A DNA stretch of 64,000 nucleotides. Source: an uncultured Bacteroidota bacterium. GTDB lineage: Bacteria > Bacteroidota > Bacteroidia > Bacteroidales > P3. Numbering within the stretch: position 1 is the first letter of the stretch; each line of letters begins with the position of its first letter. Shown here one piece after another: positions 1 to 64,000 of this stretch. The DNA lies in NCBI GenBank assembly GCA_902776365.1, contig CACYPU010000001.1, forward strand, positions 408,325 through 472,324. The letters run 5' to 3'. The notes under the pieces are model-generated. The model was not told where the DNA came from, made no database searches, and saw only the letters and a list, made by a program, of their open reading frames with translations. A program made the translations under genes and the position numbers.

Positions 1-137
1 TTGAACATAGCATTCCCTTCCAATAACACAATATCAACCCTCTCACTAGCAGAGAAGGTGAAGCGAGTGAAGAATTTTGTGTATTATATCGAATGCAGTA
101 AATAGGTCCTCCTGTTTGTCTTTTTTTGTCCTTTTTA

Positions 138-180
138 GACTCTAATGAAACTCTCATGTAAGTCTCACTTGGGTCTCACC
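138..180. repeat. degenerate tandem repeat, about 11-12 bp period
   Basis: Four imperfect copies of a word built on ACTCTCAT / GTCTCACTT lie in tandem in the leader region upstream of gyrA. The rest of positions 1-390 holds no convincing gene: the only long reading frame there is a minus-strand frame without family features, which I treat as chance. Confidence 0.45.
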
Positions 181-280
181 TACCAATTTGCCGACAAAAA
201 CATATCGCCTCCCATCGGTAGGCACGCCGAGGGTAAAAAAAAGGCCGTCTACTAGGCATCAAATTAGTGTCTTGTGCATT

Positions 281-319
281 TGTTGTTCGCTTGTTGTTCG
301 CTTTTAAAGCGAACAACAA
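281..319. promoter_or_regulatory. 14-bp perfect inverted repeat upstream of gyrA
   Basis: Positions 291-304 (TTGTTGTTCGCTTT) are the exact reverse complement of 306-319, with a single central base. The ten bases TGTTGTTCGC also occur directly before it at 281-290, so the site is one direct copy plus a palindrome. It could be an operator, a recombination site or a hairpin. No T-run follows, so it is not a standard terminator. Confidence 0.5.
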
Positions 320-391
320 ATGATTTTTCAAGGGTTCGAGGCCCTTAAAGGCAGAATGTTCGCTCAGTGTTGATAAAAAAGCAGATTTCTT

Positions 392-422
392 TTTGGTATG
401 TCGAAAAAAAATTGTATCTTTG
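392..422 (+). promoter_or_regulatory. gyrA promoter, Bacteroidota type
   Basis: TTTG at 392-395 is followed after exactly 19 bases by TATCTTTG at 415-422. This fits the Bacteroidota sigma-A consensus (TTTG about -33, TAnnTTTG about -7). It lies 73 bases before the gyrA ATG and predicts a leader of roughly 65 bases. Confidence 0.75.
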
Positions 423-495
423 TTTTTTAGTGCAAGGGTGAGGTGTGGATATAATAATTTAGTATACAATAATATAATATAATAACGAACTACTG

Positions 496-3045
496 ATGAC
501 TACCGAAAACGAGAGAATCAAGAGGGTTGATATAGAGCAGACGATGAAGACTGCTTATATCGACTATGCTATGTCGGTGATTGTGGCTAGGGCGCTGCCC
601 GATGTGCGCGACGGCTTCAAGCCTGTGCACCGCCGCATTCTGTACTCGATGAACGAGAACGGTATCCTTTACAACACTCCTACGAAGAAGAGCGCACGTA
701 TCGTGGGCGACGTGATGGGTAAGTACCACCCCCACGGCGACTCGAGCATCTACGGCGCCCTGGTGCGTCTGGCTCAGGACTGGTCGATGCGCTACACGCT
801 GGTGGACGGCCAGGGTAACTTTGGCTCCATCGACGGCGACTCGCCGGCAGCCATGCGTTATACCGAGGCGCGCCTGAAGCAGATAAGCAACGAGCTGGTG
901 GCCGATATCGACAAGAATACCGTCGACATGGTGCCCACCTACGACAACGAGGGCGAGGAGCCCAGTGTGCTGCCCGCCAAGCTGCCCAACCTGCTTATCA
1001 ACGGCTCCAACGGCATCGCCGTCGGTATGGCCACCAACATGCCCACCCACAACCTCCGCGAGGTGCTGGAGGGCTGCATGGCCTTCATCGACAACCGCGA
1101 TATCACCATCGAGGAGCTGATGCAGTATGTGAAGGCTCCCGACTTCCCGCTAGGTGGCATTATCTATGGCTACAACGGCGTGCGCGAGGCCTACACCACG
1201 GGTCGCGGCAGCATCATCATCCGTGCCATCACCGAGATTGAGGAGGATGCCAAGGGCCGCAATATGATTGTGGCGTCGACCATCCCCTACGGCGTGAACA
1301 AGGCCGAGATGATCAAGAAGACCGCCGACTTGGTGAAGGCCGGCAAGATCGAGGGTATCACCGATATCCGCGACGAGAGCGACAAGGACGGCATCCGTGT
1401 GGTGTACATGCTGCGTCACGATGTGGTCCCCAACGTGATTCTGAACAAGCTGTTCCAGCTCACCGAGCTGCAGAGCAGCTTCCCCGTGAATAATATCGCC
1501 CTGGTGCATGGACGTCCGCAGCTGCTGAACCTGAAGCAGCTCATCCAGTACTTCGTGGAGCACCGCGAGGAGGTGGTGACGCGCCGCACGCAGTTCGAGA
1601 TGGACGAGGCCATGCGCCGCGCCCACATCCTCGAAGGTCTGCTCCGCGCCATCGACATCATTGACGAAATTGTGGCCCTCATCCGTGCCAGCAAGACGCC
1701 CGACGAGGCACGTCAGGGACTCATGGACCAGTACCAGTTCAGCGACCTGCAGGCCCGCGCCATCGTCGACATGCGTCTGGCTCAGCTCACCGGCTTGCAG
1801 CACCAGAAACTCCAGGACGAGTACGACGAGAAGATGCGATTCATCGAGCGCTGCAAGGAGATTCTCGGCAACCACGACGTGCTGATGCAGGTCATCAAGG
1901 GCGAGCTCAACGAGCTGAAGGAGAAATACGGTGACGACCGTCGCACCATCATCAAATACGATGCCGCCAACTTCCGCATCGAGGACACCATCCCCGACGA
2001 GCAAGTGGTCATCACCATCAGCCACATGGGCTATATCAAGCGCACCCCGCTCACCGAATATCGCGCCCAGAGTCGCGGCGGCGTGGGCTCGAAGGGCAGC
2101 GCCGTGAGGAGTGAGGACTTCGTGGAGCACATCTTCACCTGCACGAATCACAACTACCTGCTCTTCTTCACCGAGAAGGGCCGCTGCTACTGGATGCGCG
2201 CCTTCGAGGTGCCCGAGGGCGAGAAGAACACCAAGGGCCGTCCCATCCTCAACTGCATCAATATTGAGCCGGGCGACAAGGTGAAGGCCTACGTCAACGT
2301 GGAGAGCCTGAGCGACAGCGAGTATGTAGGCAACCACTACATCGTGATGTGCACCAAGAACGGCATCGTGAAGAAGACCCCGCTGGAGGCCTACTCGCGT
2401 CCGAGGACCAACGGTATCATCGCCGTGGGCATCCGCGAGGGCGACGAGCTGCTCACCGCCTGCCTCACCGACGGCGAGAGCTACATGCTCATTGCCTCGA
2501 AGAAGGGTAAGGTGATGATATGCCCCGAGAAGGAGTTCCGCTCGATGGGCCGTGGCGCCAGCGGCGTGAAGGGCATGGAGCTCGACGGCGACGACGATGC
2601 CGCCATCGAGATGCTCTGCCTGCCCAGCGAAGAGGAGAACCTGCTGGTGGTCACCGAGCACGGCTACGGCAAGCGCTCGAGCCTGAAGGACTACCGCGCC
2701 ACCGTACACCGCGGCGGCAAGGGCGTGAAGGCCATGCAAATTACCGAGAAGACGGGTCCGCTGGTGGCTGTCACCAATGTCACCGAGGATCACGACCTGA
2801 TGATTATCACGCGCAGCGGCATCACCATCCGCATGAAGGTGGCCGACCTCCGCGTCCTCGGCCGTGCTACGCAGGGTGTGAAACTCATCGACCTTCGCGG
2901 TAAGAACTTCATCGCCTCCATCACTAAGGTGCCGACAGAAAACGAGGAAGAAACTCCGGAGACTCCGGAGAACCTTGAAGTACCGGAAAGTGCGGAAAAT
3001 TTTACTCCCGAGAGCAATAATTCCGAAGGAAACGATACAAAATAG
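496..3045 (+). CDS. gyrA: DNA gyrase subunit A
   Basis: GyrA cuts and rejoins DNA in the A2B2 gyrase that introduces negative supercoils. The 849-residue protein has the winged-helix and tower core, the catalytic tyrosine at residue 122 in [10 protein letters not shown], and a C-terminal beta-pinwheel. A GyrA-box variant (HRGGKGVK, about residue 740) points to gyrase and not ParC. Numbering matches E. coli through the quinolone pocket: Ser83 is present, but residue 87 is Gly where E. coli has Asp. The last 40 residues are a Glu/Pro/Asn-rich tail encoded by a degenerate repeat of CCGGAGACT-like words at 2950-3010. That tail is not part of the family and looks repeat-derived. The ATG start follows a good promoter. 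Only gyrB is missing from the neighbourhood. Confidence 0.97.
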
Positions 3046-3103
3046 GTGAAAGGTGAAAAAAATATGAATTAAAAAACCAAAGAACAATAAACAATAAAAC
3101 AAG

Positions 3104-4339
3104 ATGAAAATGAAAAAGCTTGTCATGACCGCCACCTTCGTGGCTTTTGCACTGGCCGTCGGCGCACAGTCGCTGAATGTGTCGAGCGCTTTCCAGGACA
3201 TGAGAAAGAACTATCTGAACAAGGCCAAGGCCGAGATCGACGCCGCCTGTCTCCACGAGAGCACGAAGGACGAGGCCAAGACCTGGTGCTACAAGGCTCT
3301 GATTTATGCCCGCATCGGTGGCGACGCTCAGAGCAAGAAGCCTAAATATCCCAACCTGGCTCCCGATTGGGCCGAGCAGGCCTACACCGCCGCCCTCGAA
3401 TGCCAGCGTCTGGACACCAAGAAAGAGTTTGCCGACCAGGTGAATGAGGTGTTCAGCTTTGTGGCCAACGAGTATTACAACCAGGCTCGCGCCGCCTACG
3501 ATGCCAAGGATTATGCCAAAGCCATCGAGCTCGCCGATAAGTCTATCACTGGCTTCAACAACTCGGGCAAGAGCCAGTATGCCCAGGATGCCATGTTCAT
3601 TGCAGGTGTGAGTGCTGTAGCTACGCAGGACACCGTCAACACCCTCAAGTACTTCAACCAGATGGTGAACAAGAAAACCAACAACAACTATGTCTATAAC
3701 ACCCTCTTCAGAATCTACAGGTCGCAGGGCGACAAGTCCAACGCCATGAAACTGGCCAACAGATATGTGAAGAACTGCAAGAACGACTACCGCTCCTATC
3801 TGATGCTCGCCGAGGGCTACCTGCTGGACGACAATGTGGAGAAGAGCAAGGAGCAGATCAACACCGTGCTGGAAATGACCAAGGATTCGGTGAACCTCTA
3901 CCCGCTGGTGCTGGTTCTGTCGGGTGACCTGCTGGCCAACAGCGGTGACTATGACGGCGCCATCGCCAAGTACAACGAGAGCCTCACGCTGAAACCCAAC
4001 CAGTTTGAAGCCAACTTCGGCCTCGGCGGCATGTACTTCAACCGCGCTGCCGACAAGACCAACGCTGCCAACCAGATTGACCCCTTTGACGAGGAGAAGG
4101 CCGGTCTCTATGACAAGCTGAACGAAGAGGCAAAGGCTCTGTATGGTCAGTCGATTGCCAACCTGGAGAAGGCCATCGCCTATATCGACGGCTTGACCGA
4201 CGAGAACCAGAAAGCCGCCATGCGTGTGAACCTTTACAACGCACTGACCGCTCTCGAGACCTCCTATACCAAGGTGGACATGCTGAACGAGGCACAGGCC
4301 ATCAAGGTCCGCAAGGAAGCGATGCTCAAGCAGCAATAA
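3104..4339 (+). CDS. secreted/periplasmic TPR-repeat protein
   Basis: The 411-residue protein starts with a signal peptide (MKMKKLVMTATFVAFALAV, cleavage near GAQ). Successive helical pairs follow, of TPR type (for example YYNQARAAYDAKDYAKAIEL and YDGAIAKYNESLTLKPNQ). Conserved TPR proteins downstream of gyrA are common in Bacteroidales, but the role is unknown; scaffolding of envelope proteins is the usual guess. Transcription probably continues from gyrA, 58 bases upstream. A hairpin follows at 4391-4438. Confidence 0.8.
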   Translation: MKMKKLVMTATFVAFALAVGAQSLNVSSAFQDMRKNYLNKAKAEIDAACLHESTKDEAKTWCYKALIYARIGGDAQSKKPKYPNLAPDWAEQAYTAALECQRLDTKKEFADQVNEVFSFVANEYYNQARAAYDAKDYAKAIELADKSITGFNNSGKSQYAQDAMFIAGVSAVATQDTVNTLKYFNQMVNKKTNNNYVYNTLFRIYRSQGDKSNAMKLANRYVKNCKNDYRSYLMLAEGYLLDDNVEKSKEQINTVLEMTKDSVNLYPLVLVLSGDLLANSGDYDGAIAKYNESLTLKPNQFEANFGLGGMYFNRAADKTNAANQIDPFDEEKAGLYDKLNEEAKALYGQSIANLEKAIAYIDGLTDENQKAAMRVNLYNALTALETSYTKVDMLNEAQAIKVRKEAMLKQQ

Positions 4340-4341
4340 AG

Positions 4342-4370
4342 AATGCACTAATGCGTTAATGCATTAGTGA
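4342..4370. repeat. AATGCGTT-word repeat with small palindrome
   Basis: This tract of the GCGTTAAT word family directly follows the TPR gene. CTAATGC (4348-4354) and GCATTAG (4361-4367) can pair. The same word recurs at 20281-20323 and 45830-45850. Confidence 0.6.
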
Positions 4371-4390
4371 TATTTGTCCACGGACACAAT

Positions 4391-4438
4391 AAAAAAGGCG
4401 TTTCGTTGTTATTAAGGCAATGAAACGCTTTTTTTTCT
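4391..4438 (+). terminator. hairpin with T-run overlapping the next start codon
   Basis: GCGTTTC (4398-4404) pairs with GAAACGC (4422-4428), extended by A6 on the left and T8 on the right, which is a classic intrinsic terminator shape. The ATG of the TonB receptor (4420-4422) sits in the 3' arm, and the T-run encodes Phe-Phe-Phe of its signal peptide. The structure may end the upstream transcript, control the downstream start, or both. Confidence 0.7.
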
Positions 4439-6900
4439 ATATATTGCTCGTATTCGTTGCTCAGTGGTCGGTGGTCAGTGCGCAGGGTGTGGTGGAAGGT
4501 GTGGTGACCGATGCCAAGAGCGGCCAGCCGCTGGAGTATGTCAACGTCGGCGTGCCAGGCAACAGTTCGGGAGCGGTCACCAATTCGAAAGGTTTCTACC
4601 GCTTGGAGCTCAAGAGTAGTGACAGCGTGACGGTGCGTTTCTCATTCACCGGCTACGAAGCGGCGCATAAGCGAGTGCTGCCGCAGCGTGGACGTACCGA
4701 ACTCAACATACAACTCAAACCCATGGCCACGCAGCTGGACGCTGTGGAGGTGAGCGATGAACAGACGCGTCAGAGCACCTTCACGCGCATCGATGCCGAG
4801 CGGCTCGACCAGACCGTAGGTCCCACAGGTGGCGTGGAGGGCGTCATCAAGATGCTGCCCGACGTGCAGTCGAACAACGAGCTTTCGAGCCAGTATTCGG
4901 TGCGAGGAGGTTCTTTCGACGAGAACCTCGTATACATCAACGGAGTGGAGATTTTCCGACCGATGCTGATTCGCAGTGGCCAGCAGGAGGGCATGAGCAT
5001 CATCAACCCCGACCTGGTGGACAATATCCTTTTCTCGCCCGGAGGCTTCGACGTGGCCTATGGCGACAAACTCTCTTCCGTCCTCGACATTACCTACCGC
5101 AATACCGCTCCGCTGACAGATTCGTGTTCCATCAAGGGCAAGGTCAGCGCCAGCCTGCTGGGTGGCTCGGCCACCGTGCAGGGCAGGGTGGGGGAGCGCT
5201 GGAGTTATGCCGTAGGATTGCGTCGCCACAGCAACCAGTATGTTCTCGGCAGCATGGACACCAAGGGCAGTTACACCACTTCCTATACCGATATCCAGGC
5301 GTTGCTGGGATATAAGGTGAGCGACAAGCTGGACCTTGGCCTGCTGGCCGTAGCCACCCGCAATGTCTATGGTCTTGTACCCGAAAGCCAGACGACGGCC
5401 TTTGGCAGCGCCCTGCAGCCAGGTATGGAGATTGACATCTACTTCGACGGCCAGGAACAGGACCGCTACAATACGTTGCTCGGTGCCTTCACGGCCGACT
5501 GGCGTCCCAACGAGGAATGGCATGTGCAGGGCAACCTGTCGGTGCAGCATATCAACGAGAGCGAGCGATACGATGTGCAGAGCCAATACTGGCTTTACCA
5601 GATAGCTACGGGCGAGTCCACCGACGATACCACACGTTTCGACCGCGGCGTGGGCACCTTCCTCGAGCATGCACGCAACCGTCTCACCACCGATATCGTC
5701 AGCCTCGACATCAAGGCCAACCGCTATGCCAAGCTGGGCAGCTGGGACATGGGGTTGAAGGTGCAGCTGGAGAAAATTGACGACCACCTGAGGGAATGGA
5801 AGTGGGTCGATTCCTCGGGATTCTCCATACCCTCCGTCATCCTGCCTTTCGGCGACAGCACCAATCTGCCGGTGAACCCAGTATTGCAGCAGTATGCCCA
5901 CTCGAACAGCTCGATGCAGACCTGGCGTATGGCAGGCTTTCTGCAGCGTGAGTTGAACTTCCACACCCGCCGTGGCGACGACATCAAGGTGCTGCTGGGT
6001 GTGCGTGGACAGCTTTACGCCAGCCACATGGAGAGCAACGGTGTGGTCGATGACTTCGGCCCGCGGTGGACGGTGAGCCCTCGCGCGAGCATCAACTACA
6101 TGCCTGCTGGGCAGAGCGACCTGCTGTTCCGTCTGGCGGCAGGCATGTATAGCCAGGCTCCCTTCTACCGTGAATACCGCCGCGACGACGGCCAGCTGGT
6201 GCCCGGTGTGAAACCCCAGAATTCATGGCAGGTGACGGCCACCACCGACTACCGTTTCCGCTTGTGGGACAAGCCTTTCACACTCACCGCCGACCTCTAC
6301 TACAAATATCTCACCAACTTGATTCCCTATGAGGTAGACAACTTGCGTCTGCGCTACAAGCCCGACGAAACGGCGGTGGGATATGCCGTGGGCTTGAGTG
6401 TAAGACTCAACGCCGAGCTCATCAAAGGTCTCGAGTCGTGGGCCAGCCTCTCCATCATGAAGACCCAGGAGGACATCGAAGGCGACGCTTACGGATGGCT
6501 CGACCGACCCACCGACCAGCGCATCTCCTTCAAGGTGTTCCTGCAGGACAACGTGCCCGACATGCCGTGGTGGAGGATGAGCCTCAACTTGGTCTATGCC
6601 ACAGGTATGCCTATCATGACGCCCTTCGGAAACAACGGAGGCGACTACCTACGTCTGCCCGCCTACTACCGTATCGACTGGGGCAACACCATCCGTCTCT
6701 CGCAGTTCGAGGGCCTGAAACACAAGAAAATCTTCCGCATAGTGGAGGATATCCAGATAGGCATCGAGGTGTTCAACCTCTTCAATTTCCGCAATGTTGT
6801 CTCCTACCTTTGGGTGGCCGACATCGACAACATCCCGCGCCGTGTACCCAACTACCTCACCGCTCGCCAGTTGAACCTTAAAATAACAGTCCTCTTCTAA
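4420..6900 (+). CDS. TonB-dependent outer-membrane receptor with carboxypeptidase-regulatory domain
   Basis: This is an 826-residue outer-membrane beta-barrel transporter energised by TonB. After the signal peptide comes a carboxypeptidase-D regulatory-like domain (residues about 25-105, VVEGVVTDAKSGQPLEYVNV). A plug domain follows (about 115-230; SQYSVRGGSFDENLVYINGV), then a barrel ending in Phe. No SusD partner follows, so a glycan system is not indicated; the substrate is unknown. The signal peptide contains the heptamer repeat GTGGTCA/GTGGTCG (4459-4486), also found in the TolC gene at 42 kb. Its stop overlaps the next ATG (TAATG at 6898-6902), implying coupled translation with the M16-like gene. 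Confidence 0.9.
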   Translation: MKRFFFYILLVFVAQWSVVSAQGVVEGVVTDAKSGQPLEYVNVGVPGNSSGAVTNSKGFYRLELKSSDSVTVRFSFTGYEAAHKRVLPQRGRTELNIQLKPMATQLDAVEVSDEQTRQSTFTRIDAERLDQTVGPTGGVEGVIKMLPDVQSNNELSSQYSVRGGSFDENLVYINGVEIFRPMLIRSGQQEGMSIINPDLVDNILFSPGGFDVAYGDKLSSVLDITYRNTAPLTDSCSIKGKVSASLLGGSATVQGRVGERWSYAVGLRRHSNQYVLGSMDTKGSYTTSYTDIQALLGYKVSDKLDLGLLAVATRNVYGLVPESQTTAFGSALQPGMEIDIYFDGQEQDRYNTLLGAFTADWRPNEEWHVQGNLSVQHINESERYDVQSQYWLYQIATGESTDDTTRFDRGVGTFLEHARNRLTTDIVSLDIKANRYAKLGSWDMGLKVQLEKIDDHLREWKWVDSSGFSIPSVILPFGDSTNLPVNPVLQQYAHSNSSMQTWRMAGFLQRELNFHTRRGDDIKVLLGVRGQLYASHMESNGVVDDFGPRWTVSPRASINYMPAGQSDLLFRLAAGMYSQAPFYREYRRDDGQLVPGVKPQNSWQVTATTDYRFRLWDKPFTLTADLYYKYLTNLIPYEVDNLRLRYKPDETAVGYAVGLSVRLNAELIKGLESWASLSIMKTQEDIEGDAYGWLDRPTDQRISFKVFLQDNVPDMPWWRMSLNLVYATGMPIMTPFGNNGGDYLRLPAYYRIDWGNTIRLSQFEGLKHKKIFRIVEDIQIGIEVFNLFNFRNVVSYLWVADIDNIPRRVPNYLTARQLNLKITVLF
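4459..4486. repeat. heptamer repeat GTGGTCA in a signal peptide
   Basis: CAGTGGTCGGTGGTCAGTG has a seven-base period and encodes QWSVVSA in the TonB receptor signal peptide. The same word encodes QWSVTS in the TolC signal peptide at 42146-42190. Confidence 0.65.
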
Positions 6901-8159
6901 TGATACAGATTCCCGACACCGCAAGCCTCTCGCCCCGCACCTTTCAACTCTCCAACGGTCGCACGCTCTATGCTTATCCCTCGGACAGCACGGAGTTGGT
7001 GAAGATTGACTTCCTTTATGAGGCCGGCACCGCCTACCAGCCCCAGAAACTGGTGGCAGGGGCAGCCAACAACCTCTATGCTGTTGCCAGCCAAGAGATG
7101 GATGCGCAGCATTTGTCGGAATTCTTCGACTATCGCGGCATCTTGGTCGACCACAACTCGGATGTGCTGCACTGCTCGTCGAGTTTCTATACCCTGCACC
7201 GCCATCTTGATGCGCTGCTGCCGGTGTTGGAGTCGCTGGTTCACAGGCCTGCTTTCCCAGAAGAGGAGTTGGAAGTGTTCAAAAACAAACGTCGGCAGAA
7301 GCTACTAGCGTTGAGGCAGAAATCGTCGGAAGTGGCACGGAGACTATACTATACCGCGCTCTTTGGCGACGACCATCCCCTGGGGCGCTATGTCGACCCC
7401 GAGGATGCCGACAGACTCAACTCCGATATCGTGAAGAAGTTCTACGAAGAATATCATCGCGGTGGCGATATGGACATCATCGTCAGTGGCAAGGTCGACG
7501 ACCGGTTTTTCGCCGCCCTCGATAACGCTTTCGGCCACGATGCCCCGACTGCTTCACACGTCAATATCCAAACGCTAGCGCCATCAAGCACTCACACAAT
7601 CACGCAATCAAACAGTCAAGCAATCCCCAGCTCCGTCCAAACCACTGTGCGCGTGGGGCGTATTCTGCCTTTGCGATGGGACGACCCTGACTATGCGTAT
7701 TTTATGGTACTCACCACGCTGCTGGGTGGCTATTTTGGCTCGCGCCTGATGAGCAACTTGCGCGAGGACAAGGGCTACACCTATGGTATCTATGCCCGTA
7801 CGCAAGTCTACCGCGGTGTCATCGTTTTCTTCATCACCGCCGATGTGGCGGGTGCTGTCGCCGCCGATGCCGAGAAAGAAATCCTCCATGAGTTGCAGCG
7901 TCTGATAGACGAGCCTGTTAGTCAGGAGGAACTCGACCTTGTGCGAGTTGTCCTTGCTGGCGACTTTATCCGTTCTGTCGACGGGGTCTTCGAGCGTGGC
8001 GCCCGTTTGGGCGATATGCTGGGAACCCATGTTTCTGAGCAACTCACCGACAACCTGCGCGAGGCGTTGAACACAGTGGCACCGGATAAAATACAACAAC
8101 TGGCCGCCCGCTATCTTCAGGGCGACCAGCTGTGTGTGTGTCGTGCCGGTGTCGTTTAA
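6900..8159 (+). CDS. M16-family (insulinase-like) protein, probably non-catalytic
   Basis: The 419-residue protein has the two-domain M16 fold pattern (for example VFKNKRRQKLLALRQKSSEV and the C-domain FGSRLMSNLREDKGYTYGIY). The zinc motif HXXEH expected near residues 50-60 is absent: the corresponding stretch reads GAANNLYAVASQEM. It is therefore likely an inactive member that pairs with an active subunit, or a diverged enzyme. It has no signal peptide. Residues about 228-242 (ITQSNSQAIPS and neighbours) are an in-frame insert made of an eight-base repeat (CAATCAAA/CAGTCAAG, 7581-7627). It is translationally coupled to the TonB receptor upstream. Confidence 0.8.
   Translation: MIQIPDTASLSPRTFQLSNGRTLYAYPSDSTELVKIDFLYEAGTAYQPQKLVAGAANNLYAVASQEMDAQHLSEFFDYRGILVDHNSDVLHCSSSFYTLHRHLDALLPVLESLVHRPAFPEEELEVFKNKRRQKLLALRQKSSEVARRLYYTALFGDDHPLGRYVDPEDADRLNSDIVKKFYEEYHRGGDMDIIVSGKVDDRFFAALDNAFGHDAPTASHVNIQTLAPSSTHTITQSNSQAIPSSVQTTVRVGRILPLRWDDPDYAYFMVLTTLLGGYFGSRLMSNLREDKGYTYGIYARTQVYRGVIVFFITADVAGAVAADAEKEILHELQRLIDEPVSQEELDLVRVVLAGDFIRSVDGVFERGARLGDMLGTHVSEQLTDNLREALNTVAPDKIQQLAARYLQGDQLCVCRAGVV
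7581..7627. repeat. CAATCAAG-word tract inside the M16 gene
   Basis: The eight-base word CAATCAAG and variants are repeated in tandem in frame, in a linker between the two M16 domains. The same word family is at 10463-10490 and 52883-52925. Confidence 0.6.
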
Positions 8160-8179
8160 CGGCAGGCTAGCGACCGATT

Positions 8180-8635
8180 TTATTTCGCCTTTGTTAATAC
8201 TATTGTATCATTAAACGGGTAAAGGCCAATGATAAAAGGGCCATGTTCCATGTTGTCCACATAAATTCCCAAAACACGGTCTTTGTTTTCTCCGCTGTAA
8301 TCTCCGTCACCGTCACCCATCATAGTGTATTTCTCAATGACCAATTCGTTTTTGTCATTGATAAACCCTGAGATTTGTGCGTTTGACTCAAAAAAGCTGA
8401 GTTCTGCAGTCCATTTCTTTGAGGCTTCAAGATTAATCACATGGTCAAAGGAAAACCAATCTTGAAAATCAGGATTGTATACTGACGTGTTCCACTGATA
8501 TTTTCCGGCCACAATGGAAGTGACGTCATTTCCTGTGATGTTTGAAGCGGGGGTGGAATCATTGTTTGATTTGCAAGAGGCCAGCATCAAACCTGAAAGG
8601 AAAAGGATAGCGGCAAGTTTGGATAGATGTTTCAT
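8180..8635 (-). CDS. small lipoprotein of unknown function
   Basis: The 151-residue protein has a lipoprotein signal (MKHLSKLAAILFLSGLMLASC; lipidated Cys about residue 21). A compact beta-rich domain follows that resembles lipocalin-like domains in length, but I see no diagnostic motif. Its ATG overlaps the stop of the upstream membrane protein by four bases (ATGA), so it is the last gene of the pyrB-pyrI transcription unit. It ends 20 bases from the convergent M16 gene, with no clear terminator between. Confidence 0.75.
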   Translation of the reverse strand: MKHLSKLAAILFLSGLMLASCKSNNDSTPASNITGNDVTSIVAGKYQWNTSVYNPDFQDWFSFDHVINLEASKKWTAELSFFESNAQISGFINDKNELVIEKYTMMGDGDGDYSGENKDRVLGIYVDNMEHGPFIIGLYPFNDTIVLTKAK

Positions 8636-9045
8636 ATCTCGTTATTGTTTAATTCTGTCGTTTGTTTTGCTTTTTTCTTTTCGCGGTTCACATGGATCAG
8701 CAAAGCCACAGTTTCGAAGACCAGCATGGTGGCAAAGCCGATGCAGAAGGCAAGGGTGAAGCTCTTGGCTTGGTCAGTGTGCGTGAAGAGGTAGGAGGCT
8801 AGCACCACGAGGTGGATGAAAAGCACTGCTACGGTGGCGCCGAGGAAATATTGCACAAACTGGCGTGGCGACTTGTTCATGCTTTTGACCACGACGAAAT
8901 GCTGGATGCCGGTGATGATGGCGAAGTAGAATGCCAGGATGGGCATGACGAGGTGGAAGTCGGAGCGGGAGAAGAGCAGCACCGAGAAGGCTGCCGCCAC
9001 CAGCAACAGCGTCACAATGGCCAAAGCTATGTAGTAACGTTTCAT
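8632..9045 (-). CDS. small integral membrane protein
   Basis: This 137-residue protein has about four hydrophobic segments (for example IALAIVTLLLVAAAFSVLLF and ILAFYFAIITGIQHFVVV) and a Lys-rich C-terminus. I do not recognise a family beyond conserved Bacteroidales membrane proteins. Its start overlaps the pyrI stop (TAATG), and the lipoprotein gene overlaps its own stop. Confidence 0.7.
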   Translation of the reverse strand: MKRYYIALAIVTLLLVAAAFSVLLFSRSDFHLVMPILAFYFAIITGIQHFVVVKSMNKSPRQFVQYFLGATVAVLFIHLVVLASYLFTHTDQAKSFTLAFCIGFATMLVFETVALLIHVNREKKKAKQTTELNNNEI

Positions 9046-9506
9046 TACTCAGCGAATTTCATGGTTTCCTTGGTGGTGAACTTCTCGCAGTAGTGGCATC
9101 GCAGCTTGAGGTTCTCCTTGTCGACGACGTAGAACTTGGTGGGTACCACTTCGGCGTTGGTGATGCACTTGGGGTTGGCGCAGCGGATGAAATTCTCCAC
9201 ATGGTCGGGGATTTCCGCTTTGAATTTCTTCACCACCTTGTAGTCTTCGATGTCGATGATGGAGGCAAAGGGAGCCACGAGGGCTATCTTGCTTACCTCT
9301 GGGGCAGAGAAATGTTTGTTTTTGATTTTGACAATGCCTTTCTTGCCGAGCTTGCCGCTGCTGAGGTAGTTGCCGATGAGGACTTCGTCTTTATATTTCT
9401 CGAGGCCAAGGATGCGGATGACCTGGTATACCGATTCGGTGGGGATGTGGTCGATGACGGTACCATTTTCGATAGCGCTGACCACCATTTCTTTCTTGTT
9501 TTCCAT
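9045..9506 (-). CDS. pyrI: aspartate carbamoyltransferase regulatory subunit
   Basis: PyrI binds CTP/ATP and allosterically controls PyrB in the first committed step of pyrimidine synthesis. The 153-residue length is normal. The N-terminal nucleotide-binding domain is followed by a zinc domain with four Cys: CANPKC about residue 114 and CHYC about residue 138. The gene lies 30 bases after pyrB, with the spacer filled by a heptamer tract (CTATTAA/CTATTAT). Confidence 0.95.
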   Translation of the reverse strand: MENKKEMVVSAIENGTVIDHIPTESVYQVIRILGLEKYKDEVLIGNYLSSGKLGKKGIVKIKNKHFSAPEVSKIALVAPFASIIDIEDYKVVKKFKAEIPDHVENFIRCANPKCITNAEVVPTKFYVVDKENLKLRCHYCEKFTTKETMKFAE

Positions 9507-9541
9507 AATTAACTATTATCTATTAACTATTATCTATTATC
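9507..9541. repeat. heptamer tract CTATTAT/CTATTAA between pyrB and pyrI
   Basis: The whole pyrB-pyrI spacer is made of the CTATTAT-type seven-base word. This is the commonest family in the window; other copies are at 39391, 45850, 47101, 48588, 50030 and 56750. Confidence 0.75.
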
Positions 9542-10454
9542 TGACACCTAAAATGGCGGCCATGAGAGCTTGGCGGACGTAGACGCCGTTCTGAGCCTGC
9601 TGGAAGTAATAGGCGTAGGGGGTGGAGTCGACGTCGGTGGTGATTTCGTTGACGCGGGGCAGCGGGTGGAGGATGCGCATGTTCTCCTTGCAGCCCTTGA
9701 GCATGTCGGCGGTGAGGATGCAGGAGTCTTTCACGCGCTCATACTCCATGGGATCAGGGAAGCGCTCGCGCTGCACGCGGGTCATATAGATGATGTCGGC
9801 GGTGGGGATGACGTCGCGGAGGTCGGTGTACTGATAGTATTTCAGGCCTGCATCCTTGATGCTCATCTTGACGGAGGAGGGCAATTTGAGCTCCTGTGGC
9901 GAGACGAGATGGAAGGTGGCGTTGAAGTTGCACATGGCCTGCACGAGGGAGTGGACGGTGCGGCCGTACTTGAGGTCGCCCACCATAGCAATCTGCAGGT
10001 TGTCGAGAGTGCCCTGGGTCTTGCGGATGCTGTAGAGGTCGAGCATGCATTGGGTGGGGTGCTGGTTGGCGCCGTCGCCGGCGTTGATGACGGGCACCGA
10101 TGCCACCTCGGAGGCGTAGCGCGAGGAGCCCTCCTTGGGGTTGCGCATGACGATGAGGTCGCTGTAGGAGGAGACCATCACGATGGTGTCGTGCAGGCTC
10201 TCGCCTTTTTGGACGCTGGTGCCACCCGGGTCGGAGAAGCCAATAATGCGGGCGCCAAGCTGGTTGGCGGCACTCTCAAAACTCAAGCGGGTACGTGTCG
10301 ACGGCTCGAAGAAAAGCGTTGCCACCACCTTGTCGCTCAAGATTTTCTGTTTTGGATTCTTTTCGAATCCCTCGGCGATGTCCAGCACCTGGATGTATTC
10401 CTCTTTTGAGAAATCGGTGATGGAAATCAGGTTGCGTCCTTTTAAACTACTCAT
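9537..10454 (-). CDS. pyrB: aspartate carbamoyltransferase catalytic subunit
   Basis: PyrB joins carbamoyl phosphate and aspartate to N-carbamoylaspartate. The 305-residue protein carries the carbamoyl-phosphate signature FEPSTRTRLSFE (residues about 50-61) and HPTQ (about 132-135). The aspartate-domain motif HPLPRVNEI is near residue 262. pyrI follows directly, forming the dodecameric allosteric enzyme. The last bases lie inside the CTATTAT repeat tract. Confidence 0.96.
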   Translation of the reverse strand: MSSLKGRNLISITDFSKEEYIQVLDIAEGFEKNPKQKILSDKVVATLFFEPSTRTRLSFESAANQLGARIIGFSDPGGTSVQKGESLHDTIVMVSSYSDLIVMRNPKEGSSRYASEVASVPVINAGDGANQHPTQCMLDLYSIRKTQGTLDNLQIAMVGDLKYGRTVHSLVQAMCNFNATFHLVSPQELKLPSSVKMSIKDAGLKYYQYTDLRDVIPTADIIYMTRVQRERFPDPMEYERVKDSCILTADMLKGCKENMRILHPLPRVNEITTDVDSTPYAYYFQQAQNGVYVRQALMAAILGVR

Positions 10455-10462
10455 AATATATA

Positions 10463-10490
10463 TTGTTTGATTGTTTGATTGCGTTAACTC
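10463..10490. repeat. eight-base repeat TTGTTTGA
   Basis: TTGTTTGA is repeated in tandem in the spacer between pyrB and the TPR lipoprotein gene. It is the reverse complement of the CAATCAAA family. Confidence 0.6.
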
Positions 10491-10497
10491 TTAGTTC

Positions 10498-11412
10498 TTA
10501 CTTTTTATTTTTCAAAGCCAATTCTCGGTTGACCAGGGCGTTCTCCATCTGGGGGTTGATGGCGAGGGCTTTGTCGAAATATTCGATGGCCCGCTCGTAG
10601 TCGTGGTAGTGGGTCAGTTCTATCCAGCCGAGGTTGTGCCATGCATCGGCGGAGTGTTCGTTGATGTCGAGCATCTGATGGTAAAGAGACTCGGCTTTGT
10701 CGAAATCCTCGCGGCCTTGATAGAACATTGCCAGCGCATAGAGGGTGTTAGTGTTGGAGGGGTCGAGTTGGAGGGCGGTGTTCAGATACTCCAGCGCCAT
10801 GTTCTCGCCACGACTCGCATAGAGCACTCCCAGTTCTTCGAAGGCCAGAGCGTAGTCGGGATATTTGTCGCAGACACGGCGGAAAAACTGCACGGCGGTG
10901 GCTGTGTCGCCTTTTTCCTTGTAGATATAGCCTTTCATGAAGAGGGCGGCCCGATTGTTTTCATCTTTCGCGGTGACCTTGGAGAGGTAATCCAGCGAAC
11001 GGTCATAGTCCTTACTGTCAAAGGTGATTTCGCCCATCTTCAGCAGCACTTCCATATTGTCGGGAGCCACTTCCTCGGCATGCTGCAACACCTTGTAGCA
11101 CTCGGTCATATTGCCGTTTTTCAGGCAGATGTCAGCTTTGAGAAGCATGAAGTCGACATTGTCGGGTTCGCTACGTAAGGCTTTGTCGATGTCGAGAAGG
11201 GCTTCGTTGTTGCGACCCATGCGGAAGAGCACCTGTGCACGGAGGAAGTGCGACTGGATGTCGTCGGGGTTCTTCTCCAACTGCAGGTCGAGTTTCTCGA
11301 GTTTCACGCTGTCCGACATATCGTCGGTGATAACCAAGGAGTTGTCGTTTCCATGACAACCCACGACAAGCACCGCAACAGCCAACAGGATGATATGTTT
11401 TATTCTGGTCAT
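10498..11412 (-). CDS. TPR-repeat lipoprotein
   Basis: The 304-residue protein has a lipoprotein signal (ILLAVAVLVVGC; Cys about residue 19). About seven TPR units follow (for example ALLDIDKALRSEPDNVDFML and AIEYFDKALAINPQMENALV). It is probably a periplasm-facing outer-membrane scaffold; no enzyme domain is visible. A Bacteroidota -7 box precedes it (11424-11431). Confidence 0.85.
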   Translation of the reverse strand: MTRIKHIILLAVAVLVVGCHGNDNSLVITDDMSDSVKLEKLDLQLEKNPDDIQSHFLRAQVLFRMGRNNEALLDIDKALRSEPDNVDFMLLKADICLKNGNMTECYKVLQHAEEVAPDNMEVLLKMGEITFDSKDYDRSLDYLSKVTAKDENNRAALFMKGYIYKEKGDTATAVQFFRRVCDKYPDYALAFEELGVLYASRGENMALEYLNTALQLDPSNTNTLYALAMFYQGREDFDKAESLYHQMLDINEHSADAWHNLGWIELTHYHDYERAIEYFDKALAINPQMENALVNRELALKNKK

Positions 11413-11423
11413 AAAATGTCTGT

Positions 11424-11431
11424 CAAATCTA
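11424..11431 (-). promoter_or_regulatory. TAGATTTG -7 box for the TPR lipoprotein gene
   Basis: On the minus strand TAGATTTG fits TAnnTTTG, 11 bases before the ATG. No clear -33 element is visible, and the leader would be very short. Confidence 0.4.
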
Positions 11432-11474
11432 TCTGCACAATTATTCTATATCTTATTACGTAAAAAGGCTTTTT

Positions 11475-12407
11475 TTATTGTAGGAAATCGTAAATCATTT
11501 TTTCAACAGTTGTCAATTTCTCCTGGCGCAATACCTCTCTAGCCTGCATCTCGGTGATTGGCAGCGATTTCCATAGCATGCACCAGTATTCTTTCATCTT
11601 GCGTATGCGGCTCTCGTCGGTGGGCATGCGGAGTTGGATTTCCTCCATGAGGCGGCGGATGAAGTGCTTGGTTAATGATGAGTGCTGAATGTTGAGTGAT
11701 AAATTGTTGAGGGCCAGAGGCAGGGTAGGATTGTAGAGGATTCCGCGGCCCACCATGATGTCCGCCACCTGCGGGAAGCGCTCATGGATATGTTGGGCAT
11801 CGGCGGCGGTGAGGATATCACCGTTATAGATGACTGGAGCCTTGAGGAGCGGCATCACCTCGCCGAAGGTATCGAGGTCGGGATGGCCGGTATACTGCTG
11901 GCGACCCAAACGGGGATGGATGGTGACGGAGGCCAGAGGGTAGTCGTTGAGGACGGGTACGAGATGGAAGATGTCGTTTTTATCTTTCAATCCCAGCCGC
12001 ACCTTTACGCTCAGTTTCATTTTTATCCCGGGAACAACCTTGTCGAGGATGGCACGCACTTCGTCGGGATAGGGTAGGATGCCGCTGCCGCGATGCTTGG
12101 CGGCGATGGCTCGCATGGGGCATCCCATATTCCAGTTTACCTCATTGTAACCCAATTCATAAAGACGGTTACTTAAAGTGATGAATTCATCGGTTTCTTT
12201 GCCCAAAATTTGGGGTATGACGGGGATGGAATTCACGTTGTTCTCGGGTAGCACGTCGGCGATTTGGGCGTTGTCGGAGGAGAAACGCATGTTGCGCGTG
12301 AGTGCGATGAAAGGTGCTACGGCCGAAGTGATGGCAACGGGGAAGCACTCTTCGTAGACGCGGCGGAAGAGCACCTCGGTGAGACCTTGCATCGGAGCGA
12401 GAATCAT
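11475..12407 (-). CDS. dus: tRNA-dihydrouridine synthase
   Basis: This FMN enzyme reduces uridine to dihydrouridine in tRNA D-loops. The 310-residue TIM barrel starts with the typical LAPMQGLTEVLFR. It has the catalytic Cys in NMGCPMRAIAAKHRGSG (about residue 95) and the FMN motif VIYNGDILTA. An in-frame repeat (11669-11702) encodes SLNIQHSSLTK at the start of the C-terminal helical domain, where family members vary. The start overlaps the CvpA-family gene by four bases (ATGA). Confidence 0.93.
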   Translation of the reverse strand: MILAPMQGLTEVLFRRVYEECFPVAITSAVAPFIALTRNMRFSSDNAQIADVLPENNVNSIPVIPQILGKETDEFITLSNRLYELGYNEVNWNMGCPMRAIAAKHRGSGILPYPDEVRAILDKVVPGIKMKLSVKVRLGLKDKNDIFHLVPVLNDYPLASVTIHPRLGRQQYTGHPDLDTFGEVMPLLKAPVIYNGDILTAADAQHIHERFPQVADIMVGRGILYNPTLPLALNNLSLNIQHSSLTKHFIRRLMEEIQLRMPTDESRIRKMKEYWCMLWKSLPITEMQAREVLRQEKLTTVEKMIYDFLQ

Positions 12408-13000
12408 TTTTGTTTCGTGTTTTTAGTTTTGTGTTTCGAGTTTTCCTTGTCCCCAACCTCTTTATTCACCTTCTCGGCGGCTTTGTCGCCTGCTTCGGAC
12501 AGTTTCTCGGTTAGGTCGGGATGCTCGGCGATGAACTCTTTCAGCGAGGAAATCAACTCGTTACCAGTGGAGTAGACGGGAGAATAGAGGAGGCTCTCTT
12601 CGCGGGTTTCCTGCGATATCAGTGTCTCATTTTTGTCAATCAGAATGATGCCGTTGAGCAGCACGGATAGGATGCAGAGGGCTTTGACCATACCGAGTGC
12701 GGCGCCGGCAATCTTGTTGGGCAGGTTCATCTTCAGCGATTTGATGACGCGGTCGGCGATGCGTCCCAGCAGGAAGGCGAGCACCAGGGTGCCCACGAAG
12801 ATGATGAAGAAGGCGATGAGAATGGCGCTCTCGCCGGTGAGCCCGAGTAGCGAGGATATCAGACGGGAGAAATGCACTGCCGCCCAGATGCCTATGAGCA
12901 CACCCGCAAGGGTCGCCGCCTCGCGGACAACACCGCGTTTCCATCCCAGGAAGATGAAGATGGCCAACGGTATAGCTAGTAATATGTCGAGTAATGTCAT
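12404..13000 (-). CDS. CvpA-family membrane protein
   Basis: This is the CvpA/colicin V production family, with four membrane helices in the first 110 residues (MTLLDILLAIPLAIFIFLGW onward). I chose the ATG at 13000 because translation upstream has no hydrophobic start and the family begins with this helix. The C-terminal DKENSKHKTKNTKQK is encoded by a seven-base repeat (AAACACG-type, 12410-12444), so the tail is repeat-derived. It is coupled to dus. Confidence 0.88.
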   Translation of the reverse strand: MTLLDILLAIPLAIFIFLGWKRGVVREAATLAGVLIGIWAAVHFSRLISSLLGLTGESAILIAFFIIFVGTLVLAFLLGRIADRVIKSLKMNLPNKIAGAALGMVKALCILSVLLNGIILIDKNETLISQETREESLLYSPVYSTGNELISSLKEFIAEHPDLTEKLSEAGDKAAEKVNKEVGDKENSKHKTKNTKQK

Positions 13001-13030
13001 TGTGGTTCTTAGTTTTAAGTGGTTGGTATG

Positions 13031-13066
13031 AAAAAACAAGCGCCTGCCTGGAGGGGCTGGCGCTCA
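13031..13066 (-). terminator. hairpin plus T-run between PAP2 and CvpA genes
   Basis: On the minus strand GAGCGCC (13065-13059) pairs with GGCGCTT (13044-13038), followed by G and T6 (13037-13031). It is positioned to end the obgE-PAP2 transcript. It also lies inside the leader of the next gene if the -7 box at 13089-13096 is used. Confidence 0.75.
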
Positions 13067-13088
13067 AATAACACATTTCTTCTTCTAT

Positions 13089-13096
13089 CAAAGATA
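13089..13096 (-). promoter_or_regulatory. TATCTTTG -7 box upstream of CvpA-dus
   Basis: A perfect TAnnTTTG lies on the minus strand 89 bases before the CvpA ATG. The -33 region is weak. Transcripts from here would cross the 13031-13066 hairpin. Confidence 0.5.
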
Positions 13097-13130
13097 GAAA
13101 TAAGCAAGCACGTCCTATATAACGAAAGAT

Positions 13131-13706
13131 TCATTTTTTTGTTTCACATTTTGTAAATTTTTTTTCAAAAATTTTTGTCAACCACCAGACAAACCATCCC
13201 ACGAGGATGCCGAAGAGGGCGCCACAGAGGATGTCACCGGGGTAGTGTTTGCCTAAGTAGATGCGGCTGTAGCTGGTGAGGAACGCCCAGACAAACATGA
13301 TGATGGGGAGCGCCTTCATCTGTTTTCTGTATCTCAGGAACAGGAAGGTGGCCAGGGCGAATGCATTGGCGGCGTGATTGCTGACAAAACTGAAACTTCC
13401 TCCGCATTCGGTGTGGAAATGATTATAATCTTCCAACACCTGGCAGGGACGGGGACGGCAAACCCAGTGCTTGATGATACCTGCCCCCTGGTCGGCCAGC
13501 AGAAAGCAAAGGCCACCGGCTGCCAGTATCAGCCACCATTTGTGAGGCTCTTTGCGCAGTGTCATAGCGGCGAAAGCCGCTACCAATACGATAGCCCAAC
13601 ACCAATGCTGGCTCACCACCCACATGGGCCAATCCAAGGCGTCGCATTGAAGCCCGTTGAGGAATTGGAAAAACTCAGTGTCAATATGATTTAGCGTCTC
13701 TAGCAT
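13131..13706 (-). CDS. PAP2-family lipid phosphatase
   Basis: The 191-residue membrane phosphatase belongs to the PAP2/undecaprenyl-pyrophosphatase-like superfamily. The three motifs are present: KHWVCRPRP (about residue 75), SNHAANA (about 108) and SRIYLGKHYPGD (about 146), within about five membrane helices. The likely substrate is a lipid (pyro)phosphate at the inner membrane; the exact one cannot be told. It follows obgE by eight bases. Confidence 0.88.
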   Translation of the reverse strand: MLETLNHIDTEFFQFLNGLQCDALDWPMWVVSQHWCWAIVLVAAFAAMTLRKEPHKWWLILAAGGLCFLLADQGAGIIKHWVCRPRPCQVLEDYNHFHTECGGSFSFVSNHAANAFALATFLFLRYRKQMKALPIIMFVWAFLTSYSRIYLGKHYPGDILCGALFGILVGWFVWWLTKIFEKKFTKCETKK

Positions 13707-13714
13707 TTGTCATT

Positions 13715-14716
13715 TCACTCCTTTTCACTCCCAGTTAGTTTTTTATAAATCAAATCTTTCAGCTCTTGAATGTTCTGTCCGCTGACGGCGCTGATGAAGA
13801 CGGCATCGACGCCTTTGGGGAGGTGCCGCTTCAGCTGGCGTTGCATCTCCTCGTCCATCATGTCGCACTTGGTGACGGCCAGGATGCGCTGCTTGTCGAG
13901 GAGTTCGGGGTTGTATTTCTTCAGCTCGTCGAGGAGGACGTAGTATTCTTTGGCTATCTCCAACTGCTCGCAGCTCACCATAAAGAGGAGGATGGAGTTG
14001 CGCTCGATATGGCGGAGGAAGCGCAGGCCGAGACCTTTGCCTTCGGCGGCACCCTCGATGATGCCGGGAATATCGGCGATGCAGAACGAGCGGTCGTCGC
14101 GGTATTTCACGATACCGAGGTTGGGTACGAGGGTGGTGAAGGGGTAGTTGGCAATCTCGGGTTTGGCGGCGCTGACGACGCTGAGGAAGGTGCTCTTGCC
14201 GGCATTGGGGAAGCCTACGAGACCTACGTCGGCCAACACCTTGAGTTCGATGATGACCCAACGTTCCACTGAGGGTTCGCCGGGTTGTGCGTAGCGCGGC
14301 GTCTGGTTGGTGGCACTCTTGAAGTGGTCGTTTCCCAAACCACCACGACCGCCACGGGCGATGATGAGTTCCTGTCCCTCTTCCGTCACCTCGCCGAGGA
14401 ATTCGCCGGTTTCGGCGTCGCGACAGACGCATCCCAGCGGCACCTCGAGAATCTGGTCTTTGCCGGTACGGCCGGTGCAAAGGTTCTCGCCACCATGCTC
14501 GCCGTCTTCGGCGAAGACATGCTTGGTGTATTTGAGGTGCAGGAGCGTCCAGCGCTGCGTGGTGCCACGCAGGATGACGTGACCTCCACGACCGCCGTCA
14601 CCACCGTCGGGCCCCGCTTTGGCGTTGTATTTCACCCTCAGCAGGTGTGCGCTACCTGCGCCACCTTTGCCGCTGCGGACGAGAATCTTCACATAGTCTA
14701 CAAAGTTCGAGGTCAT
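13715..14716 (-). CDS. obgE: GTPase Obg
   Basis: This essential ribosome-assembly GTPase has 333 residues. It has the Gly-rich Obg fold (residues 1-158, with [18 protein letters not shown]) and a G domain with P-loop FPNAGKST (about 167), DIPG and TKCDMMD. It lacks the variable C-terminal extension, as is usual in Bacteroidota. The PAP2 gene follows in the same unit. Confidence 0.96.
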
Positions 14717-14729
14717 GTCTTAAGAAGGG

Positions 14730-16382
14730 TTAGTTTGCATTTTTCACCAGACGGACGGAACAGCCTTTATATCGATCGGAGTGGCTTGAGATTCTTATGT
14801 CAGAAGCATTAAATACTTCATAGTGTGCGTTGTATAGTTCACCAGAATAATATGAACTAGACCAATAGTATCCGAATGAGTTTGCGCTGTAAACGTTAGT
14901 GGCACTCCTAATTCCAGCAGCTGGGAGAAACACGCAGCCAGCAGCCTCCATTTTTGACCAGTTGTTATTATTTGTGCTGGGGTATGATGTACGGGGAGAA
15001 TTATAGTATGTAATTGTAATTCCTATAACGTCAGGATCAAAGCCATCGGGGAAAATAATTATCCCGTTTTTTCCTTCTACTCTATCTATTGCATATAAAT
15101 ATTCCCCTCTGTGTGTATCTTGTAGCAGGTATTCCCATTCGGCTTTTGTTAGTGTACGCCATTGATTGGTTGCATTTCCTCCATTACTAATACTGTTGTT
15201 TACTCCCCAGTCATAGTTTGTGCCTGCAATATCATTATTTTCGTCACCGTAGTCAGAGTTGTTTATGCTGGTCATATAAGGGTATTTTTCATTGTAACCA
15301 CTGGTACCCCAACCAAAGAGGTCTATCCATTTTGATTGGTTCAATGAGGGAGCTGTATTGCCAACAGCGTTTCCAATATAATTCCACTGATTCTCAGCAA
15401 AACGCCATGTGTTTGTCGATGCTTTGTACTGCAGGTTTCCCTGTGAGAAGTAGACTTTGTCGGTGGCGTTGGGGCCCACGGAGAAGACACCCTTACGGTA
15501 GGCGGTGGTGTGGCTGCCGCCGATTTCCACTTGTGCGGTCATCAGCTGGTTGCGCAAGAGGGTGGGGTTGGAGGCTGAATGCGAGAAGACATAGGTGTTG
15601 GCTTTGGCGGGGGTGCCCGTCACATGGGCGTAGACCTGGATGGTGAAGTCGCTAGCGGTGGCTGCTACGGGCCAGAAGGGCACCTGGACCTCGACGAGGT
15701 CGGCATCGGAGGCGTAATGGTTGATGTAGGTGCTGGCGGTGAAATTGATTTTCACACGTTTGGCGCTGTCTTCGATGGTGGCGGGCTGCTCGGCCACGCT
15801 GACAGAACCCACTCCGATGGTCACGTCGCGCTCTCCACAGAGCTGCAGGGTGCTGCTGCTCACAATCACACTGTCGAGTGTCAGGAGGTCGTCGGTGCTG
15901 TTTTTCAGCACCACCTTGACGGCAGAAGTCAGGTGCTTGAACTCGATGGTACTCGGGCTGGCGCCTGTCACCTTGGCCACCATAGGCAACGGAATGGTCT
16001 GGTTGCCCTCTCCGTCGTAGCTGCAGGTGTAGCTGCTGGGGAGGCTGATGGTAGTGGCGTCGCTCATGGGGGTGCCGACGGTGAGGGTGGCGGGGTAGTA
16101 GCCATAGATGGGGTCGGCCGACGGCACACCGCTGGCGATATAGGCCTTGCTGCCACTCAAGGAGACTGAGCAGGTGGCGGCGTTGAGCTTTACCTGGTCG
16201 CCAGAAAGCCACACTACGCTTTTGTCGTTCACGGCGGTCTTTGTGCTGTGTGCTATGTAGCCCTCGGTGGTGAGCATGACGGCTCCTTCGGGGATGCCTG
16301 CCTGATTGGACTCCTTGTTGCAAGCGGCCAGCAAGGCCACAGCCGCAAACATACAAAAGCGTAGGTGTTTCGTGTGTGTCAT
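14730..16382 (-). CDS. fimbrillin-like lipoprotein with C-terminal sulfatase-modifying-type/DUF1566-like domain
   Basis: The 550-residue lipoprotein (CMFAAVALLAAC, Cys about residue 21) has a fimbrillin-like N-terminal half (KTAVNDKSVVWLSGDQVKLN, TSAVKVVLKN, LLRNQLMTAQVEIGG). A C-terminal domain from about residue 300 is rich in Trp, Tyr and Asn, with TLTKAEWEYLL and YYWSSSYY. This pairing is typical of Bacteroidales surface proteins, and a role in adhesion or surface display is an inference. The N-terminal half is paralogous to the lipoprotein at 20907-21809. Confidence 0.75.
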   Translation of the reverse strand: MTHTKHLRFCMFAAVALLAACNKESNQAGIPEGAVMLTTEGYIAHSTKTAVNDKSVVWLSGDQVKLNAATCSVSLSGSKAYIASGVPSADPIYGYYPATLTVGTPMSDATTISLPSSYTCSYDGEGNQTIPLPMVAKVTGASPSTIEFKHLTSAVKVVLKNSTDDLLTLDSVIVSSSTLQLCGERDVTIGVGSVSVAEQPATIEDSAKRVKINFTASTYINHYASDADLVEVQVPFWPVAATASDFTIQVYAHVTGTPAKANTYVFSHSASNPTLLRNQLMTAQVEIGGSHTTAYRKGVFSVGPNATDKVYFSQGNLQYKASTNTWRFAENQWNYIGNAVGNTAPSLNQSKWIDLFGWGTSGYNEKYPYMTSINNSDYGDENNDIAGTNYDWGVNNSISNGGNATNQWRTLTKAEWEYLLQDTHRGEYLYAIDRVEGKNGIIIFPDGFDPDVIGITITYYNSPRTSYPSTNNNNWSKMEAAGCVFLPAAGIRSATNVYSANSFGYYWSSSYYSGELYNAHYEVFNASDIRISSHSDRYKGCSVRLVKNAN

Positions 16383-16397
16383 TTCTATTTGTAGAGT

Positions 16398-16955
16398 TTA
16401 ACCGATAGCTTGACGGATGCGGGCGGCGATGTCCTCGATGGTACCGAGGCCGTCGACGATGCGCTGCTTGCCCTGCTTGGCGTAGTAGTCGGCCACAGGC
16501 TTGGTCTTGTTGTTGTACTCCTGGAGGCGGTTGTTGATGGTGGCCTCGTTGTCGTCGGCGCGGCCTTGAATCTTGGCGCGTTCGAGGAGTCGGCGCATCA
16601 GCTCGTCCTTGGGGACCTCGAGCTGCACCATGCAGGTGAGCTCACGACCGTGTTTGGCCAGCAGTTTGTCGAGGGTTTCGGCCTGTGCTACGGTGCGGGG
16701 GAAGCCGTCGAAGAGCATGCCCTTCTGGTCGGCAGCGATGGCATTGTCCATCATTTCGACGACGATGTCGTCGCTGACGAGCTGGCCGTTGTCCATGATG
16801 CTTTTGATGCGGAGGCCTAGCTCGGTCTTGTCGGCAATCTCCTTGCGGAGGAGGTCGCCGGTGGAGACGTGTGTGAGGCCGTAGGTCTCGACTATGAAGT
16901 CGCTCTGGGTGCCTTTGCCGGCCCCGGGAGCTCCGAAAATAACGATATTTTTCAT
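16398..16955 (-). CDS. adk: adenylate kinase, short form
   Basis: Adenylate kinase interconverts ATP+AMP and 2 ADP. The 185-residue protein has P-loop GAPGAGKGTQ (8-17), THVSTGDLLR, the AMP-site FDGFPRT and the short LID ERAKIQGRADDNEATINNRL. The zinc LID of longer forms is absent. A second, divergent adk is at 47269-47922. Heptamer tracts GTTTAAA/GGTTAAC follow its start region (16957-16987). Confidence 0.95.
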   Translation of the reverse strand: MKNIVIFGAPGAGKGTQSDFIVETYGLTHVSTGDLLRKEIADKTELGLRIKSIMDNGQLVSDDIVVEMMDNAIAADQKGMLFDGFPRTVAQAETLDKLLAKHGRELTCMVQLEVPKDELMRRLLERAKIQGRADDNEATINNRLQEYNNKTKPVADYYAKQGKQRIVDGLGTIEDIAARIRQAIG

Positions 16956-16956
16956 A

Positions 16957-17065
16957 AAGTTTAAAGTTTAAAGTTTAACGGTTAACGGAGACGCTACGCA
17001 GTCGAATTGTCGAAAACGTGATGCGGCAGCTTTTCTTTAAACGTTAACCTTTAACCGTTAACCAT
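16957..17065. repeat. two heptamer tracts flanking a spacer (GTTTAAA / GGTTAAC)
   Basis: 16957-16987 reads GTTTAAA three times and then GTTAACG. 17038-17065 carries the reverse complement words (ACGTTAACC, TTTAACCGTTAACC). The pair could form a long imperfect hairpin spanning the adk-FKBP spacer. Confidence 0.65.
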
Positions 17066-17982
17066 TACTTAACTGAGATAATTTCGATGTCGAACACCAG
17101 GGGAGAGTAGGGGGGGATGACGTCGCCGAATCCGCGGCTGCCGTAGGCCTCCTTCGAGGGGATGACCAGCTGCAGCACGGTGCCGACATTCTGGTTGAGG
17201 AGACCCTTGTCCCAGCCGGCAATCACCTCGGCGATACCAATCTTGAAGGTGAAGGGCTCGTATTTGCGGCGGCTGTCGTAGACCTCGCCGGAGCGGGCGT
17301 CGCTCTCCACGCTGCTGTCGAAGATGGTGCCGTCGAGCAGACGGCCGGTGTAGTTCACCGTCACCTCCTTGCCAATGGTCACTTTGGGACCCTTGCCCTG
17401 CTTCTTCACCACGATATAGATGCCGTCGGCGGTGGGCTTGGCGGTAATCTTGTTCTCGGTGATGTAGTTCTGAAGGTCTTCGGGCTCTTCCTGCTCCATC
17501 TGGCGCATGTTCTCCACCCAGTTGTTCTGCTCCTGGAGGATCTCATCGCGAGTCACGATGTCCTGCAGGTTGATCTGGTAGTAGAACTTCTGACCGCTGC
17601 CGGGCTTGTAGTTGGTGGGCATCTGGTCGTTGTTCAGATAGCTGGCCAGGACGTCGGCATCGAGAGCGAAGGTGGCGATTTCGCCCACATGCATCTTCAG
17701 CAGGCCTTCACCCACCTTGCCTTCCCAGCCGGGGTTGGCGGTGACCAGGCGCTTCACATTGCCTTTGGTGTCGTAGATGACGGAGTCTTCGAACTTCACG
17801 GTCATCTCGCCCACCAGCACGTCGCCTTCCTGCACCTGCTGGCCGTTGGGGTTGGATTGTTCGACCATGTAGGAGAGTCCTTCGGAAATCTCCTGATATT
17901 CGCCCTTGTTCTCACTGTTGCAAGCGACCATCATCGCTGTGCCGGCCACCATCAAGGCGGCCCATTTCATGCTGTGTCTCAT
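17065..17982 (-). CDS. FKBP-type peptidyl-prolyl isomerase lipoprotein, tandem copy 1
   Basis: This 305-residue lipoprotein (VAGTAMMVACNSEN, Cys about 21) has two FKBP-like parts: a degenerate N-terminal one (about 25-125, EGDVLVGEMTVKFEDSVIYD) and a C-terminal FKBP (about 185-305, VTVNYTGRLLDGTIFDSS, VIAGWDKGLL). It probably helps fold periplasmic or outer-membrane proteins. The next gene upstream encodes a paralogue of identical length, so this is a tandem duplication. Confidence 0.9.
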   Translation of the reverse strand: MRHSMKWAALMVAGTAMMVACNSENKGEYQEISEGLSYMVEQSNPNGQQVQEGDVLVGEMTVKFEDSVIYDTKGNVKRLVTANPGWEGKVGEGLLKMHVGEIATFALDADVLASYLNNDQMPTNYKPGSGQKFYYQINLQDIVTRDEILQEQNNWVENMRQMEQEEPEDLQNYITENKITAKPTADGIYIVVKKQGKGPKVTIGKEVTVNYTGRLLDGTIFDSSVESDARSGEVYDSRRKYEPFTFKIGIAEVIAGWDKGLLNQNVGTVLQLVIPSKEAYGSRGFGDVIPPYSPLVFDIEIISVK

Positions 17983-18003
17983 GATATTGGATATTCTTTA
18001 TGT

Positions 18004-18897
18004 TTATTTTACACTAATGATTTCGACGTCGAATACCAGCGGGGAGTAGGGGAGGATTTGTCCACCGCCGGCGCCGCGCTCACCATAGGCCATCGCCGAG
18101 GGGATGACGAGCTGCAGCTTGCTGCCTACCGTCTGACCGATCAGACCTTTGTCCCATCCCTGAATCACCTGGCCTTCTCCAATCTTGAACGAGAAAGGTT
18201 GGTTTCTGTCCACGCTGCTGTCGAATTTCGTGCCGTCGAGCAGGCATCCGGTGTAGTGCACCGTCACCTCCTGGCCTTTGGTCACCTTCTCGCCGTTGCC
18301 CTTCTCCTTCAGGATGATGTAGAGGCCGTCGGCGGTGGGCTTCACGGTGATGTTGTTCGCTTTGACGAAGTCGCGGATTCTGCCTGGCTCGTCGTCCTTC
18401 ATCATCTGCACTTTGGCCATGAATTCGGCCTGTTCCTTGGCCAGGTCCTCTTTCGTCACAATGCCCGTCAGGTTGATTTTGTAGTAAATCTTCTGGCCGG
18501 TATTGGGGTTGTAGTTGGGGTGCATCTGTGCGGCGCCCACGATTTGTGCCACGCTGTCGGCATCCATCGCGAAGGTGGCCACGTCGCCCACATGCATCAT
18601 CATCAGACCTTCGCCCACCTTGAGCTCCCAGTTGGCGGAAGCCTGAGCGATACGCTGAGGATTACCGGTGTTGTCGAAGAGGGTCACGGTGTCGAATTTC
18701 ACCGTCATCTCGCCAACCCACACATCGCCCTCCTGCAACTGCTGGCCTTCGGGATTCTGCTTCTCGAAGTTGTAGTAGAGACCCTTTTCGGTTCTCTCGA
18801 AACCATCCATATCCCCACTAGAGCAGGCCATAGGCAACATTGCCGCCAGAGCAAGCAGCGTCGCTGCAAAAAAGTTCTTTGAATACTTGTATGTCAT
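18004..18897 (-). CDS. FKBP-type peptidyl-prolyl isomerase lipoprotein, tandem copy 2
   Basis: The layout is the same as its neighbour: lipoprotein signal (FFAATLLALAAMLPMAC), degenerate N-terminal FKBP-like part, and C-terminal FKBP (VTVHYTGCLLDGTKFDSSVD, VIQGWDKGLI). I chose the ATG at 18897, giving MTYKYSKNF before the hydrophobic stretch; the frame extends eight codons further to 18921. The C-domain is closer to the canonical FKBP active site than that of copy 1. It lies directly downstream of the nrnA/FKBP gene. Confidence 0.9.
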   Translation of the reverse strand: MTYKYSKNFFAATLLALAAMLPMACSSGDMDGFERTEKGLYYNFEKQNPEGQQLQEGDVWVGEMTVKFDTVTLFDNTGNPQRIAQASANWELKVGEGLMMMHVGDVATFAMDADSVAQIVGAAQMHPNYNPNTGQKIYYKINLTGIVTKEDLAKEQAEFMAKVQMMKDDEPGRIRDFVKANNITVKPTADGLYIILKEKGNGEKVTKGQEVTVHYTGCLLDGTKFDSSVDRNQPFSFKIGEGQVIQGWDKGLIGQTVGSKLQLVIPSAMAYGERGAGGGQILPYSPLVFDVEIISVK

Positions 18898-18920
18898 TTG
18901 TTTAAGAGATTTATTATCCA

Positions 18921-19466
18921 CTAATTATTGATTTTTACTACTTCGATGTAGTATATCAGCACCCATCGTTTGCCTATGCGGTTGCCGTCGCCGGGAACGC
19001 CGTAGGCCTCTTCCGATGGCAGTATCACCGTTGCGCGGCAGCCCTCGTTCAGGGTGCGCAGGGCGAAGTCCACGCCGCGGTTCGGCTGCAGGCGGCCAAT
19101 CACCACGGTGTCGTCCACATTTTCGTAGACCACCTTGTCCTCGATATTCCTCACGGTATAGCGGATGGCAACGGTGTCGTTGTAGTCGGCCACAGGCCCA
19201 TTGCCCTCGCGGGTCTTCATCACCTTGATGCCCGACCCAATGTCGGTCATCGTCCAATTTCTGCGTGCGGCGAAGTTCTCTATGTCGGTGCTCTCGCGCT
19301 GCGCCAGCATGCGGTTGGTGTTGATGAGGTCCACATCTGTCGTCGACGGTTTCTTCTGCTGCACCTCGATTACGGGCACATCGTTACACGAAATGAAAAG
19401 TGAAAAGTGAAAAGTGAAAATGAGGAGGGTGACGAGTAGGCCCAGGTGTTTCTTGACTTTTTTCAC
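18921..19466 (-). CDS. possible separate FKBP lipoprotein starting at an internal GTG
   Basis: This is the alternative reading of the 3' third of the fused frame. Starting at GTG 19464-19466 the product has a Lys-rich n-region, a 13-residue hydrophobic core and a lipobox-like LFISC, then an FKBP domain (VAIRYTVRNIEDKVVYENVD, LPSEEAYGVPG). That is exactly the design of the two downstream FKBP lipoproteins. The DHH domain would naturally end a few residues after this GTG. Confidence 0.5.
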   Translation of the reverse strand: MKKVKKHLGLLVTLLIFTFHFSLFISCNDVPVIEVQQKKPSTTDVDLINTNRMLAQRESTDIENFAARRNWTMTDIGSGIKVMKTREGNGPVADYNDTVAIRYTVRNIEDKVVYENVDDTVVIGRLQPNRGVDFALRTLNEGCRATVILPSEEAYGVPGDGNRIGKRWVLIYYIEVVKINN

Positions 19467-20489
19467 CGTCTCGCCCAGCGAGAGGTAGCTGGTGGCGCCG
19501 GCGGCGCGGGTGTGGCCGCCGCCGTCGAAGAGTTCGCCGGCCAGGCGGTTCACATCGGTGAAGCGTTTCGAGCGCAAAGAGAGGCGTACGCGGTTCTCCT
19601 CCTCGCGGATAAGGATGGCGCAGTCGGTGTCGCGCAGTTTCATCACCTCGTTGACGAGGCCCGTGAGGTCGGCGCTCTCCACGCCGAAGCGCAGCATGTC
19701 CTCCTGGTGGATGACCATCAGGGCGGCGCTCTGGTCGGGGTAGACGGTGAGCAGCTCGCTCATGGCGTAGCCGAAGAACTTCAGGCGCGCCTCGGAGAAG
19801 ACATTCTTGATTTGGCGGTTGATTTCCATGGGGTCGATGCCCATCTGCGACAGCTCGGCGGCGGCGAGGTAGAGGCTCTGCTGGCGGTTGCTGTAGCTGA
19901 AGGTGCCGGTGTCGGTGCAGAGACCCGTGAAGAGGCTCGTGGCGGCGTCGACATCGAACACCTCGCGGCCGAAGGTCGTGCGGAAAGCCCAGTAGATAAG
20001 CTCGCAGGTGCTCGAGATTTCGGGGTCGGAGATTACGAGGTCGAAGCTCTCGCGGTCGGGGCCGATGTGGTGGTCGAAGAGGATGCGGGGGGCTTTCGAT
20101 GCGCGCATGGCGTCGGCCAGCACTCCCGTGCGGTCGAGGTTGTTGAGGTCCATGCAGACGATGAGGTCGGCCTCCGCGATGGCCTGCCGGCAACGGTCGA
20201 GGTCCGTCTTGCCGCTGAGGATTTTGTCGGTATTCGGCAGCCACGTCAGGTCCTCGGGACATCCGTCGGGGAGCATGGGGGTGAGAGTGAATGCGTTAAT
20301 GTGAGAATGCGTTAATGCGTTAGTCAGCAGGGCGAACATAGCGGTGAGGGAGCCTACGGCGTCGCCGTCGGCGTTGGTGTGGGCCGTCATCACGATACGG
20401 CGTGCAGCCGCCAGGCGCTCCTTCAGCGCCTCCGGCTGCCAGCCGTCGACAAAGTCGACCTTATATCCGCATTCAATCTCCATGTACAT
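18921..20489 (-). CDS. DHH phosphoesterase (NrnA-like) fused in frame to an FKBP lipoprotein
   Basis: Residues about 1-340 form an NrnA-type DHH/DHHA1 enzyme (TAHTNADGDAVGS, LFDHH, DTGTFSYSNR, GGGHTRAAG) that degrades nano-RNA, pAp or cyclic dinucleotide products in the cytoplasm. The frame then runs without a stop into an FKBP lipoprotein. A GTG at 19464-19466 would give a free FKBP lipoprotein of 181 residues, starting MKKVKKHLGLLV and ending its signal at FISC. The junction is a heptamer tract GAAAAGT (19391-19421), and a second tract (20281-20323) adds TNALTHSHINAF. I prefer the ATG at 20489 (or 20483); the frame itself opens at a TTG at 20531. Whether one or two proteins are made is open. 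Confidence 0.8.
   Translation of the reverse strand: MYMEIECGYKVDFVDGWQPEALKERLAAARRIVMTAHTNADGDAVGSLTAMFALLTNALTHSHINAFTLTPMLPDGCPEDLTWLPNTDKILSGKTDLDRCRQAIAEADLIVCMDLNNLDRTGVLADAMRASKAPRILFDHHIGPDRESFDLVISDPEISSTCELIYWAFRTTFGREVFDVDAATSLFTGLCTDTGTFSYSNRQQSLYLAAAELSQMGIDPMEINRQIKNVFSEARLKFFGYAMSELLTVYPDQSAALMVIHQEDMLRFGVESADLTGLVNEVMKLRDTDCAILIREEENRVRLSLRSKRFTDVNRLAGELFDGGGHTRAAGATSYLSLGETVKKVKKHLGLLVTLLIFTFHFSLFISCNDVPVIEVQQKKPSTTDVDLINTNRMLAQRESTDIENFAARRNWTMTDIGSGIKVMKTREGNGPVADYNDTVAIRYTVRNIEDKVVYENVDDTVVIGRLQPNRGVDFALRTLNEGCRATVILPSEEAYGVPGDGNRIGKRWVLIYYIEVVKINN
19391..19421. repeat. heptamer tract GAAAAGT at the nrnA-FKBP junction
   Basis: Four units of GAAAAGT/GAAAATG form the tract (plus-strand sense). 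Read on the coding strand they give the hydrophobic HFSLF part of the putative signal peptide. The same word occurs in spacers at 24047 and 60735. Confidence 0.75.
20281..20323. repeat. GCGTTAAT-word tract inside the DHH domain
   Basis: An eight-base period in coding sequence, encoding NALTHSHINAF between conserved blocks of the DHH domain (after TAMFALL and before TPMLPDG). Confidence 0.65.
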
Positions 20490-20528
20490 CAATATATTAC
20501 CTAGTTTCCTTCCACAGGAAACCAGATG

Positions 20529-20536
20529 CAAATATA
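20529..20536 (-). promoter_or_regulatory. TATATTTG -7 box for the nrnA/FKBP gene
   Basis: It matches TAnnTTTG on the minus strand, with a TTG 21 bases further upstream. It places the transcription start inside the TTG-initiated extension, which supports an ATG start at 20489 or 20483. Confidence 0.55.
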
Positions 20537-20715
20537 CAATTTAAATATTAAAGAATACAAGTTTATTATATAAATTTATCAACAACTTATTGAAACCCGC
20601 CCGATAGCCCGCCTACGCCGTGGGTATTCGCTCTTGTCTTTTTGAGAAAAATTTGCCGGTATCGGCAAAAAGTTGTATCTTGGCAGTGTGATTTAAACTG
20701 AAATTTGCCGATAAG

Positions 20716-20840
20716 ATGAAGTCAAATACCTGCCGTTTGTAGTTCTGCTCTTCGTCGCCTGCTCGAAGGCCGAGGAGGGAGGGTCTTCCGATACTTCCAA
20801 CGGTTTGGAAGAAAGGGAGGATGTGGGCGTCCTGTTCTGA
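20716..20840 (+). pseudogene. frameshifted small lipoprotein-like ORF, copy 1 of a dispersed repeat
   Basis: An ATG at 20716 is followed after six codons by a stop. Adding one base after ATGAA would open a frame encoding about 41 residues: KYLPFVVLLFVAC (lipobox), then SKAEEGGSSDTSNGLEERED and VGVLF. The segment 20739-20850 is 98 percent identical, inverted, to 63655-63763. Confidence 0.55.
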
Positions 20841-20850
20841 GGAGGGGCGG
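20739..20850 (+). repeat. dispersed inverted repeat, copy A
   Basis: About 110 bases match the reverse complement of 63655-63763 with two substitutions visible by eye. Both copies are followed by a heptamer tract of AGAGTTA/AGAGTTT type. Confidence 0.85.
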
Positions 20851-20894
20851 TTTAGAGTTAAGAGTTTAGAGTTAAGAGTTTAGAGTTAAGAGTT
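20851..20894. repeat. heptamer tract AGAGTTT/AGAGTTA
   Basis: Six units alternate AGAGTTA and AGAGTTT. The same words are at 43593-43629 and 63617-63652. Confidence 0.8.
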
Positions 20895-20906
20895 GGGGAT
20901 TCGTTC

Positions 20907-21809
20907 CTATGGGATAATTTCTGACATGTGGTTGCCGTCGCCGGTGGCGAGTTTGGCGCGGGCGGTCATCATCTGGTTGCGGGAGAGGGCGGGGCAGCTG
21001 TTGGCGCAGGAGTAGAGGTAGTTGTGTGTGCCGTCGGTGCAGTAGATTTCGATGGTCATATTGTCCGCGCCGATGGGGAATATGGGGACCTGGACGCTCT
21101 TGGTATCGTCGCCGGCCAGAATTTCGAGTGCTCCGGGCTGACCGGGGTCGGGGAATGTCACTTCGACATACCGATGGGACGGATTGGTGCCGTGTTGGGG
21201 TTCGCAGCTGGCCGTCGGATCAGGGAATTCATTGTAAGACACCAGTGCATTGAGCCTATAGTCGTCGGTCATCAGCTTTACCTTGGTGACAGTGAGGGTG
21301 TTGGGGGTGGTGTTCCACATCATTACCTTCACAGCGGCGGAGGCATGATAGAAGCGGAGCGTTGTATGACCCTCGCCATTTGCATCGGCGTGCGCGAGCA
21401 TGGGAAGGGTGATGACCTGACGGCCGTCGCTCCTAATAGAACTGCTGGCGGTGTCGGGGAATACTAACGCGTGGTGAAACAATGTCGAATATGAATAGAA
21501 ATTGTTCGGATAGCAGGCGAGGAGTTCCCCGGTTCCAATGGGGTTTGCGGAGGGGTCGATATAGGCCGTATGGTTTACCTCGTCGACGATGACGGTGTAC
21601 TCGTTTTCGTTAATAACCACCACATCGCCGTTGCACCACTGCACGGAGTTGTCGAGCACGGAGGTTTTTTGGCCGTTGTGGTCGACAAATTCCTCGGCGG
21701 AGAGCAGGAGGGCTCCCTTGGGGACATTGTTTTCGGTTTCTTGCTTCTGGCAGGCGGAAAGCAGCATTGTTCCGCTCAGGAGTGTTATCAGTATGTATCT
21801 GATTTTCAT
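20907..21809 (-). CDS. fimbrillin-like lipoprotein, N-terminal domain only
   Basis: The 300-residue lipoprotein (LLSGTMLLSAC, Cys about 20) is built like the first 290 residues of the 14730-16382 product: PKGALLLSAEEF, KTSVLDNSVQWCNGDVVVIN, HASAAVKVMMWN and LSRNQMMTARAKLA. It stops right after that last motif, where the paralogue goes on to its C-terminal domain. It is probably surface exposed; the function is unknown. Confidence 0.7.
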   Translation of the reverse strand: MKIRYILITLLSGTMLLSACQKQETENNVPKGALLLSAEEFVDHNGQKTSVLDNSVQWCNGDVVVINENEYTVIVDEVNHTAYIDPSANPIGTGELLACYPNNFYSYSTLFHHALVFPDTASSSIRSDGRQVITLPMLAHADANGEGHTTLRFYHASAAVKVMMWNTTPNTLTVTKVKLMTDDYRLNALVSYNEFPDPTASCEPQHGTNPSHRYVEVTFPDPGQPGALEILAGDDTKSVQVPIFPIGADNMTIEIYCTDGTHNYLYSCANSCPALSRNQMMTARAKLATGDGNHMSEIIP

Positions 21810-21821
21810 GATGATTCGATA

Positions 21822-22934
21822 TTAACCTTCGGCGCCGAATTCCATGAGGTAGGCTTTGATGAACTCGTCGAGTTTGCCGTCGAGGACGCCGGCGACGTCG
21901 GAGGTCTGGTAGTTGGTGCGGTGGTCTTTGACGCGGCGGTCGTCCATGACGTAGCTCCTTATCTGCGATCCCCATTCAATCTTCTTCTGAGAGGCTTTGA
22001 TCTTGTCTTTCTCCTCCATGCGGTGCTTCAGCTCGCGGTCGTAGAGCTGTGAACGCAGCAGGCGCATGGCGTTCTCCTTGTTTTTGGGTTGGTCGCGCGT
22101 CTCGGTGTTCTCAATGAGGATTTCCTCCTCCTCGCCGGTGTAAGGGTCTTTGTACTGGTAGCGCAGGCGCACTCCCGACTCCACCTTGTTGACGTTCTGT
22201 CCGCCTGCACCGCCGCTGCGGAAGGTGTCCCACGACAGTTTCGACATATCAACCACCACTTCAATAGAATCATCTACAAGCGGTGTAACACTGACACTTG
22301 TGAAGCTAGTCATACGCTTGCCTTGGGCGTTGAAAGGGGAGACGCGCACCAGGCGGTGGACGCCGGTTTCGGACTTGAGGTAGCCATAGGCGAAGTCGCC
22401 CTCGATCTGGAGGGTGCAGCTCTTGATGCCGGCACCGTCGCCGTCGAGCGAGTTGCTGACGACCACCTTGTAGCCGTGGGTCTCGGCATAGCGTATGTAC
22501 ATGCGCATGAGCATCTCGGCCCAGTCCTGAGCCTCCACGCCGCCGGCGCCAGCATTGATGCTCAGCACGGCGTCGAGCCTGTCGCTGTCACTGCGCAGCA
22601 TGTTCTTGAATTCCAGCTCTTCGACTTTCTTCTGGGTGACGGCGATCTGCGAGAGCAGTTCCTCTTCGGAGGCGTCGCCGGATTCGAAGAATTCGCCCAT
22701 CACCTCGAGGTCGCCGCAGGCGGTGTCGACATCCTTGTAGGCGTTGACCCAGGTTTTCTTGGCGTTGATGCCTTTGACGACTTTCTGCGCCTCCTTGGGG
22801 TCGTTCCAGAAGTCGGGGGCTTCGGTCTTCTTCTCCTCGTTGGCAATCCATGCCGCGGTGTTTTCTATGTCGAGGAATTTCTTCAGGTCGTCTTTGCGCT
22901 GAAGGAGGTCTTTTATCTGTTCTTGGTTGGTCAT
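21822..22934 (-). CDS. prfB: peptide chain release factor 2
   Basis: RF2 ends translation at UGA and UAA. The 370-residue protein has the codon-recognition motif SPF (in VRVSPFNAQG) and the catalytic GGQ in SGGAGGQNVNK. The frame runs from ATG to stop without interruption, so the programmed +1 frameshift seen in most prfB genes (stop near codon 25) is absent here. Confidence 0.96.
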   Translation of the reverse strand: MTNQEQIKDLLQRKDDLKKFLDIENTAAWIANEEKKTEAPDFWNDPKEAQKVVKGINAKKTWVNAYKDVDTACGDLEVMGEFFESGDASEEELLSQIAVTQKKVEELEFKNMLRSDSDRLDAVLSINAGAGGVEAQDWAEMLMRMYIRYAETHGYKVVVSNSLDGDGAGIKSCTLQIEGDFAYGYLKSETGVHRLVRVSPFNAQGKRMTSFTSVSVTPLVDDSIEVVVDMSKLSWDTFRSGGAGGQNVNKVESGVRLRYQYKDPYTGEEEEILIENTETRDQPKNKENAMRLLRSQLYDRELKHRMEEKDKIKASQKKIEWGSQIRSYVMDDRRVKDHRTNYQTSDVAGVLDGKLDEFIKAYLMEFGAEG

Positions 22935-22955
22935 TCTGCTAATCTTATTGTTTTT

Positions 22956-23038
22956 GTCGGCGAATTATGCGAATTGTACGAATAATTTTATGCCGAATTT
23001 AAATACATTAATTTGCTTCATTCGCCCCATTTGCCGAC
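22956..23038. repeat. palindromic element GTCGGC...GCCGAC, copy 1
   Basis: GTCGGCGAAT at the left end pairs with ATTTGCCGAC at the right. The arms contain nine-base repeats GCGAATTNN and their complement ATTCGNNNN. It is flanked by T5 on the left and A6 on the right. A shorter copy lies at 23787-23846, on the other side of the ZIP gene. Confidence 0.65.
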
Positions 23039-23070
23039 GAAAAAAGCGTACAGCCGTTTGGGTTTGGCCG

Positions 23071-23766
23071 TCAGTGGACGGTGAGGAAGGCGGCGGCGAA
23101 GGCGACGACGCAGAGGCCGAGGTTGAGCCAGGAGAAGCCGTGCTGCTTGTGGTCGAAGAGGATGCTGCTGCTGACGTGCAGCAAGACGCCGATGACGAGG
23201 CCGATAATCATGCGCTGCTGCTCTTCGTCGGGTTGGACGAGGAAGAGGTTGACGAGCGACCCTGCGGGCGACATGATGCCGAAGAGCATGAGCAACGCCA
23301 GCACGCGCCAGAAGCCCATGCGGTGGGCGGTGAAGAGGGCCACGAGAATCAGCGCCACAGGGATGTTGTGGATGACGATGCCCCACACCAGCCCTTGGTT
23401 GACGGCGCCGGAGGTCTCCACGAGCGGCATGCCCTCGAGGAAGGCATGGAGGCAGAGGCCCAGCATCAGGCCCAGCACAGGGACGCCGTGATTGTGGTGG
23501 TCTTCCACATGTCCGTGTTCGGCATGTGCCGAGAGGGCTTCGAGGAGTTGCTGGATGAGGAAGCCTGCGAGGATGCAGAAGAAGGGTAGGCGAGAGGTGC
23601 CTTCGGTGGCTTCCGGCAGCAGTCCCAGTACACAGACGCCCAGCAGGAAAGCACCGCCGAAGACCGTGACGCCGCGCATCACGCCGTCGGGAATCTTACG
23701 TCCCACCAGCGTCATCAGCGACCACACGGCCACTCCCAATACCACTGCTATGTATGTTCCAATCAT
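23071..23766 (-). CDS. ZIP-family metal permease
   Basis: The 231-residue inner-membrane protein has about eight helices, a His-rich cytoplasmic loop (HAEHGHVEDHHNHG, about 81-94) and the ZIP metal-site helices (LCLHAFLEGMPL and GIVIHNIPVALILVA). It probably takes up Zn2+ or another divalent metal. It is bracketed by two copies of a palindromic element. Confidence 0.85.
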   Translation of the reverse strand: MIGTYIAVVLGVAVWSLMTLVGRKIPDGVMRGVTVFGGAFLLGVCVLGLLPEATEGTSRLPFFCILAGFLIQQLLEALSAHAEHGHVEDHHNHGVPVLGLMLGLCLHAFLEGMPLVETSGAVNQGLVWGIVIHNIPVALILVALFTAHRMGFWRVLALLMLFGIMSPAGSLVNLFLVQPDEEQQRMIIGLVIGVLLHVSSSILFDHKQHGFSWLNLGLCVVAFAAAFLTVH

Positions 23767-23786
23767 TCTGCTTTAAAAAATATTTT

Positions 23787-23846
23787 GTCGGCGAATTGTG
23801 CGAATTGAGCAAAAAAAGATTCGTTTCATTCGCTTCATTCGCCGAC
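23787..23846. repeat. palindromic element GTCGGC...GCCGAC, copy 2
   Basis: GTCGGCGAATTGTGCGAATT on the left pairs imperfectly with ATTCGCTTCATTCGCCGAC on the right. It has the same termini and internal nine-base words as 22956-23038. Confidence 0.65.
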
Positions 23847-23878
23847 CTTAAAAACGGCTTTCGCCGAATTTATGCCGC

Positions 23879-23884
23879 AAAAAA
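23879..23884 (-). terminator. T-run ending the SRP RNA
   Basis: Six T residues on the minus strand directly follow the CTTGCCC arm. The SRP closing stem itself acts as the terminator stem. Confidence 0.6.
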
Positions 23885-23980
23885 GGGCAAGCTGTTTATA
23901 TCGCACCGCTACAACCAAACACCCTTGCTGTATTCCTACCCTGGGGGATTCAATGGGAGCTGGTCGTATAAGACTTGCCC
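23885..23980 (-). ncRNA. ffs: small signal recognition particle RNA (4.5S-type)
   Basis: Read on the minus strand, the transcript opens with GGGCAAG (23980-23974) and closes with CUUGCCC (23891-23885), a perfect closing stem. The tip has the SRP domain IV pattern CAGG-GUA-GGAA-UAC-AGCA: a GGAA tetraloop on a 3-bp stem, then the asymmetric/symmetric loop bases that bind the Ffh M domain. The RNA guides membrane proteins to the translocon with Ffh and FtsY. A T6 run follows the closing stem, and a TATCTTTG box lies upstream. Confidence 0.87.
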
Positions 23981-24034
23981 TATCTCTCTGATGTTTACGG
24001 AGTTGTTCTATTTCCCCGCGTCCTTTTCGATTTG

Positions 24035-24042
24035 CAAAGATA
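24035..24042 (-). promoter_or_regulatory. TATCTTTG -7 box for SRP RNA
   Basis: A perfect TAnnTTTG on the minus strand, about 55 bases before the closing stem. This implies a short 5' leader that would need processing. The -33 region lies in the repeat block and is unclear. Confidence 0.6.
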
Positions 24043-24046
24043 CGAA

Positions 24047-24165
24047 AAAAATGAAAAATGAAAAATGAAAAATGAAAAAATAGAGAAAAAATGAAAGTGG
24101 GTAGTGGGTAGCAGGTAGTGGGTAGTGGGTAGTAAAATGAAAAATGAAAGTGGGTAGTGGGCAGT
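24047..24165. repeat. composite heptamer block GAAAAAT + GTGGGTA
   Basis: GAAAAAT units are followed by GTGGGTA units (five in a row, one variant GCAGGTA), then GAAAAAT and GTGGGTA again. GTGGGTA is the reverse complement of the CTACCCA family at 36709-36785. Confidence 0.85.
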
Positions 24166-24167
24166 AG

Positions 24168-26651
24168 TTACATCGGGTCGACGTCGTAGATGACGGTGAT
24201 GCCGCTCCAGCCTTCCTGTTTGGTGAGGTCGTCGCCAATCTGTAGGATGACGCGCTTGGCGTCGGAGATGGCTTCGCTCTTCTCGAAACGCAGGGTGATG
24301 GTCTTGAGGTAGAGGCCCCGGATGCGGCTCACCAGAGGGTATTCCGGTCCCATGACCCGTGTGGCGAAGACGCCGCGCAGCTGCTGCGCCATCCAGTCGG
24401 CGGCGCCGTTGAGCACCTCTTGGTCGCGGTGCTTGAGGGTGATCTCGATGAGGCGGTAGTAGGGCGGGTAGAGGAAGATGCGGCGCTCCTGAATCTGCTC
24501 CTGGTAGAGCGCCAGGTAGTCGGCTTTCATGACGTTCTCGATTACCTGATGGTGAGGGTTGTAGGTCTGGAGTATCACCTGACCTCCGTCACCGTGACGG
24601 CCGGCGCGGCCAGAGACTTGCGTCATTTGCTGGAAGGCGTGCTCGTAGGAGCGGAAGGAGGGGTAGTTGATGATGTTGTCGGCATTCACGATACCGACGA
24701 CGGAGACGTGCTCGAAGTCGAGTCCCTTGGTGACCATCTGGGTGCCGACGAGGATATCTATCTTGCGCTGCTCGAAGTCGTTGAGCAGTTCGAGGTACTG
24801 ATTTTTCTGCAGTGTGCTGTCGAGGTCCATGCGTGCCACCCGAGCTTCGGGGAACATGATTTGCAGGTCTTCCTCGATGCGCTCGGTGCCCACGCCGGTC
24901 ATCTTGAGGTGTGTGGAGTGGCAGGCGGGACATTCGGAGGGCACGGGGATGGAGTAGCCGCAATAGTGGCAGCGCAGGGAGTTGGTGGCCTTGTGATACA
25001 CCAGCGATACGTCGCAGTGGATGCAGTGGGGCACCTCGTGGCAGTCGTCACACTCGAGCCGCAGCGAGAAGCCGCGTCGGTTTTGGAAGAGGATGACTTG
25101 CCGATGCTGAGAAAGGGCTTCGTCGATGGCTTTGAGCAGGGTAGAGGAGAAGTGCCCTTTCACCTGCCCCTGACGGAAGGCCTCCTTCATGTCGACACAT
25201 ACCACCTCCGGCAGGTTGAAACCGCCGTAACGCTTTGTCATCGTGGTTAATCCATATTTTCCACTCTTGGCGTTGAAATAGGTCTCCACACTCGGAGTGG
25301 CGCTTCCCAGCACCGTCCGTGCGTCCCAGAGGCGTGCGAGGTAGAGCGCCGCATCGCGGGCATGGTAGCGCGGAGCGGGTTCATACTGCTTGTAGCTGCT
25401 GTCGTGCTCCTCGTCGACGATGATGAGCGCCAAGTCCTTGAAGGGCAGGAAGACGGCGCTGCGGGCACCCAGCAGCACCTGGTAGCTGCCCGAGAGGGTG
25501 CGTTGCCACACCTCCGTGCGTTCGCTCATGCTGAAGCGCGAGTGGTAGACGCCCACCTTGTCGCCGAAATATTTACGCAAGCGGTTGATAATCTGTGCTG
25601 TCAGCGCTATTTCCGGCAGCAGGAAAAGCGCCTGCCGGCCAGAACGCACCACCTCGTCGATGAGCTTGATATAGACTTCCGTCTTGCCGGAGGAGGTGAC
25701 GCCGTGCAATAGGAATGTGTTAATGGGGGATTGATGGGGGAGTGATGGGGACAAGTGATGTAGTGTTTCGAAGGCTTGTTGTTGTTCGTCGTTGAGTTGG
25801 ATGGTGGCGGGGTCGGTGAGTTCGGCATCGCTGAAGTCTTTCAGACGGCTCTCCACGCGCTCCTCGAGGGTCAGGATGCCGTTCTTGATCAGCGTTTGCA
25901 GGGCGGAACATTGTGGCAGCTCGCGCTTGGGGACGGCCTCCTTGCCGAATTTCGACAGCTGCAGGAACTGCATCAGCACCTCCACCTGCTTCACGCGCTT
26001 CTTCCGCTCCAACTCGTCGAACACCTCCTTCAGTTCGGAATTCGGATTTTTGAATTCGGAATTCAAGAGTACATAGGTGCTCTTTTTCGGTCGGAAGCGC
26101 TCTTTCAGCTCTTCATCCATCACTATAATCTCCCGCTCGATCATTCCTCGGATGAGGGGCATGATTTTCTGTACACCGATGGCACGGCTGATGTCCACCA
26201 CGCGCATCACGGGATGCTCCGAAAGCAGCTGCACCACGCTCATTTCCAGCTTGGAGAGCGACGACAACTCGCCGGTGAACACGGGATGTATCGTCACGGC
26301 GCTCTCGCTGGCTAGCTTGAGTCCCGCCGGCAGGGCGCAGGCCATCACGTCGCCGGGCGAGCACATATAGTAGCGCGCCATCCACTCCCAGAACTCCATC
26401 TGGCGTTCGGTGACGATGGGTTCTTCGTCGAGCACCCCCATGATATACTTCGAGCGCCAATGCGGGGCCTCCTGGTGGATGCGTCGCACGAGGGCGGAGT
26501 ACATCCGGGCGTTTTTCGCACCGAACTGCACCACCACACGTGCTCCCACCTTTACCTGCCCGTTCAGTTCCTGTGGTACCCTATAAGTGTAGGTGCCAGG
26601 CAGATGCAGCGGCAGCAGCACATCGACAAAGTATACCTTGAGTTCGTCCAT
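24168..26651 (-). CDS. priA: primosomal protein N' (replication restart helicase)
   Basis: PriA reloads the replisome at stalled forks. It has the N-terminal DNA-binding domain, the helicase P-loop LLHGVTSSGKTEVY, DEEHDSSYK, and a zinc region with eight Cys (CDDC, CIHC, CHYC, CPAC). The ATG at 26651 overlaps the stop of the toxin-like gene upstream (TAATG), so I prefer it over a GTG 13 codons earlier. Two repeat-derived inserts are in frame: NSEFKNPNSELK (26031-26068, seven-base GAATTCC words) and SPSLPHQSPIN just before the P-loop (25716-25762). No catalytic motif is hit. Confidence 0.94.
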   Translation of the reverse strand: MDELKVYFVDVLLPLHLPGTYTYRVPQELNGQVKVGARVVVQFGAKNARMYSALVRRIHQEAPHWRSKYIMGVLDEEPIVTERQMEFWEWMARYYMCSPGDVMACALPAGLKLASESAVTIHPVFTGELSSLSKLEMSVVQLLSEHPVMRVVDISRAIGVQKIMPLIRGMIEREIIVMDEELKERFRPKKSTYVLLNSEFKNPNSELKEVFDELERKKRVKQVEVLMQFLQLSKFGKEAVPKRELPQCSALQTLIKNGILTLEERVESRLKDFSDAELTDPATIQLNDEQQQAFETLHHLSPSLPHQSPINTFLLHGVTSSGKTEVYIKLIDEVVRSGRQALFLLPEIALTAQIINRLRKYFGDKVGVYHSRFSMSERTEVWQRTLSGSYQVLLGARSAVFLPFKDLALIIVDEEHDSSYKQYEPAPRYHARDAALYLARLWDARTVLGSATPSVETYFNAKSGKYGLTTMTKRYGGFNLPEVVCVDMKEAFRQGQVKGHFSSTLLKAIDEALSQHRQVILFQNRRGFSLRLECDDCHEVPHCIHCDVSLVYHKATNSLRCHYCGYSIPVPSECPACHSTHLKMTGVGTERIEEDLQIMFPEARVARMDLDSTLQKNQYLELLNDFEQRKIDILVGTQMVTKGLDFEHVSVVGIVNADNIINYPSFRSYEHAFQQMTQVSGRAGRHGDGGQVILQTYNPHHQVIENVMKADYLALYQEQIQERRIFLYPPYYRLIEITLKHRDQEVLNGAADWMAQQLRGVFATRVMGPEYPLVSRIRGLYLKTITLRFEKSEAISDAKRVILQIGDDLTKQEGWSGITVIYDVDPM
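25716..25762. repeat. GGGGGATTGAT-word tract before the PriA P-loop
   Basis: Degenerate repeats of ten or eleven bases (TTAATGGGGGA, TTGATGGGGGAG, TGATGGGG) in frame. Related to the CATCACTCCCCC words at 35555 and 37125. Confidence 0.55.
26031..26068. repeat. heptamer tract GAATTCC inside priA
   Basis: Coding-strand units GAATTCC, GAATTCA, AAAATCC, GAATTCC and GAACTGA. The same word family is inside argS at 28121-28156. Confidence 0.75.
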
Positions 26652-26962
26652 TAATAATATAAAAGGCTGTGAACGGCGTCGTGTACCCACACATAATCCT
26701 CGCTATCGTCGTCGGTGCATATCTCGTAGGCAAAATGAAAATCCTCACAGATATACTCTCGCCATCCTGCCTTTACCCAGTCTTCTTTCAGCCTTGATTT
26801 GGCATAAAGGGAGGGTATTTTGCCTAAGTCCTCAAGTGAATCGTACAAGCGATTCATCTTGTCAATCACAGAGGTATAACTTAAAGTAATATGACGCTCC
26901 ATAGCAGCGTCATAAAAATCCTGAATACTCGTCTGAACCTTTTTGTCAATTATGACCTTCAT
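26651..26962 (-). CDS. RelE/ParE-like toxin candidate
   Basis: This 103-residue basic/acidic protein has the spacing of a RelE/ParE-fold toxin (IPSLYAKSRLKEDWVKAGWREYICEDFHFAYEI with a late HDAVHSLLYY). It would cleave mRNA at the ribosome or poison gyrase if active. It is preceded by, and overlaps by four bases (ATGA), a small gene with an antitoxin profile. Its stop overlaps the priA start, so it is co-translated with an essential gene. Assignment is from fold-level likeness and context only. Confidence 0.65.
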   Translation of the reverse strand: MKVIIDKKVQTSIQDFYDAAMERHITLSYTSVIDKMNRLYDSLEDLGKIPSLYAKSRLKEDWVKAGWREYICEDFHFAYEICTDDDSEDYVWVHDAVHSLLYY

Positions 26963-27150
26963 GCTTCAGGATGATAGTGTTTGTAGATTCTTGTTTCCAT
27001 TATCTTGCGTGATTCCTCCAGCGTGATGCTAGTTTTCATGGCTTCGGATAATGGAAATCTCCGTTTTTGAATCATTTCCTGAAACGACGGCTCGCTTGCC
27101 GTATGAGGGCAGGATTCATCTTCTTCGATAGGATATGGTTTTGTGCTCAT
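26959..27150 (-). CDS. putative antitoxin of the RelE/ParE-like pair
   Basis: The 63-residue protein has an acidic, Pro-rich N-terminus and a helical C-terminus (EAMKTSITLEESRKIMETRI). Size, position before the toxin-like gene and ATGA overlap suggest an antitoxin. I do not recognise a DNA-binding motif. Confidence 0.55.
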   Translation of the reverse strand: MSTKPYPIEEDESCPHTASEPSFQEMIQKRRFPLSEAMKTSITLEESRKIMETRIYKHYHPEA

Positions 27151-27242
27151 AAAATTCCTTTTGTATTAACAACGATTCTTCTGTCAAAATATTGCCCACT
27201 CCTAAAATATTATTTTCACTATCGGAAGGGGTTTGTGTGGGG

Positions 27243-27686
27243 TTACTTCCGGCGGTAGGTGTAGTGGTGCCACTCTTGATTTTGGGCATCGAGGTCGGCG
27301 GGGCCGGGGGTGAGGAACTCCAGGTGGTCTTGATTGATTCTATTGATTTGGAACCATGTGAAGAAGGTCCCGTCGGGATAATACAGTTCCAAACCCAGGT
27401 AGTTCTCGAAAGCGGTGTTCCAGGTGAAGGTGATAGCGTCGTTCCGGAACTGGATGACGGCGGTGCCGTCGTCGTTGAAGACCATATCTTTCATCGGGGC
27501 GTTGTGGCCGAGTTCAAACACGGTGTCGATATCACCGCTGCCGAAGTGGATGACCTCGCAGGTGGCGCTTTGGTATTCCCACGCGCTTACGATGGGATGG
27601 GTGGTGCTGAAATTGTCTGTTTCCTTGCTGCAGGCCGTTAGCAGAAGAATGCCAAGAGTCAGGCTTATGTAGATGATTCGTTTCAT
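27243..27686 (-). CDS. small lipoprotein of unknown function
   Basis: From the ATG at 27686 it encodes about 147 residues with a lipoprotein signal (MKRIIYISLTLGILLLTAC). A lipocalin-like beta-rich domain follows, similar in size to the lipoprotein at 8180-8635 (GTAVIQFRNDAITFTWN). The frame extends upstream to 27785, but that part lacks a signal and overlaps the argS promoter region. It is divergent from argS. Confidence 0.7.
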   Translation of the reverse strand: MKRIIYISLTLGILLLTACSKETDNFSTTHPIVSAWEYQSATCEVIHFGSGDIDTVFELGHNAPMKDMVFNDDGTAVIQFRNDAITFTWNTAFENYLGLELYYPDGTFFTWFQINRINQDHLEFLTPGPADLDAQNQEWHHYTYRRK

Positions 27687-27751
27687 GATTTTGTCCTTTT
27701 GCACATATAGACGGAAAAAATTGCAAAACGCTGCATTGGTTAAAAACTTTT

Positions 27752-27782
27752 TTTGCGGTTCCGATAATTCTTCGTATTTTTG
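27752..27782 (+). promoter_or_regulatory. argS promoter, Bacteroidota type
   Basis: TTTG at 27752-27755, exactly 19 bases, then TATTTTTG at 27775-27782. It lies 33 bases before the argS ATG. Confidence 0.75.
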
Positions 27783-27814
27783 CACTCCGATTTTGTATAT
27801 ATATTGTACCTAAT

Positions 27815-29599
27815 ATGAATATTACGACCACACTCTCTCAGGCTGTTGCCGACGCACTGAAGTCACTTTATGGCATTGATGCCGATGCCAAAACCATCGT
27901 TTTGCAGGACACCCGCAAGGAATTCAAGGGCGACTATACGCTCGTTGTGTTCCCCTACGTGAAGCAGGCACGCAAGGCTCCCGAGGCGGTGGCCAACGAG
28001 ATTGGCGAGGCTGTGAAGAACGCGCTGCCCGTGGTCTCTGGATATAACGTCATCAAGGGATTCCTGAACTTCGAAATCTCCGACGCCTACTGGACCGCCT
28101 TTGTGGCCGAGAACACTGGTAATTCGGAATTCGGAATTCGGAGTTCGGAGTTAAACGAGGCTCCCGTGGTGGTGGAATACTCTTCGCCCAACACCAACAA
28201 GCCGCTGCATCTGGGACATATCCGCAACAACCTCCTGGGTTGGTCCGTCAGCCAGTTGCTGGCCGCTAATGGCGCCAACGTGAAGAAGGTGAACCTGGTG
28301 AACGACCGCGGTATCCATATCTGCAAGAGCATGCTGGCGTGGCTCCGTTACGGCAACGGCGAAACCCCCGAAAGCAGCGGCATGAAAGGCGACCATCTGG
28401 TGGGCAAATACTATGTGGAGTTCGACAAACACTACAAAGAGGAAATCAATCAACTGATGGAGAGTGGGGTAGAGGAGGAGCAGGCCAAGAAGGAAGCCCC
28501 CTTGATGCTCGAAGCCCAGAGCATGCTGAAACGCTGGGAAGAGGGTGACAAGGAGGTGCGCGACCTGTGGGAGAAGATGAACGGATGGGTGTATGCTGGC
28601 TTCGACGAGACCTACTGCCGCCTGGGTGTCGGCTTCGACAAGATATACTATGAATCGAACACCTATCTGCTCGGCAAGGAGTTGGTGCAGAAAGGTCTGG
28701 ATATGGGCGTGCTGTTCAGGAAAGAGGACGGTTCGGTGTGGTGCGACCTCACCGGCGACGGCCTCGACCAGAAGCTGTTGCTGCGCAAGGATGGCACCAG
28801 CGTCTACATGACCCAGGACCTCGGTACCGCGCTGTTGCGCCACAAGGATTTCGGTGCCGAACGCCTCATCTATGTGGTCGGCAACGAGCAGGACTACCAC
28901 TTCAAGGTGCTGAAGCTCATCCTTGGCAAGCTGGGCTTCGAATGGGCCGACAAGGTGTACCACCTCAGCTATGGAATGGTGGAGCTCCCCAACGGTAAGA
29001 TGAAATCGAGAGAGGGCACGGTGGTCGACGCCGACGACCTCATCGACGAGATGGAGAAGACTGCCGAAGAGATGAGCCGCGAGAAAGGAAAGAACGACGA
29101 GCTGAGCCCCGAGGAGCAAAAACACCTCTACCATATCCTTGCCCTCGGCGCACTCAAATATTTCATCCTCAAGGTTGACCCCACGAAGAACATGCTGTTC
29201 AACCCCGCCGAGAGTATCGACTTCAACGGCAACACAGGCCCCTTCATCCAATACACCCATGCCCGTATTCGCAGCATTGTGCGCAAAGCAGGGGAGATGA
29301 ATGTGGAATGCGGAATGATGAATGTCGAACTGACGGAGAAGGAGAGGGGAGTGGTGAAGGTTTTGCACGCCCTGCCCGAAACCATCGCCGCCGCTGCTGC
29401 CGCCTACAGCCCCGCTATGGTGGCCAACTATGCCTACGAGCTGGCGAAGGCCTTCAACAGCTTCTATCAGGATACTCCTATCCTGAAGGAGGAGAACACA
29501 GGACTGAAGCAATTCCGCGTGCAGCTCTGCGCTATGGTGGCCAACGCGCTGAAGAACACGATGAATATACTTGGCATCGAGGTGCCGGAAAGAATGTGA
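27815..29599 (+). CDS. argS: arginyl-tRNA synthetase
   Basis: This class I enzyme charges tRNA-Arg. The 594-residue protein has the N-terminal Add-1 domain, the HIGH motif HLGHIRNN (about residue 131), the KMSK-region KMKSREGTVVDADD (about 395), and an anticodon-binding helical C-domain. Two repeat-derived in-frame inserts occur: TGNSEFGIRSSEL (28121-28156, heptamer AATTCGG) in the linker just before SSPNTNKPLHLGH, and MNVECGMMNVEL (29295-29328, heptamer GAATGNN) in the C-domain. Both fall in loops. Confidence 0.96.
   Translation: MNITTTLSQAVADALKSLYGIDADAKTIVLQDTRKEFKGDYTLVVFPYVKQARKAPEAVANEIGEAVKNALPVVSGYNVIKGFLNFEISDAYWTAFVAENTGNSEFGIRSSELNEAPVVVEYSSPNTNKPLHLGHIRNNLLGWSVSQLLAANGANVKKVNLVNDRGIHICKSMLAWLRYGNGETPESSGMKGDHLVGKYYVEFDKHYKEEINQLMESGVEEEQAKKEAPLMLEAQSMLKRWEEGDKEVRDLWEKMNGWVYAGFDETYCRLGVGFDKIYYESNTYLLGKELVQKGLDMGVLFRKEDGSVWCDLTGDGLDQKLLLRKDGTSVYMTQDLGTALLRHKDFGAERLIYVVGNEQDYHFKVLKLILGKLGFEWADKVYHLSYGMVELPNGKMKSREGTVVDADDLIDEMEKTAEEMSREKGKNDELSPEEQKHLYHILALGALKYFILKVDPTKNMLFNPAESIDFNGNTGPFIQYTHARIRSIVRKAGEMNVECGMMNVELTEKERGVVKVLHALPETIAAAAAAYSPAMVANYAYELAKAFNSFYQDTPILKEENTGLKQFRVQLCAMVANALKNTMNILGIEVPERM
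28121..28156. repeat. heptamer tract AATTCGG inside argS
   Basis: Three perfect AATTCGG units, then AGTTCGG and a partial unit, in frame. Confidence 0.85.
29295..29328. repeat. heptamer tract GAATGTG inside argS
   Basis: GAATGTG, GAATGCG, GAATGAT and GAATGTC in tandem, in frame. Confidence 0.75.
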
Positions 29600-29625
29600 T
29601 AACGGTTAACGGTTAATGGTTAAAG
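29600..29625. repeat. heptamer tract AACGGTT in the argS-thioesterase spacer
   Basis: AACGGTT, AACGGTT, AATGGTT. The stop region of argS abuts it. The same family is at 16980, 36613 and 47970. Confidence 0.75.
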
Positions 29626-30357
29626 ATGAAAATATTTAGTTGGGAACAGGAGACGGCTGCTTATCTATGTGACCGGAAAGACCGTCTGCAGCCGTGGGCG
29701 GCAGTGAGATTGTGTCAGGAGATTTCAGAAGCCCACAGTCGCGCCATGGGTGTTGGATACGAGGAACTTATGCGGAGGAACAGCATCTGGATTCTTTCGC
29801 GCGCGTACTATAATATATATAAGCGTCCCGAGGCATTCGAGAAGGTTATGTTAAGTACGTGGTCGCGTGGCACCGACGGCCTGTTTGCATTCCGCGACTA
29901 CCGCATGACCAATCTCTCAGGTGAGACACTGCTGACAGGCACCACATACTGGCCCATGATTGACTTTACGTCGCGCAAACCCATCCGTCTGAAGGAAATC
30001 ATGGCCAATTACGAATGCTGTACCGACGAGGCCACCGACCACAGCGTCCTCGAGCGCCTCAGGCTGCCGGATATGAGCAATCCTGACGGAATTTTTGAGC
30101 AGACGGCCGCACATTCGATGATTGACCACGCACAACACGTTAACAATGCTGAATATGTACGTCTGGTGTTCGACAGCTTGATGCAGACGGATTTCGATTT
30201 GGACAAACCGTTTAGCCTGGAGATAAATTATCAGCACGAAACACAACCTGGCGACACGCTCTCAGTTTCACGTAAACAAGACAATGATGCTGTCTGTTTC
30301 CAAATATCGAATTCTCGTGGGGTTAGCGTGATGTCTAAGGTGAAGTTTAAAGTTTAA
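29626..30357 (+). CDS. acyl-ACP thioesterase
   Basis: The 243-residue double hotdog-fold protein of the bacterial acyl-ACP thioesterase family hydrolyses acyl-ACP to free fatty acid. It shows the N-half SRAYYNIYKRPEAFEKVMLSTW and the C-half catalytic region HSMIDHAQHVNNAEYV (Asn and His in the HVNN element). The C-terminal codons run into a GTTTAAA tract. A terminator follows at 30378. Confidence 0.88.
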   Translation: MKIFSWEQETAAYLCDRKDRLQPWAAVRLCQEISEAHSRAMGVGYEELMRRNSIWILSRAYYNIYKRPEAFEKVMLSTWSRGTDGLFAFRDYRMTNLSGETLLTGTTYWPMIDFTSRKPIRLKEIMANYECCTDEATDHSVLERLRLPDMSNPDGIFEQTAAHSMIDHAQHVNNAEYVRLVFDSLMQTDFDLDKPFSLEINYQHETQPGDTLSVSRKQDNDAVCFQISNSRGVSVMSKVKFKV

Positions 30358-30374
30358 AGTTTAACGTTTAAAAT
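30346..30374. repeat. heptamer tract GTTTAAA at the thioesterase 3' end
   Basis: GTTTAAA repeated about four times. It contains the stop codon and encodes the C-terminal KFKV. Confidence 0.7.
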
Positions 30375-30377
30375 AAT

Positions 30378-30412
30378 CTGGCGCGGGCTTGGGTTTGCGC
30401 CAGTTTTTCTTT
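30378..30412 (+). terminator. intrinsic terminator after the thioesterase gene
   Basis: CTGGCGC (30378-30384) pairs with GCGCCAG (30397-30403), followed by T5CT4. Confidence 0.85.
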
Positions 30413-30507
30413 TAATATTATTTAACTAATATCAGGGTTATGTTAAGTAGAATATTTTGAGAAGGTACTCGACTATTCTTCCCCACAGGCCTGAAATCTT
30501 CTGGTGT

Positions 30508-30542
30508 GGAAACGTTAATCGTTAAACATTAATCGTTATAAT
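30508..30542. repeat. AACGTTAATCGTTAA repeat at the dxs 3' end
   Basis: Variants of the GTTAATC/GTTAAAC heptamer overlap the dxs stop region. Confidence 0.6.
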
Positions 30543-32424
30543 AAGCGGAAATCAACGCTTCTTTATCAATATGGCAGTCGGCTTTGAGTTGTGCGACGCT
30601 GCCGTGGGTGACGAATTCATCAGGGATGGCGAGCACGGTGATACGGGAAACCTGCTCGGGATGATGCTCGGTGAAATAACTCTCTATGGCTTCTCCGAAA
30701 CCGCCTATCTTCACGCCGTCCTCGACGGTGATGATTTTACGAAACTCTCGTGAGGCAATCTCGTCGAGCAGTTTCGTGTCGAGCGGCTTGAGGAACCTCA
30801 TATCATAGACGGCAGCAGAAATACCTTGTTTTTCGAGTTCTTCTGCAGCGGTCAGTGCGTCGTTTCCTGGATGTCCGAGGCTTAGGAAAGCCACGTCGCT
30901 CCCCTCGCGGACACAGCGTCCCTCCCCTATCTTGATTTCCTCCATTGGCACCCGCCAATCGCTGAAAACGCTTGAGCCACGGGGATAGCGGATGACTATG
31001 GGGCCGTGATTGGGCAGCTGGGCGGTATACATCATGTGACGCAGTTCGTGATCGTTCATGGGTGCGCAGATGGTGAGATCGGGAATGGGCCGCAGGGCTG
31101 CGAGGTCGAAGACGCCATGATGCGTGGGGCCGTCGTCGCCGACAAGGCCTGCCCTATCGAGACAGAAGACCACAGGCAGACGCTGCAGTGCCACATCGTG
31201 AATAATCTGGTCGTAGGCGCGCTGGGCGAAAGAAGAATAGATGTTGCAGAACGGCACCATGCCCTGTGCCGCCAAGCCAGCGGCGAAGGTGACGGCATGC
31301 TGCTCGGAGATGCCCACATCGAAGACGCGGTCGGGCATCTGCTCCATCATCAGATTCAGCGAACAGCCGGTGGCCATAGCTGGCGTGATGCCCACAATGG
31401 CGGGGTTCTTTTCCGCCAGCTCGATGATGGTGTGGCCGAAGACTTCCTGGTATTTCAAAGGGTGGCTGAGTGACTGAGTGGCTGAGTTGCTGAGTGTGCG
31501 TTCGCCGGTTTCGGCGTCGAAAAGGCCGGGAGCATGATAGACGATAGGGTTTTGCTCGGCCTGCTTGAGTCCCCTACCCTTGCGCGTCACCACATGGAGC
31601 AGCACAGGACCGTTGATGTTCTTCAGCCGATTGAGAATCTCGGTGAGTTTGACGATATCGTGTCCGTTGACGGGACCGAAGTAGCGGATGCCTAGCGACT
31701 CGAAGAGATTGTTGCTGCCGAGGGCTATGGATTTTGCCACCCGCGTCATGCGTTGGAAGAGTCCACGGGAACGTCGTCGCAGGCAATTGCCTGTGTCGAG
31801 TCTCTGCCACACCTGCTCCTTGAGCTTGTTGTAGCGAGGAGAGGAGGTGATTCGCGTCAGGTAGCCATCCAGGCCGCCGACAGCTTTGTCGATGGAGATG
31901 CCGTTGTCGTTGAGGATGACGATGATATTGGCTTTGGAAAGGCCAACGTTGTTGAGGGCCTCGAAGGCCTCGCCGCCAGTGAGCGATCCGTCACCGATGA
32001 CGGCGATGTGCTTGCGAGTGAGGTTGCCCTGCATGCGGGAAGCGACGGCCATACCGAGGGCTGCCGAGATGGAGGTGGAACTATGGCCTGTGCCGAAGGC
32101 GTCGTAAGGACTTTCGCTCATCTTGGGGAAACCGCTGATGCCGCCGTAGGTACGCACGGTAGAGAAGGCCTCTCGCCTACCGGTGAGGATTTTATGGGAA
32201 TAGGACTGGTGCCCCACATCCCATATCAGTTTGTCGTCGGGAGTGTTGAAGACGTAGTGCAGCGCCACGGTGAGTTCCACGGTGCCTAGACTCGAGGCCA
32301 AGTGACCGGGATGCGTCGACAGGGTGTTGACGATATAGGTGCGCAGCTCGTCGGCGATGGCTTGCAGTTCGCCAGGTTGCAGCTTCTTGAGGTCAGCGGG
32401 GCTGTTGATGTCGTTCAGTTTCAT
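30529..32424 (-). CDS. dxs: 1-deoxy-D-xylulose-5-phosphate synthase
   Basis: This ThDP enzyme condenses pyruvate and glyceraldehyde 3-phosphate in the MEP isoprenoid pathway. The 631-residue protein has the ThDP motif GDGSLTGGEAFEALN (about 147), DNGISI, and transketolase domains II (GITPAMATGC) and III. An insert LSNSATQSLSHPLK between domains I and II is encoded by an eight-base repeat (TGGCTGAG, 31461-31498), in place of the usual short linker before YQEVFGHTI. Confidence 0.95.
   Translation of the reverse strand: MKLNDINSPADLKKLQPGELQAIADELRTYIVNTLSTHPGHLASSLGTVELTVALHYVFNTPDDKLIWDVGHQSYSHKILTGRREAFSTVRTYGGISGFPKMSESPYDAFGTGHSSTSISAALGMAVASRMQGNLTRKHIAVIGDGSLTGGEAFEALNNVGLSKANIIVILNDNGISIDKAVGGLDGYLTRITSSPRYNKLKEQVWQRLDTGNCLRRRSRGLFQRMTRVAKSIALGSNNLFESLGIRYFGPVNGHDIVKLTEILNRLKNINGPVLLHVVTRKGRGLKQAEQNPIVYHAPGLFDAETGERTLSNSATQSLSHPLKYQEVFGHTIIELAEKNPAIVGITPAMATGCSLNLMMEQMPDRVFDVGISEQHAVTFAAGLAAQGMVPFCNIYSSFAQRAYDQIIHDVALQRLPVVFCLDRAGLVGDDGPTHHGVFDLAALRPIPDLTICAPMNDHELRHMMYTAQLPNHGPIVIRYPRGSSVFSDWRVPMEEIKIGEGRCVREGSDVAFLSLGHPGNDALTAAEELEKQGISAAVYDMRFLKPLDTKLLDEIASREFRKIITVEDGVKIGGFGEAIESYFTEHHPEQVSRITVLAIPDEFVTHGSVAQLKADCHIDKEALISAYYND
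31461..31498. repeat. eight-base tract TGGCTGAG inside dxs
   Basis: TGGCTGAG, TGACTGAG, TGGCTGAG, TTGCTGAG in tandem, in frame. The same word is inside the lpxH-like gene at 38701-38756. Confidence 0.8.
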
Positions 32425-32425
32425 G

Positions 32426-33397
32426 TTAGAATTTATAGGCCGGAGCTTCTTTGGACAGCGGCTCGAAGTCTTTGTTTAGTTTCTTGTCGGTGAGACGGCC
32501 TTGGGCACCATTGCGCAGCTCCCATTTGCCGTCAACGAAGGCGTAGGCCAGTTCGGTGCCCGAGGGCACATAGTATTGGAACAGTCCTTCCATGCCGGGA
32601 ATCTGGGGCTCCACCTCGTCGAAGATAATCATCGTCTCCTTGTGCTCCTTCTTTATTTCCACGGTCTGGTAACGGTTGGTACCTTTCACCTTCTCGCGTT
32701 TACGTTCCACTTCTTCCACCGTCTGGGTTTCGTAGCGCAGGTTCACCACGGCATCGTTGGAGTATTCCAGCACCACACGGCGCTGGTTACGCATGCGGCG
32801 GAATAACGGGGCACCGAATTGTGGCACACCGTTGCGGATATAGACGGGTTCGATGATTTTGCGCTCCGTGAGGTTGTCCACGCCGTTCCATCCCAGGAGC
32901 GTGTAGTAGGTGTGGCTGCTTGTGGTGGTCTGTATGAGGTCCTGATAGACGGCACCCAGCCACTGGTCGGCGGCGAGGACGCTCTCTTCGCGGTTCATTA
33001 TCTCTTCTGACTTGTCGTTGAGCAGCAGGTGCTCGTAGACCTCCTCCTTCTCGTTGTAGAACTGCACGGCGCCAAAGCATTCAAACTCGCCGTTGTCGCG
33101 CACCACCGCCCAGGTGAAGATGCGGAAAAGTTTGTCTGGCGAGGTAAGCACCGAAACATATTGTGGCAGGCTCCACTTCCATTCTTCGGAATCCTCTTCG
33201 TCAAGCGCCTCGGCCAACAACTGCACAGCCTCCTCGGAGGCCAGGTAGCGCTCGTTGTCCGTCGGTGCCTCAGCAACGCGGATGAACAAAGACGAGAGCC
33301 GCGACTGGTAGTCCTGCATCTTCGCCTTGTCCTGTGCCTGCGACGAGAGTCCTACGACCGTCAGCAGCAACAACAATATGCCCGTTTTTATATTCAT
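32426..33397 (-). CDS. secreted protein of unknown function
   Basis: The 323-residue protein has a signal peptide (GILLLLLTVVGLSSQAQ) and no lipobox. Conserved-looking stretches include YYTLLGWNGVDNLTERKIIEP and IFDEVEPQIPGMEGLFQYYV. Such proteins are widespread in Bacteroidales, but I know no function. It is two bases upstream of dxs and probably co-transcribed. Confidence 0.75.
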   Translation of the reverse strand: MNIKTGILLLLLTVVGLSSQAQDKAKMQDYQSRLSSLFIRVAEAPTDNERYLASEEAVQLLAEALDEEDSEEWKWSLPQYVSVLTSPDKLFRIFTWAVVRDNGEFECFGAVQFYNEKEEVYEHLLLNDKSEEIMNREESVLAADQWLGAVYQDLIQTTTSSHTYYTLLGWNGVDNLTERKIIEPVYIRNGVPQFGAPLFRRMRNQRRVVLEYSNDAVVNLRYETQTVEEVERKREKVKGTNRYQTVEIKKEHKETMIIFDEVEPQIPGMEGLFQYYVPSGTELAYAFVDGKWELRNGAQGRLTDKKLNKDFEPLSKEAPAYKF

Positions 33398-33486
33398 ACG
33401 ATATATCTAACGCAACAACTTTGTAAATATTTTATTGTCGACAGAAAATAATTTTGATTTTTTTTCTCCGAATCAATATTTTTTCG

Positions 33487-33494
33487 TATCTTTG
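33487..33494 (+). promoter_or_regulatory. TATCTTTG -7 box for atpD
   Basis: A perfect TAnnTTTG 108 bases before the atpD ATG. The -33 region is poor. The leader between is almost wholly repeat sequence. Confidence 0.55.
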
Positions 33495-33504
33495 CACCGC
33501 AAAA

Positions 33505-35104
<1,600 letters not shown>

Positions 35105-35105
35105 T

Positions 35106-35202
35106 GTTGAAAAGGTTAAAAAGGTTAAAAAGTTAAAAAGGTTAGAGTATCATGTCCCGTCACCTTTAAAACCTTTAAAACCCTTTAATCCCTTTAAACC
35201 CT
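35106..35202. repeat. AGGTTAAAA / CCTTTAAAAC blocks between atpD and atpC
   Basis: A nine-base word AGGTTAAAA (35106-35145) is followed by its complement-like words CCTTTAAAA/CCCTTTAA (35163-35200). The two halves can pair into a long AT-rich hairpin. Confidence 0.7.
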
Positions 35203-35209
35203 ATCAATC

Positions 35210-35446
35210 ATGAAGATTAAAATCACCAAACCCGATAGCATCCTCTTCGAGGGCGACGCCAAGTTGCTGCAGCTGCCTGGCGCCGGCGGCAAGTTCGAGA
35301 TTCTCGAGAACCATGCCCCCATCATCTCCACCCTCGAAGCAGGCGATATACGACTTGTACTCCCCGACAACACCGAGCAGACCTTCGCCATCCGCGGAGG
35401 CGTTGTCAAAGGACAGCAGAACGACTTTATGCTCCTCGTGCAATGA
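35210..35446 (+). CDS. atpC: F1Fo ATP synthase subunit epsilon, short form
   Basis: 78 residues cover only the N-terminal beta-sandwich domain (LPGAGGKFEILENHAPIIST). The C-terminal inhibitory helices are missing, which is usual for Bacteroidota. Its stop overlaps the start of the amidohydrolase gene by four bases (ATGA at 35443-35446). Confidence 0.93.
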   Translation: MKIKITKPDSILFEGDAKLLQLPGAGGKFEILENHAPIISTLEAGDIRLVLPDNTEQTFAIRGGVVKGQQNDFMLLVQ

Positions 35447-36615
35447 GCCTCATCCTGCACAACGCGATACTGAACGATAAGGCCGTTGACATCACCATTG
35501 ACAACGGCCTTATTTCGGCTGTAGAACCAGCCAATCCGGCACATTTGCCCCCTTTACTCCCCCATCACTCCTCCCTTGAAGATTGCTCCAATCTTCTTGT
35601 CTTCCCCGGCCTCTGCAACATGCACTCCCACGCCCCCATGATCCTCTTTCGCGGCCTCGGCGACGACCAGCCCCTCGACGTATGGCTCAACGACTACATC
35701 TGGCCTGCCGAGCAGCGTCTCACCGACGAACTCGTCTATCAGGGCACCCTCCAGGCTTGCCGCGAGATGCTCGCCTCCGGAACCACCTTCTTCAACGACA
35801 TGTACTTCCGACTCCCAGCTATGGCCCAAGCCGTCCGCGACAGCGGCATCAAAGCCCGCCTGGGATATAACCTCTTCGGCGACGCCGACGAATTAGTGTG
35901 TAGTGGGGAGTGTGTAGTGGATAGTATTCGTGGTCATATGCTACCCACTACCCACTATCCACTACCCACTATCAATTATTCCATCGCCCCCCACTCCATC
36001 TACACCGTCAGCGAGCGCGGCCTCCGCCGCTGTGCCGACGCCTGCGACGACCTCCAACTCCCCATGCACATCCACATGAGCGAGACTCAGAAGGAAGTCG
36101 ACGACTGCCTCCGCGAGCACCGCTGCCGCCCCTGGGAATACCTGGACAAACTGGGCATCCTCGATAAGCTGGGCGACAACATCATCGCCGCCCACTGCCT
36201 CCACCTCTCTGACAACGAGATACGCCTCATCGGCGACCATCATATCACCTGCGTCCACTGCCCCAACTCCAACCTCAAACTCGGCAGCGGCTACCGATTC
36301 CCCATGCTCGAACTCCTCGACGCTGGTGCCCGCGTCACACTTGGCACCGACGGCAGCGCCTCCAGCAACAACCTCGATATGATCGAGGTCATGAAGACCG
36401 CCGCCCTCCTGCAGAAAGGCTGGCGAGGCGACCCCACCGTCGTCCCTGCCTCACAAATCCTCTCCCTCGCCACCCTCGGCCACACCATCGCCCCTGGCCA
36501 ACCCGCCGACCTCCTCCTGGCCGACGTCAAAAGCCTCTCCGACCTCGTCTACGCCACCCACGGCGAAAGCGTCGTCCTTACCCTCGTCGACGGCAAAATA
36601 CTCTATCGTAAATAA
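35443..36615 (+). CDS. amidohydrolase, SAH/MTA deaminase-like
   Basis: This 390-residue metal-dependent TIM barrel resembles 5-methylthioadenosine/S-adenosylhomocysteine deaminases. It has HxH in NMHSHAPMILFRGL, metal His in HIHMSETQKE and AAHCLHL, and Asp in LGTDGSASSNN. Inserts PPLLPHHSSLED (35555-35580) and CSGECVVDSIRGHMLPTTHYPLPTINY (35893-35979) are repeat-encoded. The second is made of CTACCCA heptamers and their inverse. The stop codon is the first triplet of a TAACGGT tract. Confidence 0.88.
   Translation: MSLILHNAILNDKAVDITIDNGLISAVEPANPAHLPPLLPHHSSLEDCSNLLVFPGLCNMHSHAPMILFRGLGDDQPLDVWLNDYIWPAEQRLTDELVYQGTLQACREMLASGTTFFNDMYFRLPAMAQAVRDSGIKARLGYNLFGDADELVCSGECVVDSIRGHMLPTTHYPLPTINYSIAPHSIYTVSERGLRRCADACDDLQLPMHIHMSETQKEVDDCLREHRCRPWEYLDKLGILDKLGDNIIAAHCLHLSDNEIRLIGDHHITCVHCPNSNLKLGSGYRFPMLELLDAGARVTLGTDGSASSNNLDMIEVMKTAALLQKGWRGDPTVVPASQILSLATLGHTIAPGQPADLLLADVKSLSDLVYATHGESVVLTLVDGKILYRK
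35893..35979. repeat. inverted heptamer pair (TAGTGGGN / CTACCCA) inside the amidohydrolase gene
   Basis: The left half (35893-35925) carries GTGTAGTGGGGAG/GTGTAGTGGATAG. The right half (35941-35975) carries CTACCCA, CTACCCA, CTATCCA, CTACCCA. The halves are complementary and can form a hairpin within the mRNA. Confidence 0.75.
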
Positions 36616-36652
36616 CGGTTAACGGTTAACGGTTAACGGTTAACGGTTAAAG
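36613..36652. repeat. heptamer tract, five perfect TAACGGT units
   Basis: Five identical units from 36613 to 36647. The first TAA is the amidohydrolase stop codon. Confidence 0.9.
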
Positions 36653-36695
36653 TTTATAGATAACATAGATAACAATGATTATAAATAAAACAGCA

Positions 36696-38540
36696 ATGAA
36701 ATCATATGCTACCCACTACCCACTATCCACTACCCACTATCCACTACCCACTACCCACTACCCACTATCCACTACCCACTACCCCTTCACTCCCCTCTCT
36801 CTCCTCTTTATCATCCTCTTCGCCGCCTGCTCCTCCCACAACCACCACGACAAGATGATTTTCCGCTACAACGAGAGCGCCGGCATCGCCACCCTCGACC
36901 CCGCTTTCGCCAAGGACCAGAGCACCATCTGGCCCTGCCGACAGCTCTATAATGGGCTCGTCGAACTCTCCACCTCCGAGGCCGGCGACGACGCCATGCA
37001 GGTCGAACCCTCCATCGCAAAAAGCTGGACCATAAGCCCCGACGGCCTCACCTACACCTTCACCCTCCGCAACGACGTCTACTTCCACAAAAATCCCCTT
37101 TTTGCAGACAATCAACGCATTTGTCCCACTCACTCCTCCATCACTCCCCCCTCACTCCCCTCTCACTCCCCCCAGAATGACAGCACCCGCCGCGTCGTCG
37201 CCTCCGACTTCGTCTACTCCTTCCGCCGCATCATCGACCCCGAGGTCCTCTCACCCGGCGCCTGGGTCTTCAGCGACGTCGACACCTTCTACGCCGCAAA
37301 CGACACCACCTTCATCATCCGACTCAAAGAACCCTTCTCACCCTTCCTCTCCCTCCTCGGCATGGTCTACTGCTCCGTGGTGCCACATGAAGTCGTCGAC
37401 CACTACGGCAAGGACTTCCGCTCCCACCCCTGCGGCACAGGCCCCTTCCAGCTCCAATACTGGAAAGAAGGCGTCAAACTCGTCTTCCGCAAAAACCCCC
37501 ACTACTTTGAGGTTGATACGATATACGTTGATACGTTGATAAGTTCTAGAAACGCCGTATCAACCCATCAACCTATCAACCTATCAACCAAGCGTCTCCC
37601 CTATCTCGACGCCGTCGCCGTCACCTTCATCGTCGACCGCCAAACCGTCTTCCTCGAATTCGTCAAAGGCAACCTCGACTTCATGAACTCGCTCGACGCC
37701 AGCTACAAAGACGAAATCCTCACCCTCGACGGACACCTCAAGGATAAATACGCCGACCGCATCGACATGGTCTCCATCCCCTACCTCAACACCGAATACC
37801 TCGGCTTCAACATGGAAGGAACATTCGGCAGCATTGCCTCGAACTCCCCGAACTCCTTGAACTCCTTAAAAATTCGCCAGGCCATCTCCTGCGGCTTCGA
37901 CCGCCGCAAGATGATGCGCTACCTCCGCAACAACGTCGGCGCCCCAGGCACCGGCGGCTTCATCCCCAAGGGACTCCCCGGCCACAGCGACTGCGGATAC
38001 CAGTACGACCCCGACCGCGCACGCCGTCTCCTCGCCGAAGCCGGATACCCCGGCGGCAAAGGACTCCCCACCCTCAAGCTCTCCACCACCTCCAACTACC
38101 TCGACCTCTGCAAATACATCCAGCAACAGCTCGGACTCATCGGCATCAACATCGAAGTCGACGTCAACCCCCCGGCACCCCTCCGCGAGCAGATAGCTCA
38201 AGGCAAGCTCCAATGGTTCCGCGGCTCCTGGGTCGCCGACTACCCCGACGCAGAAAACTACCTCTCTCTCTTCTACACCCCCAACCGCGCACCCGCCGGA
38301 CCCAACTACACACGCTTCTCCCTCCCACAAGTCGACCGCCTCTACTCCCGCGCACGCTCCACCTCCGACGACAGCCTCCGCGCCATCCTCTACCACCAAA
38401 TCGACAGCCTCGTCATGCAACAGGCCCCTGTCCTCGTCCTCTACTACGACCAGATCCTACACTTCACCCACAAAAACGTCTCCGGCCTCCGCACAAACGC
38501 CATGAACACCCTCGACCTTCGACGAGTGATAATCAATTAA
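36696..38540 (+). CDS. peptide/nickel-type ABC substrate-binding lipoprotein (SBP family 5)
   Basis: This extracytoplasmic oligopeptide-binding lipoprotein (about 614 residues) has SVVPHEVVDHYG, LPYLDAVAVTFIVDR, IRQAISCGFDR and a lipobox FAAC. No permease genes are adjacent. Four repeat tracts lie in frame: eleven CTACCCA heptamers in the signal peptide (36709-36785, heptapeptide THYPLST/THYPLPT), then 37125-37175, 37508-37592 and 37839-37872, each in a loop where relatives have a short linker. Starts at 36675 and 36696 are both possible. A gain or loss of one heptamer would shift the frame. Confidence 0.88.
   Translation: MKSYATHYPLSTTHYPLPTTHYPLSTTHYPFTPLSLLFIILFAACSSHNHHDKMIFRYNESAGIATLDPAFAKDQSTIWPCRQLYNGLVELSTSEAGDDAMQVEPSIAKSWTISPDGLTYTFTLRNDVYFHKNPLFADNQRICPTHSSITPPSLPSHSPQNDSTRRVVASDFVYSFRRIIDPEVLSPGAWVFSDVDTFYAANDTTFIIRLKEPFSPFLSLLGMVYCSVVPHEVVDHYGKDFRSHPCGTGPFQLQYWKEGVKLVFRKNPHYFEVDTIYVDTLISSRNAVSTHQPINLSTKRLPYLDAVAVTFIVDRQTVFLEFVKGNLDFMNSLDASYKDEILTLDGHLKDKYADRIDMVSIPYLNTEYLGFNMEGTFGSIASNSPNSLNSLKIRQAISCGFDRRKMMRYLRNNVGAPGTGGFIPKGLPGHSDCGYQYDPDRARRLLAEAGYPGGKGLPTLKLSTTSNYLDLCKYIQQQLGLIGINIEVDVNPPAPLREQIAQGKLQWFRGSWVADYPDAENYLSLFYTPNRAPAGPNYTRFSLPQVDRLYSRARSTSDDSLRAILYHQIDSLVMQQAPVLVLYYDQILHFTHKNVSGLRTNAMNTLDLRRVIIN
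36709..36785. repeat. eleven heptamers CTAYCCA in a signal peptide
   Basis: Units run exactly every seven bases from 36709: CTACCCA (seven), CTATCCA (three) and a last CTACCCC. Translated, they give THYPLST/THYPLPT with a seven-residue period. Confidence 0.92.
37125..37175. repeat. CTCACTCCCC-word tract in the binding-protein gene
   Basis: Ten- to eleven-base words (CACTCACTCCTC, CATCACTCCCCC, CTCACTCCCC, TCTCACTCCCC) encode PTHSSITPPSLPSHSP. Confidence 0.7.
37508..37592. repeat. GTTGATAC / TATCAACC inverted eight-base tracts in the binding-protein gene
   Basis: The left part repeats GTTGATAC; the right part repeats TATCAACC (four units). The two are complementary across a 25-base centre. 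Confidence 0.75.
37839..37872. repeat. nine-base tract GAACTCCTT in the binding-protein gene
   Basis: GAACTCCCC, GAACTCCTT, GAACTCCTT encode NSPNSLNSL. Confidence 0.75.
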
Positions 38541-38543
38541 TAT

Positions 38544-38604
38544 ACCATTGTTTAACCATTAAAAATGGTTAAACAATGGTTAAACAATGGTCGAACAATG
38601 GTTA
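38544..38604. terminator. 17-bp perfect hairpin plus eleven-base repeats between convergent genes
   Basis: 38544-38560 is the exact complement of 38564-38580, with a 3-base loop. The right arm continues as two further copies of the eleven-base word GGTTAAACAAT. It is well placed as a bidirectional terminator. Confidence 0.7.
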
Positions 38605-39393
38605 AAAAGCAGTGGAATTATAGTCGCTGAGTTGCATCTCCCCATCGGGGTTGAGAACGGCGTAATTGCGGTTGTGAAGCCAATCGCCGGTGTTCACATA
38701 TGTGGCTGAGTTACTGAGTGACTGACTATCTAAGTCATCGGACAACTCAGTCACTCTCATTATCAGCGGTGTGTGGCGATGGCCGAAGACACAGTAGTCG
38801 AAGTGTTCCTTCTTGAGGCGTTCTTTCAGGTAGATGACGATGCCTTCGCGGTCGTCGCCGAGGTAGCGGAGCATGTCTTTCTTGGCGTGTTTGCGTTTGT
38901 TGCTGTCGCTCCAGCGGTGGGCAATACCGAAAGTAAAGCTTGAAGGTAGCATCTTGAAAAGCCTCTGACAGAAGCGACTGCGGAAAAATACTCGAACGAA
39001 ATCGAACCAGCGGTCGGTATGTCCGAGGCCGTCGCCATGCCCTATCAGGAAGCGCTTCCCGTAGAACTCCATCACGACAGGTTCGTCGTGGACAATGGCG
39101 CCGAATTCCTGCGTGAGGTAGTCGAACACCCACATGTCGTGGTTGCCGATAAAGAAGTGGATTTCGATGCCGCTGTCGGCCAGTTCGGCCAGCTTGCCGA
39201 GAATACGTGTGTGGCCACGCGGCACCAGGTATTTGTATGAGAACCAGAAGTCGAAAATATCGCCCAACAGCATCAAGGTCTTGCAGTCCTCCTTGATGCT
39301 GTCGAGCCATTGGCAGAGTTGCCGCTCCCTCTCGAGGGTGTCGGCGCCGCTGCCCAGATGCGCATCCGATACAAAATATACCTTATCCCTCAC
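38602..39393 (-). CDS. lpxH: UDP-2,3-diacylglucosamine diphosphatase-like phosphoesterase
   Basis: This calcineurin-fold metallophosphatase makes lipid X in lipid A synthesis. The 263-residue protein has SDAHLGSG, LGDIFDFWF, GNHD, GHGDGLGHTD and FGHRHTP. It starts at a GTG (39391-39393) that lies in a CTATTAT tract. An insert ELSDDLDSQSLSNSA before TYVNTGDW is encoded by TGAGTGAC-type repeats (38701-38756). Confidence 0.87.
   Translation of the reverse strand: MRDKVYFVSDAHLGSGADTLERERQLCQWLDSIKEDCKTLMLLGDIFDFWFSYKYLVPRGHTRILGKLAELADSGIEIHFFIGNHDMWVFDYLTQEFGAIVHDEPVVMEFYGKRFLIGHGDGLGHTDRWFDFVRVFFRSRFCQRLFKMLPSSFTFGIAHRWSDSNKRKHAKKDMLRYLGDDREGIVIYLKERLKKEHFDYCVFGHRHTPLIMRVTELSDDLDSQSLSNSATYVNTGDWLHNRNYAVLNPDGEMQLSDYNSTAF
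38701..38756. repeat. CTGAGTGA tract inside the lpxH-like gene
   Basis: TGGCTGAG, TTACTGAG, TGACTGAC on the left and CAACTCAGTCACTC on the right, partly complementary. Same family as in dxs. Confidence 0.7.
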
Positions 39394-39421
39394 TATTATC
39401 TATTATCTGTTAACTTTTATC
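39391..39421. repeat. heptamer tract CTATTAT between M23 and lpxH-like genes
   Basis: CTATTAT, CTATTAT, CTGTTAA. It supplies the GTG start of the lpxH-like gene and touches the stop region of the M23 gene. Confidence 0.7.
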
Positions 39422-40658
39422 TCAACCAACTGCGTGGATTCTGTACAGTCTTTCCGTTCCACAGCTGGAAGGAAAACTCGGTGTTGCCGCTGCCGTTTGT
39501 GTAGACGGTGCCGAGGTTCTGTCCGGTTTTCACCTTGGTGCCCTCGCTGACGGTGACGGTACCGAGGTGGGCATAGACGGTCATGTAGCTGCCATGCCGG
39601 ACGATGATGCCCTTGGTGCCGTCGGGACAGGTGAAGACCCTCGACACCACGCCGTTGAACACGCTTTTCACTGCTGCTCCCGACTGGCAGATGAGGTCGA
39701 TGCCGTTGTTCATATTCTGTCCGCCGGAGGAGTGGGTGTAACGGCCGAATTCACGCTCCACCTTGGTGTAGCTGACTGGCCACGGGAGCTTGCCTTTGTT
39801 GGAGGCGAAATCGTTGCTGAGCACGATGTCGGCGTCGGAGGTGGAATTGTTTGAACGCGTGGTTGCGTTATTGTTCGAATTGCCGGTGCCTTTGTTGGCT
39901 GCGGCCTTTTGTTTGCGGGCTTTCTCAATCTCCTCGTCGATGATGCGCTGAATCTGTTGCTGCAGCTGGCGTTTCTGCTTCTCTTTCTGGGCAATCTGCT
40001 GCTGGAGTTTTTTCTCCTGCTGCTTGCTGTCTTTGAGATGTTTCTGGTGTTGCTGCTGTTCTCGCGAGAGCTCGGCACGCTGCTGTTGCTGTTGCACCAT
40101 GAGCGAGGTGTGCTCATGTTGCTGGCGCTGGAGTTCGAGGCCCACGTCGTTGAGCTCGGCTTCTTTCTGGCGGATATGTGCCGCCTGACGACGACGGTAG
40201 CGGCTGTAGTCGCGGAAATATTTCATCCGGAGGTACGCCGCGTTGTAGGCCTTTGGGTCGAGGAGGAGGGACATCTGGTTGATGTTGCCGCGCTGGCGGT
40301 AGAGGACACGGACGGCACGGCCGTATTCGCGCTTCAGGCTGTCGATGTAGGTGCGCATCTGGCGGATACTGTCCTCAGTCTCGGCCATGCGGATATTGAG
40401 CAGGTTGAGTTGCCCGTTGAGGTTGTTGATGAGCTTGGTGCGCTCGCCAATCTTCTTTTCCAGCAGGTTAATTTGCTTCTGTGAGGAGCGACTGCTCTTC
40501 TTGGTGTTGGCGAGATCGTTGTTGAGGCGTTTGATTTCCTGCTCGACACGGGCTTTGTCCTTCTCGAGCTGCTTCTTGTTCTGCGCATTCAAGGTGAATG
40601 GTGAGAGGTGAAAGGTTAAAATTAGTGCATACAACAATATGCGCCAGCCACCTTTCAC
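39417..40658 (-). CDS. EnvC/NlpD-like M23 protein, probably a non-catalytic amidase activator
   Basis: A secreted protein with a long Gln-rich coiled coil (about residues 25-260) and a C-terminal LytM/M23 domain. The zinc ligands are lost: NNGIDL replaces HxGxD, and FSFQLW replaces HLHFEL. It is therefore likely an activator of cell-separation amidases. The start is uncertain: after the PFK stop no ATG exists, and GTG codons at 40679 and 40658 both lie in a GAAAGGT heptamer tract. I chose 40658, which gives MKGGWRILLYALILTFHLSP as signal peptide. A frame to 40736 overlaps the PFK gene. Confidence 0.82.
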   Translation of the reverse strand: MKGGWRILLYALILTFHLSPFTLNAQNKKQLEKDKARVEQEIKRLNNDLANTKKSSRSSQKQINLLEKKIGERTKLINNLNGQLNLLNIRMAETEDSIRQMRTYIDSLKREYGRAVRVLYRQRGNINQMSLLLDPKAYNAAYLRMKYFRDYSRYRRRQAAHIRQKEAELNDVGLELQRQQHEHTSLMVQQQQQRAELSREQQQHQKHLKDSKQQEKKLQQQIAQKEKQKRQLQQQIQRIIDEEIEKARKQKAAANKGTGNSNNNATTRSNNSTSDADIVLSNDFASNKGKLPWPVSYTKVEREFGRYTHSSGGQNMNNGIDLICQSGAAVKSVFNGVVSRVFTCPDGTKGIIVRHGSYMTVYAHLGTVTVSEGTKVKTGQNLGTVYTNGSGNTEFSFQLWNGKTVQNPRSWLR

Positions 40659-40682
40659 CTGTAGCCTTTCACCTTTCACCTT
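40592..40682. repeat. heptamer tracts GAAAGGT/TTTCACC across the M23 start and signal peptide
   Basis: TTTCACC units at 40651-40680 contain the candidate GTG starts. The complement GAGAGGT/GAAAGGT at 40597-40617 encodes HLSPFT of the signal peptide. The two tracts can pair in the mRNA. Confidence 0.75.
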
Positions 40683-40683
40683 A

Positions 40684-41916
40684 TTAATTCCAGTTGAGAA
40701 TCTTCTTGAAGTCATAATCTTCAGGGTTGGCCACATATTTCTTGGCAGCTTCGTAGTCGGCCGGGGTGATATAGTCCATAATGTCGTTGACGTAGGACAT
40801 CACCTTGTTGCTGTTGACGTTGACCAGGCGCGGCGGAATCTTGCCGGTGGCGGGGTCCTGCAGGTCTTTGAGGTACAGCGGACTGATGTTGCCTTGCTGG
40901 TCGACATACACCATGCAGCCGGTGCACCCCTGGTTGAAGAGGGTGTGCACGCCCATGCCCATCAGCGAGCAATAGGTGAGGTCGAAAGCAATGGGGGTAT
41001 GGCAGCGGATTTCGTAGCCGATTTCCACGGGACGCGTCTTCACCTTGAGGCCTATCTCCTTGGCTTTGCGCTCGAGGAGGTCGTTGAAGATATGAGCCTT
41101 GGAGACCTTGCCAAGCTCGGGATGGCCGTGCTCGTCGTAGCTGAAGTGGATGCCGGAATTCTTGATTTCCTCGTCGCTGAGGCTATGGAACACACCTTCT
41201 GAAATCATGGCGGCGCCGTAGTTGATGCCCATCAGCTTGCGCTTGATGATGCAGGAGATGACCATATTGATAATCTTCTCGACGGTGATTTCGGCCTTGT
41301 TGAAGAACTCGGGGATGATGACCATGGGATAGTGGCAGGCACCGGCGATGCCGAGGGCGAGGTGACCGGCGGAACGGCCCATGGCGCTGACCACAAACCA
41401 GTTCTCGCTGGTGCGGGCATCCTCCATCACGGCGGTGGCGAGGACGCATCCCTGGGCTTTGGCGCTGTTGTAGCCAAAAGTGGGGCTACTGTTGGGCAGC
41501 GGCAGGTCGTTGTCGATGGTCTTGGGGACGTGGATGTTGGCGATGGGATAGTGTTTGTCGGCCAAGAACTTGGCGATGCGGTTGGCCGTCGAGGCGGTAT
41601 CGTCGCCGCCCACGGTGACGAGGAGCTTAATCTCGTTGTCGGTGAAGAGCTTGAGGTTGAAGCGCTGCTCGAAGTCTTCGGGCGTAGGTTTGAAGCGGCT
41701 CATCTTGAGGATGCTGCCGCCCTTGTTGAAAATCTCGTCGGCGGTGAGGAAATCGAGGTCCTGCATACGCGGCTTGTCGGTGAACAGGGCGCTGTAGCCG
41801 CCGTGGAGACCGATGACGCGGAAGCCGTCGCGGAGGAAGGTTTTGGCCACAGAGGCCACCACTGTGTTCATTCCCGGGGCGGGACCACCGCCCGTAAGTA
41901 TTGCTATGCTCTTCAT
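40684..41916 (-). CDS. 6-phosphofructokinase, probably pyrophosphate-dependent
   Basis: A 410-residue PFK with GGGPAPGMN at the N-terminus, VTVGGDDTAS (GGDD instead of the ATP-type GGDG) and PKTIDNDL (Lys instead of Gly), both marks of PPi dependence. It would make glycolysis reversible at this step and save ATP. A TATTTTTG box lies upstream. Confidence 0.92.
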   Translation of the reverse strand: MKSIAILTGGGPAPGMNTVVASVAKTFLRDGFRVIGLHGGYSALFTDKPRMQDLDFLTADEIFNKGGSILKMSRFKPTPEDFEQRFNLKLFTDNEIKLLVTVGGDDTASTANRIAKFLADKHYPIANIHVPKTIDNDLPLPNSSPTFGYNSAKAQGCVLATAVMEDARTSENWFVVSAMGRSAGHLALGIAGACHYPMVIIPEFFNKAEITVEKIINMVISCIIKRKLMGINYGAAMISEGVFHSLSDEEIKNSGIHFSYDEHGHPELGKVSKAHIFNDLLERKAKEIGLKVKTRPVEIGYEIRCHTPIAFDLTYCSLMGMGVHTLFNQGCTGCMVYVDQQGNISPLYLKDLQDPATGKIPPRLVNVNSNKVMSYVNDIMDYITPADYEAAKKYVANPEDYDFKKILNWN

Positions 41917-41966
41917 AAGTTATTAATGTGTTAAATTGTTAATCCAATAATTAAAATTTTGAGATG

Positions 41967-41974
41967 CAAAAATA
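41967..41974 (-). promoter_or_regulatory. TATTTTTG -7 box for the PFK gene
   Basis: A perfect TAnnTTTG on the minus strand, 50 bases before the ATG. Confidence 0.6.
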
Positions 41975-42079
41975 CATATTTTTTTTCATCCAGACAAAAA
42001 AAAATACAAACAGGGTGTTGATATATGTATAAGTGAGGCTTTTTAACTTTATTTATATTTATGGCGTGTTTTTTTTTCG

Positions 42080-42087
42080 TAATTTTG
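42080..42087 (+). promoter_or_regulatory. TAATTTTG -7 box for the exporter operon
   Basis: It matches TAnnTTTG, 32 bases before the TolC ATG at 42120. It lies within the ORF extension upstream, which supports the later start. Confidence 0.6.
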
Positions 42088-42119
42088 CAATCCGTTTTTT
42101 AAAGAAATGCAGAGGAGAA

Positions 42120-43592
42120 ATGAGAAATAAGACGATAATTTTCACGTTGTTGCTAGTGGTCAGCGGCCAGTGGTCGGTGACCAGCGGTCAGGGTGTGTTG
42201 ACGCTCGAGGAGTGCCACCGTCGTGCTTTGGAGTCGAACAAAGGATTGAAGAAGATGGAAGAGAAGAAGGCGGAGACGGAGGCCACGAAGGAGGTGGCAC
42301 TGTGGCAGATGTTGCCAAAGGTGAGCGCCAACGGTGTGTACAACTGGATGGAGAAGAGCACCAACCTGCTGAGCGACGAGCAGAAGGACCGCCTGAACAA
42401 CCTGAGCGGTGTGGTGCAGGCCGACCTGGCCTCGTCCATCCAGCAGGAGTTCGGCGGCTTGCCCATCATCGGCGACGCCATTGCCAATGGTCTCATCAAT
42501 ATCCTAAGCAGTGGCCAGTTGGCCACCAATATCGACAATGTGGGTCACCGCATCGTCGACGCCCTCGAGACGGACACCCGCAATGTGGTGGCCGGAACGG
42601 TGACGATAACCCAACCCATCTACATGGGCGGCAAGCTGCGCGCGATGTACAGCACCGCCAGCCTGCTTGCCGAACTCAGCGGCGTGGAATACGACAAACA
42701 GAAAGAGGAGTTGCTTATCAGCGTGGATGAGGCATATTGGACGGTGGTGAGCGTGAAGCACAAGAAGGAGTTGGCGGAACAATATGCCGCGCTGCTGGAC
42801 ACTTTGAACAGTCATGTGGAGGAGATGGTGAGGGCCGAAGTGGCCACGAAGGGCGACTTGACGAAGGTGCGTGTGAAGCTGAACGAGGCCCAGATGAGCC
42901 TGACGAAAGCCACCAACGGCTTGGCGCTGGCCAAGATGCTGCTGGCACAGCGCTGCGGCATGCCGCTGGACACAGTGTTTGATGTGGAGAGTGGAGAGTG
43001 GTCAGTGGCTAGTGGCCAGTGGTCAGCGGATATCAATATGGATACGGTGTGGGAGAACCGCAAAGAGATGAAGATGCTGAGAATCAGCGACAGCGTGGCG
43101 CAGAACGCCGTAGTGATGGCCCGCAGCACGTTGCTGCCCAACGTGGTGGTGACAGGCGGCTATCTGGTCTCCAACCCCAACCTCTTCAACGGTTTTTCCA
43201 ACGAGTTCGGTGGCACGTTCACGGCAGGCGTGGTGGTAAACATCCCCATCTTCCATCCCGGTGGAGTGTATGCCCTGAAGGCCGCCAAGCACAAGAGACA
43301 GGAGGTGATGTACCAGATGGAGGAGGCAAAGGAGATGATAGAGCTGCAGGTGAACAAGGTGAAGTTTGAGCTCGACCTGGCCTACAAGAAACTGGAGCAG
43401 GCCAACAGCAACCTCGAGAATGCCGAGGAGAACCTGAAGCTTGCCGATGAGAGTTTCAAGGCCGGCATGTGCAGCAGCAGCGACCTCATGGCCGCACAGA
43501 CGGCGTGGATCAAAGCCGAAAGCGAGGTGCTCGACGCCGAGATAGAGATTGAGATGAGCAAGCTCTACCTGAAACAGGCGCTGGGCGAGTAA
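42120..43592 (+). CDS. TolC-family outer-membrane efflux protein
   Basis: This outer-membrane channel subunit of an export system has two TolC repeats with long helices (for example LEECHRRALESNKGLKKMEE and SNLENAEENLKLADESFKAG). The start at 42120 gives a signal peptide MRNKTIIFTLLLVVSGQ. The signal peptide end (QWSVTSGQ) and an internal insert (SGEWSVASGQWSA, 42982-43030) are both encoded by the same heptamer GTGGTCA. The HlyD and two permease genes follow. Confidence 0.92.
   Translation: MRNKTIIFTLLLVVSGQWSVTSGQGVLTLEECHRRALESNKGLKKMEEKKAETEATKEVALWQMLPKVSANGVYNWMEKSTNLLSDEQKDRLNNLSGVVQADLASSIQQEFGGLPIIGDAIANGLINILSSGQLATNIDNVGHRIVDALETDTRNVVAGTVTITQPIYMGGKLRAMYSTASLLAELSGVEYDKQKEELLISVDEAYWTVVSVKHKKELAEQYAALLDTLNSHVEEMVRAEVATKGDLTKVRVKLNEAQMSLTKATNGLALAKMLLAQRCGMPLDTVFDVESGEWSVASGQWSADINMDTVWENRKEMKMLRISDSVAQNAVVMARSTLLPNVVVTGGYLVSNPNLFNGFSNEFGGTFTAGVVVNIPIFHPGGVYALKAAKHKRQEVMYQMEEAKEMIELQVNKVKFELDLAYKKLEQANSNLENAEENLKLADESFKAGMCSSSDLMAAQTAWIKAESEVLDAEIEIEMSKLYLKQALGE
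42146..42190. repeat. heptamer tract GTGGTCA in the TolC signal peptide
   Basis: GTGGTCA, GCGGCCA, GTGGTCG, GTGACCA, GCGGTCA: five units on a seven-base grid. Confidence 0.8.
42982..43030. repeat. heptamer tract GTGGAGA/GTGGTCA inside the TolC gene
   Basis: GTGGAGA, GTGGAGA, GTGGTCA, GTGGCTA, GTGGCCA, GTGGTCA in frame, between the two TolC repeats. Confidence 0.85.
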
Positions 43593-43629
43593 CGGTTAGA
43601 GTTAAGAGTTAAGATTTAAGAATTTAGAA
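43593..43629. repeat. heptamer tract AGAGTTA in the TolC-HlyD spacer
   Basis: AGAGTTA, AGAGTTA, AGATTTA, AGAATTT units. The spacer holds nothing else. Confidence 0.7.
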
Positions 43630-43631
43630 TA

Positions 43632-44618
43632 ATGAAAGAGAACAGTAAATCGTTGTTAGGAGGTTTGGCCGTGATTATCGCAGCCATAGGAATCGTGACG
43701 CTGGTGGGTCTCTTCGCCATCCATCCGCAGAAGGAGATTATCACTGGCGAGGCAGATGCTACTGAGTACCGTGTGAGCAATATGGTTCCCGGACATGTGG
43801 ACACCATCTATGTGAAAGAGGGCGACTTCGTGAAGAAGGGCGACACACTGGCCCATATCGCCTCGAAGCAGGTGGCGGCGAAGATGCAGCAGGCAACGGC
43901 CGTGAGGAGTGCCGCGAGTGCACAGAGCCGCAAGGCGCAGGTGGGCGCCCGCGACCAGCAGAAGCAGATGGCCTACCAGGTGTGGCAGAAAGCCAAAGCC
44001 GCTGTTGAGGTCTACCGCAAGAGCTACGAGCGTGTGAAGGGACTCTATGAGAAGGGTGTGGTGAGTGCGCAGAAGTTCGACGAAGTGGAGGCGCAGTACA
44101 AGGTGGCGCAAGCCGATTGTGCCGCTGCCGAGCAGCAGTACCTGATGGCCGAAGAAGGTGCCCGCCGCGAGGATATCGATGCGGCAGCAGCCCTCGTGAA
44201 CCAGGCCGGCGGCGCAGTGGCCGAAGTGCAGAGCTACCTCGACGACAGCTATATCATCGCCCCCAGCGACGGCCAAGTGGTGGAGATATACTGCAAACTG
44301 GGCGACCTTATCGGTACCGGCAGCCCTGTGTTGTCGATTCTCGACATGAGCGATTGCTGGTTCTTCTTCGCCGTGCGAGAGGATATGCTGAAGGGCATCA
44401 ATGTGGGTGAGACGGTGAAGATAAAAATCCCGGCCCTGAGCGAAGATACGCTCTATGACGGCGAGGTGCGCCGCATACAGGCTATGGCGAGCTATGCAAC
44501 GTGGCGTTCCACCAAGACAAACGGCCAGTACGACGTGAAGAGCTTCGACGTGAAGGTGGTTCCGACCGGCAACATCGAAGGCCTCCGCCCCGGAATGACC
44601 GCAATACTGGAGAACTAA
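43632..44618 (+). CDS. HlyD-family membrane fusion protein
   Basis: The 328-residue periplasmic adaptor has one N-terminal membrane helix (AVIIAAIGIVTLVGLFAI), a biotinyl-lipoyl-like domain split around a coiled coil (VKKGDTLAHIASKQV), and a beta-barrel domain (IAPSDGQVVEIYCKLGDLIG). It links the permeases to TolC. It is second in the exporter operon. Confidence 0.92.
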   Translation: MKENSKSLLGGLAVIIAAIGIVTLVGLFAIHPQKEIITGEADATEYRVSNMVPGHVDTIYVKEGDFVKKGDTLAHIASKQVAAKMQQATAVRSAASAQSRKAQVGARDQQKQMAYQVWQKAKAAVEVYRKSYERVKGLYEKGVVSAQKFDEVEAQYKVAQADCAAAEQQYLMAEEGARREDIDAAAALVNQAGGAVAEVQSYLDDSYIIAPSDGQVVEIYCKLGDLIGTGSPVLSILDMSDCWFFFAVREDMLKGINVGETVKIKIPALSEDTLYDGEVRRIQAMASYATWRSTKTNGQYDVKSFDVKVVPTGNIEGLRPGMTAILEN

Positions 44619-44652
44619 GAGGTAAGAACTAAGAAGTAAGAAGTAAGAGGTG
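44618..44652. repeat. heptamer tract AAGAAGT supplying a GTG start
   Basis: AAGAGGT, AAGAACT, AAGAAGT, AAGAAGT, AAGAGGT and then G. The last unit provides the GTG start of the permease gene. Confidence 0.8.
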
Positions 44653-45831
44653 ATAACGAATCCGGTATCTAGGGTTTTCATGCGGGAATGCAAGCGTCTG
44701 ATACGCTATCCGCGCTACCTGGTGATTCTCACCATCGGGGCCGTGTTCTCGTTTGTCTTCTTCGCCACGATGACTGACGAAGGACAGCCCCAGCGGTTGC
44801 CGGTAGGTGTGGTTGATTTGGACGGCAGCTACCTTTCGCGACGCATCTGCCACGAGCTCGATGCCACGCCGGGTGTGCAGGTAAAAGAGGTCTTCACTAA
44901 CCACATGGAGGCCCGCCGCGCCATGCAGCGAGGCGAGATTTTTGCCTTCTACGAGATTCCCAAGGGAACCTACAACGAGGTGCTGCAGTTCCACGCCCCC
45001 AAGTTCGTGCTCTACAACAACGCCTGCTACCTACTGGCGGGAACGTTGTGCTACAAGCAGCTGGCCACCATGGGCATGCTGGCGGCTGGCGGCGTGCAGC
45101 GCGAGATTTTGCGCAAGAAAGGCTACGGCGAGAAGGCGATTATGGGACTCATCCAGCCCGTGGCTTTCGAGACCCGCAATATCAGCAACCCCTGGATAAA
45201 CTACGGCGTCTACCTGATGACGACGCTCATACCCGCCATCATCGCCTTCATCGCGTTGATGCATACCGGATTCTCCATCGTCCGCGAACGCCAGCGCCGC
45301 ACCGTGAAGCACTGGATGAAGAAAGCCCACGGCAGCGCCGTCTACGCCCTGCTGGGCAAGATGTTGCCCTACACCCTCTGGTACTCCCTGCTCGCTTTGA
45401 CGGCCAACGTGGTCATGTTCGGTTTCATGGACTTCCCCATGAACGGCAGCTGGCTGCTCATGGTGGCAAACACCATTCTGCTCATCTTTGCCTCCCAGTG
45501 CGCGGCATGCATGATTGCCGGATGCATCAACGACCCCTCGCTGGCTATGAGTGTCTGCACACTCTATAGCGCCATGTCGTTCTCCCTCAGCGGCTTCTCA
45601 TTCCCCATCGACGCTATGCCCGGATTCTTCCAGAGTTTCTCCTGGCTCTACCCCATAAGGCACTACTTCCTGAACTATACAAGCATCGCCATCAACGGCA
45701 ACAACCTGCACCAGTGCTGGCCCTATTTCTGCTCCCTGCTCGCCTTCGGACTCCTCCTCCTGCTCGGTGCTATCGTGCTCAAATGGCAGGTGCACAAAAA
45801 CACCGCAGAGGTGGAGAGAATTAAGAATTAA
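44650..45831 (+). CDS. ABC-2-type exporter permease 1
   Basis: A 393-residue inner-membrane permease with one N-terminal helix (YLVILTIGAVFSFVFFATM), a large periplasmic loop and five C-terminal helices. It is the YhhJ-like ABC-2 family. The GTG start is inside a repeat tract; an ATG at 44680 is the alternative. No ATPase gene lies in the operon. Confidence 0.88.
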   Translation: MITNPVSRVFMRECKRLIRYPRYLVILTIGAVFSFVFFATMTDEGQPQRLPVGVVDLDGSYLSRRICHELDATPGVQVKEVFTNHMEARRAMQRGEIFAFYEIPKGTYNEVLQFHAPKFVLYNNACYLLAGTLCYKQLATMGMLAAGGVQREILRKKGYGEKAIMGLIQPVAFETRNISNPWINYGVYLMTTLIPAIIAFIALMHTGFSIVRERQRRTVKHWMKKAHGSAVYALLGKMLPYTLWYSLLALTANVVMFGFMDFPMNGSWLLMVANTILLIFASQCAACMIAGCINDPSLAMSVCTLYSAMSFSLSGFSFPIDAMPGFFQSFSWLYPIRHYFLNYTSIAINGNNLHQCWPYFCSLLAFGLLLLLGAIVLKWQVHKNTAEVERIKN

Positions 45832-45884
45832 GAATGCGTTAATGCGTTATAACTATTATCTATAATCTATTATCTATTAACTTG
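45817..45884. repeat. composite tract AGAATTA + GCGTTAAT + CTATTAT
   Basis: Three word families follow one another with no unique sequence between. The tract contains the stop region of permease 1 and the TTG start of permease 2. Confidence 0.8.
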
Positions 45885-47078
45885 AATAAAATACGCATCA
45901 TATTATACGACATTCGCGAGGTGCTCTACGCCGAGTTCGGTCGTGTCTTCAAGGACAGCACCGTGATGCTCATTTTCTTCATCGCCCCCCTACTCTACCC
46001 CGTCATCTTCTGCTTCATGTACGAGAAGGAGAACGTCACCAACCTCCCCGTCGCTGTCGTCGACCAGGCCCTCTGCGACGAAAGCCGCCGCTTCATCCAC
46101 AAGATGGAGGCCACTCCCGAAATCTCCGTCGAATACAAATGCCCCACGATGGCCGAAGCCGAACGACTCATGAAAAATCGCGACGTCCACGCCATATTCT
46201 TCTTCCCCAAAGACTTCTCCTCCGACCTCGCCGCCAAACGCACAGCCCACGTGGCCGTCTTCGCCGACATGAGCTCCTTCTACTACTACAAAGCCGCACT
46301 CCTCGGTTCCAACGCCGTGCTCATCGACGAAATGCACACCATCCAGCTCGAACGCTATGCCGCCGACGGCCTCACAGGTCTCCCCGCACAAGAGCAGATG
46401 CAGCCCGTGGTCTATCAGGAAATCACCGCCTTCAACCCCACCAACGGCTACGGCTCCTTCCTCCTCCCCGCACTCATCATTCTCGTCGTCCACCAGACCC
46501 TCTTCCTCGGCATCTGCCTCCTCTGCGGCGACGCCCGTGAGAACAAGCGCTCCCTCCTCGTCATCCCCGCACGTCTCCGCACCCGCTGCACCCACCGCGT
46601 CACCATCGGACGCGCACTCTGCTACCTCATCATCTACACCCCCATCTGCCTCAGCACCCTCTGGTTCATCCCCCGAATGTTCCACATGCCCCAGCTCGGC
46701 AACCTCTACTCCATACTCCTCTTCCTCCTCCCCTTCATCCTCGCCGTCATCTTCTTCGGCATCACCGTGGGCAACATCTTCGTCCGCTACAAGGTCTCTC
46801 CCCTCCTCTGCTTCGCCTTCTTCAGCCTCATCCTCTTCTTCTCCACAGGCATGGTCTGGCCGCAGTGCAACATGCCCCGCTTCTGGTACGGATTCTCACT
46901 CATCTTCCCCTCCACCCCCGGCGTCCAGGGATTCATCAAAATCTCCTCCATGGGAGCCTCGCTCGCCGACGTCCGCGCCGAATACATCGCCCTCTGGGTC
47001 CAGGCCGGCCTCTACTTCGTCACCGCCTCCTTCTCCCTCCGTTTCATCAAACGCTACAAAATATTCAACGCCATCTAA
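45882..47078 (+). CDS. ABC-2-type exporter permease 2
   Basis: The 398-residue paralogue of the preceding permease has the same topology (VMLIFFIAPLLYPVIFCFMY; five C-terminal helices). Its start is a TTG at the edge of a repeat tract, since no ATG occurs near the N-terminus. Synonymous codon use differs sharply from permease 1: Leu is almost always CTC here. It probably forms a heterodimer with permease 1. Confidence 0.88.
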   Translation: MNKIRIILYDIREVLYAEFGRVFKDSTVMLIFFIAPLLYPVIFCFMYEKENVTNLPVAVVDQALCDESRRFIHKMEATPEISVEYKCPTMAEAERLMKNRDVHAIFFFPKDFSSDLAAKRTAHVAVFADMSSFYYYKAALLGSNAVLIDEMHTIQLERYAADGLTGLPAQEQMQPVVYQEITAFNPTNGYGSFLLPALIILVVHQTLFLGICLLCGDARENKRSLLVIPARLRTRCTHRVTIGRALCYLIIYTPICLSTLWFIPRMFHMPQLGNLYSILLFLLPFILAVIFFGITVGNIFVRYKVSPLLCFAFFSLILFFSTGMVWPQCNMPRFWYGFSLIFPSTPGVQGFIKISSMGASLADVRAEYIALWVQAGLYFVTASFSLRFIKRYKIFNAI

Positions 47079-47082
47079 CCCC

Positions 47083-47268
47083 CCACCCCACTTAACCCTA
47101 ACTCTTAACTATTATCTTTTAACTCTTAACTACCATGAATCACCTCCTCAACTCTTAACTATTATCTATTATCTATTAACTCTTAACTACCATTTAAACC
47201 TCTCAAACCTCTCAAACCTTTTCAACCTCTCAAACCCCTTAAACTTTAAACTTTAACCGTTATACATT
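47083..47268. repeat. spacer made almost wholly of repeats, with a 92-bp copy shared with 48588-48680
   Basis: 47101-47192 matches 48588-48680 with four differences by eye. It is followed by the nine-base word CTCAAACCT (47200-47235) and by CTTTAAA words. The shared block contains the codons for the C-terminal LLNS-stop of the downstream HAM1 gene, which suggests it was copied from there. Confidence 0.8.
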
Positions 47269-47922
47269 ATGATAAACATCGTCATTTTCGGCGCTCCCGG
47301 CGCAGGCAAAGGAACCCAGGCCAAACTTCTGGCCGAGAAATACGACTTCCTGCATATCTCCACCGGCGATTTGTTGCGGCAAGAAGTGTCCATGGAAACT
47401 CCCGTGGGACTTAGAGCGAAGGCTATAATGAATCGTGGCGATTTGGTGGGTGACGATATCGTCGTGTCGCTACTTGGACGAGCCCTCGAGCTGCGCTCCA
47501 CCCTGCCCGACCCCGACGCCGTCCTCGACCCCTGGGATGTGGAACGCAACGGCAAACCCCATCGTCCTCAAGGTTGCATCATAGACGGTTTCCCCCGCAC
47601 CGTCTCACAGGCACAGACGCTAGAGTTCCTTTTTGGAAAACTGAAACGCAAAATCGACTCTGTCGTCGCCATCGACGTGCCCCGCGACGAACTTGTGAAA
47701 CGCATCCACGAGCGTGCTGCCATCAGTGGTCGTGCCGACGATACCGAAGAGGTAATCCGTCACCGTCTGGACCTCTACGACCAACAGACGACGCCTGTGC
47801 TGGACTACTATCGGGTCTCGGGTCTCTTAGTCACCGTGGACGGTAGCGGTGAGATAGCCGAAACAAATGGCCGCATCTGCCAGACGCTCGATATCGTCAT
47901 GCACCTAAAAGCCAAACATTAA
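47269..47922 (+). CDS. second adenylate kinase-like protein
   Basis: The 217-residue nucleoside monophosphate kinase has P-loop GAPGAGKGTQAKLL, HISTGDLLR, IDGFPRT and the short LID ERAAISGRADDTEEVIRHRL. Compared with the 185-residue adk at 16398 it carries an insert of about 30 residues (ELRSTLPDPDAVLDPWDV and following) before the GFPRT region. It may have changed substrate preference. Confidence 0.88.
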   Translation: MINIVIFGAPGAGKGTQAKLLAEKYDFLHISTGDLLRQEVSMETPVGLRAKAIMNRGDLVGDDIVVSLLGRALELRSTLPDPDAVLDPWDVERNGKPHRPQGCIIDGFPRTVSQAQTLEFLFGKLKRKIDSVVAIDVPRDELVKRIHERAAISGRADDTEEVIRHRLDLYDQQTTPVLDYYRVSGLLVTVDGSGEIAETNGRICQTLDIVMHLKAKH

Positions 47923-47990
47923 ACCTCTCAAACCTTTCAAACCTCTCAACCCCCTTTAAACTTTAACCTTTAACCGTTAACCGTTATACA
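47923..47990. repeat. CTCAAACCT + TTTAACC + GTTAACC tract
   Basis: The nine-base word AAACCTCTC is followed by heptamers of the TTTAACC/CGTTAAC family. Same succession as 47200-47268. Confidence 0.75.
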
Positions 47991-47992
47991 CT

Positions 47993-48595
47993 ATGCGACG
48001 ACTCATCTTTGCCACCAACAACAAACACAAAGTCACCGAGGTGCGTGCTGCACTCTCGAGTATTGACGATATAGAGATTGTCACACTGGCAGAGGCCGGC
48101 CTGGAAGGCGAGATCCCCGAAACCGCCGACACCCTCCACGGCAACGCACACCAAAAAGCCCTCTGGGTTTGGGAACGCACCCATACCGACTGCTTCGCCG
48201 ACGACACCGGCCTCGAAGTCGACGCCCTAGGCGGCGCACCTGGCGTCTACTCCGCACGCTACGCCGGCCCCCACTGCTCCTTTGACGACAACATCGACAA
48301 ACTCCTCGCCAACCTCCACGGCAAAGAAAACCGCAAAGCCCACTTCCGCACCGTCATCTGCCTCATTGAAGGCCACTCTCAGTCACTACCCACTACCCAC
48401 TACTTCGAAGGCCGTGTCGACGGGCAGATCCTCACCTCCCGCCACTCCAACGGCCAAGGTTTCGGCTACGACCCCCTCTTCATGCCCGACCGCTTCGCCC
48501 TCTCCTTCGCCGAAATGCCACTCCAACTAAAAAACACCATCAGCCACCGCGCCCTCGCCGTCAAAAAACTCAAAGACTACCTCCTCAACTCTTAA
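47993..48595 (+). CDS. rdgB: non-canonical purine NTP pyrophosphatase (HAM1/RdgB type)
   Basis: It removes dITP, ITP and XTP from the nucleotide pool. The 200-residue protein has the N-terminal FATNNKHKVTEV, the catalytic DDTGLEVDALGGAPGVYSARYAG and the C-terminal SHRALAVKKL. An insert HSQSLPTTHY is encoded by CTACCCA heptamers (48380-48404). The C-terminal LLNS and stop lie in a repeat block. Confidence 0.93.
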   Translation: MRRLIFATNNKHKVTEVRAALSSIDDIEIVTLAEAGLEGEIPETADTLHGNAHQKALWVWERTHTDCFADDTGLEVDALGGAPGVYSARYAGPHCSFDDNIDKLLANLHGKENRKAHFRTVICLIEGHSQSLPTTHYFEGRVDGQILTSRHSNGQGFGYDPLFMPDRFALSFAEMPLQLKNTISHRALAVKKLKDYLLNS

Positions 48596-48680
48596 CTATT
48601 ATCTTTTAACTCTTAACTACCATAGATTACCTCCTCAACCCTTAACTATTATCTATTATCTATTAACTCTTAACTACCAT
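48588..48680. repeat. 92-bp composite repeat, copy 2
   Basis: It spans the HAM1 3' end to the ATG of the DUF151 gene and contains two tandem copies of a roughly 50-bp unit beginning CCTCCTCAAC. It matches 47101-47192 with four differences. Confidence 0.8.
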
Positions 48681-49215
48681 GAAACGTGTCTTCCCATTAA
48701 CAATCCAGAGCGGCATGTCGCAGAGCGGCAGCTACATACTCATGCTCTGCGAACCCCAAAGCGGCATCCAGGTCCCCATCTTCATCGGCGCCCACGAGGC
48801 ACAAGGCATCCTTCTGGCCAAGGAAGAAATCAAAACCCGTCGCCCCATGACCCACCAGCTCATCGTCAAACTCATGGACCAGTATGGCCTCTCCCTCAAG
48901 CATGTCAGCATCGACCGCGTCAGCGACGGCATCTTCTACGCCACACTCCACATCACCGACGGATTCAACACCCGCTCCTTCGACAGCCGCCCCTCCGACG
49001 CCATCTCCCTCGCTCTCCTCTCCGACTGCCCCATCCTCATGGACGATAACGTCATCGACGAAACAGGTGTCACAATCCCAAACGCAAATCAAAATCCCGA
49101 AAACCTCAACTCCATCCATCAACTGGAAGAACAACTGCGCCGCTGCGAAGAATCCGAGGAATATGAACGTGCCGCCGAAATACAACAACAGATCGAAAAC
49201 CTGAAAAACAAATGA
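48679..49215 (+). CDS. DUF151 (bifunctional nuclease-type) protein with C-terminal UVR motif
   Basis: The 178-residue protein has the DUF151 core (residues 1-130; VPIFIGAHEAQGI, RPMTHQLIVKLM, RPSDAISLALL). A UVR/UvrB-C-like helical motif follows (IHQLEEQLRRCEESEEYERA). The pairing is common in Bacteroidota. A role in nucleic-acid handling is inferred from the family name only. Its stop overlaps the next ATG (ATGA). Confidence 0.88.
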   Translation: MKRVFPLTIQSGMSQSGSYILMLCEPQSGIQVPIFIGAHEAQGILLAKEEIKTRRPMTHQLIVKLMDQYGLSLKHVSIDRVSDGIFYATLHITDGFNTRSFDSRPSDAISLALLSDCPILMDDNVIDETGVTIPNANQNPENLNSIHQLEEQLRRCEESEEYERAAEIQQQIENLKNK

Positions 49216-50033
49216 TTGACTATAAACAAACTGCAGACTTCCTGCGCAATGAGTTCCGCCTTGCCCGCAAAGAAATGCCACAAGTGGCCATCATTTTGGG
49301 CAGCGGCTTGGGCAAGCTGGCCGACAAAATAGAGAATCCCCTCATTCTCCCCTACTCCGCCATCCCGCACTTCCCCACCTCCACTGCCGTTGGTCACAAA
49401 GGCAACCTCATCGTCGGCACCCTCGGCCGAAAAAACGTGCTCGCCATGCAAGGACGCTTCCACTACTACGAGGGCTACTCGATGGAGCAGGTAACCCTCC
49501 CCGAGCGCGTCTTTGCCTTGCTGGGCATCAAAACCGTGCTGGTGAGCAACGCCGCCGGTGCCGTCAACCCCGACTTCCGCGTCGGCGACCTCATGGTCAT
49601 CACTGACCATATCAACCTCATGCCCAACCCCTTGCTAGGCCCTAACAAAGAAAACTTCGGCCCCCGATTCCCCGATATGACCGAACCCTACAGCCTCCGT
49701 CTGCGCAATATCGCCCACAAAGTAGCCAGCGAACTGAAAATCAACCTTCGCGAGGGCGTCTATGTAGCCGGCACAGGCCCCACCTACGAAACCCGCGCCG
49801 AATACAAGATGTACCGCTTCATCGGCGGCGACGCCTGCGGCATGTCCACGGTGCCCGAGGTCATCGTGGCCCGCCACTGCGGCATGGAAGTCTTCGGCAT
49901 GAGCGTCATCACAAACCAGTCCGCCGACCTCGGCAACGGCACCCTGAACGATGGCGACGACGTCGTCCGTGCCGCCGACCAAGCAGCCGACCAGATGACA
50001 CTCCTCTTCTCAAAAATAATCCTCAACTCTTAA
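49212..50033 (+). CDS. purine nucleoside phosphorylase
   Basis: A trimeric-type PNP that cleaves inosine/guanosine with phosphate. The 273-residue protein has ILGSGLGKLAD, MQGRFHYYEGYS, VSNAAGAVN and the purine-site GTGPTYETRAE. The C-terminal ILNS-stop shares sequence with the HAM1 C-terminus through the repeat. It is translationally coupled to the DUF151 gene; together with rdgB the cluster handles purines. Confidence 0.94.
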   Translation: MIDYKQTADFLRNEFRLARKEMPQVAIILGSGLGKLADKIENPLILPYSAIPHFPTSTAVGHKGNLIVGTLGRKNVLAMQGRFHYYEGYSMEQVTLPERVFALLGIKTVLVSNAAGAVNPDFRVGDLMVITDHINLMPNPLLGPNKENFGPRFPDMTEPYSLRLRNIAHKVASELKINLREGVYVAGTGPTYETRAEYKMYRFIGGDACGMSTVPEVIVARHCGMEVFGMSVITNQSADLGNGTLNDGDDVVRAADQAADQMTLLFSKIILNS

Positions 50034-50069
50034 CTATTATCTCTTAACTATTATCTCTTAACTATTTCC
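50024..50069. repeat. heptamer tract CTCTTAA/CTATTAT
   Basis: CTCTTAA and CTATTAT alternate (14-base dimer), covering the PNP stop and the whole spacer. Confidence 0.8.
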
Positions 50070-50954
50070 ATGCAACGCTTCCGACCATACGTACTGCCCA
50101 TCGCCATTGTATTGGGATTGCTGCTGCACAAGTGGTGCGCCATCTTCTCCTTCCTCGTACCCTTCATCATCTTTGCCATCCTCCTGCTCACCTTCACCGC
50201 CGTCGACCTCCGCAAGCTCCGCTTCTCCATGCTCGACCTCTGGCTGATGCTCTTCCAGATTGTCGTCAGCACCGGCGGCTACACCCTCATCACCCTCCTG
50301 GGCGGCAGCCACATCGTCGCTGAAGGCCTCCTCATCGGTGTCCTCTGTCCCGTGGCCTCCTCCGTCGCCGTCATCGCCTGCCTCCTCGGCGCCAACCGCG
50401 AAACCGTCACCACCTACACCATTGTCGGCAACCTCATGGTCGCACTCGTCGCCCCCGTCGTCTTCAGCCTCGTCGGCGACCACCCCGAACTCGACATCGT
50501 CGACAGCATGCTGCTGATGTTCACCAAGATAGGCTCTACCCTGGCTCTCCCCTTCTTCCTGGCGGTCCTCTTGCAATTACTCCTGCCGAAAGCCAACGCC
50601 CTCCTCGCCCGATACAACGCCCTGGGCTTCTACCTCTGGGCCATCGCCCTGCTCTTCACCCTCGGTCAGACCATCGACTACATCTTCCTCAACGGTGAAG
50701 GCAACTGGAGTTCCATCATCTGGCTCGGTGGCCTATCGCTGCTCTTCTGTGTGGTGCAATTCGCCACTGGCCGCTGGCTGGGAAAAAAATATGGCGACGT
50801 CATCGGCGGCGGACAGCTCCTCGGACAGAAAAACACCGCCTTCGGCATCTGGATGGCCAACACCTTCCTCTCACCCCTCTCCTCCGTCTTCCTCGCCTTC
50901 TACAGCGTCTTCCAAAACGTCTGGAACGCCTGGCAGTTAAAGAATAAGAAATAA
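50070..50954 (+). CDS. bile acid:sodium symporter-family (BASS) transporter
   Basis: A 294-residue inner-membrane protein with about nine helices. It has the BASS-type pattern (LIGVLCPVASSVAVIACLLGANRE near residue 95, and QKNTAFGIWMANTFLSP near 260). The substrate is not predictable; relatives carry organic anions. Confidence 0.8.
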   Translation: MQRFRPYVLPIAIVLGLLLHKWCAIFSFLVPFIIFAILLLTFTAVDLRKLRFSMLDLWLMLFQIVVSTGGYTLITLLGGSHIVAEGLLIGVLCPVASSVAVIACLLGANRETVTTYTIVGNLMVALVAPVVFSLVGDHPELDIVDSMLLMFTKIGSTLALPFFLAVLLQLLLPKANALLARYNALGFYLWAIALLFTLGQTIDYIFLNGEGNWSSIIWLGGLSLLFCVVQFATGRWLGKKYGDVIGGGQLLGQKNTAFGIWMANTFLSPLSSVFLAFYSVFQNVWNAWQLKNKK

Positions 50955-50994
50955 AAGTTAACAACTAAGAGTTAAGAATTCAGTATCTAGTGTT

Positions 50995-51825
50995 ATGAAA
51001 AATCATACGTCCCAGCACTCCCCAGCACTCCCCAGCACCCCCCTGCATCCCCAAAATATCAAGGCTGCCTTTTTCGACATCGACGGCACACTCCTCAGCT
51101 TCACCACACACCGCGTCTCCCCCGGCACCGTGCGGGCCTTCGAACATCTGCACCGCGCCGGCATCCGCACATTCCTCTCCACTGGCCGCCCCGACATCCT
51201 CATACCCGACATGCCCGTCTCCTTCGACGGCAAAATCACCATGAACGGAGGACTCGTATTCACGCCCAATGAGGTCCTGCTGAGTAACCCTATCAGCGAC
51301 GCGGAACTTCAAGCATGGCTTGATTTGGCAAAGGATAAACACCTCTGCACCATGGTATTCACTAAGGACAATATGTTCCTTGCACAACCCAATGAAATAG
51401 GCCTCAAACTGCGCAACCAACTCGAATTTGAGATGCCGCCCGTCGTCGGCATCGACCGCATGCGCTCTGAAACCGTCTACCAGATTATCGCCATCATGCC
51501 CGGCGATATGGACGACTCCGTCAACCAACTCCTCCCCCACTGCCGCCTGCCGCGCTGGCACCCCTACTTCACCGACATCGTGGCCGAGGACAACAGCAAG
51601 GCCCGCGGCATGGAAGCCATCTGCCGCCACTTCGGCATCCGTCAAGAAGAAACCCTCGCCTTCGGCGACGGCGCCAACGACATCGAAATGCTCGAATGGG
51701 CCGGCATCGGCGTGGCTATGGGCAACGCAGCAGATAACGTCAAAGAGCACGCCGACCTCGTCACCTCCGACGTCGACAACGAAGGAATAGAGAAGGTAGT
51801 TAATAAGATAATAGTTGATAGATAA
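50995..51825 (+). CDS. Cof-type HAD hydrolase
   Basis: The 276-residue sugar-phosphate or FMN phosphatase-type HAD protein has AAFFDIDGTLL (motif I), TGRP, and motif IV FGDGANDIEMLEW. The first 22 residues (QHSPALPSTPLHPQ) are encoded by a ten-base repeat CAGCACTCCC (51008-51052) and are not part of the fold. Confidence 0.9.
   Translation: MKNHTSQHSPALPSTPLHPQNIKAAFFDIDGTLLSFTTHRVSPGTVRAFEHLHRAGIRTFLSTGRPDILIPDMPVSFDGKITMNGGLVFTPNEVLLSNPISDAELQAWLDLAKDKHLCTMVFTKDNMFLAQPNEIGLKLRNQLEFEMPPVVGIDRMRSETVYQIIAIMPGDMDDSVNQLLPHCRLPRWHPYFTDIVAEDNSKARGMEAICRHFGIRQEETLAFGDGANDIEMLEWAGIGVAMGNAADNVKEHADLVTSDVDNEGIEKVVNKIIVDR
51008..51052. repeat. ten-base tract CAGCACTCCC at the 5' end of the Cof gene
   Basis: CAGCACTCCC twice, then CAGCACCCCC. 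The GCACTCC family also occurs at 56398-56480 and 62072-62118. Confidence 0.8.
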
Positions 51826-51833
51826 CAGATATC

Positions 51834-52049
51834 ATGAAGAGTTTGGAAAAACAACTCGAAGAAACCCTACGCCTCCTCGACAGCTATCAAGACCTCGCTG
51901 TCGACCAGGACGACGACGACGCCTTCGTCGCCCGCGGCAACGGCTTCTGCGACCGCAAATACAGCGACGATTTTCTCCAGATGCAGATAGCACAGCTCAC
52001 CGCACGTGCAGCAGAACTCAAAAAGAAGATACAACATGCCGATTTATAG
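51834..52049 (+). CDS. small acidic protein of unknown function
   Basis: The 71-residue, mostly helical protein has an Asp cluster (VDQDDDDAFVARGNGF) and a C-terminal coiled coil (AQLTARAAELKKKIQ). It sits nine bases after the Cof gene and overlaps the cardiolipin synthase start by 14 bases. I do not recognise it. Confidence 0.65.
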   Translation: MKSLEKQLEETLRLLDSYQDLAVDQDDDDAFVARGNGFCDRKYSDDFLQMQIAQLTARAAELKKKIQHADL

Positions 52050-53463
52050 AATAATTATATTGCTGCTGGTCATCGCTTCGGTCATCATTGTCATCTCCGA
52101 GAACCGCAAGCCCTACCTCTCCGTCTTCTGGATAATGTTCATCGTCCTCCTGCCGGGTGTGGGTATCGCCTTCTACTTCCTCCTCGGCAAAGACTACCGC
52201 GGTCGCCGCACCATCAAAGCCGACGAACTCGCACGCCTCGACGCCCTGCGCGACAACGCCGTCGGCGACGCCATCCTCCCCCAGCCCCCCAACGACAAAT
52301 ACCGTAAACTCGCCGACATGATGCGCAACGCCAACGACACCCCGCTCCTTCAGGGCAACCAGGTGCGCATCTTCACCGACTTCACCCCCATGTTCGAGGC
52401 CATGCTCGACGACATCGCCTCGGCCAAAGAATTCATACATATCCAGTTCTATATCGTTGAAAACGACGAGGTGGGGCAGCAGCTCAGCGACCTCCTCATC
52501 CGCAAGGCCGCCGAAGGCGTCGACGTCCGCCTCATGTACGACAGCTGCGCCAACCTCTTCGTCCACAGCCGCTACTACGACCGCATGCGCCACAACGGCG
52601 TCCACGTCAAATCCTTCCAAAAATTCCTCCCCGCACTCTTCAATCGCGAAGTCAATTGCCGCACCCACCGTAAAATCGTCGTCATCGACGGCCATACCGC
52701 CTACACTGGCGGCATGAACATCGCCCGCCGCTACCGTGACGGCATCAACCACGGCGTCTGGCGCGACACACAGATACGCCTCCAAGGACCCGCCGTCGCC
52801 CAGCTCGAGGTCTCCTTTCTCTCCGACTGGCGCTTCTGCACCAAGAAACTCCTCGACCAACCCCGCTTCTTCCCCAATTCAAACACTAACGCAATCAAGC
52901 AATCAAGCAATAACGCAATCACACAGATTGTCACCTCCGGCCCCATGGACGAATGGAACACCGTCATGCAAGGCCTCGTACAGATTATGGCTCAAAGCCA
53001 GAAATACCTCTACATACAGACCCCCTACTTCACGCCGCCCCACCCCGTACTCCTCGCCATCCGTAATGCCGCCCTCGCCGGTGTCGACGTCCGCCTGATG
53101 GTCCCCGCTACCTCCGACCGCGGCGCCATCACACGCCTCGCCACCCAGTCCTACTTCCGTGACCTCCTCCCCGCCGGAGTGAAAATCTATCTCTACCACA
53201 ACGGATTCCTACACGCCAAAACCATCGTCTGCGACGACGACTTCACCACCATAGGCTCCACCAACCTCGACCCCCGCAGCCTCGAGCAGAACTTCGAAGT
53301 CAACGCCTTCATCTACGACGGCGACATCGCCATCCGCCAGCGCGACATCTTCCTCGACGACCAGCAGCACTGCTCCCTCGTCGACCCCCTCCGCTGGCAG
53401 CATCGCCCCCGTCTCCAGAAGTTCCTCGAATCCTCCGCCCGCATCCTCACCCCCATCCTATAG
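52036..53463 (+). CDS. cls: cardiolipin synthase
   Basis: This membrane phospholipase-D-type enzyme joins two phosphatidylglycerols. Two N-terminal helices are followed by two HKD motifs: HRKIVVIDGHTAYTGG (about residue 214) and HAKTIVCDDDFTTIGSTN (about 395). I chose the ATG at 52036, where MPIYRIIILLLV begins the first helix. An insert NSNTNAIKQSSNNAIT is encoded by an eight-base repeat GCAATCAA (52883-52925). Confidence 0.93.
   Translation: MPIYRIIILLLVIASVIIVISENRKPYLSVFWIMFIVLLPGVGIAFYFLLGKDYRGRRTIKADELARLDALRDNAVGDAILPQPPNDKYRKLADMMRNANDTPLLQGNQVRIFTDFTPMFEAMLDDIASAKEFIHIQFYIVENDEVGQQLSDLLIRKAAEGVDVRLMYDSCANLFVHSRYYDRMRHNGVHVKSFQKFLPALFNREVNCRTHRKIVVIDGHTAYTGGMNIARRYRDGINHGVWRDTQIRLQGPAVAQLEVSFLSDWRFCTKKLLDQPRFFPNSNTNAIKQSSNNAITQIVTSGPMDEWNTVMQGLVQIMAQSQKYLYIQTPYFTPPHPVLLAIRNAALAGVDVRLMVPATSDRGAITRLATQSYFRDLLPAGVKIYLYHNGFLHAKTIVCDDDFTTIGSTNLDPRSLEQNFEVNAFIYDGDIAIRQRDIFLDDQQHCSLVDPLRWQHRPRLQKFLESSARILTPIL
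52883..52925. repeat. eight-base tract GCAATCAA inside cls
   Basis: GCAATCAA, GCAATCAA, GCAATAAC, GCAATCAC in frame, just before VTSGPMDEW. Confidence 0.8.
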
Positions 53464-53485
53464 CCTTACCATTACCCTATAAAAG

Positions 53486-53521
53486 CCTTACCAACTCCTA
53501 CCATAGTAGGAGTTGGTAAGG
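53486..53521. terminator. 16-bp perfect hairpin between convergent genes
   Basis: 53486-53501 is the exact complement of 53506-53521, with loop CATA. A partial copy of the left arm (CCTTACCATTACC) precedes it. No T-run follows, so efficiency is uncertain. Confidence 0.7.
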
Positions 53522-53548
53522 GGATGATTAGGTCTTTATAAAGTATTT

Positions 53549-54832
53549 TTATCTACCGCCAATGGACCAGATGAGGCCGAACTTCACAGGGTAGATATCT
53601 TGGAAATCAGACTTGAAGAGCTTCTGGGTAGACATCTGAACATAGAGGCCGAGGGAACCGTAGAACACCGACAGGCGGGCGTCGAGCACAAAGGGGTTCA
53701 TCTGCTTCCCCACCTCCTTGTCGCGGACTGTGAGGTCGGTGCTGTGAGACTCATATTCCTGGTTGAGGTAGCCGTTGGCGTTGATGCCCGGAAGAGCCGT
53801 GAGGCGGATGCACAGGTCGTCATATTTCCAGGGCTCGAAGCTGAAAGTAATCGGGACGACGATGGCGCCGGTGAAGAAGTAGGAATCCCAGTTGTTGGGG
53901 TCCGGGGTGCCGCTGGTGATGGTGGCATAGGCCGGATACATCGCGGAAGGCTGCTGAAAGCCTGTGGGTGTGGCACATACGAGGTGCTCCCTGAAATGGT
54001 ATCGGTTCACCTCCACACCCAGACCGGCATAGATTCCGAAGTGAGTGGTGTTGACGAGGGGATAGTCGAGGGATAATCCAATATTCATAAAGTAATAGGA
54101 AACCTCAGCGTCGCCGTCAACACCACCGAGGGGCTTGTCGCCCCAGTTGTTGAAACCCCACGACCAGTTGGCTTCGAAGTCGCGGCTGGCCTTGTTCTTT
54201 TCTCTTTTGAAACTGAAAGGCAAAGTTGTTGCACGGATAACTTCTTCTCCTATAACGAGTTTTCCGTTATCAAGAACAGTCAGCTGGGCGCTCCGGTCCA
54301 GAGTGCTATCCTTTGCTGGCTTGCGGTCAACAGCGGGCACCTCGATGCATGCATTGTCTACAACCTCGAAGTTGTAGGCATTGACAGACAGCGGCAATTC
54401 GCTATAGATTCGTGAGTTGTCTTGGGCTTTAAGAATCACATAGCCGGCGTTGAGGGTGCCAGCGAGAGTCTCGTTGAACTCGACCTTGGCGTTGTCCTCA
54501 GTGCTGATGACGAGTTGCTCGTCACCGAAATCGAAGGCGCCGCTGAAGAGGATGGAGGCACCGTCCTCGGCGGTAAAGCTGATAATACGGTCGGCGGGGT
54601 TGAGGCGGAGCACGGCGGAGGTGTTGCCGTCCATCGACATGACGCCGTTGGAGATTTGGGCGACAGCCAGATTGTTGTTGACCTCGAGCTGGGTCTTGTC
54701 GCCGGGGTAGATTTTCAGCGTCACATTGTCCTCGACCCTGATGGTGTGTACACCTGTGACGGGCTGCACAAGGACTTGCGCCGAGGCGGCGGAGCAGAAA
54801 AACAAAGTGAAAAGCAAAAATCTTGTTTTCAT
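53549..54832 (-). CDS. head-GIN/DUF2807-like protein with C-terminal membrane-barrel-like domain
   Basis: The 427-residue secreted protein (signal FLLFTLFFCSAASAQ) has a beta-helical head-GIN-type domain (residues about 25-190; repeated VEDNVTLKIYPGDK, TEDNAKVEFNE, LDNGKLVIG). A second part resembles outer-membrane barrels (YAGLGVEVNRYHF, FGLIWSIGG). It follows the ECF sigma/anti-sigma pair and is the likely target or partner of that module. Confidence 0.75.
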   Translation of the reverse strand: MKTRFLLFTLFFCSAASAQVLVQPVTGVHTIRVEDNVTLKIYPGDKTQLEVNNNLAVAQISNGVMSMDGNTSAVLRLNPADRIISFTAEDGASILFSGAFDFGDEQLVISTEDNAKVEFNETLAGTLNAGYVILKAQDNSRIYSELPLSVNAYNFEVVDNACIEVPAVDRKPAKDSTLDRSAQLTVLDNGKLVIGEEVIRATTLPFSFKREKNKASRDFEANWSWGFNNWGDKPLGGVDGDAEVSYYFMNIGLSLDYPLVNTTHFGIYAGLGVEVNRYHFREHLVCATPTGFQQPSAMYPAYATITSGTPDPNNWDSYFFTGAIVVPITFSFEPWKYDDLCIRLTALPGINANGYLNQEYESHSTDLTVRDKEVGKQMNPFVLDARLSVFYGSLGLYVQMSTQKLFKSDFQDIYPVKFGLIWSIGGR

Positions 54833-54855
54833 GATATAAAGGATTTAAAGTTTAA

Positions 54856-55593
54856 TTATCGTGAAGCTATCATAACAGCCTTGCGGGGGGAGAGGTTGTG
54901 GCGGATGAACTTGGCCACGGGAGTTTCCTCGACCCATTCGGCGGCGATGTCGCGGAGCCGGGGACGGGAGTTGTCATAGACGATGAGGGTGTTGGTGTAG
55001 ATGGTGTCGGGAGCAGGAACATAGACGATGAGACTCTCCGATGGAATCGCCGTGGGGACTACAGAGGGTTCCTCCTGCGGCAGCAGCGGCAGAGTGTTCT
55101 CTTCCTGGGCAATCAGCAGAGGCTCCTCGGGGACGATGGTTTCTATAATATCTATTGTTCTTATAGTATCTATGGGCTTTATAGTTTTTTTTGGAGTACC
55201 TGGAATATTCGGTGTGCTCAGATCGCTCGCGGTTGTAGTGGCGGCGACCAGCTGTGGTTCCTGGGGCTCGAGCTGCCCCATAGTGCCCATACGGAAAGCA
55301 GGAAGCATGAAGGCGACGAGGATGGCGGCAGCGGCGCTCCAGCGCAGGAAAGGTGAAAGGTGAGAGGTGAACTGTGGTCGGCGACCTTGTGGAGCCAAAG
55401 GTAAAAGGCGCGTATACCGGACGCTCTCGTCGCACTCCAGCCGCGGAGCCTCGCTGTAGAGCGCCAGTTCCTCGGCGGCCTCGGGGTGGTCGGCGAGCCA
55501 GGCCTCCACCTCAGCACGTTCTATGTCGGAGAGCTGTCCCTCAGCATACTGCAGGAGGAAAACCTCGTAGTTGGTGTCATTTATCGTTGTCAT
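54856..55593 (-). CDS. anti-sigma-factor-like membrane protein
   Basis: The 245-residue protein has a cytoplasmic N-terminus with a zinc-less anti-sigma helical pattern (LLQYAEGQLSDIERAEVEAWL), one membrane helix (WSAAAAILVAFMLPAF, about 90-105), and a Pro/Thr-rich periplasmic part. The linker QFTSHLSPF before the helix comes from a TCACCTTTC heptamer tract (55337-55372). It overlaps the sigma gene by 17 bases. Confidence 0.8.
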   Translation of the reverse strand: MTTINDTNYEVFLLQYAEGQLSDIERAEVEAWLADHPEAAEELALYSEAPRLECDESVRYTRLLPLAPQGRRPQFTSHLSPFLRWSAAAAILVAFMLPAFRMGTMGQLEPQEPQLVAATTTASDLSTPNIPGTPKKTIKPIDTIRTIDIIETIVPEEPLLIAQEENTLPLLPQEEPSVVPTAIPSESLIVYVPAPDTIYTNTLIVYDNSRPRLRDIAAEWVEETPVAKFIRHNLSPRKAVMIASR

Positions 55594-56071
55594 ATCCCAA
55601 TTGTTTCAGTTGTTTTCTCATATTTACCCGGGCTCGGAAGAGGTAGACCTGCACCTTTGAGTCGCTGAGCGAGAGGGTCTCCCCTATCTCGGCGTAGCTA
55701 TAGCCCTCGACATCGCGCAGCTGGAGGATGGCGCGCTGCACTTCGGGTAGCGTCTGGAGGGCTCGCTCGATGGCCTCGTGGAGGTCGAAACGCTCGTCAG
55801 GCATCTGCACCTTCTCCGTCACCACCTGTTCAGCATGCATCTGCACCACCTTGTTGTGGCGGAGGGTCATCATCAGACTACGGTAGGCGGCGCTGAGGAG
55901 GTAGCTCTTGCCCTTGGCCTGCGGCACCTCGTCGCGGTGGCTCCAGAGGGAGGCCAGCGCCTCCTGCACAGCATCCTCGCAGTCGGGACGGCTCGGATAG
56001 CAGCGCATCGCGAAACGCATCGCGTCGTCGGCCCACAGGCGCACTCCCTTGTTATATTCCTTGGCAGTCAA
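55577..56071 (-). CDS. ECF-type RNA polymerase sigma factor
   Basis: The 164-residue sigma-70 family protein has region 2 (DCEDAVQEALASLWSHRDE) and region 4 (LPEVQRAILQLRDVEGYSYAEIGE). It starts at a TTG (56069-56071), which aligns with the usual N-terminus of such factors. It forms a two- or three-gene module with the anti-sigma and head-GIN genes. Confidence 0.9.
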   Translation of the reverse strand: MTAKEYNKGVRLWADDAMRFAMRCYPSRPDCEDAVQEALASLWSHRDEVPQAKGKSYLLSAAYRSLMMTLRHNKVVQMHAEQVVTEKVQMPDERFDLHEAIERALQTLPEVQRAILQLRDVEGYSYAEIGETLSLSDSKVQVYLFRARVNMRKQLKQLGYDNDK

Positions 56072-56147
56072 TCAGGCAGTCTTTTTAGTCCCTTTACACC
56101 TAATAGTTGCGCAAAGGGGGTGAAATATTACAAAGGAATGTTTTTTT

Positions 56148-56750
56148 TTACAAAAGATGTTCGAGAAGGATTTTCACACCCAGCCCCAGAAGGACCAGAC
56201 CGGCGATGATGTTGGCCGTGCGCTCCGGGACGGGGATATTGCGCTTGCCGAGGTACACGCCCAGTAGAGAGACCAATGTGGTGACGATACCGATGGTGGC
56301 GACAATCCACAGGACGGTAGTCAGCGGATTATCCAAGCCGAGACCGATGCCGACGGCAAAAGCGTCGATGCTGGTGGCGACACCTAAAACGAAAAAGGAG
56401 TACAAGGGAGTGCGAGGGAGTGCCGGGGAGTGCGAGACGTTACTATTGTCTTGCACTCCTTTGCACTCCTTGCACTCCTTACTACTTTCAATAATCATCT
56501 TTCCTCCGATGAAGGCAAGTAGGCCAAACGCTATCCAGTGGTCGACAGCCTCGATGAACTCGCGGGCCACGTCGCCTATCAGGGCACCAGCCAAAGGGAA
56601 TGCCCCCTGACAGAGGCCGAAGATGAGAGCCATCAGCAATCCCCGACGGTAGGTCATCTTAGTGCGGAACGCCGTAGTGGTGCTCACCACCAGGGAGTCG
56701 ACACAGAGTGCCAGAGCCAATAACAACGCTTCTACAAATCCCATAACCAT
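56148..56750 (-). CDS. mntP: manganese efflux pump MntP
   Basis: The 200-residue six-helix exporter has the two inverted halves LALALCVDSLVVS and GVATSIDAFAVGIG, carrying the conserved Asp residues. The central cytoplasmic loop is enlarged by SKECKECKGVQDNSNVSHSP and neighbours, encoded by GCACTCC-type repeats (56398-56480). The ATG at 56744 is an equal start candidate. Confidence 0.9.
   Translation of the reverse strand: MVMGFVEALLLALALCVDSLVVSTTTAFRTKMTYRRGLLMALIFGLCQGAFPLAGALIGDVAREFIEAVDHWIAFGLLAFIGGKMIIESSKECKECKGVQDNSNVSHSPALPRTPLYSFFVLGVATSIDAFAVGIGLGLDNPLTTVLWIVATIGIVTTLVSLLGVYLGKRNIPVPERTANIIAGLVLLGLGVKILLEHLL
56398..56480. repeat. GGGAGTGC / TTGCACTCC inverted tracts inside mntP
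   Basis: The left part repeats GGGAGTGCGA; the right part repeats TTGCACTCC (three units). They are complementary across the middle of the gene. Confidence 0.8.
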
Positions 56751-56778
56751 TATCTCTTAACTATTATCTTTTATCTTT
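56745..56778. repeat. heptamer tract CTATTAT/CTCTTAA at the mntP start
   Basis: It fills the spacer and covers the stop region of the ATP-grasp-like gene. Confidence 0.7.
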
Positions 56779-57641
56779 TCATGTGCCACCATACCCATCG
56801 TGTGGCGGAAGTTGATTTCGGCGACGTGGACGCTGCCGTCGGCACAGACCATCAGGTCGACGCCGAGAGGTCCACGGTAGCGGGGCCAGACATTGGCGGC
56901 CAGCCAGGCTTCCACTCGCTCGCGAGCCTCACGGACAGGGAATGCTGCCTCAATCTGCTCATCCTTCCACAAGACGTTCTCTTTGTACACGCCGCTGCCT
57001 GTTCGGAAGTAGGAGTAGCCAAGGAAAGTGGGCAGCATACGGGAACAAGTGCTACCAACTACCCACTGTCCACTATCCACTCTATATTCCAACGCCACAT
57101 CAGCCACTACCTCGCGGCGCGGCTCCGCTATCACGCAACGCTGCGAGGCGATGGTCTTCACTATCCAGTCGCGGTCGATGGGTGTGAGGCTGCCATGCAC
57201 CCAGCGCAGTCCCCTACCCGCCCCCGACCAAGGCGCCTTCATCACCCAGTGCTCGCGTTTTTTTAATAATGATTCCATATATTCTATGGAGCGCACATCG
57301 TGGCAGTCCTCCTGCAGGGGGAGCACCGTGGAGCGGTGCTGCAGTTCGCGGATGGTGTTGATTTCCTCGTCGGAGGGCAGCAGCGACTCTTCTATGCCTC
57401 TCTTCTGCAGTTCATGTTTCACCACAGCATCCCAGCCCCAGGCAACGACTTCGTCTAATTGAAAATTCAAAAATGAAAATTGAAAATCATAGACAGAAGT
57501 ACAGACGGCATTGGGATAGAGCACGGACATGATGTTCGCGTCGCGGCGGGCAAAGTCGACGGCCGAGCGCGGCGGGACATAATGAGCACGACCTTTGGCT
57601 AGGCAAAGATCGTGCTCAGGGTTGAAGATGCAGAGTTGCAT
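56757..57641 (-). CDS. ATP-grasp-like protein of unknown function
   Basis: The 294-residue protein starts MQLCIFNPEHDLCLA and has ATP-grasp-like stretches: WVMKAPWSGAGRGLRWV (phosphate-binding loop type) and GPLGVDLMVCADGSVHVAEINFR (metal-ligand strand). Conserved in Bacteroidales, with no assigned ligand. Two repeat inserts: DFQFSFLNFQLD (57453-57490, GAAAATT heptamers) and DSGQWVVGST (57050-57090, CTACCCA-type). Confidence 0.65.
   Translation of the reverse strand: MQLCIFNPEHDLCLAKGRAHYVPPRSAVDFARRDANIMSVLYPNAVCTSVYDFQFSFLNFQLDEVVAWGWDAVVKHELQKRGIEESLLPSDEEINTIRELQHRSTVLPLQEDCHDVRSIEYMESLLKKREHWVMKAPWSGAGRGLRWVHGSLTPIDRDWIVKTIASQRCVIAEPRREVVADVALEYRVDSGQWVVGSTCSRMLPTFLGYSYFRTGSGVYKENVLWKDEQIEAAFPVREARERVEAWLAANVWPRYRGPLGVDLMVCADGSVHVAEINFRHTMGMVAHEKIKDNS
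57453..57490. repeat. heptamer tract GAAAATT inside the ATP-grasp-like gene
   Basis: GAAAATT, CAAAAAT, GAAAATT, GAAAATC in frame. Confidence 0.75.
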
Positions 57642-57650
57642 CCTTTCTTC

Positions 57651-58532
57651 TTATTTATTGACCTGGAATTTCTTGTTACCGGTCTTGAAGAAGTCGGCAA
57701 TCTGGTTGGCGGCGGCGATACCGGCGTTGATGTTGGCCTCTTCGGTCTGGGCACCCATCTTCTTGGGGGTGGCGAAGTAGCGGCCTTCAAAAGCCTTGAA
57801 GTCGGCATCGGCATCGGGCATGATGTCGGTGATATACTTCAGGTCGGTACGCTCAGCCATGAGCTTGAGCAGACCAGCCTCGTCGATGACTTCCTTACGG
57901 GCGCTGTTCACAAGGATACCACCCTTGTGCATCTTGCCGACGAGGTTGTAGTTGATGCTCTGCTTGGTCTCGGCGGTGGCGGGGATGTGCAGGCTGACGA
58001 TGTCGCAGGTCTCGAAGAGAGCGTCCTGGTTGGCAACGGCGGTAGCCATACCGGTGGCGTTGATCTGGTCGGCGGTCATGAAGGCGTCGTAGGCGTAGAC
58101 ATCCATGCCGAAGCCCTTGGCGATGCGGGCCACATTGCGTCCCACGTTACCGAAGGCGAGGATACCCAGCTTCTTGCCCATGAGCTCGGAGCCACTCTTG
58201 CCGTTGTAGAAGTTACGGACGGCGTAGACGAGCATACCCATGACGAGCTCGGCGACAGCGTTGCTGTTCTGGCCGGGGGTGTTCATGGCGACGATGCCGC
58301 GGGCGGTGCAAGCCTCGAGGTCGAGGTTGTCGAAGCCGGCGCCGGCACGCACGACGATCTTCAGGTTCTTGGCGTGGTCGATAACCTCTTTGGTCACCTT
58401 GTCGCTGCGGACGATGAGGGCGTCGGCATCGGCAACGGCGGCATAAAGGTCGTTCACGTCGGTATATTTCTCGAGGAGAGCCAGCTCGTAGCCGTTCTTC
58501 TCAACCACTTCGCGGATGCCGTCGACGGCCAC
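57651..58532 (-). CDS. serA: D-3-phosphoglycerate dehydrogenase, 5' end apparently frameshifted
   Basis: SerA oxidises 3-phosphoglycerate in serine synthesis. It has the NAD motif GNVGRN (about 165), RAGAGFDNLD, and catalytic Arg/Glu/His in the usual places (HIPATAETK). The open frame begins at GTG 58530-58532, but the upstream codons still encode EKPFAK, which belongs to the family N-terminus, back to a TAA at 58554-58556. The first 12 or so residues (typical MKVLVATEKPFAK) are thus disrupted by a small indel. It follows serC. Confidence 0.85.
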   Translation of the reverse strand: MAVDGIREVVEKNGYELALLEKYTDVNDLYAAVADADALIVRSDKVTKEVIDHAKNLKIVVRAGAGFDNLDLEACTARGIVAMNTPGQNSNAVAELVMGMLVYAVRNFYNGKSGSELMGKKLGILAFGNVGRNVARIAKGFGMDVYAYDAFMTADQINATGMATAVANQDALFETCDIVSLHIPATAETKQSINYNLVGKMHKGGILVNSARKEVIDEAGLLKLMAERTDLKYITDIMPDADADFKAFEGRYFATPKKMGAQTEEANINAGIAAANQIADFFKTGNKKFQVNK

Positions 58533-58645
58533 TTTGGCGAAGGGTTTCTCTTGTTAATAATCTTTATTTCATCGGAAAAGACGCAGGTAGGCTCCTTACG
58601 AACCTTCTTCTCGAAGCCTTCCCTGACGTCGTCTTTGATTTCCAT
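58533..58645 (-). other. short frame upstream of serA (MEIKDDVREGFEKK...)
   Basis: An ATG seven bases after the serC stop opens a frame encoding about 30 residues with good codon use (DDVREGFEKKVRKEPTCVF). It then runs out of frame into serA. One inserted base near 58550 would join it to EKPFAK of serA. It may be the true, broken serA start or a separate small peptide. Confidence 0.4.
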
Positions 58646-58651
58646 AATTTC

Positions 58652-59767
58652 TTATTTGTGAGCTTTCTCGAAGTCCTGCATGCACTGGACGAGAGCCTCG
58701 ACGGCCTCGATGGGGCAAGCGTTGTAGAGGCTGGCGCGGAAGCCACCGACGCTGCGGTGACCCTTGATGCCGACCATGCCGCGCTCCTTGGCGAAGGCCA
58801 TGAAGTCGGCTTCGAGGTTCTCGCGACCCTCGGCCATCACCCAGCAGTGATTCATGATGGAACGGTCCTCTTTCTCAACAGTGCCACGGAACATGGTGTT
58901 GCGGTCGATTTCCTCATAGAGCAGGGCGCTCTTCTTGAGGTTGATCTTCTCCATCTCGGCAACGCCGCCGATGGTGTTCTTAACCCACTTCAGGGTCTCG
59001 TGCATGACGAAGATGGCGCTCACGGGAGGAGTGTTGAACATGGAGATGTTCTTGGCCTCTTCAGCAGCGTGAGTGCGGAAGTCAATCATGGTGGGCAGGG
59101 GGTTCATGTACTGACGGTCGCTGATCTTGCCGAGGATGTCCTTCTTGACGATGTAGAAGGTGACACCGGCGGGACCGACATTCTTCTGAGCGCCACCATA
59201 GATGAGGCCGTATTTCTTCACGTCGACGGGACGGCTCATGATGTCAGAGCTCATATCGGCAACGAGCATCACGTTGTTAATCTCGTTGGCGGCGAAGTCC
59301 TTGCGGATCTCGGTACCATAGATGGTGTTGTTGGTGGTGATGTGGAAGTAGTCGGCGTCGGCGGGGACGGTCCAACCCTTCGGGATGTAGCTGTAGGTCT
59401 TGTCTTCGCTGCTGGCCACGATCACGGTCTCTCCGAAGTTCTTGGCCTCTTTGGCGGCCTTCTTGGCCCACACGCCGGTCTGCAGGTAGGCAGCCTTCTT
59501 GTTGAGCAGGTTGGCGGGAACATCCATGAAACCGGTGCTGGCACCACCACCGAGGAAGAGGATTTCGTACTCAGCGGGGATATTCAGCAGGTCGCGCCAC
59601 AGCTGGCGGGTTTCTTCCATGGTGCGCTCCCAACCGGGGGTACGGTGAGAGATTTCGAGCAGGCCGATACCGGTGTTGTCAAAGTCGCGGATGGCGGCGA
59701 TGGTGGACTCGATGGCCTCTTTGGGCAGGACGCAGGGACCTGCATTGAAATTATAAGCGGTCTTCAT
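58652..59767 (-). CDS. serC: phosphoserine aminotransferase
   Basis: This PLP enzyme makes phosphoserine from phosphohydroxypyruvate. The 371-residue protein has FNAGPCVLP at the N-terminus, [24 protein letters not shown] and the PLP lysine in [12 protein letters not shown] (about residue 195). serC-serA is the usual Bacteroidales order. Confidence 0.95.
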
Positions 59768-59836
59768 TGTTTGTTTTTGTTTTAAAGGGTTTATATTTAA
59801 TTAATTAACTCAATTCTTCCTTATTGGATGAGGCTA

Positions 59837-59844
59837 CAAAAATA
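59837..59844 (-). promoter_or_regulatory. TATTTTTG -7 box for serC-serA
   Basis: A perfect TAnnTTTG on the minus strand, 70 bases before the serC ATG. Confidence 0.6.
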
Positions 59845-59969
59845 GTAAATAAATTTATATATTCAAAATAAAAATAAAATTATAAAACTTTTTTTCGATG
59901 ACAAAATAAAAAATTGCCAGTCGCGTTATCTATAGAAATTCATAGAATAACCCCTAAAACCCATTAAAA

Positions 59970-60731
59970 ATGAGAAAACATATTGTAGCAGGCAACTGGA
60001 AAATGAACTGCACCTTCACCGAGGCCGATGAACTCATCAACGGAATCATGGAGAAACTCGAGAAGACCGAGCTTCCGCGCGAAACTCTGCTTATCGTCTG
60101 CCCCCCGTTCCCCTATCTCGAGATGACCACCGACTACGCCAACGACAGCTATTTCCTGGTGGGTGCCCAGAACGTCAGCGACCAGGAGAAGGGCGCCTAC
60201 ACCGGCGAAGTCAGCGCCGAAATGCTCGAAAGCATGGAGCTCGACTACTGCATCGTGGGCCACTCCGAGCGCCGCGGCTACTATGGCGAGACCGACAAGA
60301 TTGTCGCCGCCAAGGTCGACAAGCTGCTGGCCCATGGCCTGAAGCCCATCGTCTGCGTCGGCGAGGTACTCGAGGAGCGCGAAGCCGGCAAGCAGCTCGA
60401 GGTGGTGAAACGACAGGTCGAGGAAGGCCTCTTCCACCTCACCCCCGAGCAGATGATGGAAGTGGTCATCGCCTACGAGCCCGTCTGGGCCATCGGCACC
60501 GGCAAGACCGCCACTCCCGAGCAGGCACAGGAAATCCACGCCCATATCCGCTCGCTCCTCACCGCCAAATATGGCAAGGAACTGGCCGACGAAATCAGCA
60601 TCCTCTATGGCGGCAGCTGCAAGCCCAGCAACGCCAAGGAACTCTTCGCCTGCCCCGATATCGACGGTGGCCTCATCGGCGGCGCCTCCCTCAAGGCCGA
60701 CGACTTCATCGCCATCGCCCAGAGCTTCTAA
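59970..60731 (+). CDS. tpiA: triosephosphate isomerase
   Basis: A 253-residue TIM barrel with NWKMN, the catalytic His in GHSERR (about 96) and the catalytic Glu in [14 protein letters not shown] (about 170). It belongs to glycolysis together with the PPi-PFK of this window. It is followed by an inverted GAAAAGT/ACTTTTC tract. Confidence 0.97.
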
Positions 60732-60732
60732 G

Positions 60733-60803
60733 AATATGAAAAGTGAAAAATGAAAAGCGAAACGGCGTTGTTTTCACTTTTCACTTTTCATTTTTCACTT
60801 CAA
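60733..60803. repeat. inverted heptamer tracts GAAAAGT / ACTTTTC after tpiA
   Basis: The left half repeats GAAAAGT/GAAAAAT and the right half repeats TTTTCAC. Together they form a long imperfect hairpin that may stop transcription before the LolC/E-like gene. Confidence 0.75.
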
Positions 60804-60807
60804 TAAT

Positions 60808-62058
60808 ATGAATTTCGAACGGTTCATAGCAAAGCGGTTCATGCCGCGAAGCAAAGACGGCGGGGGCTTTTCGGGGCCCCTGTCCGTCATTGCTGTCGCC
60901 AGCATCGCCCTCGGCGTGCTTGTTATGGTCATGGCCGTCAGCATCCTCCGCGGCTTCCAGGGCGAAATCGCCGGCAAAGTTGTCGGCTTCGGAAGCCACC
61001 TTACCGTCAGCAACTACGCCATCAACCCCAACTACCAGGAACAGCCCGTCACCATCGACAACGCCCTCGCCGCCACCCTGCGCTCCACGCCGGGAGTCAA
61101 GCACCTGCAGAGCTTCGCCACCAAAGGCGGCATGGTGAAAACCAAAGAGCAAATCTATGGCATCCTGCTGCGGGGTCTCAGCGCCGACTACGACACCTCC
61201 TTCTTCCACGAGAACCTCGTCGAAGGACACCTTCCAAACCTCTCACCTCTCACCTCTCACCTTTCACCTTCCAACGACGTCCTCATCTCCAGCACCATAG
61301 CACGCAAGCTTGGCCTCAAAGTGGGCGACAAACTGCGCACCTATTTCTGGCAGGACCAAGGCTACCGCTCCCGCGCCTTCCTCATCTCCGGCATCTACAA
61401 CACCGACCTCCCCGAAGTCGACGAGCTCTATGTCGTCGGCGACATCCGCCAAGTCCAGAAACTCAACGACTGGGACAGCAACCAGGTCGGCGGCTACGAG
61501 CTGCTGGTCGACGATTTCGGCCAACTGGACCAGATGCAGAAAACCGTCCTCGAGATACTCACCGACTACAACCGCTACGACCTCACCGCCCACTCCATCC
61601 GCGACGCCTACCCCGCCCTCTTCGCCTGGCTCGACCTTCTCAACAGCAACATCACTCTCATACTCATCATTATGAGCATCGTCTGTGCTGTCGCCATCGT
61701 CTCCGCGCTCCTCATCATGATTTTCGAGAAAAGCCGCACCATCGGCCTCCTCAAAGCCCTCGGCGCCAGCAATGCCTCCGTGCGCCGCATCTTCATCCTC
61801 AAAGCCTCGCACCTTATCCTCCAAGGCATCGGCATCGGCATCGCCCTCTCCACCGCCCTCTGCTTCGTGCAGTCGAAATGGCAGCTCATCGAACTCAACC
61901 CCGAAAGCTACCACATGAGCCACGTGCCCGTCGACACCGACCCCTGGATATTCATCCTCATCAGCCTCTCCACCGCTCTCGTCTGCCTCCTCGCACTCCT
62001 CCTCCCCGCCGCCTACATCAGCCGCATCAGCCCCGCGAAAACAATCAAGACCGAATAA
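60808..62058 (+). CDS. LolC/LolE-type ABC permease (FtsX/MacB family)
   Basis: A 416-residue inner-membrane permease for lipoprotein release: N-terminal helix (LSVIAVASIALGVLVMVMAV), a periplasmic MacB-like domain, and three C-terminal helices (ILIIMSIVCAVAIVSALLIM). An insert NLSPLTSHLSPS is encoded by the heptamer TCTCACC (61240-61275). The LolD ATPase is not adjacent. Confidence 0.88.
   Translation: MNFERFIAKRFMPRSKDGGGFSGPLSVIAVASIALGVLVMVMAVSILRGFQGEIAGKVVGFGSHLTVSNYAINPNYQEQPVTIDNALAATLRSTPGVKHLQSFATKGGMVKTKEQIYGILLRGLSADYDTSFFHENLVEGHLPNLSPLTSHLSPSNDVLISSTIARKLGLKVGDKLRTYFWQDQGYRSRAFLISGIYNTDLPEVDELYVVGDIRQVQKLNDWDSNQVGGYELLVDDFGQLDQMQKTVLEILTDYNRYDLTAHSIRDAYPALFAWLDLLNSNITLILIIMSIVCAVAIVSALLIMIFEKSRTIGLLKALGASNASVRRIFILKASHLILQGIGIGIALSTALCFVQSKWQLIELNPESYHMSHVPVDTDPWIFILISLSTALVCLLALLLPAAYISRISPAKTIKTE
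61240..61275. repeat. heptamer tract TCTCACC inside the LolC/E gene
   Basis: TCTCACC three times, then TTTCACC, in frame in the periplasmic domain. Confidence 0.85.
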
Positions 62059-62071
62059 CCACTCTATTGTC

Positions 62072-62118
62072 TTGCACTCCCTGCACTCCATGGCACTCCC
62101 CTGCACTCCCCAAAAAAT
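62072..62118. repeat. TGCACTCCC tract in the LolC/E-kinase spacer
   Basis: TGCACTCCC, TGCACTCCA, TGGCACTCCCC, TGCACTCCCC. The spacer has no other content. Confidence 0.8.
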
Positions 62119-62127
62119 ATCTCCAAA

Positions 62128-63615
62128 ATGAAACAAAAACTCAAACTCATACTACTGCTGCTCTCCATCGTGCTGGCACTCTTCGCACTGTGGCAGGTCG
62201 AGAACGTCGCCCAGCAAGTGCGCCAGTCCGAAGAATCGAAGATTCGCCTCTGGGCCAACGCCATCGCCCAGCGCAACCGCATGACCTCCGTCACCCACCA
62301 GTTCTTCCAGGAAGCCACCCTCGACGAACAGCGCAAAATACGCCTCTACACCGATATCCTCGAATCCTTCAACGACCCCGACCAGTCGACAGACCTCCGC
62401 TTCAGCCTCGCCTACGTCAACTACATCGTCGACAGCGCCAAAACACCCATCATCATTACCCGCGACGACTCCGTCATCACCGTCCCCAGCGAACTCGCCG
62501 GACAGAAGCTCCAAGGCTCCCTGCTCAAGGAATACTCCTCCAACCCACCCTTCCACTACCGCCTCTGGGGCATGCCTATGACGCTCTACTATAAGGAGTC
62601 TCAAAACTACACCCAGCTGCGCGACATGCTCTCCAGCTTCTCGCGCTCCTTCATGGAGGAAATCACCAACAACTCCGTTATCGTCCCCGTCGTCATCGTC
62701 GACAGCTGCCGCTCACACCTCATCGCACATGGCAATATCGACCCCTCCGACATCGACACCCCCGACAAGCTCGCCAGCCGCCTCCAGTCCATGGAAAGCA
62801 TGAACGACCCCATCGAAATCGCACTCCCCGACAACAGCACCGCCTACATCTACTACGAGAACTCCCAGCTCCTCAAGACCCTCCGCTGGGTTCCCCTCTT
62901 CTACTTCTTCATCGCCCTCGTGCTCCTCATCGTCGCCTACTACCTCTTCCGCACCACCCGCACCATGGAGCAGAACCGCATCTGGGTAGGCCTCGCCAAA
63001 GAAACCGCTCACCAGCTTGGCACACCCATCTCCTCACTCACCGGCTGGACTCAATACCTCCGCGGCAAGGAATTCTCCGACCAGTACGCCTGCGAGGTCG
63101 AGAAAGACCTCCAACGTCTCGAAACCATCACCCACCGCTTCTCCAAGATAGGCTCCGTCCCCGAACTGCAGGACGAGAACGTCCGCGACGCCGTCGAGAG
63201 CGCCATCAACTACCTCCAGAGCCGCGCACCAAAGAAGGTGAAATTCGTCCTTTCCTTCCCCGACGACGAGACCTTCATCGCACCCCTCAACTCCTACCTC
63301 TTCCAATGGGTCATCGAAAACCTCTGCAAAAATTCGATAGATGCGATGGAAGGCTCCGGCACCATCACCATCGTCGCCTCCCAGGACGCCCGCACCATCT
63401 ACCTCGACGTTAGCGACACCGGACGCGGCATGAGCAAATCCGTCCAGCGCAAAATCTTCGACTCGGGCTTCACCACCAAGTCGCGCGGTTGGGGGCTCGG
63501 CCTGCCGCTGGCCCGCCGCATCGTCAACCAGTACCACCGCGGACGCCTCTACCTCAAATACTCCGTCCCCGGCCAGGGCACCTGCTTCCGCATCGAGCTG
63601 AACAAGAAACGGTAA
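62128..63615 (+). CDS. sensor histidine kinase
   Basis: The 495-residue two-helix membrane kinase (helices near residues 5-22 and 255-275) has a periplasmic sensor of about 230 residues. The H-box is ETAHQLGTPISSLTGW (His about 293), the N-box NLCKNSIDAM, the G-boxes DTGRGM and GWGLGLPLA. No response regulator is next to it, so it is an orphan here. Such kinases commonly follow envelope genes in Bacteroidales. Confidence 0.92.
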   Translation: MKQKLKLILLLLSIVLALFALWQVENVAQQVRQSEESKIRLWANAIAQRNRMTSVTHQFFQEATLDEQRKIRLYTDILESFNDPDQSTDLRFSLAYVNYIVDSAKTPIIITRDDSVITVPSELAGQKLQGSLLKEYSSNPPFHYRLWGMPMTLYYKESQNYTQLRDMLSSFSRSFMEEITNNSVIVPVVIVDSCRSHLIAHGNIDPSDIDTPDKLASRLQSMESMNDPIEIALPDNSTAYIYYENSQLLKTLRWVPLFYFFIALVLLIVAYYLFRTTRTMEQNRIWVGLAKETAHQLGTPISSLTGWTQYLRGKEFSDQYACEVEKDLQRLETITHRFSKIGSVPELQDENVRDAVESAINYLQSRAPKKVKFVLSFPDDETFIAPLNSYLFQWVIENLCKNSIDAMEGSGTITIVASQDARTIYLDVSDTGRGMSKSVQRKIFDSGFTTKSRGWGLGLPLARRIVNQYHRGRLYLKYSVPGQGTCFRIELNKKR

Positions 63616-63616
63616 A

Positions 63617-63652
63617 TCCCTCTTAATTCTTAATTCTTAACTCTAAACTCTA
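63617..63652. repeat. heptamer tract TTAATTC/TTAACTC/TAAACTC
   Basis: Units on a seven-base grid. It is the complement of the AGAGTTA family and abuts dispersed repeat copy B. Confidence 0.8.
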
Positions 63653-63654
63653 AA

Positions 63655-63763
63655 CCGCCCCTCCTCAGAACAGGACGCCCACATCCTCCCTTTCTTCCAA
63701 ACCGTTGGAAGTATCGGAAGCCCCTCCCTCCTCGGCCTTCGAGCAGCCGACGAAGAGCAGAAC
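63655..63763 (-). repeat. dispersed inverted repeat, copy B (small lipoprotein-like remnant)
   Basis: The reverse complement matches 20739-20850 with two visible substitutions. On the minus strand it encodes LPFFVLLFVGC then SKAEEGGASDTSNGLEERED, but no start codon precedes it, so this copy is also not an intact gene. Confidence 0.8.
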
Positions 63764-63905
63764 AAAAAACGGTAGGCTGTTTATATTTTTTTTAGTTATT
63801 CTATATTATTGATACTAACACATTCTCGCATCCACACATTCCCACATTCATATTGTCGTTTTCAATTTGCAAAGATACAAAATCTTTTTGGATTAGGATG
63901 AATGT

Positions 63906-64000
63906 TTACTCAGATTGCTCGTAGTAATACGAATAATCGATGCCCTTCATGAAGATCTCGCGGTCGTCGATGCGGTCGGTCAATGCTTGTTTCAGCAGGT
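63906..64000 (-). CDS. 3' end of an unidentified gene
   Basis: The last 31 codons before a TAA, cut by the window edge. The C-terminal residues read ALTDRIDDREIFMKG then IDYSYYYEQSE. The regular codon use suggests a real gene. I do not recognise the protein. Confidence 0.65.
   Translation of the reverse strand, partial: LLKQALTDRIDDREIFMKGIDYSYYYEQSE

Follow-up and report, generated by a model that had tools for sequence, protein, structure and literature searches.

A 64 kb stretch of DNA from an uncultured Bacteroidota bacterium (Bacteroidales; P3) contains an excess of short degenerate tandem tracts whose repeat words are shared between loci beyond base composition and are biased by species. 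Matches between distant tracts end sharply, the tracts lie in frame within genes and within RNase P RNA, and they are polar at stop codons and in inverted pairs. The stretch, hereafter the window, comprises 64,000 nt of assembly GCA_902776365.1 (contig CACYPU010000001.1, 408,325-472,324, forward strand); its own genome is labelled G000 and the other G numbers denote congeners.

We consider slippage together with copying of tract pieces through short-homology template switching to be the best explanation, and give it a probability of about 0.5. Under this explanation the short degenerate tandem tracts, mainly of 7 bp and also of 8-11 bp, would form a family that two linked processes spread through the genome. 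Replication slippage would duplicate units in tandem and so lengthen tracts, with the 7 bp preference a trait of the replication or repair machinery, and pieces of existing tracts, some 20-35 nt long, would be copied to new sites. Copying would take place when a 3' end, for instance at a break or stalled fork, switched template onto a tract by a few matching bases, and copies could insert in either orientation. Selection would retain copies that are nearly harmless. Those in spacers would often cover or closely follow a stop codon, with the coding strand carrying a purine-rich word that itself contains a stop; those in genes would be in frame and in a stop-free orientation, within variable stretches and signal-peptide-like N termini; and those in structural RNA would lie in variable regions. 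As words mutate and are replaced, each species would drift toward its own vocabulary.

Tract census and sampling

The window holds 69 non-overlapping tandem tracts of period 5-12, where a Markov expectation is about 1. Period 7 accounts for 38 of these, and the remainder have periods of 8 (7 tracts), 9 (10), 10 (3), 11 (5), 12 (3), 6 (2) and 5 (1). Against these 38 heptad tracts, 20 order-3 Markov sequences trained on the window had a mean of 0.1. Period 7 had 25 runs of 10 or more matches, where none were expected, and each other period between 2 and 12 had 0-6, while TRF with a minimum score of 30 returned 141 rows, overlaps counted. In 464 kb sampled from the genome the picture was the same, the scan covering about one fifth of the genome. 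A first-pass annotation had proposed at least sixty short degenerate tracts in 64 kb, a minority with units of 8-11 bases, and more period-7 tracts than random sequence would hold, all of which agrees with these counts. It gave most tracts a strict seven-base grid; period 7 is the commonest and the grid is degenerate: tracts mix words, and almost all words are one substitution away from another word.

That the tracts reflect chance, base composition or an assembly artefact is extremely improbable. The assembly is an incomplete draft of 18 contigs, which could favour an artefact, but reading frames are preserved through the coding tracts and other assemblies show the same pattern; chance and composition are ruled out by the Markov nulls.

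Among 31 sampled genomes of the genus, heptad density is patchy, ranging from 77 per 100 kb down to none in congener samples that were often small (3.7-40 kb). A PNP tree has good support for 2 of 17 inner branches and therefore says only that the tract-rich species are not obviously one clade. Five of the 20 G000 stretches (L013, L015, L016, L025 and L028) were picked around hits of one word, as were most G007 stretches and the sole stretch or one stretch of G021 (L065), G057, G059, G063 and G067. These word-picked stretches were left out of the figures for sharing within and between species, 20-mers, coding and spacer words, match edges, gene similarity and the word network. They were included in the genus densities, the stop- and start-side counts and a first period-split count of inverted pairs, and those of G000 also in the early polarity counts, the early start-codon sample and the G000 coding-frame survey; the final inverted-pair count keeps them apart. 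Samples were also taken from G043 (3.9 kb), G052 (3.1 kb) and G062 (2.6 kb of N) and later set aside. We delimited genes with a simple gene caller of our own rather than from annotation, and its G000 model served for most congeners in the stop- and start-side counts.

Word sharing between distant loci and between species

Tracts lying over 1 kb from each other had a word identity of 0.045-0.056 within each of five species, compared with 0.002-0.006 for permuted words, about 0.001 for random 7-mers and 0.006-0.031 between those species. Sharing at distant loci is 6-24 times that of permuted words, and sharing within species is 1.5-8 times the between-species level in these first five. In a sixth species (G044, 17 tracts) within-genome identity was 0.257 against a null of 0.046. 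The distinct words form approximately one network of single-substitution neighbours, exceeding 20 of 20 permutations in each of three species. In G000, 37 of 105 tracts take part in the 34 distant pairs that have imperfect 20-mers in common, and exact matches between distant tracts extend for 20-33 nt and overrun the tract edge by at most 1 nt.

The same words occur in spacers and in genes. In G000, 27 of 48 coding tracts carry a spacer word, where random coding 7-mers gave a mean of 0.5 (maximum 5) and permuted words a mean of 3.7 (maximum 10); the corresponding count in G002 is 48 of 69, and in G072 merely 2 of 26 coding words were found in its own spacers. Genes that share words align to each other over just 15-64 residues and are otherwise unalike. 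It is well supported that the same words at separate loci were not acquired independently, because sharing exceeds the nulls, is stronger within species and is present in otherwise unalike genes. The first-pass annotation had claimed sharing beyond base composition, which proved real when tested against composition, and had suggested some copying or seeding process. The non-independence on which that suggestion leaned stands; copying itself is the best inference rather than a demonstration, no donor-recipient event having been seen in comparisons between species, and against it the vocabulary is partly common to several species and the coding and spacer words of G072 barely overlap. Sharing between species is well above the nulls, and therefore part of the vocabulary may stem from ancestry or mutational preference.

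Local slippage alone, with each tract nucleating from a 7-mer already at its site, is a less probable explanation that we nevertheless place ahead of the other alternatives. The shared words would then arise because slippage strongly favours certain purine-rich words and because stops and coding constraint limit the survivors. Word sharing between species fits this explanation, as does the stop triplet found in the sense word of 189 of 197 tracts at stops, which is expected if the stop codon seeds the tract, and slippage of 7 nt was proposed by Mrazek in 2007, according to PMC4679880. However, G000 and G002 prefer different words at similar GC (0.55 and 0.54), imperfect mixtures of variants recur in the same order at distant loci, and a tract growing by single 7-bp steps within argS or another presumably essential gene would imply frameshifts. 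Loss of MutS, as a source of mismatch-repair-deficient slippage, was rejected, as G000, G002, G007, G008 and G023 each have a full-length MutS match above the cut-off.

The words might instead be spread by some dedicated element or end-extending enzyme, for example a RAYT-type transposase or a reverse transcriptase. A templated enzyme would account for a vocabulary biased by species, for copies in either orientation and for their sharp ends; the numerous words in each genome fit this explanation poorly, and we think it improbable. The RAYT domain Y1_Tnp had no match in the tract-bearing drafts G008, G014, G057 and G059 and a partial one in G000, and RVT_1 had no match in drafts G002, G007, G008 and G023; both searches covered genomes other than the tract-rich G067 and G072. 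In the genomes searched neither RAYT nor reverse transcriptase tracks the tracts, and the absence of Y1_Tnp from those four tract-bearing drafts sets the tracts apart from REP/REPIN elements with their RAYT. A role as DNA uptake words is unlikely because each genome has many words.

Tracts at gene borders, in inverted pairs and in genes

Many window tracts lie at or near stop codons. Between a pyrI-like and a pyrB-like gene, a heptad tract of ATTAACTATTATCT (9508-9542) overlaps a stop codon, and stop codons are spanned by AAGTTTA (30343-30371), AGAATTA (45817-45835), a 9-mer tract of AAACCTCTC (47921-47955), a heptad tract at 48584-48618 and TTATCTC (56750-56779). TAACGGT (36613-36659) and AGAAGTA (44616-44651) begin at a stop codon, and a second TAACGGT tract (29600-29631) lies immediately 3' of the argS stop. 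Other spacer heptads are GTTTAGA/GTTAAGA (20850-20894), AAAAATG (24047-24079), AGTGGGT (24096-24133), AGAGTTA (43598-43630), TAACTCT/TAACTAT (47099-47131), TTTAACC (47954-47986) and TCTTAAT/TCTAAAC (63621-63655). CTATTAT occurs between two minus-strand genes (39393-39422) and reaches a predicted start codon at 45850-45882. Mixed CTATTAT/CTCTTAA tracts lie at 47147-47188, at 48633-48675 (which the former resembles, and which shares its spacer with 48584-48618) and at 50022-50066. A further 9-mer tract of AAACCTCTC (47196-47244) is followed by TTAAACT (47239-47270), which precedes a second adenylate kinase gene. Longer units are represented by an 11-mer tract of GGTTAAACAAT (38561-38602) and a 10-mer spacer tract of GCACTCCCC (62083-62111).

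Orthologous spacers were taken as the gap between the aligned ends of neighbouring proteins, so that unaligned residues and stop codons count towards their length. Several relatives have very short ones; those of G000, G002 and stretch L119 are filled with tracts of different words. The L119 counterpart of the 43598-43630 spacer is also full of repeats of different words, and that of 44616-44651 is without a tract. The spacer at 48584-48618 is very short in G024, G009, G015 and G008, and the one at 50022-50066 holds TAGATAA words in G002 and measures 11-31 nt, with no evident repeats, in six other congeners.

On the coding strand, stop-side tracts are purine-rich rather than pyrimidine-rich by 88 to 23 in codirectional spacers and by 20 to 2 in convergent spacers. 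No such rule was found on the start side of codirectional spacers, with 32 pyrimidine-rich and 29 purine-rich tracts across more species; an apparent rule of pyrimidine-rich words before starts (13 versus 2 in a small sample) was not upheld there. The stop-side polarity could point to a functional motif on which words converge by selection, be it a stop signal in all frames, an mRNA hairpin or a binding site. Hairpins were predicted for three of the four window pairs folded, and Xanthomonas and Nostoc heptads have a similar placement bias (PMC4692102). We nonetheless doubt this explanation: congeners carry different words in the same spacer or have very short spacers with no tract, identical words occur within enzyme genes, the purine bias at stops remains 94 to 18 where the word has a stop on both strands, and the start side follows no rule.

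In the window, inverted pairs are formed by the 9-mer tracts GTTAAAAAG (35106-35144) and CCTTTAAAA (35162-35202) between atpD and atpC, and by GAAAAGT (60737-60762) and TTTTCAC (60771-60800) 3' of the triose-phosphate isomerase stop. TAAAGTT/TAACGGT (16955-16988) pairs with TTAACCG (17037-17067), which includes a stop codon, and GGTGAAA (40593-40620) pairs with TTTCACC (40649-40682) in a predicted hairpin. Two pairs lie in coding inserts, namely the 8-mers GTTGATAC (37523-37545) and TATCAACC (37559-37589), and the 10-mer GGAGTGCGAG (56394-56433) with the 9/10-mer TTGCACTCC (56461-56480). Polarity measured as purine minus pyrimidine and split by period falls into two opposite classes: neighbouring inverted pairs of period 7-10 are purine-left/pyrimidine-right at 37 sites versus 1, with 7 undecided, and 11-bp pairs have the opposite polarity by 19 to 2. 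A cruder count (G minus C, 11-mers included) gave 16 to 0 in G000 and 9 to 6 in other genomes.

Slippage with copying by itself explains neither the 7 bp preference nor the opposite polarity of the 7-10 and 11 bp pairs. One speculative reading, to which we assign a low probability, is that the 7-10 bp tracts mark the healing of DNA ends with purine words. Broken or stalled 3' ends might gain purine-rich words, templated by resident tracts or RNA, and then be joined, in a manner reminiscent of chromosome breaks healed by telomeric repeats. With purine words added to the 3' strand at each of the two ends, sharp copy ends, a species vocabulary and the purine-left/pyrimidine-right rule would follow. 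The 11-bp pairs would then perhaps be a different system, RNA hairpins or terminators.

Within genes, comparison with orthologues revealed internal in-frame inserts at tracts in 7 of 13 coding regions and no net insert in 4; another 2 were beyond judgement. CTACCCA tracts encode LPTTHYPLPT in an amidohydrolase (35941-35979; an insert of about 8 aa relative to the two nearest orthologues, less clear relative to two distant ones) and LPTTHY in an RdgB-like protein (48384-48403; 5 aa more than most orthologues, G002 having its own insert there), and accompany a 15-aa insert relative to a single aligned orthologue at 57052-57081. Eleven copies of CTACCCA (36709-36784) lie N-terminally in an ABC substrate-binding protein whose orthologue alignments begin downstream, and an 11-mer tract in the same gene (37130-37171) is part of a 22-aa insert that five orthologues are without. 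A 10-mer tract (51011-51052) is likewise N-terminal in a HAD hydrolase, where most orthologue alignments begin downstream, and ACCTCTC (61238-61273) gives a LolC-like protein a 4-aa insert relative to two orthologues. Compared with single aligned orthologues, net length is unchanged at AATTCGG in argS (28121-28152), no net insert was found at GAATGTG in argS (29299-29324; orthologue from G008) or at GTGGTCA in a TolC-like gene (42984-43029; SGEWSVASGQWS), and there is no real insert at AATTGAA (57457-57487). Further coding tracts are GAAAAGT (19391-19420), which reads LLIFTFHFSLFISC on the minus strand, an 8-mer tract of GCAATCAA in cardiolipin synthase (52891-52925) and GAAAGGT (55348-55370). 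The tract sites in proteins are probably loops. RNase P RNA carries tracts in variable regions in 4 of 18 species aligned, as heptads in G001, G023 and G052 and as an 8-mer in G000. The same protein and RNA regions have been invaded repeatedly, which shows a route from repeat words to new protein segments of housekeeping genes.

Comparison with known repeat systems

To our knowledge, heptad repeats occur in scattered bacteria and their origin is not agreed. Rickettsia palindromic elements are also in-frame insertions in genes, and are longer palindromes. Short tandemly repeated repetitive (STRR) heptamers of cyanobacteria were reportedly described in RNase P RNA genes by Vioque in 1997. The suggestion that cyanobacterial STRR are the nearest parallel is a fair one: here too degenerate 7-bp tandem repeats exceed chance, the same words occupy many dispersed loci and RNase P RNA carries tracts, a likeness by features. 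The present tracts differ in phylum and in having many words per genome, with words that vary between congeners, and they also lie in frame in coding genes. In the Nostoc tRNA-Leu intron, degenerate 7-bp repeats form a hairpin (P6b) and vary in copy number (PMC3488679).

The GGGAATC / GGGGA(C/T)T heptads of Xanthomonas and Nostoc are one G-rich word type and strongly non-coding (PMC4692102), whereas here there are many words and many coding tracts, and the upstream half of their placement rule was not recovered here. Long simple sequence repeats (LSSR; Mrazek et al. 2007, as described in PMC4679880) have units of 1-11 nt, with heptads commonest in most genomes, and polymerase slippage was proposed for them; the tracts here are short and degenerate and were scored differently from the published LSSR criterion, and the measurements extend to polarity, shared words and inserts in genes and RNA. 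TAACTGA direct repeats occur at gene borders in Beggiatoaceae, cyanobacteria and five Bacteroidetes, and some relatives have shorter, repeat-free spacers (PMC4679880). To that extent they resemble the heptads at gene borders here and the shorter spacers of relatives, but they are one word where there are many here. Exact TAACTGA doublets were found in 0 of 276 fetched loci, and none in the window even at one mismatch, which places the tracts outside that family.

The tracts are an STRR/LSSR-like system that adds new features to a kind known from Nostoc, Xanthomonas and Beggiatoaceae. The genus offers tract-rich and apparently tract-free species, species-biased words and a strong polarity specific to each class, and the question of slippage or copying is open to direct test by strain comparison.

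Heptad numbers and their distribution among genomes

The genome from which the window derives (G000) is a 2.23 Mb draft of 18 contigs that is 89.65% complete. The small SRP RNA family places it in the Bacteroidales, and a Bacteroidales small SRP RNA gene lies at 23881-23987 on the minus strand of the window. Its AtpD matches those of the uncultured Bacteroidales assemblies RUG156, RUG197 and RUG360 at 97, 96 and 91%; RUG stands for rumen genomes, and the three assemblies may be identical with some of the genomes (G) compared here. The window contains 69 tandem tracts in a non-overlapping list, 38 of them of period 7 (heptads), against a mean of 0.1 heptads in twenty order-3 Markov sequences, which bears out the excess claimed in the first-pass annotation. 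A 364 kb sample of G000, made up of the window and 15 stretches picked without regard to word (the repeat unit), held 105 heptads, 34 octads, and 28, 18 and 23 tracts of periods 9, 10 and 11, where the null gave 0.7-1.0 per class; 464 kb held 150 heptads.

Heptad density was measured in samples of 31 genomes, G000 included. The highest value, 77 per 100 kb, came from an 11.6 kb sample of G067 picked by word match, followed by G002 (40; 400 kb sample), G007 (39; sample mostly picked by word matches), G000 (32), G072 (26; 320 kb sample), G008 (16), and G023 and G044 (14 each); samples of 11 of the 31 genomes (3.7-60 kb each) had none. One degenerate word, counted across 99 whole genomes with at most one mismatch, had 114 matches in G000, 175 in G072, 140 in G007 and 128 in G008, was absent from 25 of 58 congeners, and had at most 6 in the 40 genomes from other families. 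The reversed control is a heptad word in its own right, with 407 matches in G044, which has 0 of the original, and 96 in G040, a genome of another family. Despite those 407 matches, a 120 kb sample of G044 (stretches L067 and L099-L103) holds mainly AAAAACT tracts. Among 90 loci taken as outside the genus (1.41 Mb in all), 62 lacked heptads and the mean was 4.1 per 100 kb; a few Bacteroidota contigs of 12-21 kb are nevertheless rich (7 tracts each in L169 and L132, 6 in L154), which shows that the habit recurs in the phylum.

Shared words in spacers, genes and RNase P RNA

Words were taken as identical if the same up to rotation and strand, and tract pairs more than 1 kb apart were compared. 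Within-genome identity was 0.045 in G000 (105 tracts), 0.056 in G002 (160), 0.046 in G008 (25), 0.049 in G072 (82), 0.048 in G023 (25) and 0.257 in G044 (17), where permuted-base nulls averaged 0.0047, 0.0061, 0.0028, 0.0055, 0.0020 and 0.046, respectively, and random 7-mers gave about 0.001 or less. Distant loci thus share words beyond base composition, as had been proposed from the window. Identity between species was 0.006-0.031 among the first five genomes and 0.001-0.028 in comparisons involving G044, and the two sets of values together indicate that some of the sharing is common to the genus and some is specific to each species. Words without a single-substitution neighbour numbered 2 of 36, 1 of 49 and 3 of 37 (permuted means 19-26%). 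Imperfect 20-mers are common to 34 pairs of distant tracts in G000, and exact matches among such tracts run for 20-33 nt and extend at most 1 nt past a tract.

In the unbiased G000 sample 48 of the 105 heptads lie inside predicted genes, spacers being about seven times denser per base (57 heptads in 51 kb versus 48 in 313 kb of coding sequence). A spacer word is reused in 27 of these 48 coding tracts (random 7-mers 0.5, maximum 5; permuted 3.7, maximum 10), and 43 are within one substitution of a spacer word (null 9.6, maximum 18). Reuse in 48 of 69 coding tracts of G002 likewise agrees with the annotation's view that spacers and genes carry the same words, yet only 2 of 26 do so in G072, where 14 of the 26 have AAAGTGG in common, spread over 12 genes. 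For five words, genes with a common word align to each other over 15-64 residues only, the longest of these matches perhaps extending past the repeat. Pyrimidine- versus purine-rich coding tracts, read in sense, number 37:11 in G000, 51:17 in G002 and 10:16 in G072; we read the pyrimidine-rich sense in the first two as stop-codon avoidance. By eye, many gene-start tracts fall in signal-peptide-like stretches such as FTFHLSPFT.

Thirteen coding regions from nine window genes were aligned to the available orthologues, 1-10 each. At seven of them the tract coincides with an internal insert of at least 4 aa, four (both argS regions, 57457 and 42984) show none against the single orthologue aligned for each, and two (36709 and 51011) are N-terminal, the orthologue alignments beginning downstream. 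The RdgB insert site reads LPTTHY in G000 and SDECGVMSDECAIH at the equivalent place in G002, where it is encoded by AGTGATG repeats; this is ACTCATC on the opposite strand, among the commonest G002 words. The window also has two adenylate kinase genes, at 16398-16955 (185 aa) and 47269-47922 (217 aa); the second has additional sequence close to a CCCGAC repeat (47506-47532). Adjoining genes at 17065-17982, which matches FKBP-type isomerase families, and 18004-18831 have similar N-terminal sequences and look like a tandem duplicate.

Orthologous spacers were defined as gaps between the aligned ends of neighbouring proteins. Where neighbouring genes agree, tract-filled G000 spacers stand against short gaps in several relatives. 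The spacer after the RdgB-like gene is 83 nt in G000, mostly tract; in G002 it consists of 36 nt of different repeats. It measures 2, 5, 5 and 27 nt in G024, G009, G015 and G008, and 20-86 nt in seven further congeners, mostly without clear repeats by eye. After PNP, CTATTAT/CTCTTAA words occur in G000 and TAGATAA in G002, and six other congeners have 11-31 nt in which repeats are not evident. The atpD-atpC spacer carries inverted tract pairs with unlike words (by eye) in G000 and stretch L119, and is 15 nt in L121.

The RNase P RNA gene of G000 contains a tract of AATGCGTT. A match was present in 57 other genomes, 17 of which were aligned with G000 to give 18 species. In this alignment a heptad tract occupies the equivalent site in G052, G023 and G001 have heptads in a second variable region, forming an inverted pair in G023, and a tandem duplication of 35 nt occurs in G002. 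Short doublets occur also in G009, G023 (period 12) and G044 at the low threshold used.

Polarity of tracts and inverted pairs

Pooled over twelve genomes, tracts are mostly purine-rich on the coding strand at the stop side of codirectional spacers (88:23), in the middle of codirectional spacers (65:27) and in convergent spacers (20:2). No polarity rule was found in these genomes at the start side of codirectional spacers (32 pyrimidine- versus 29 purine-rich) or in divergent spacers. The sense word carries a stop triplet in 189 of 197 tracts at stops, and where both word strands carry one the purine bias is 94:18.

Neighbouring tracts of period 7-10 within 120 bp formed 268 pairs, 172 with unlike words, 49 direct and 47 inverted. 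What was least expected is the polarity of the inverted pairs: 39 are purine-left/pyrimidine-right, 1 is the reverse and 7 are undecided. The corresponding counts are 37, 1 and 7 with each tract counted once, 30, 1 and 6 with word-picked stretches left out, and 26, 1 and 7 outside G000, the genome of first sighting. Inverted pairs of period 11 have the opposite polarity (19 pyrimidine-left, 2 purine-left, 2 undecided); both rules hold whichever strand is read. Among the window pairs, those at 40593 (z -7.0), 60737 (z -4.6) and 37505 (z -4.8) are predicted to form hairpins, and the one at 35106 only weakly so (z -1.6).

A second class comprises 11-bp tandem arrays forming long palindromes with loops of 3-5 nt, among them L011:19783-19871, L012:12828-12916, L024:5009-5097 and L017:7607-7695. 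Four arrays folded as RNA gave z of -8 to -13, with almost perfect arms in three. Array words vary by species, and arrays occur also in G045 and G071, although the small samples of these two genomes contain zero heptads.

Tract growth and proposed copying

Slippage alone accounts for tract growth, as the first-pass annotation has it, and may account for the stop-codon seeds. It does not easily explain why imperfect mixtures are shared, why vocabularies differ where GC is equal, or why otherwise unalike genes have identical words, and for these reasons we favour copying, the annotation's other suggestion. In the reading we prefer, with a probability of about one half, tracts would grow by slippage and pieces of them would in addition be copied through short-homology template switching. 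Pair polarity would need the added assumption that it is the purine strand whose 3' end is extended. This is a bold reading, and because 11-bp pairs have the opposite polarity it is confined to the 7-10 bp class. As candidate causes, Y1_Tnp, RVT_1 and MutS did not track tract density among the 76 genomes searched, a set outside which G067 and G072 fall; a gene missing from a draft assembly may still be present in the organism.

Searches of an open-licence library gave no paper on such repeats in this genus. Vioque (1997) reportedly deals with short tandemly repeated repetitive (STRR) sequences in RNase P RNA genes. Cyanobacteria, Xanthomonas, Beggiatoaceae and a few Bacteroidetes are already known to carry heptads (PMC4679880, PMC4692102, PMC3488679).
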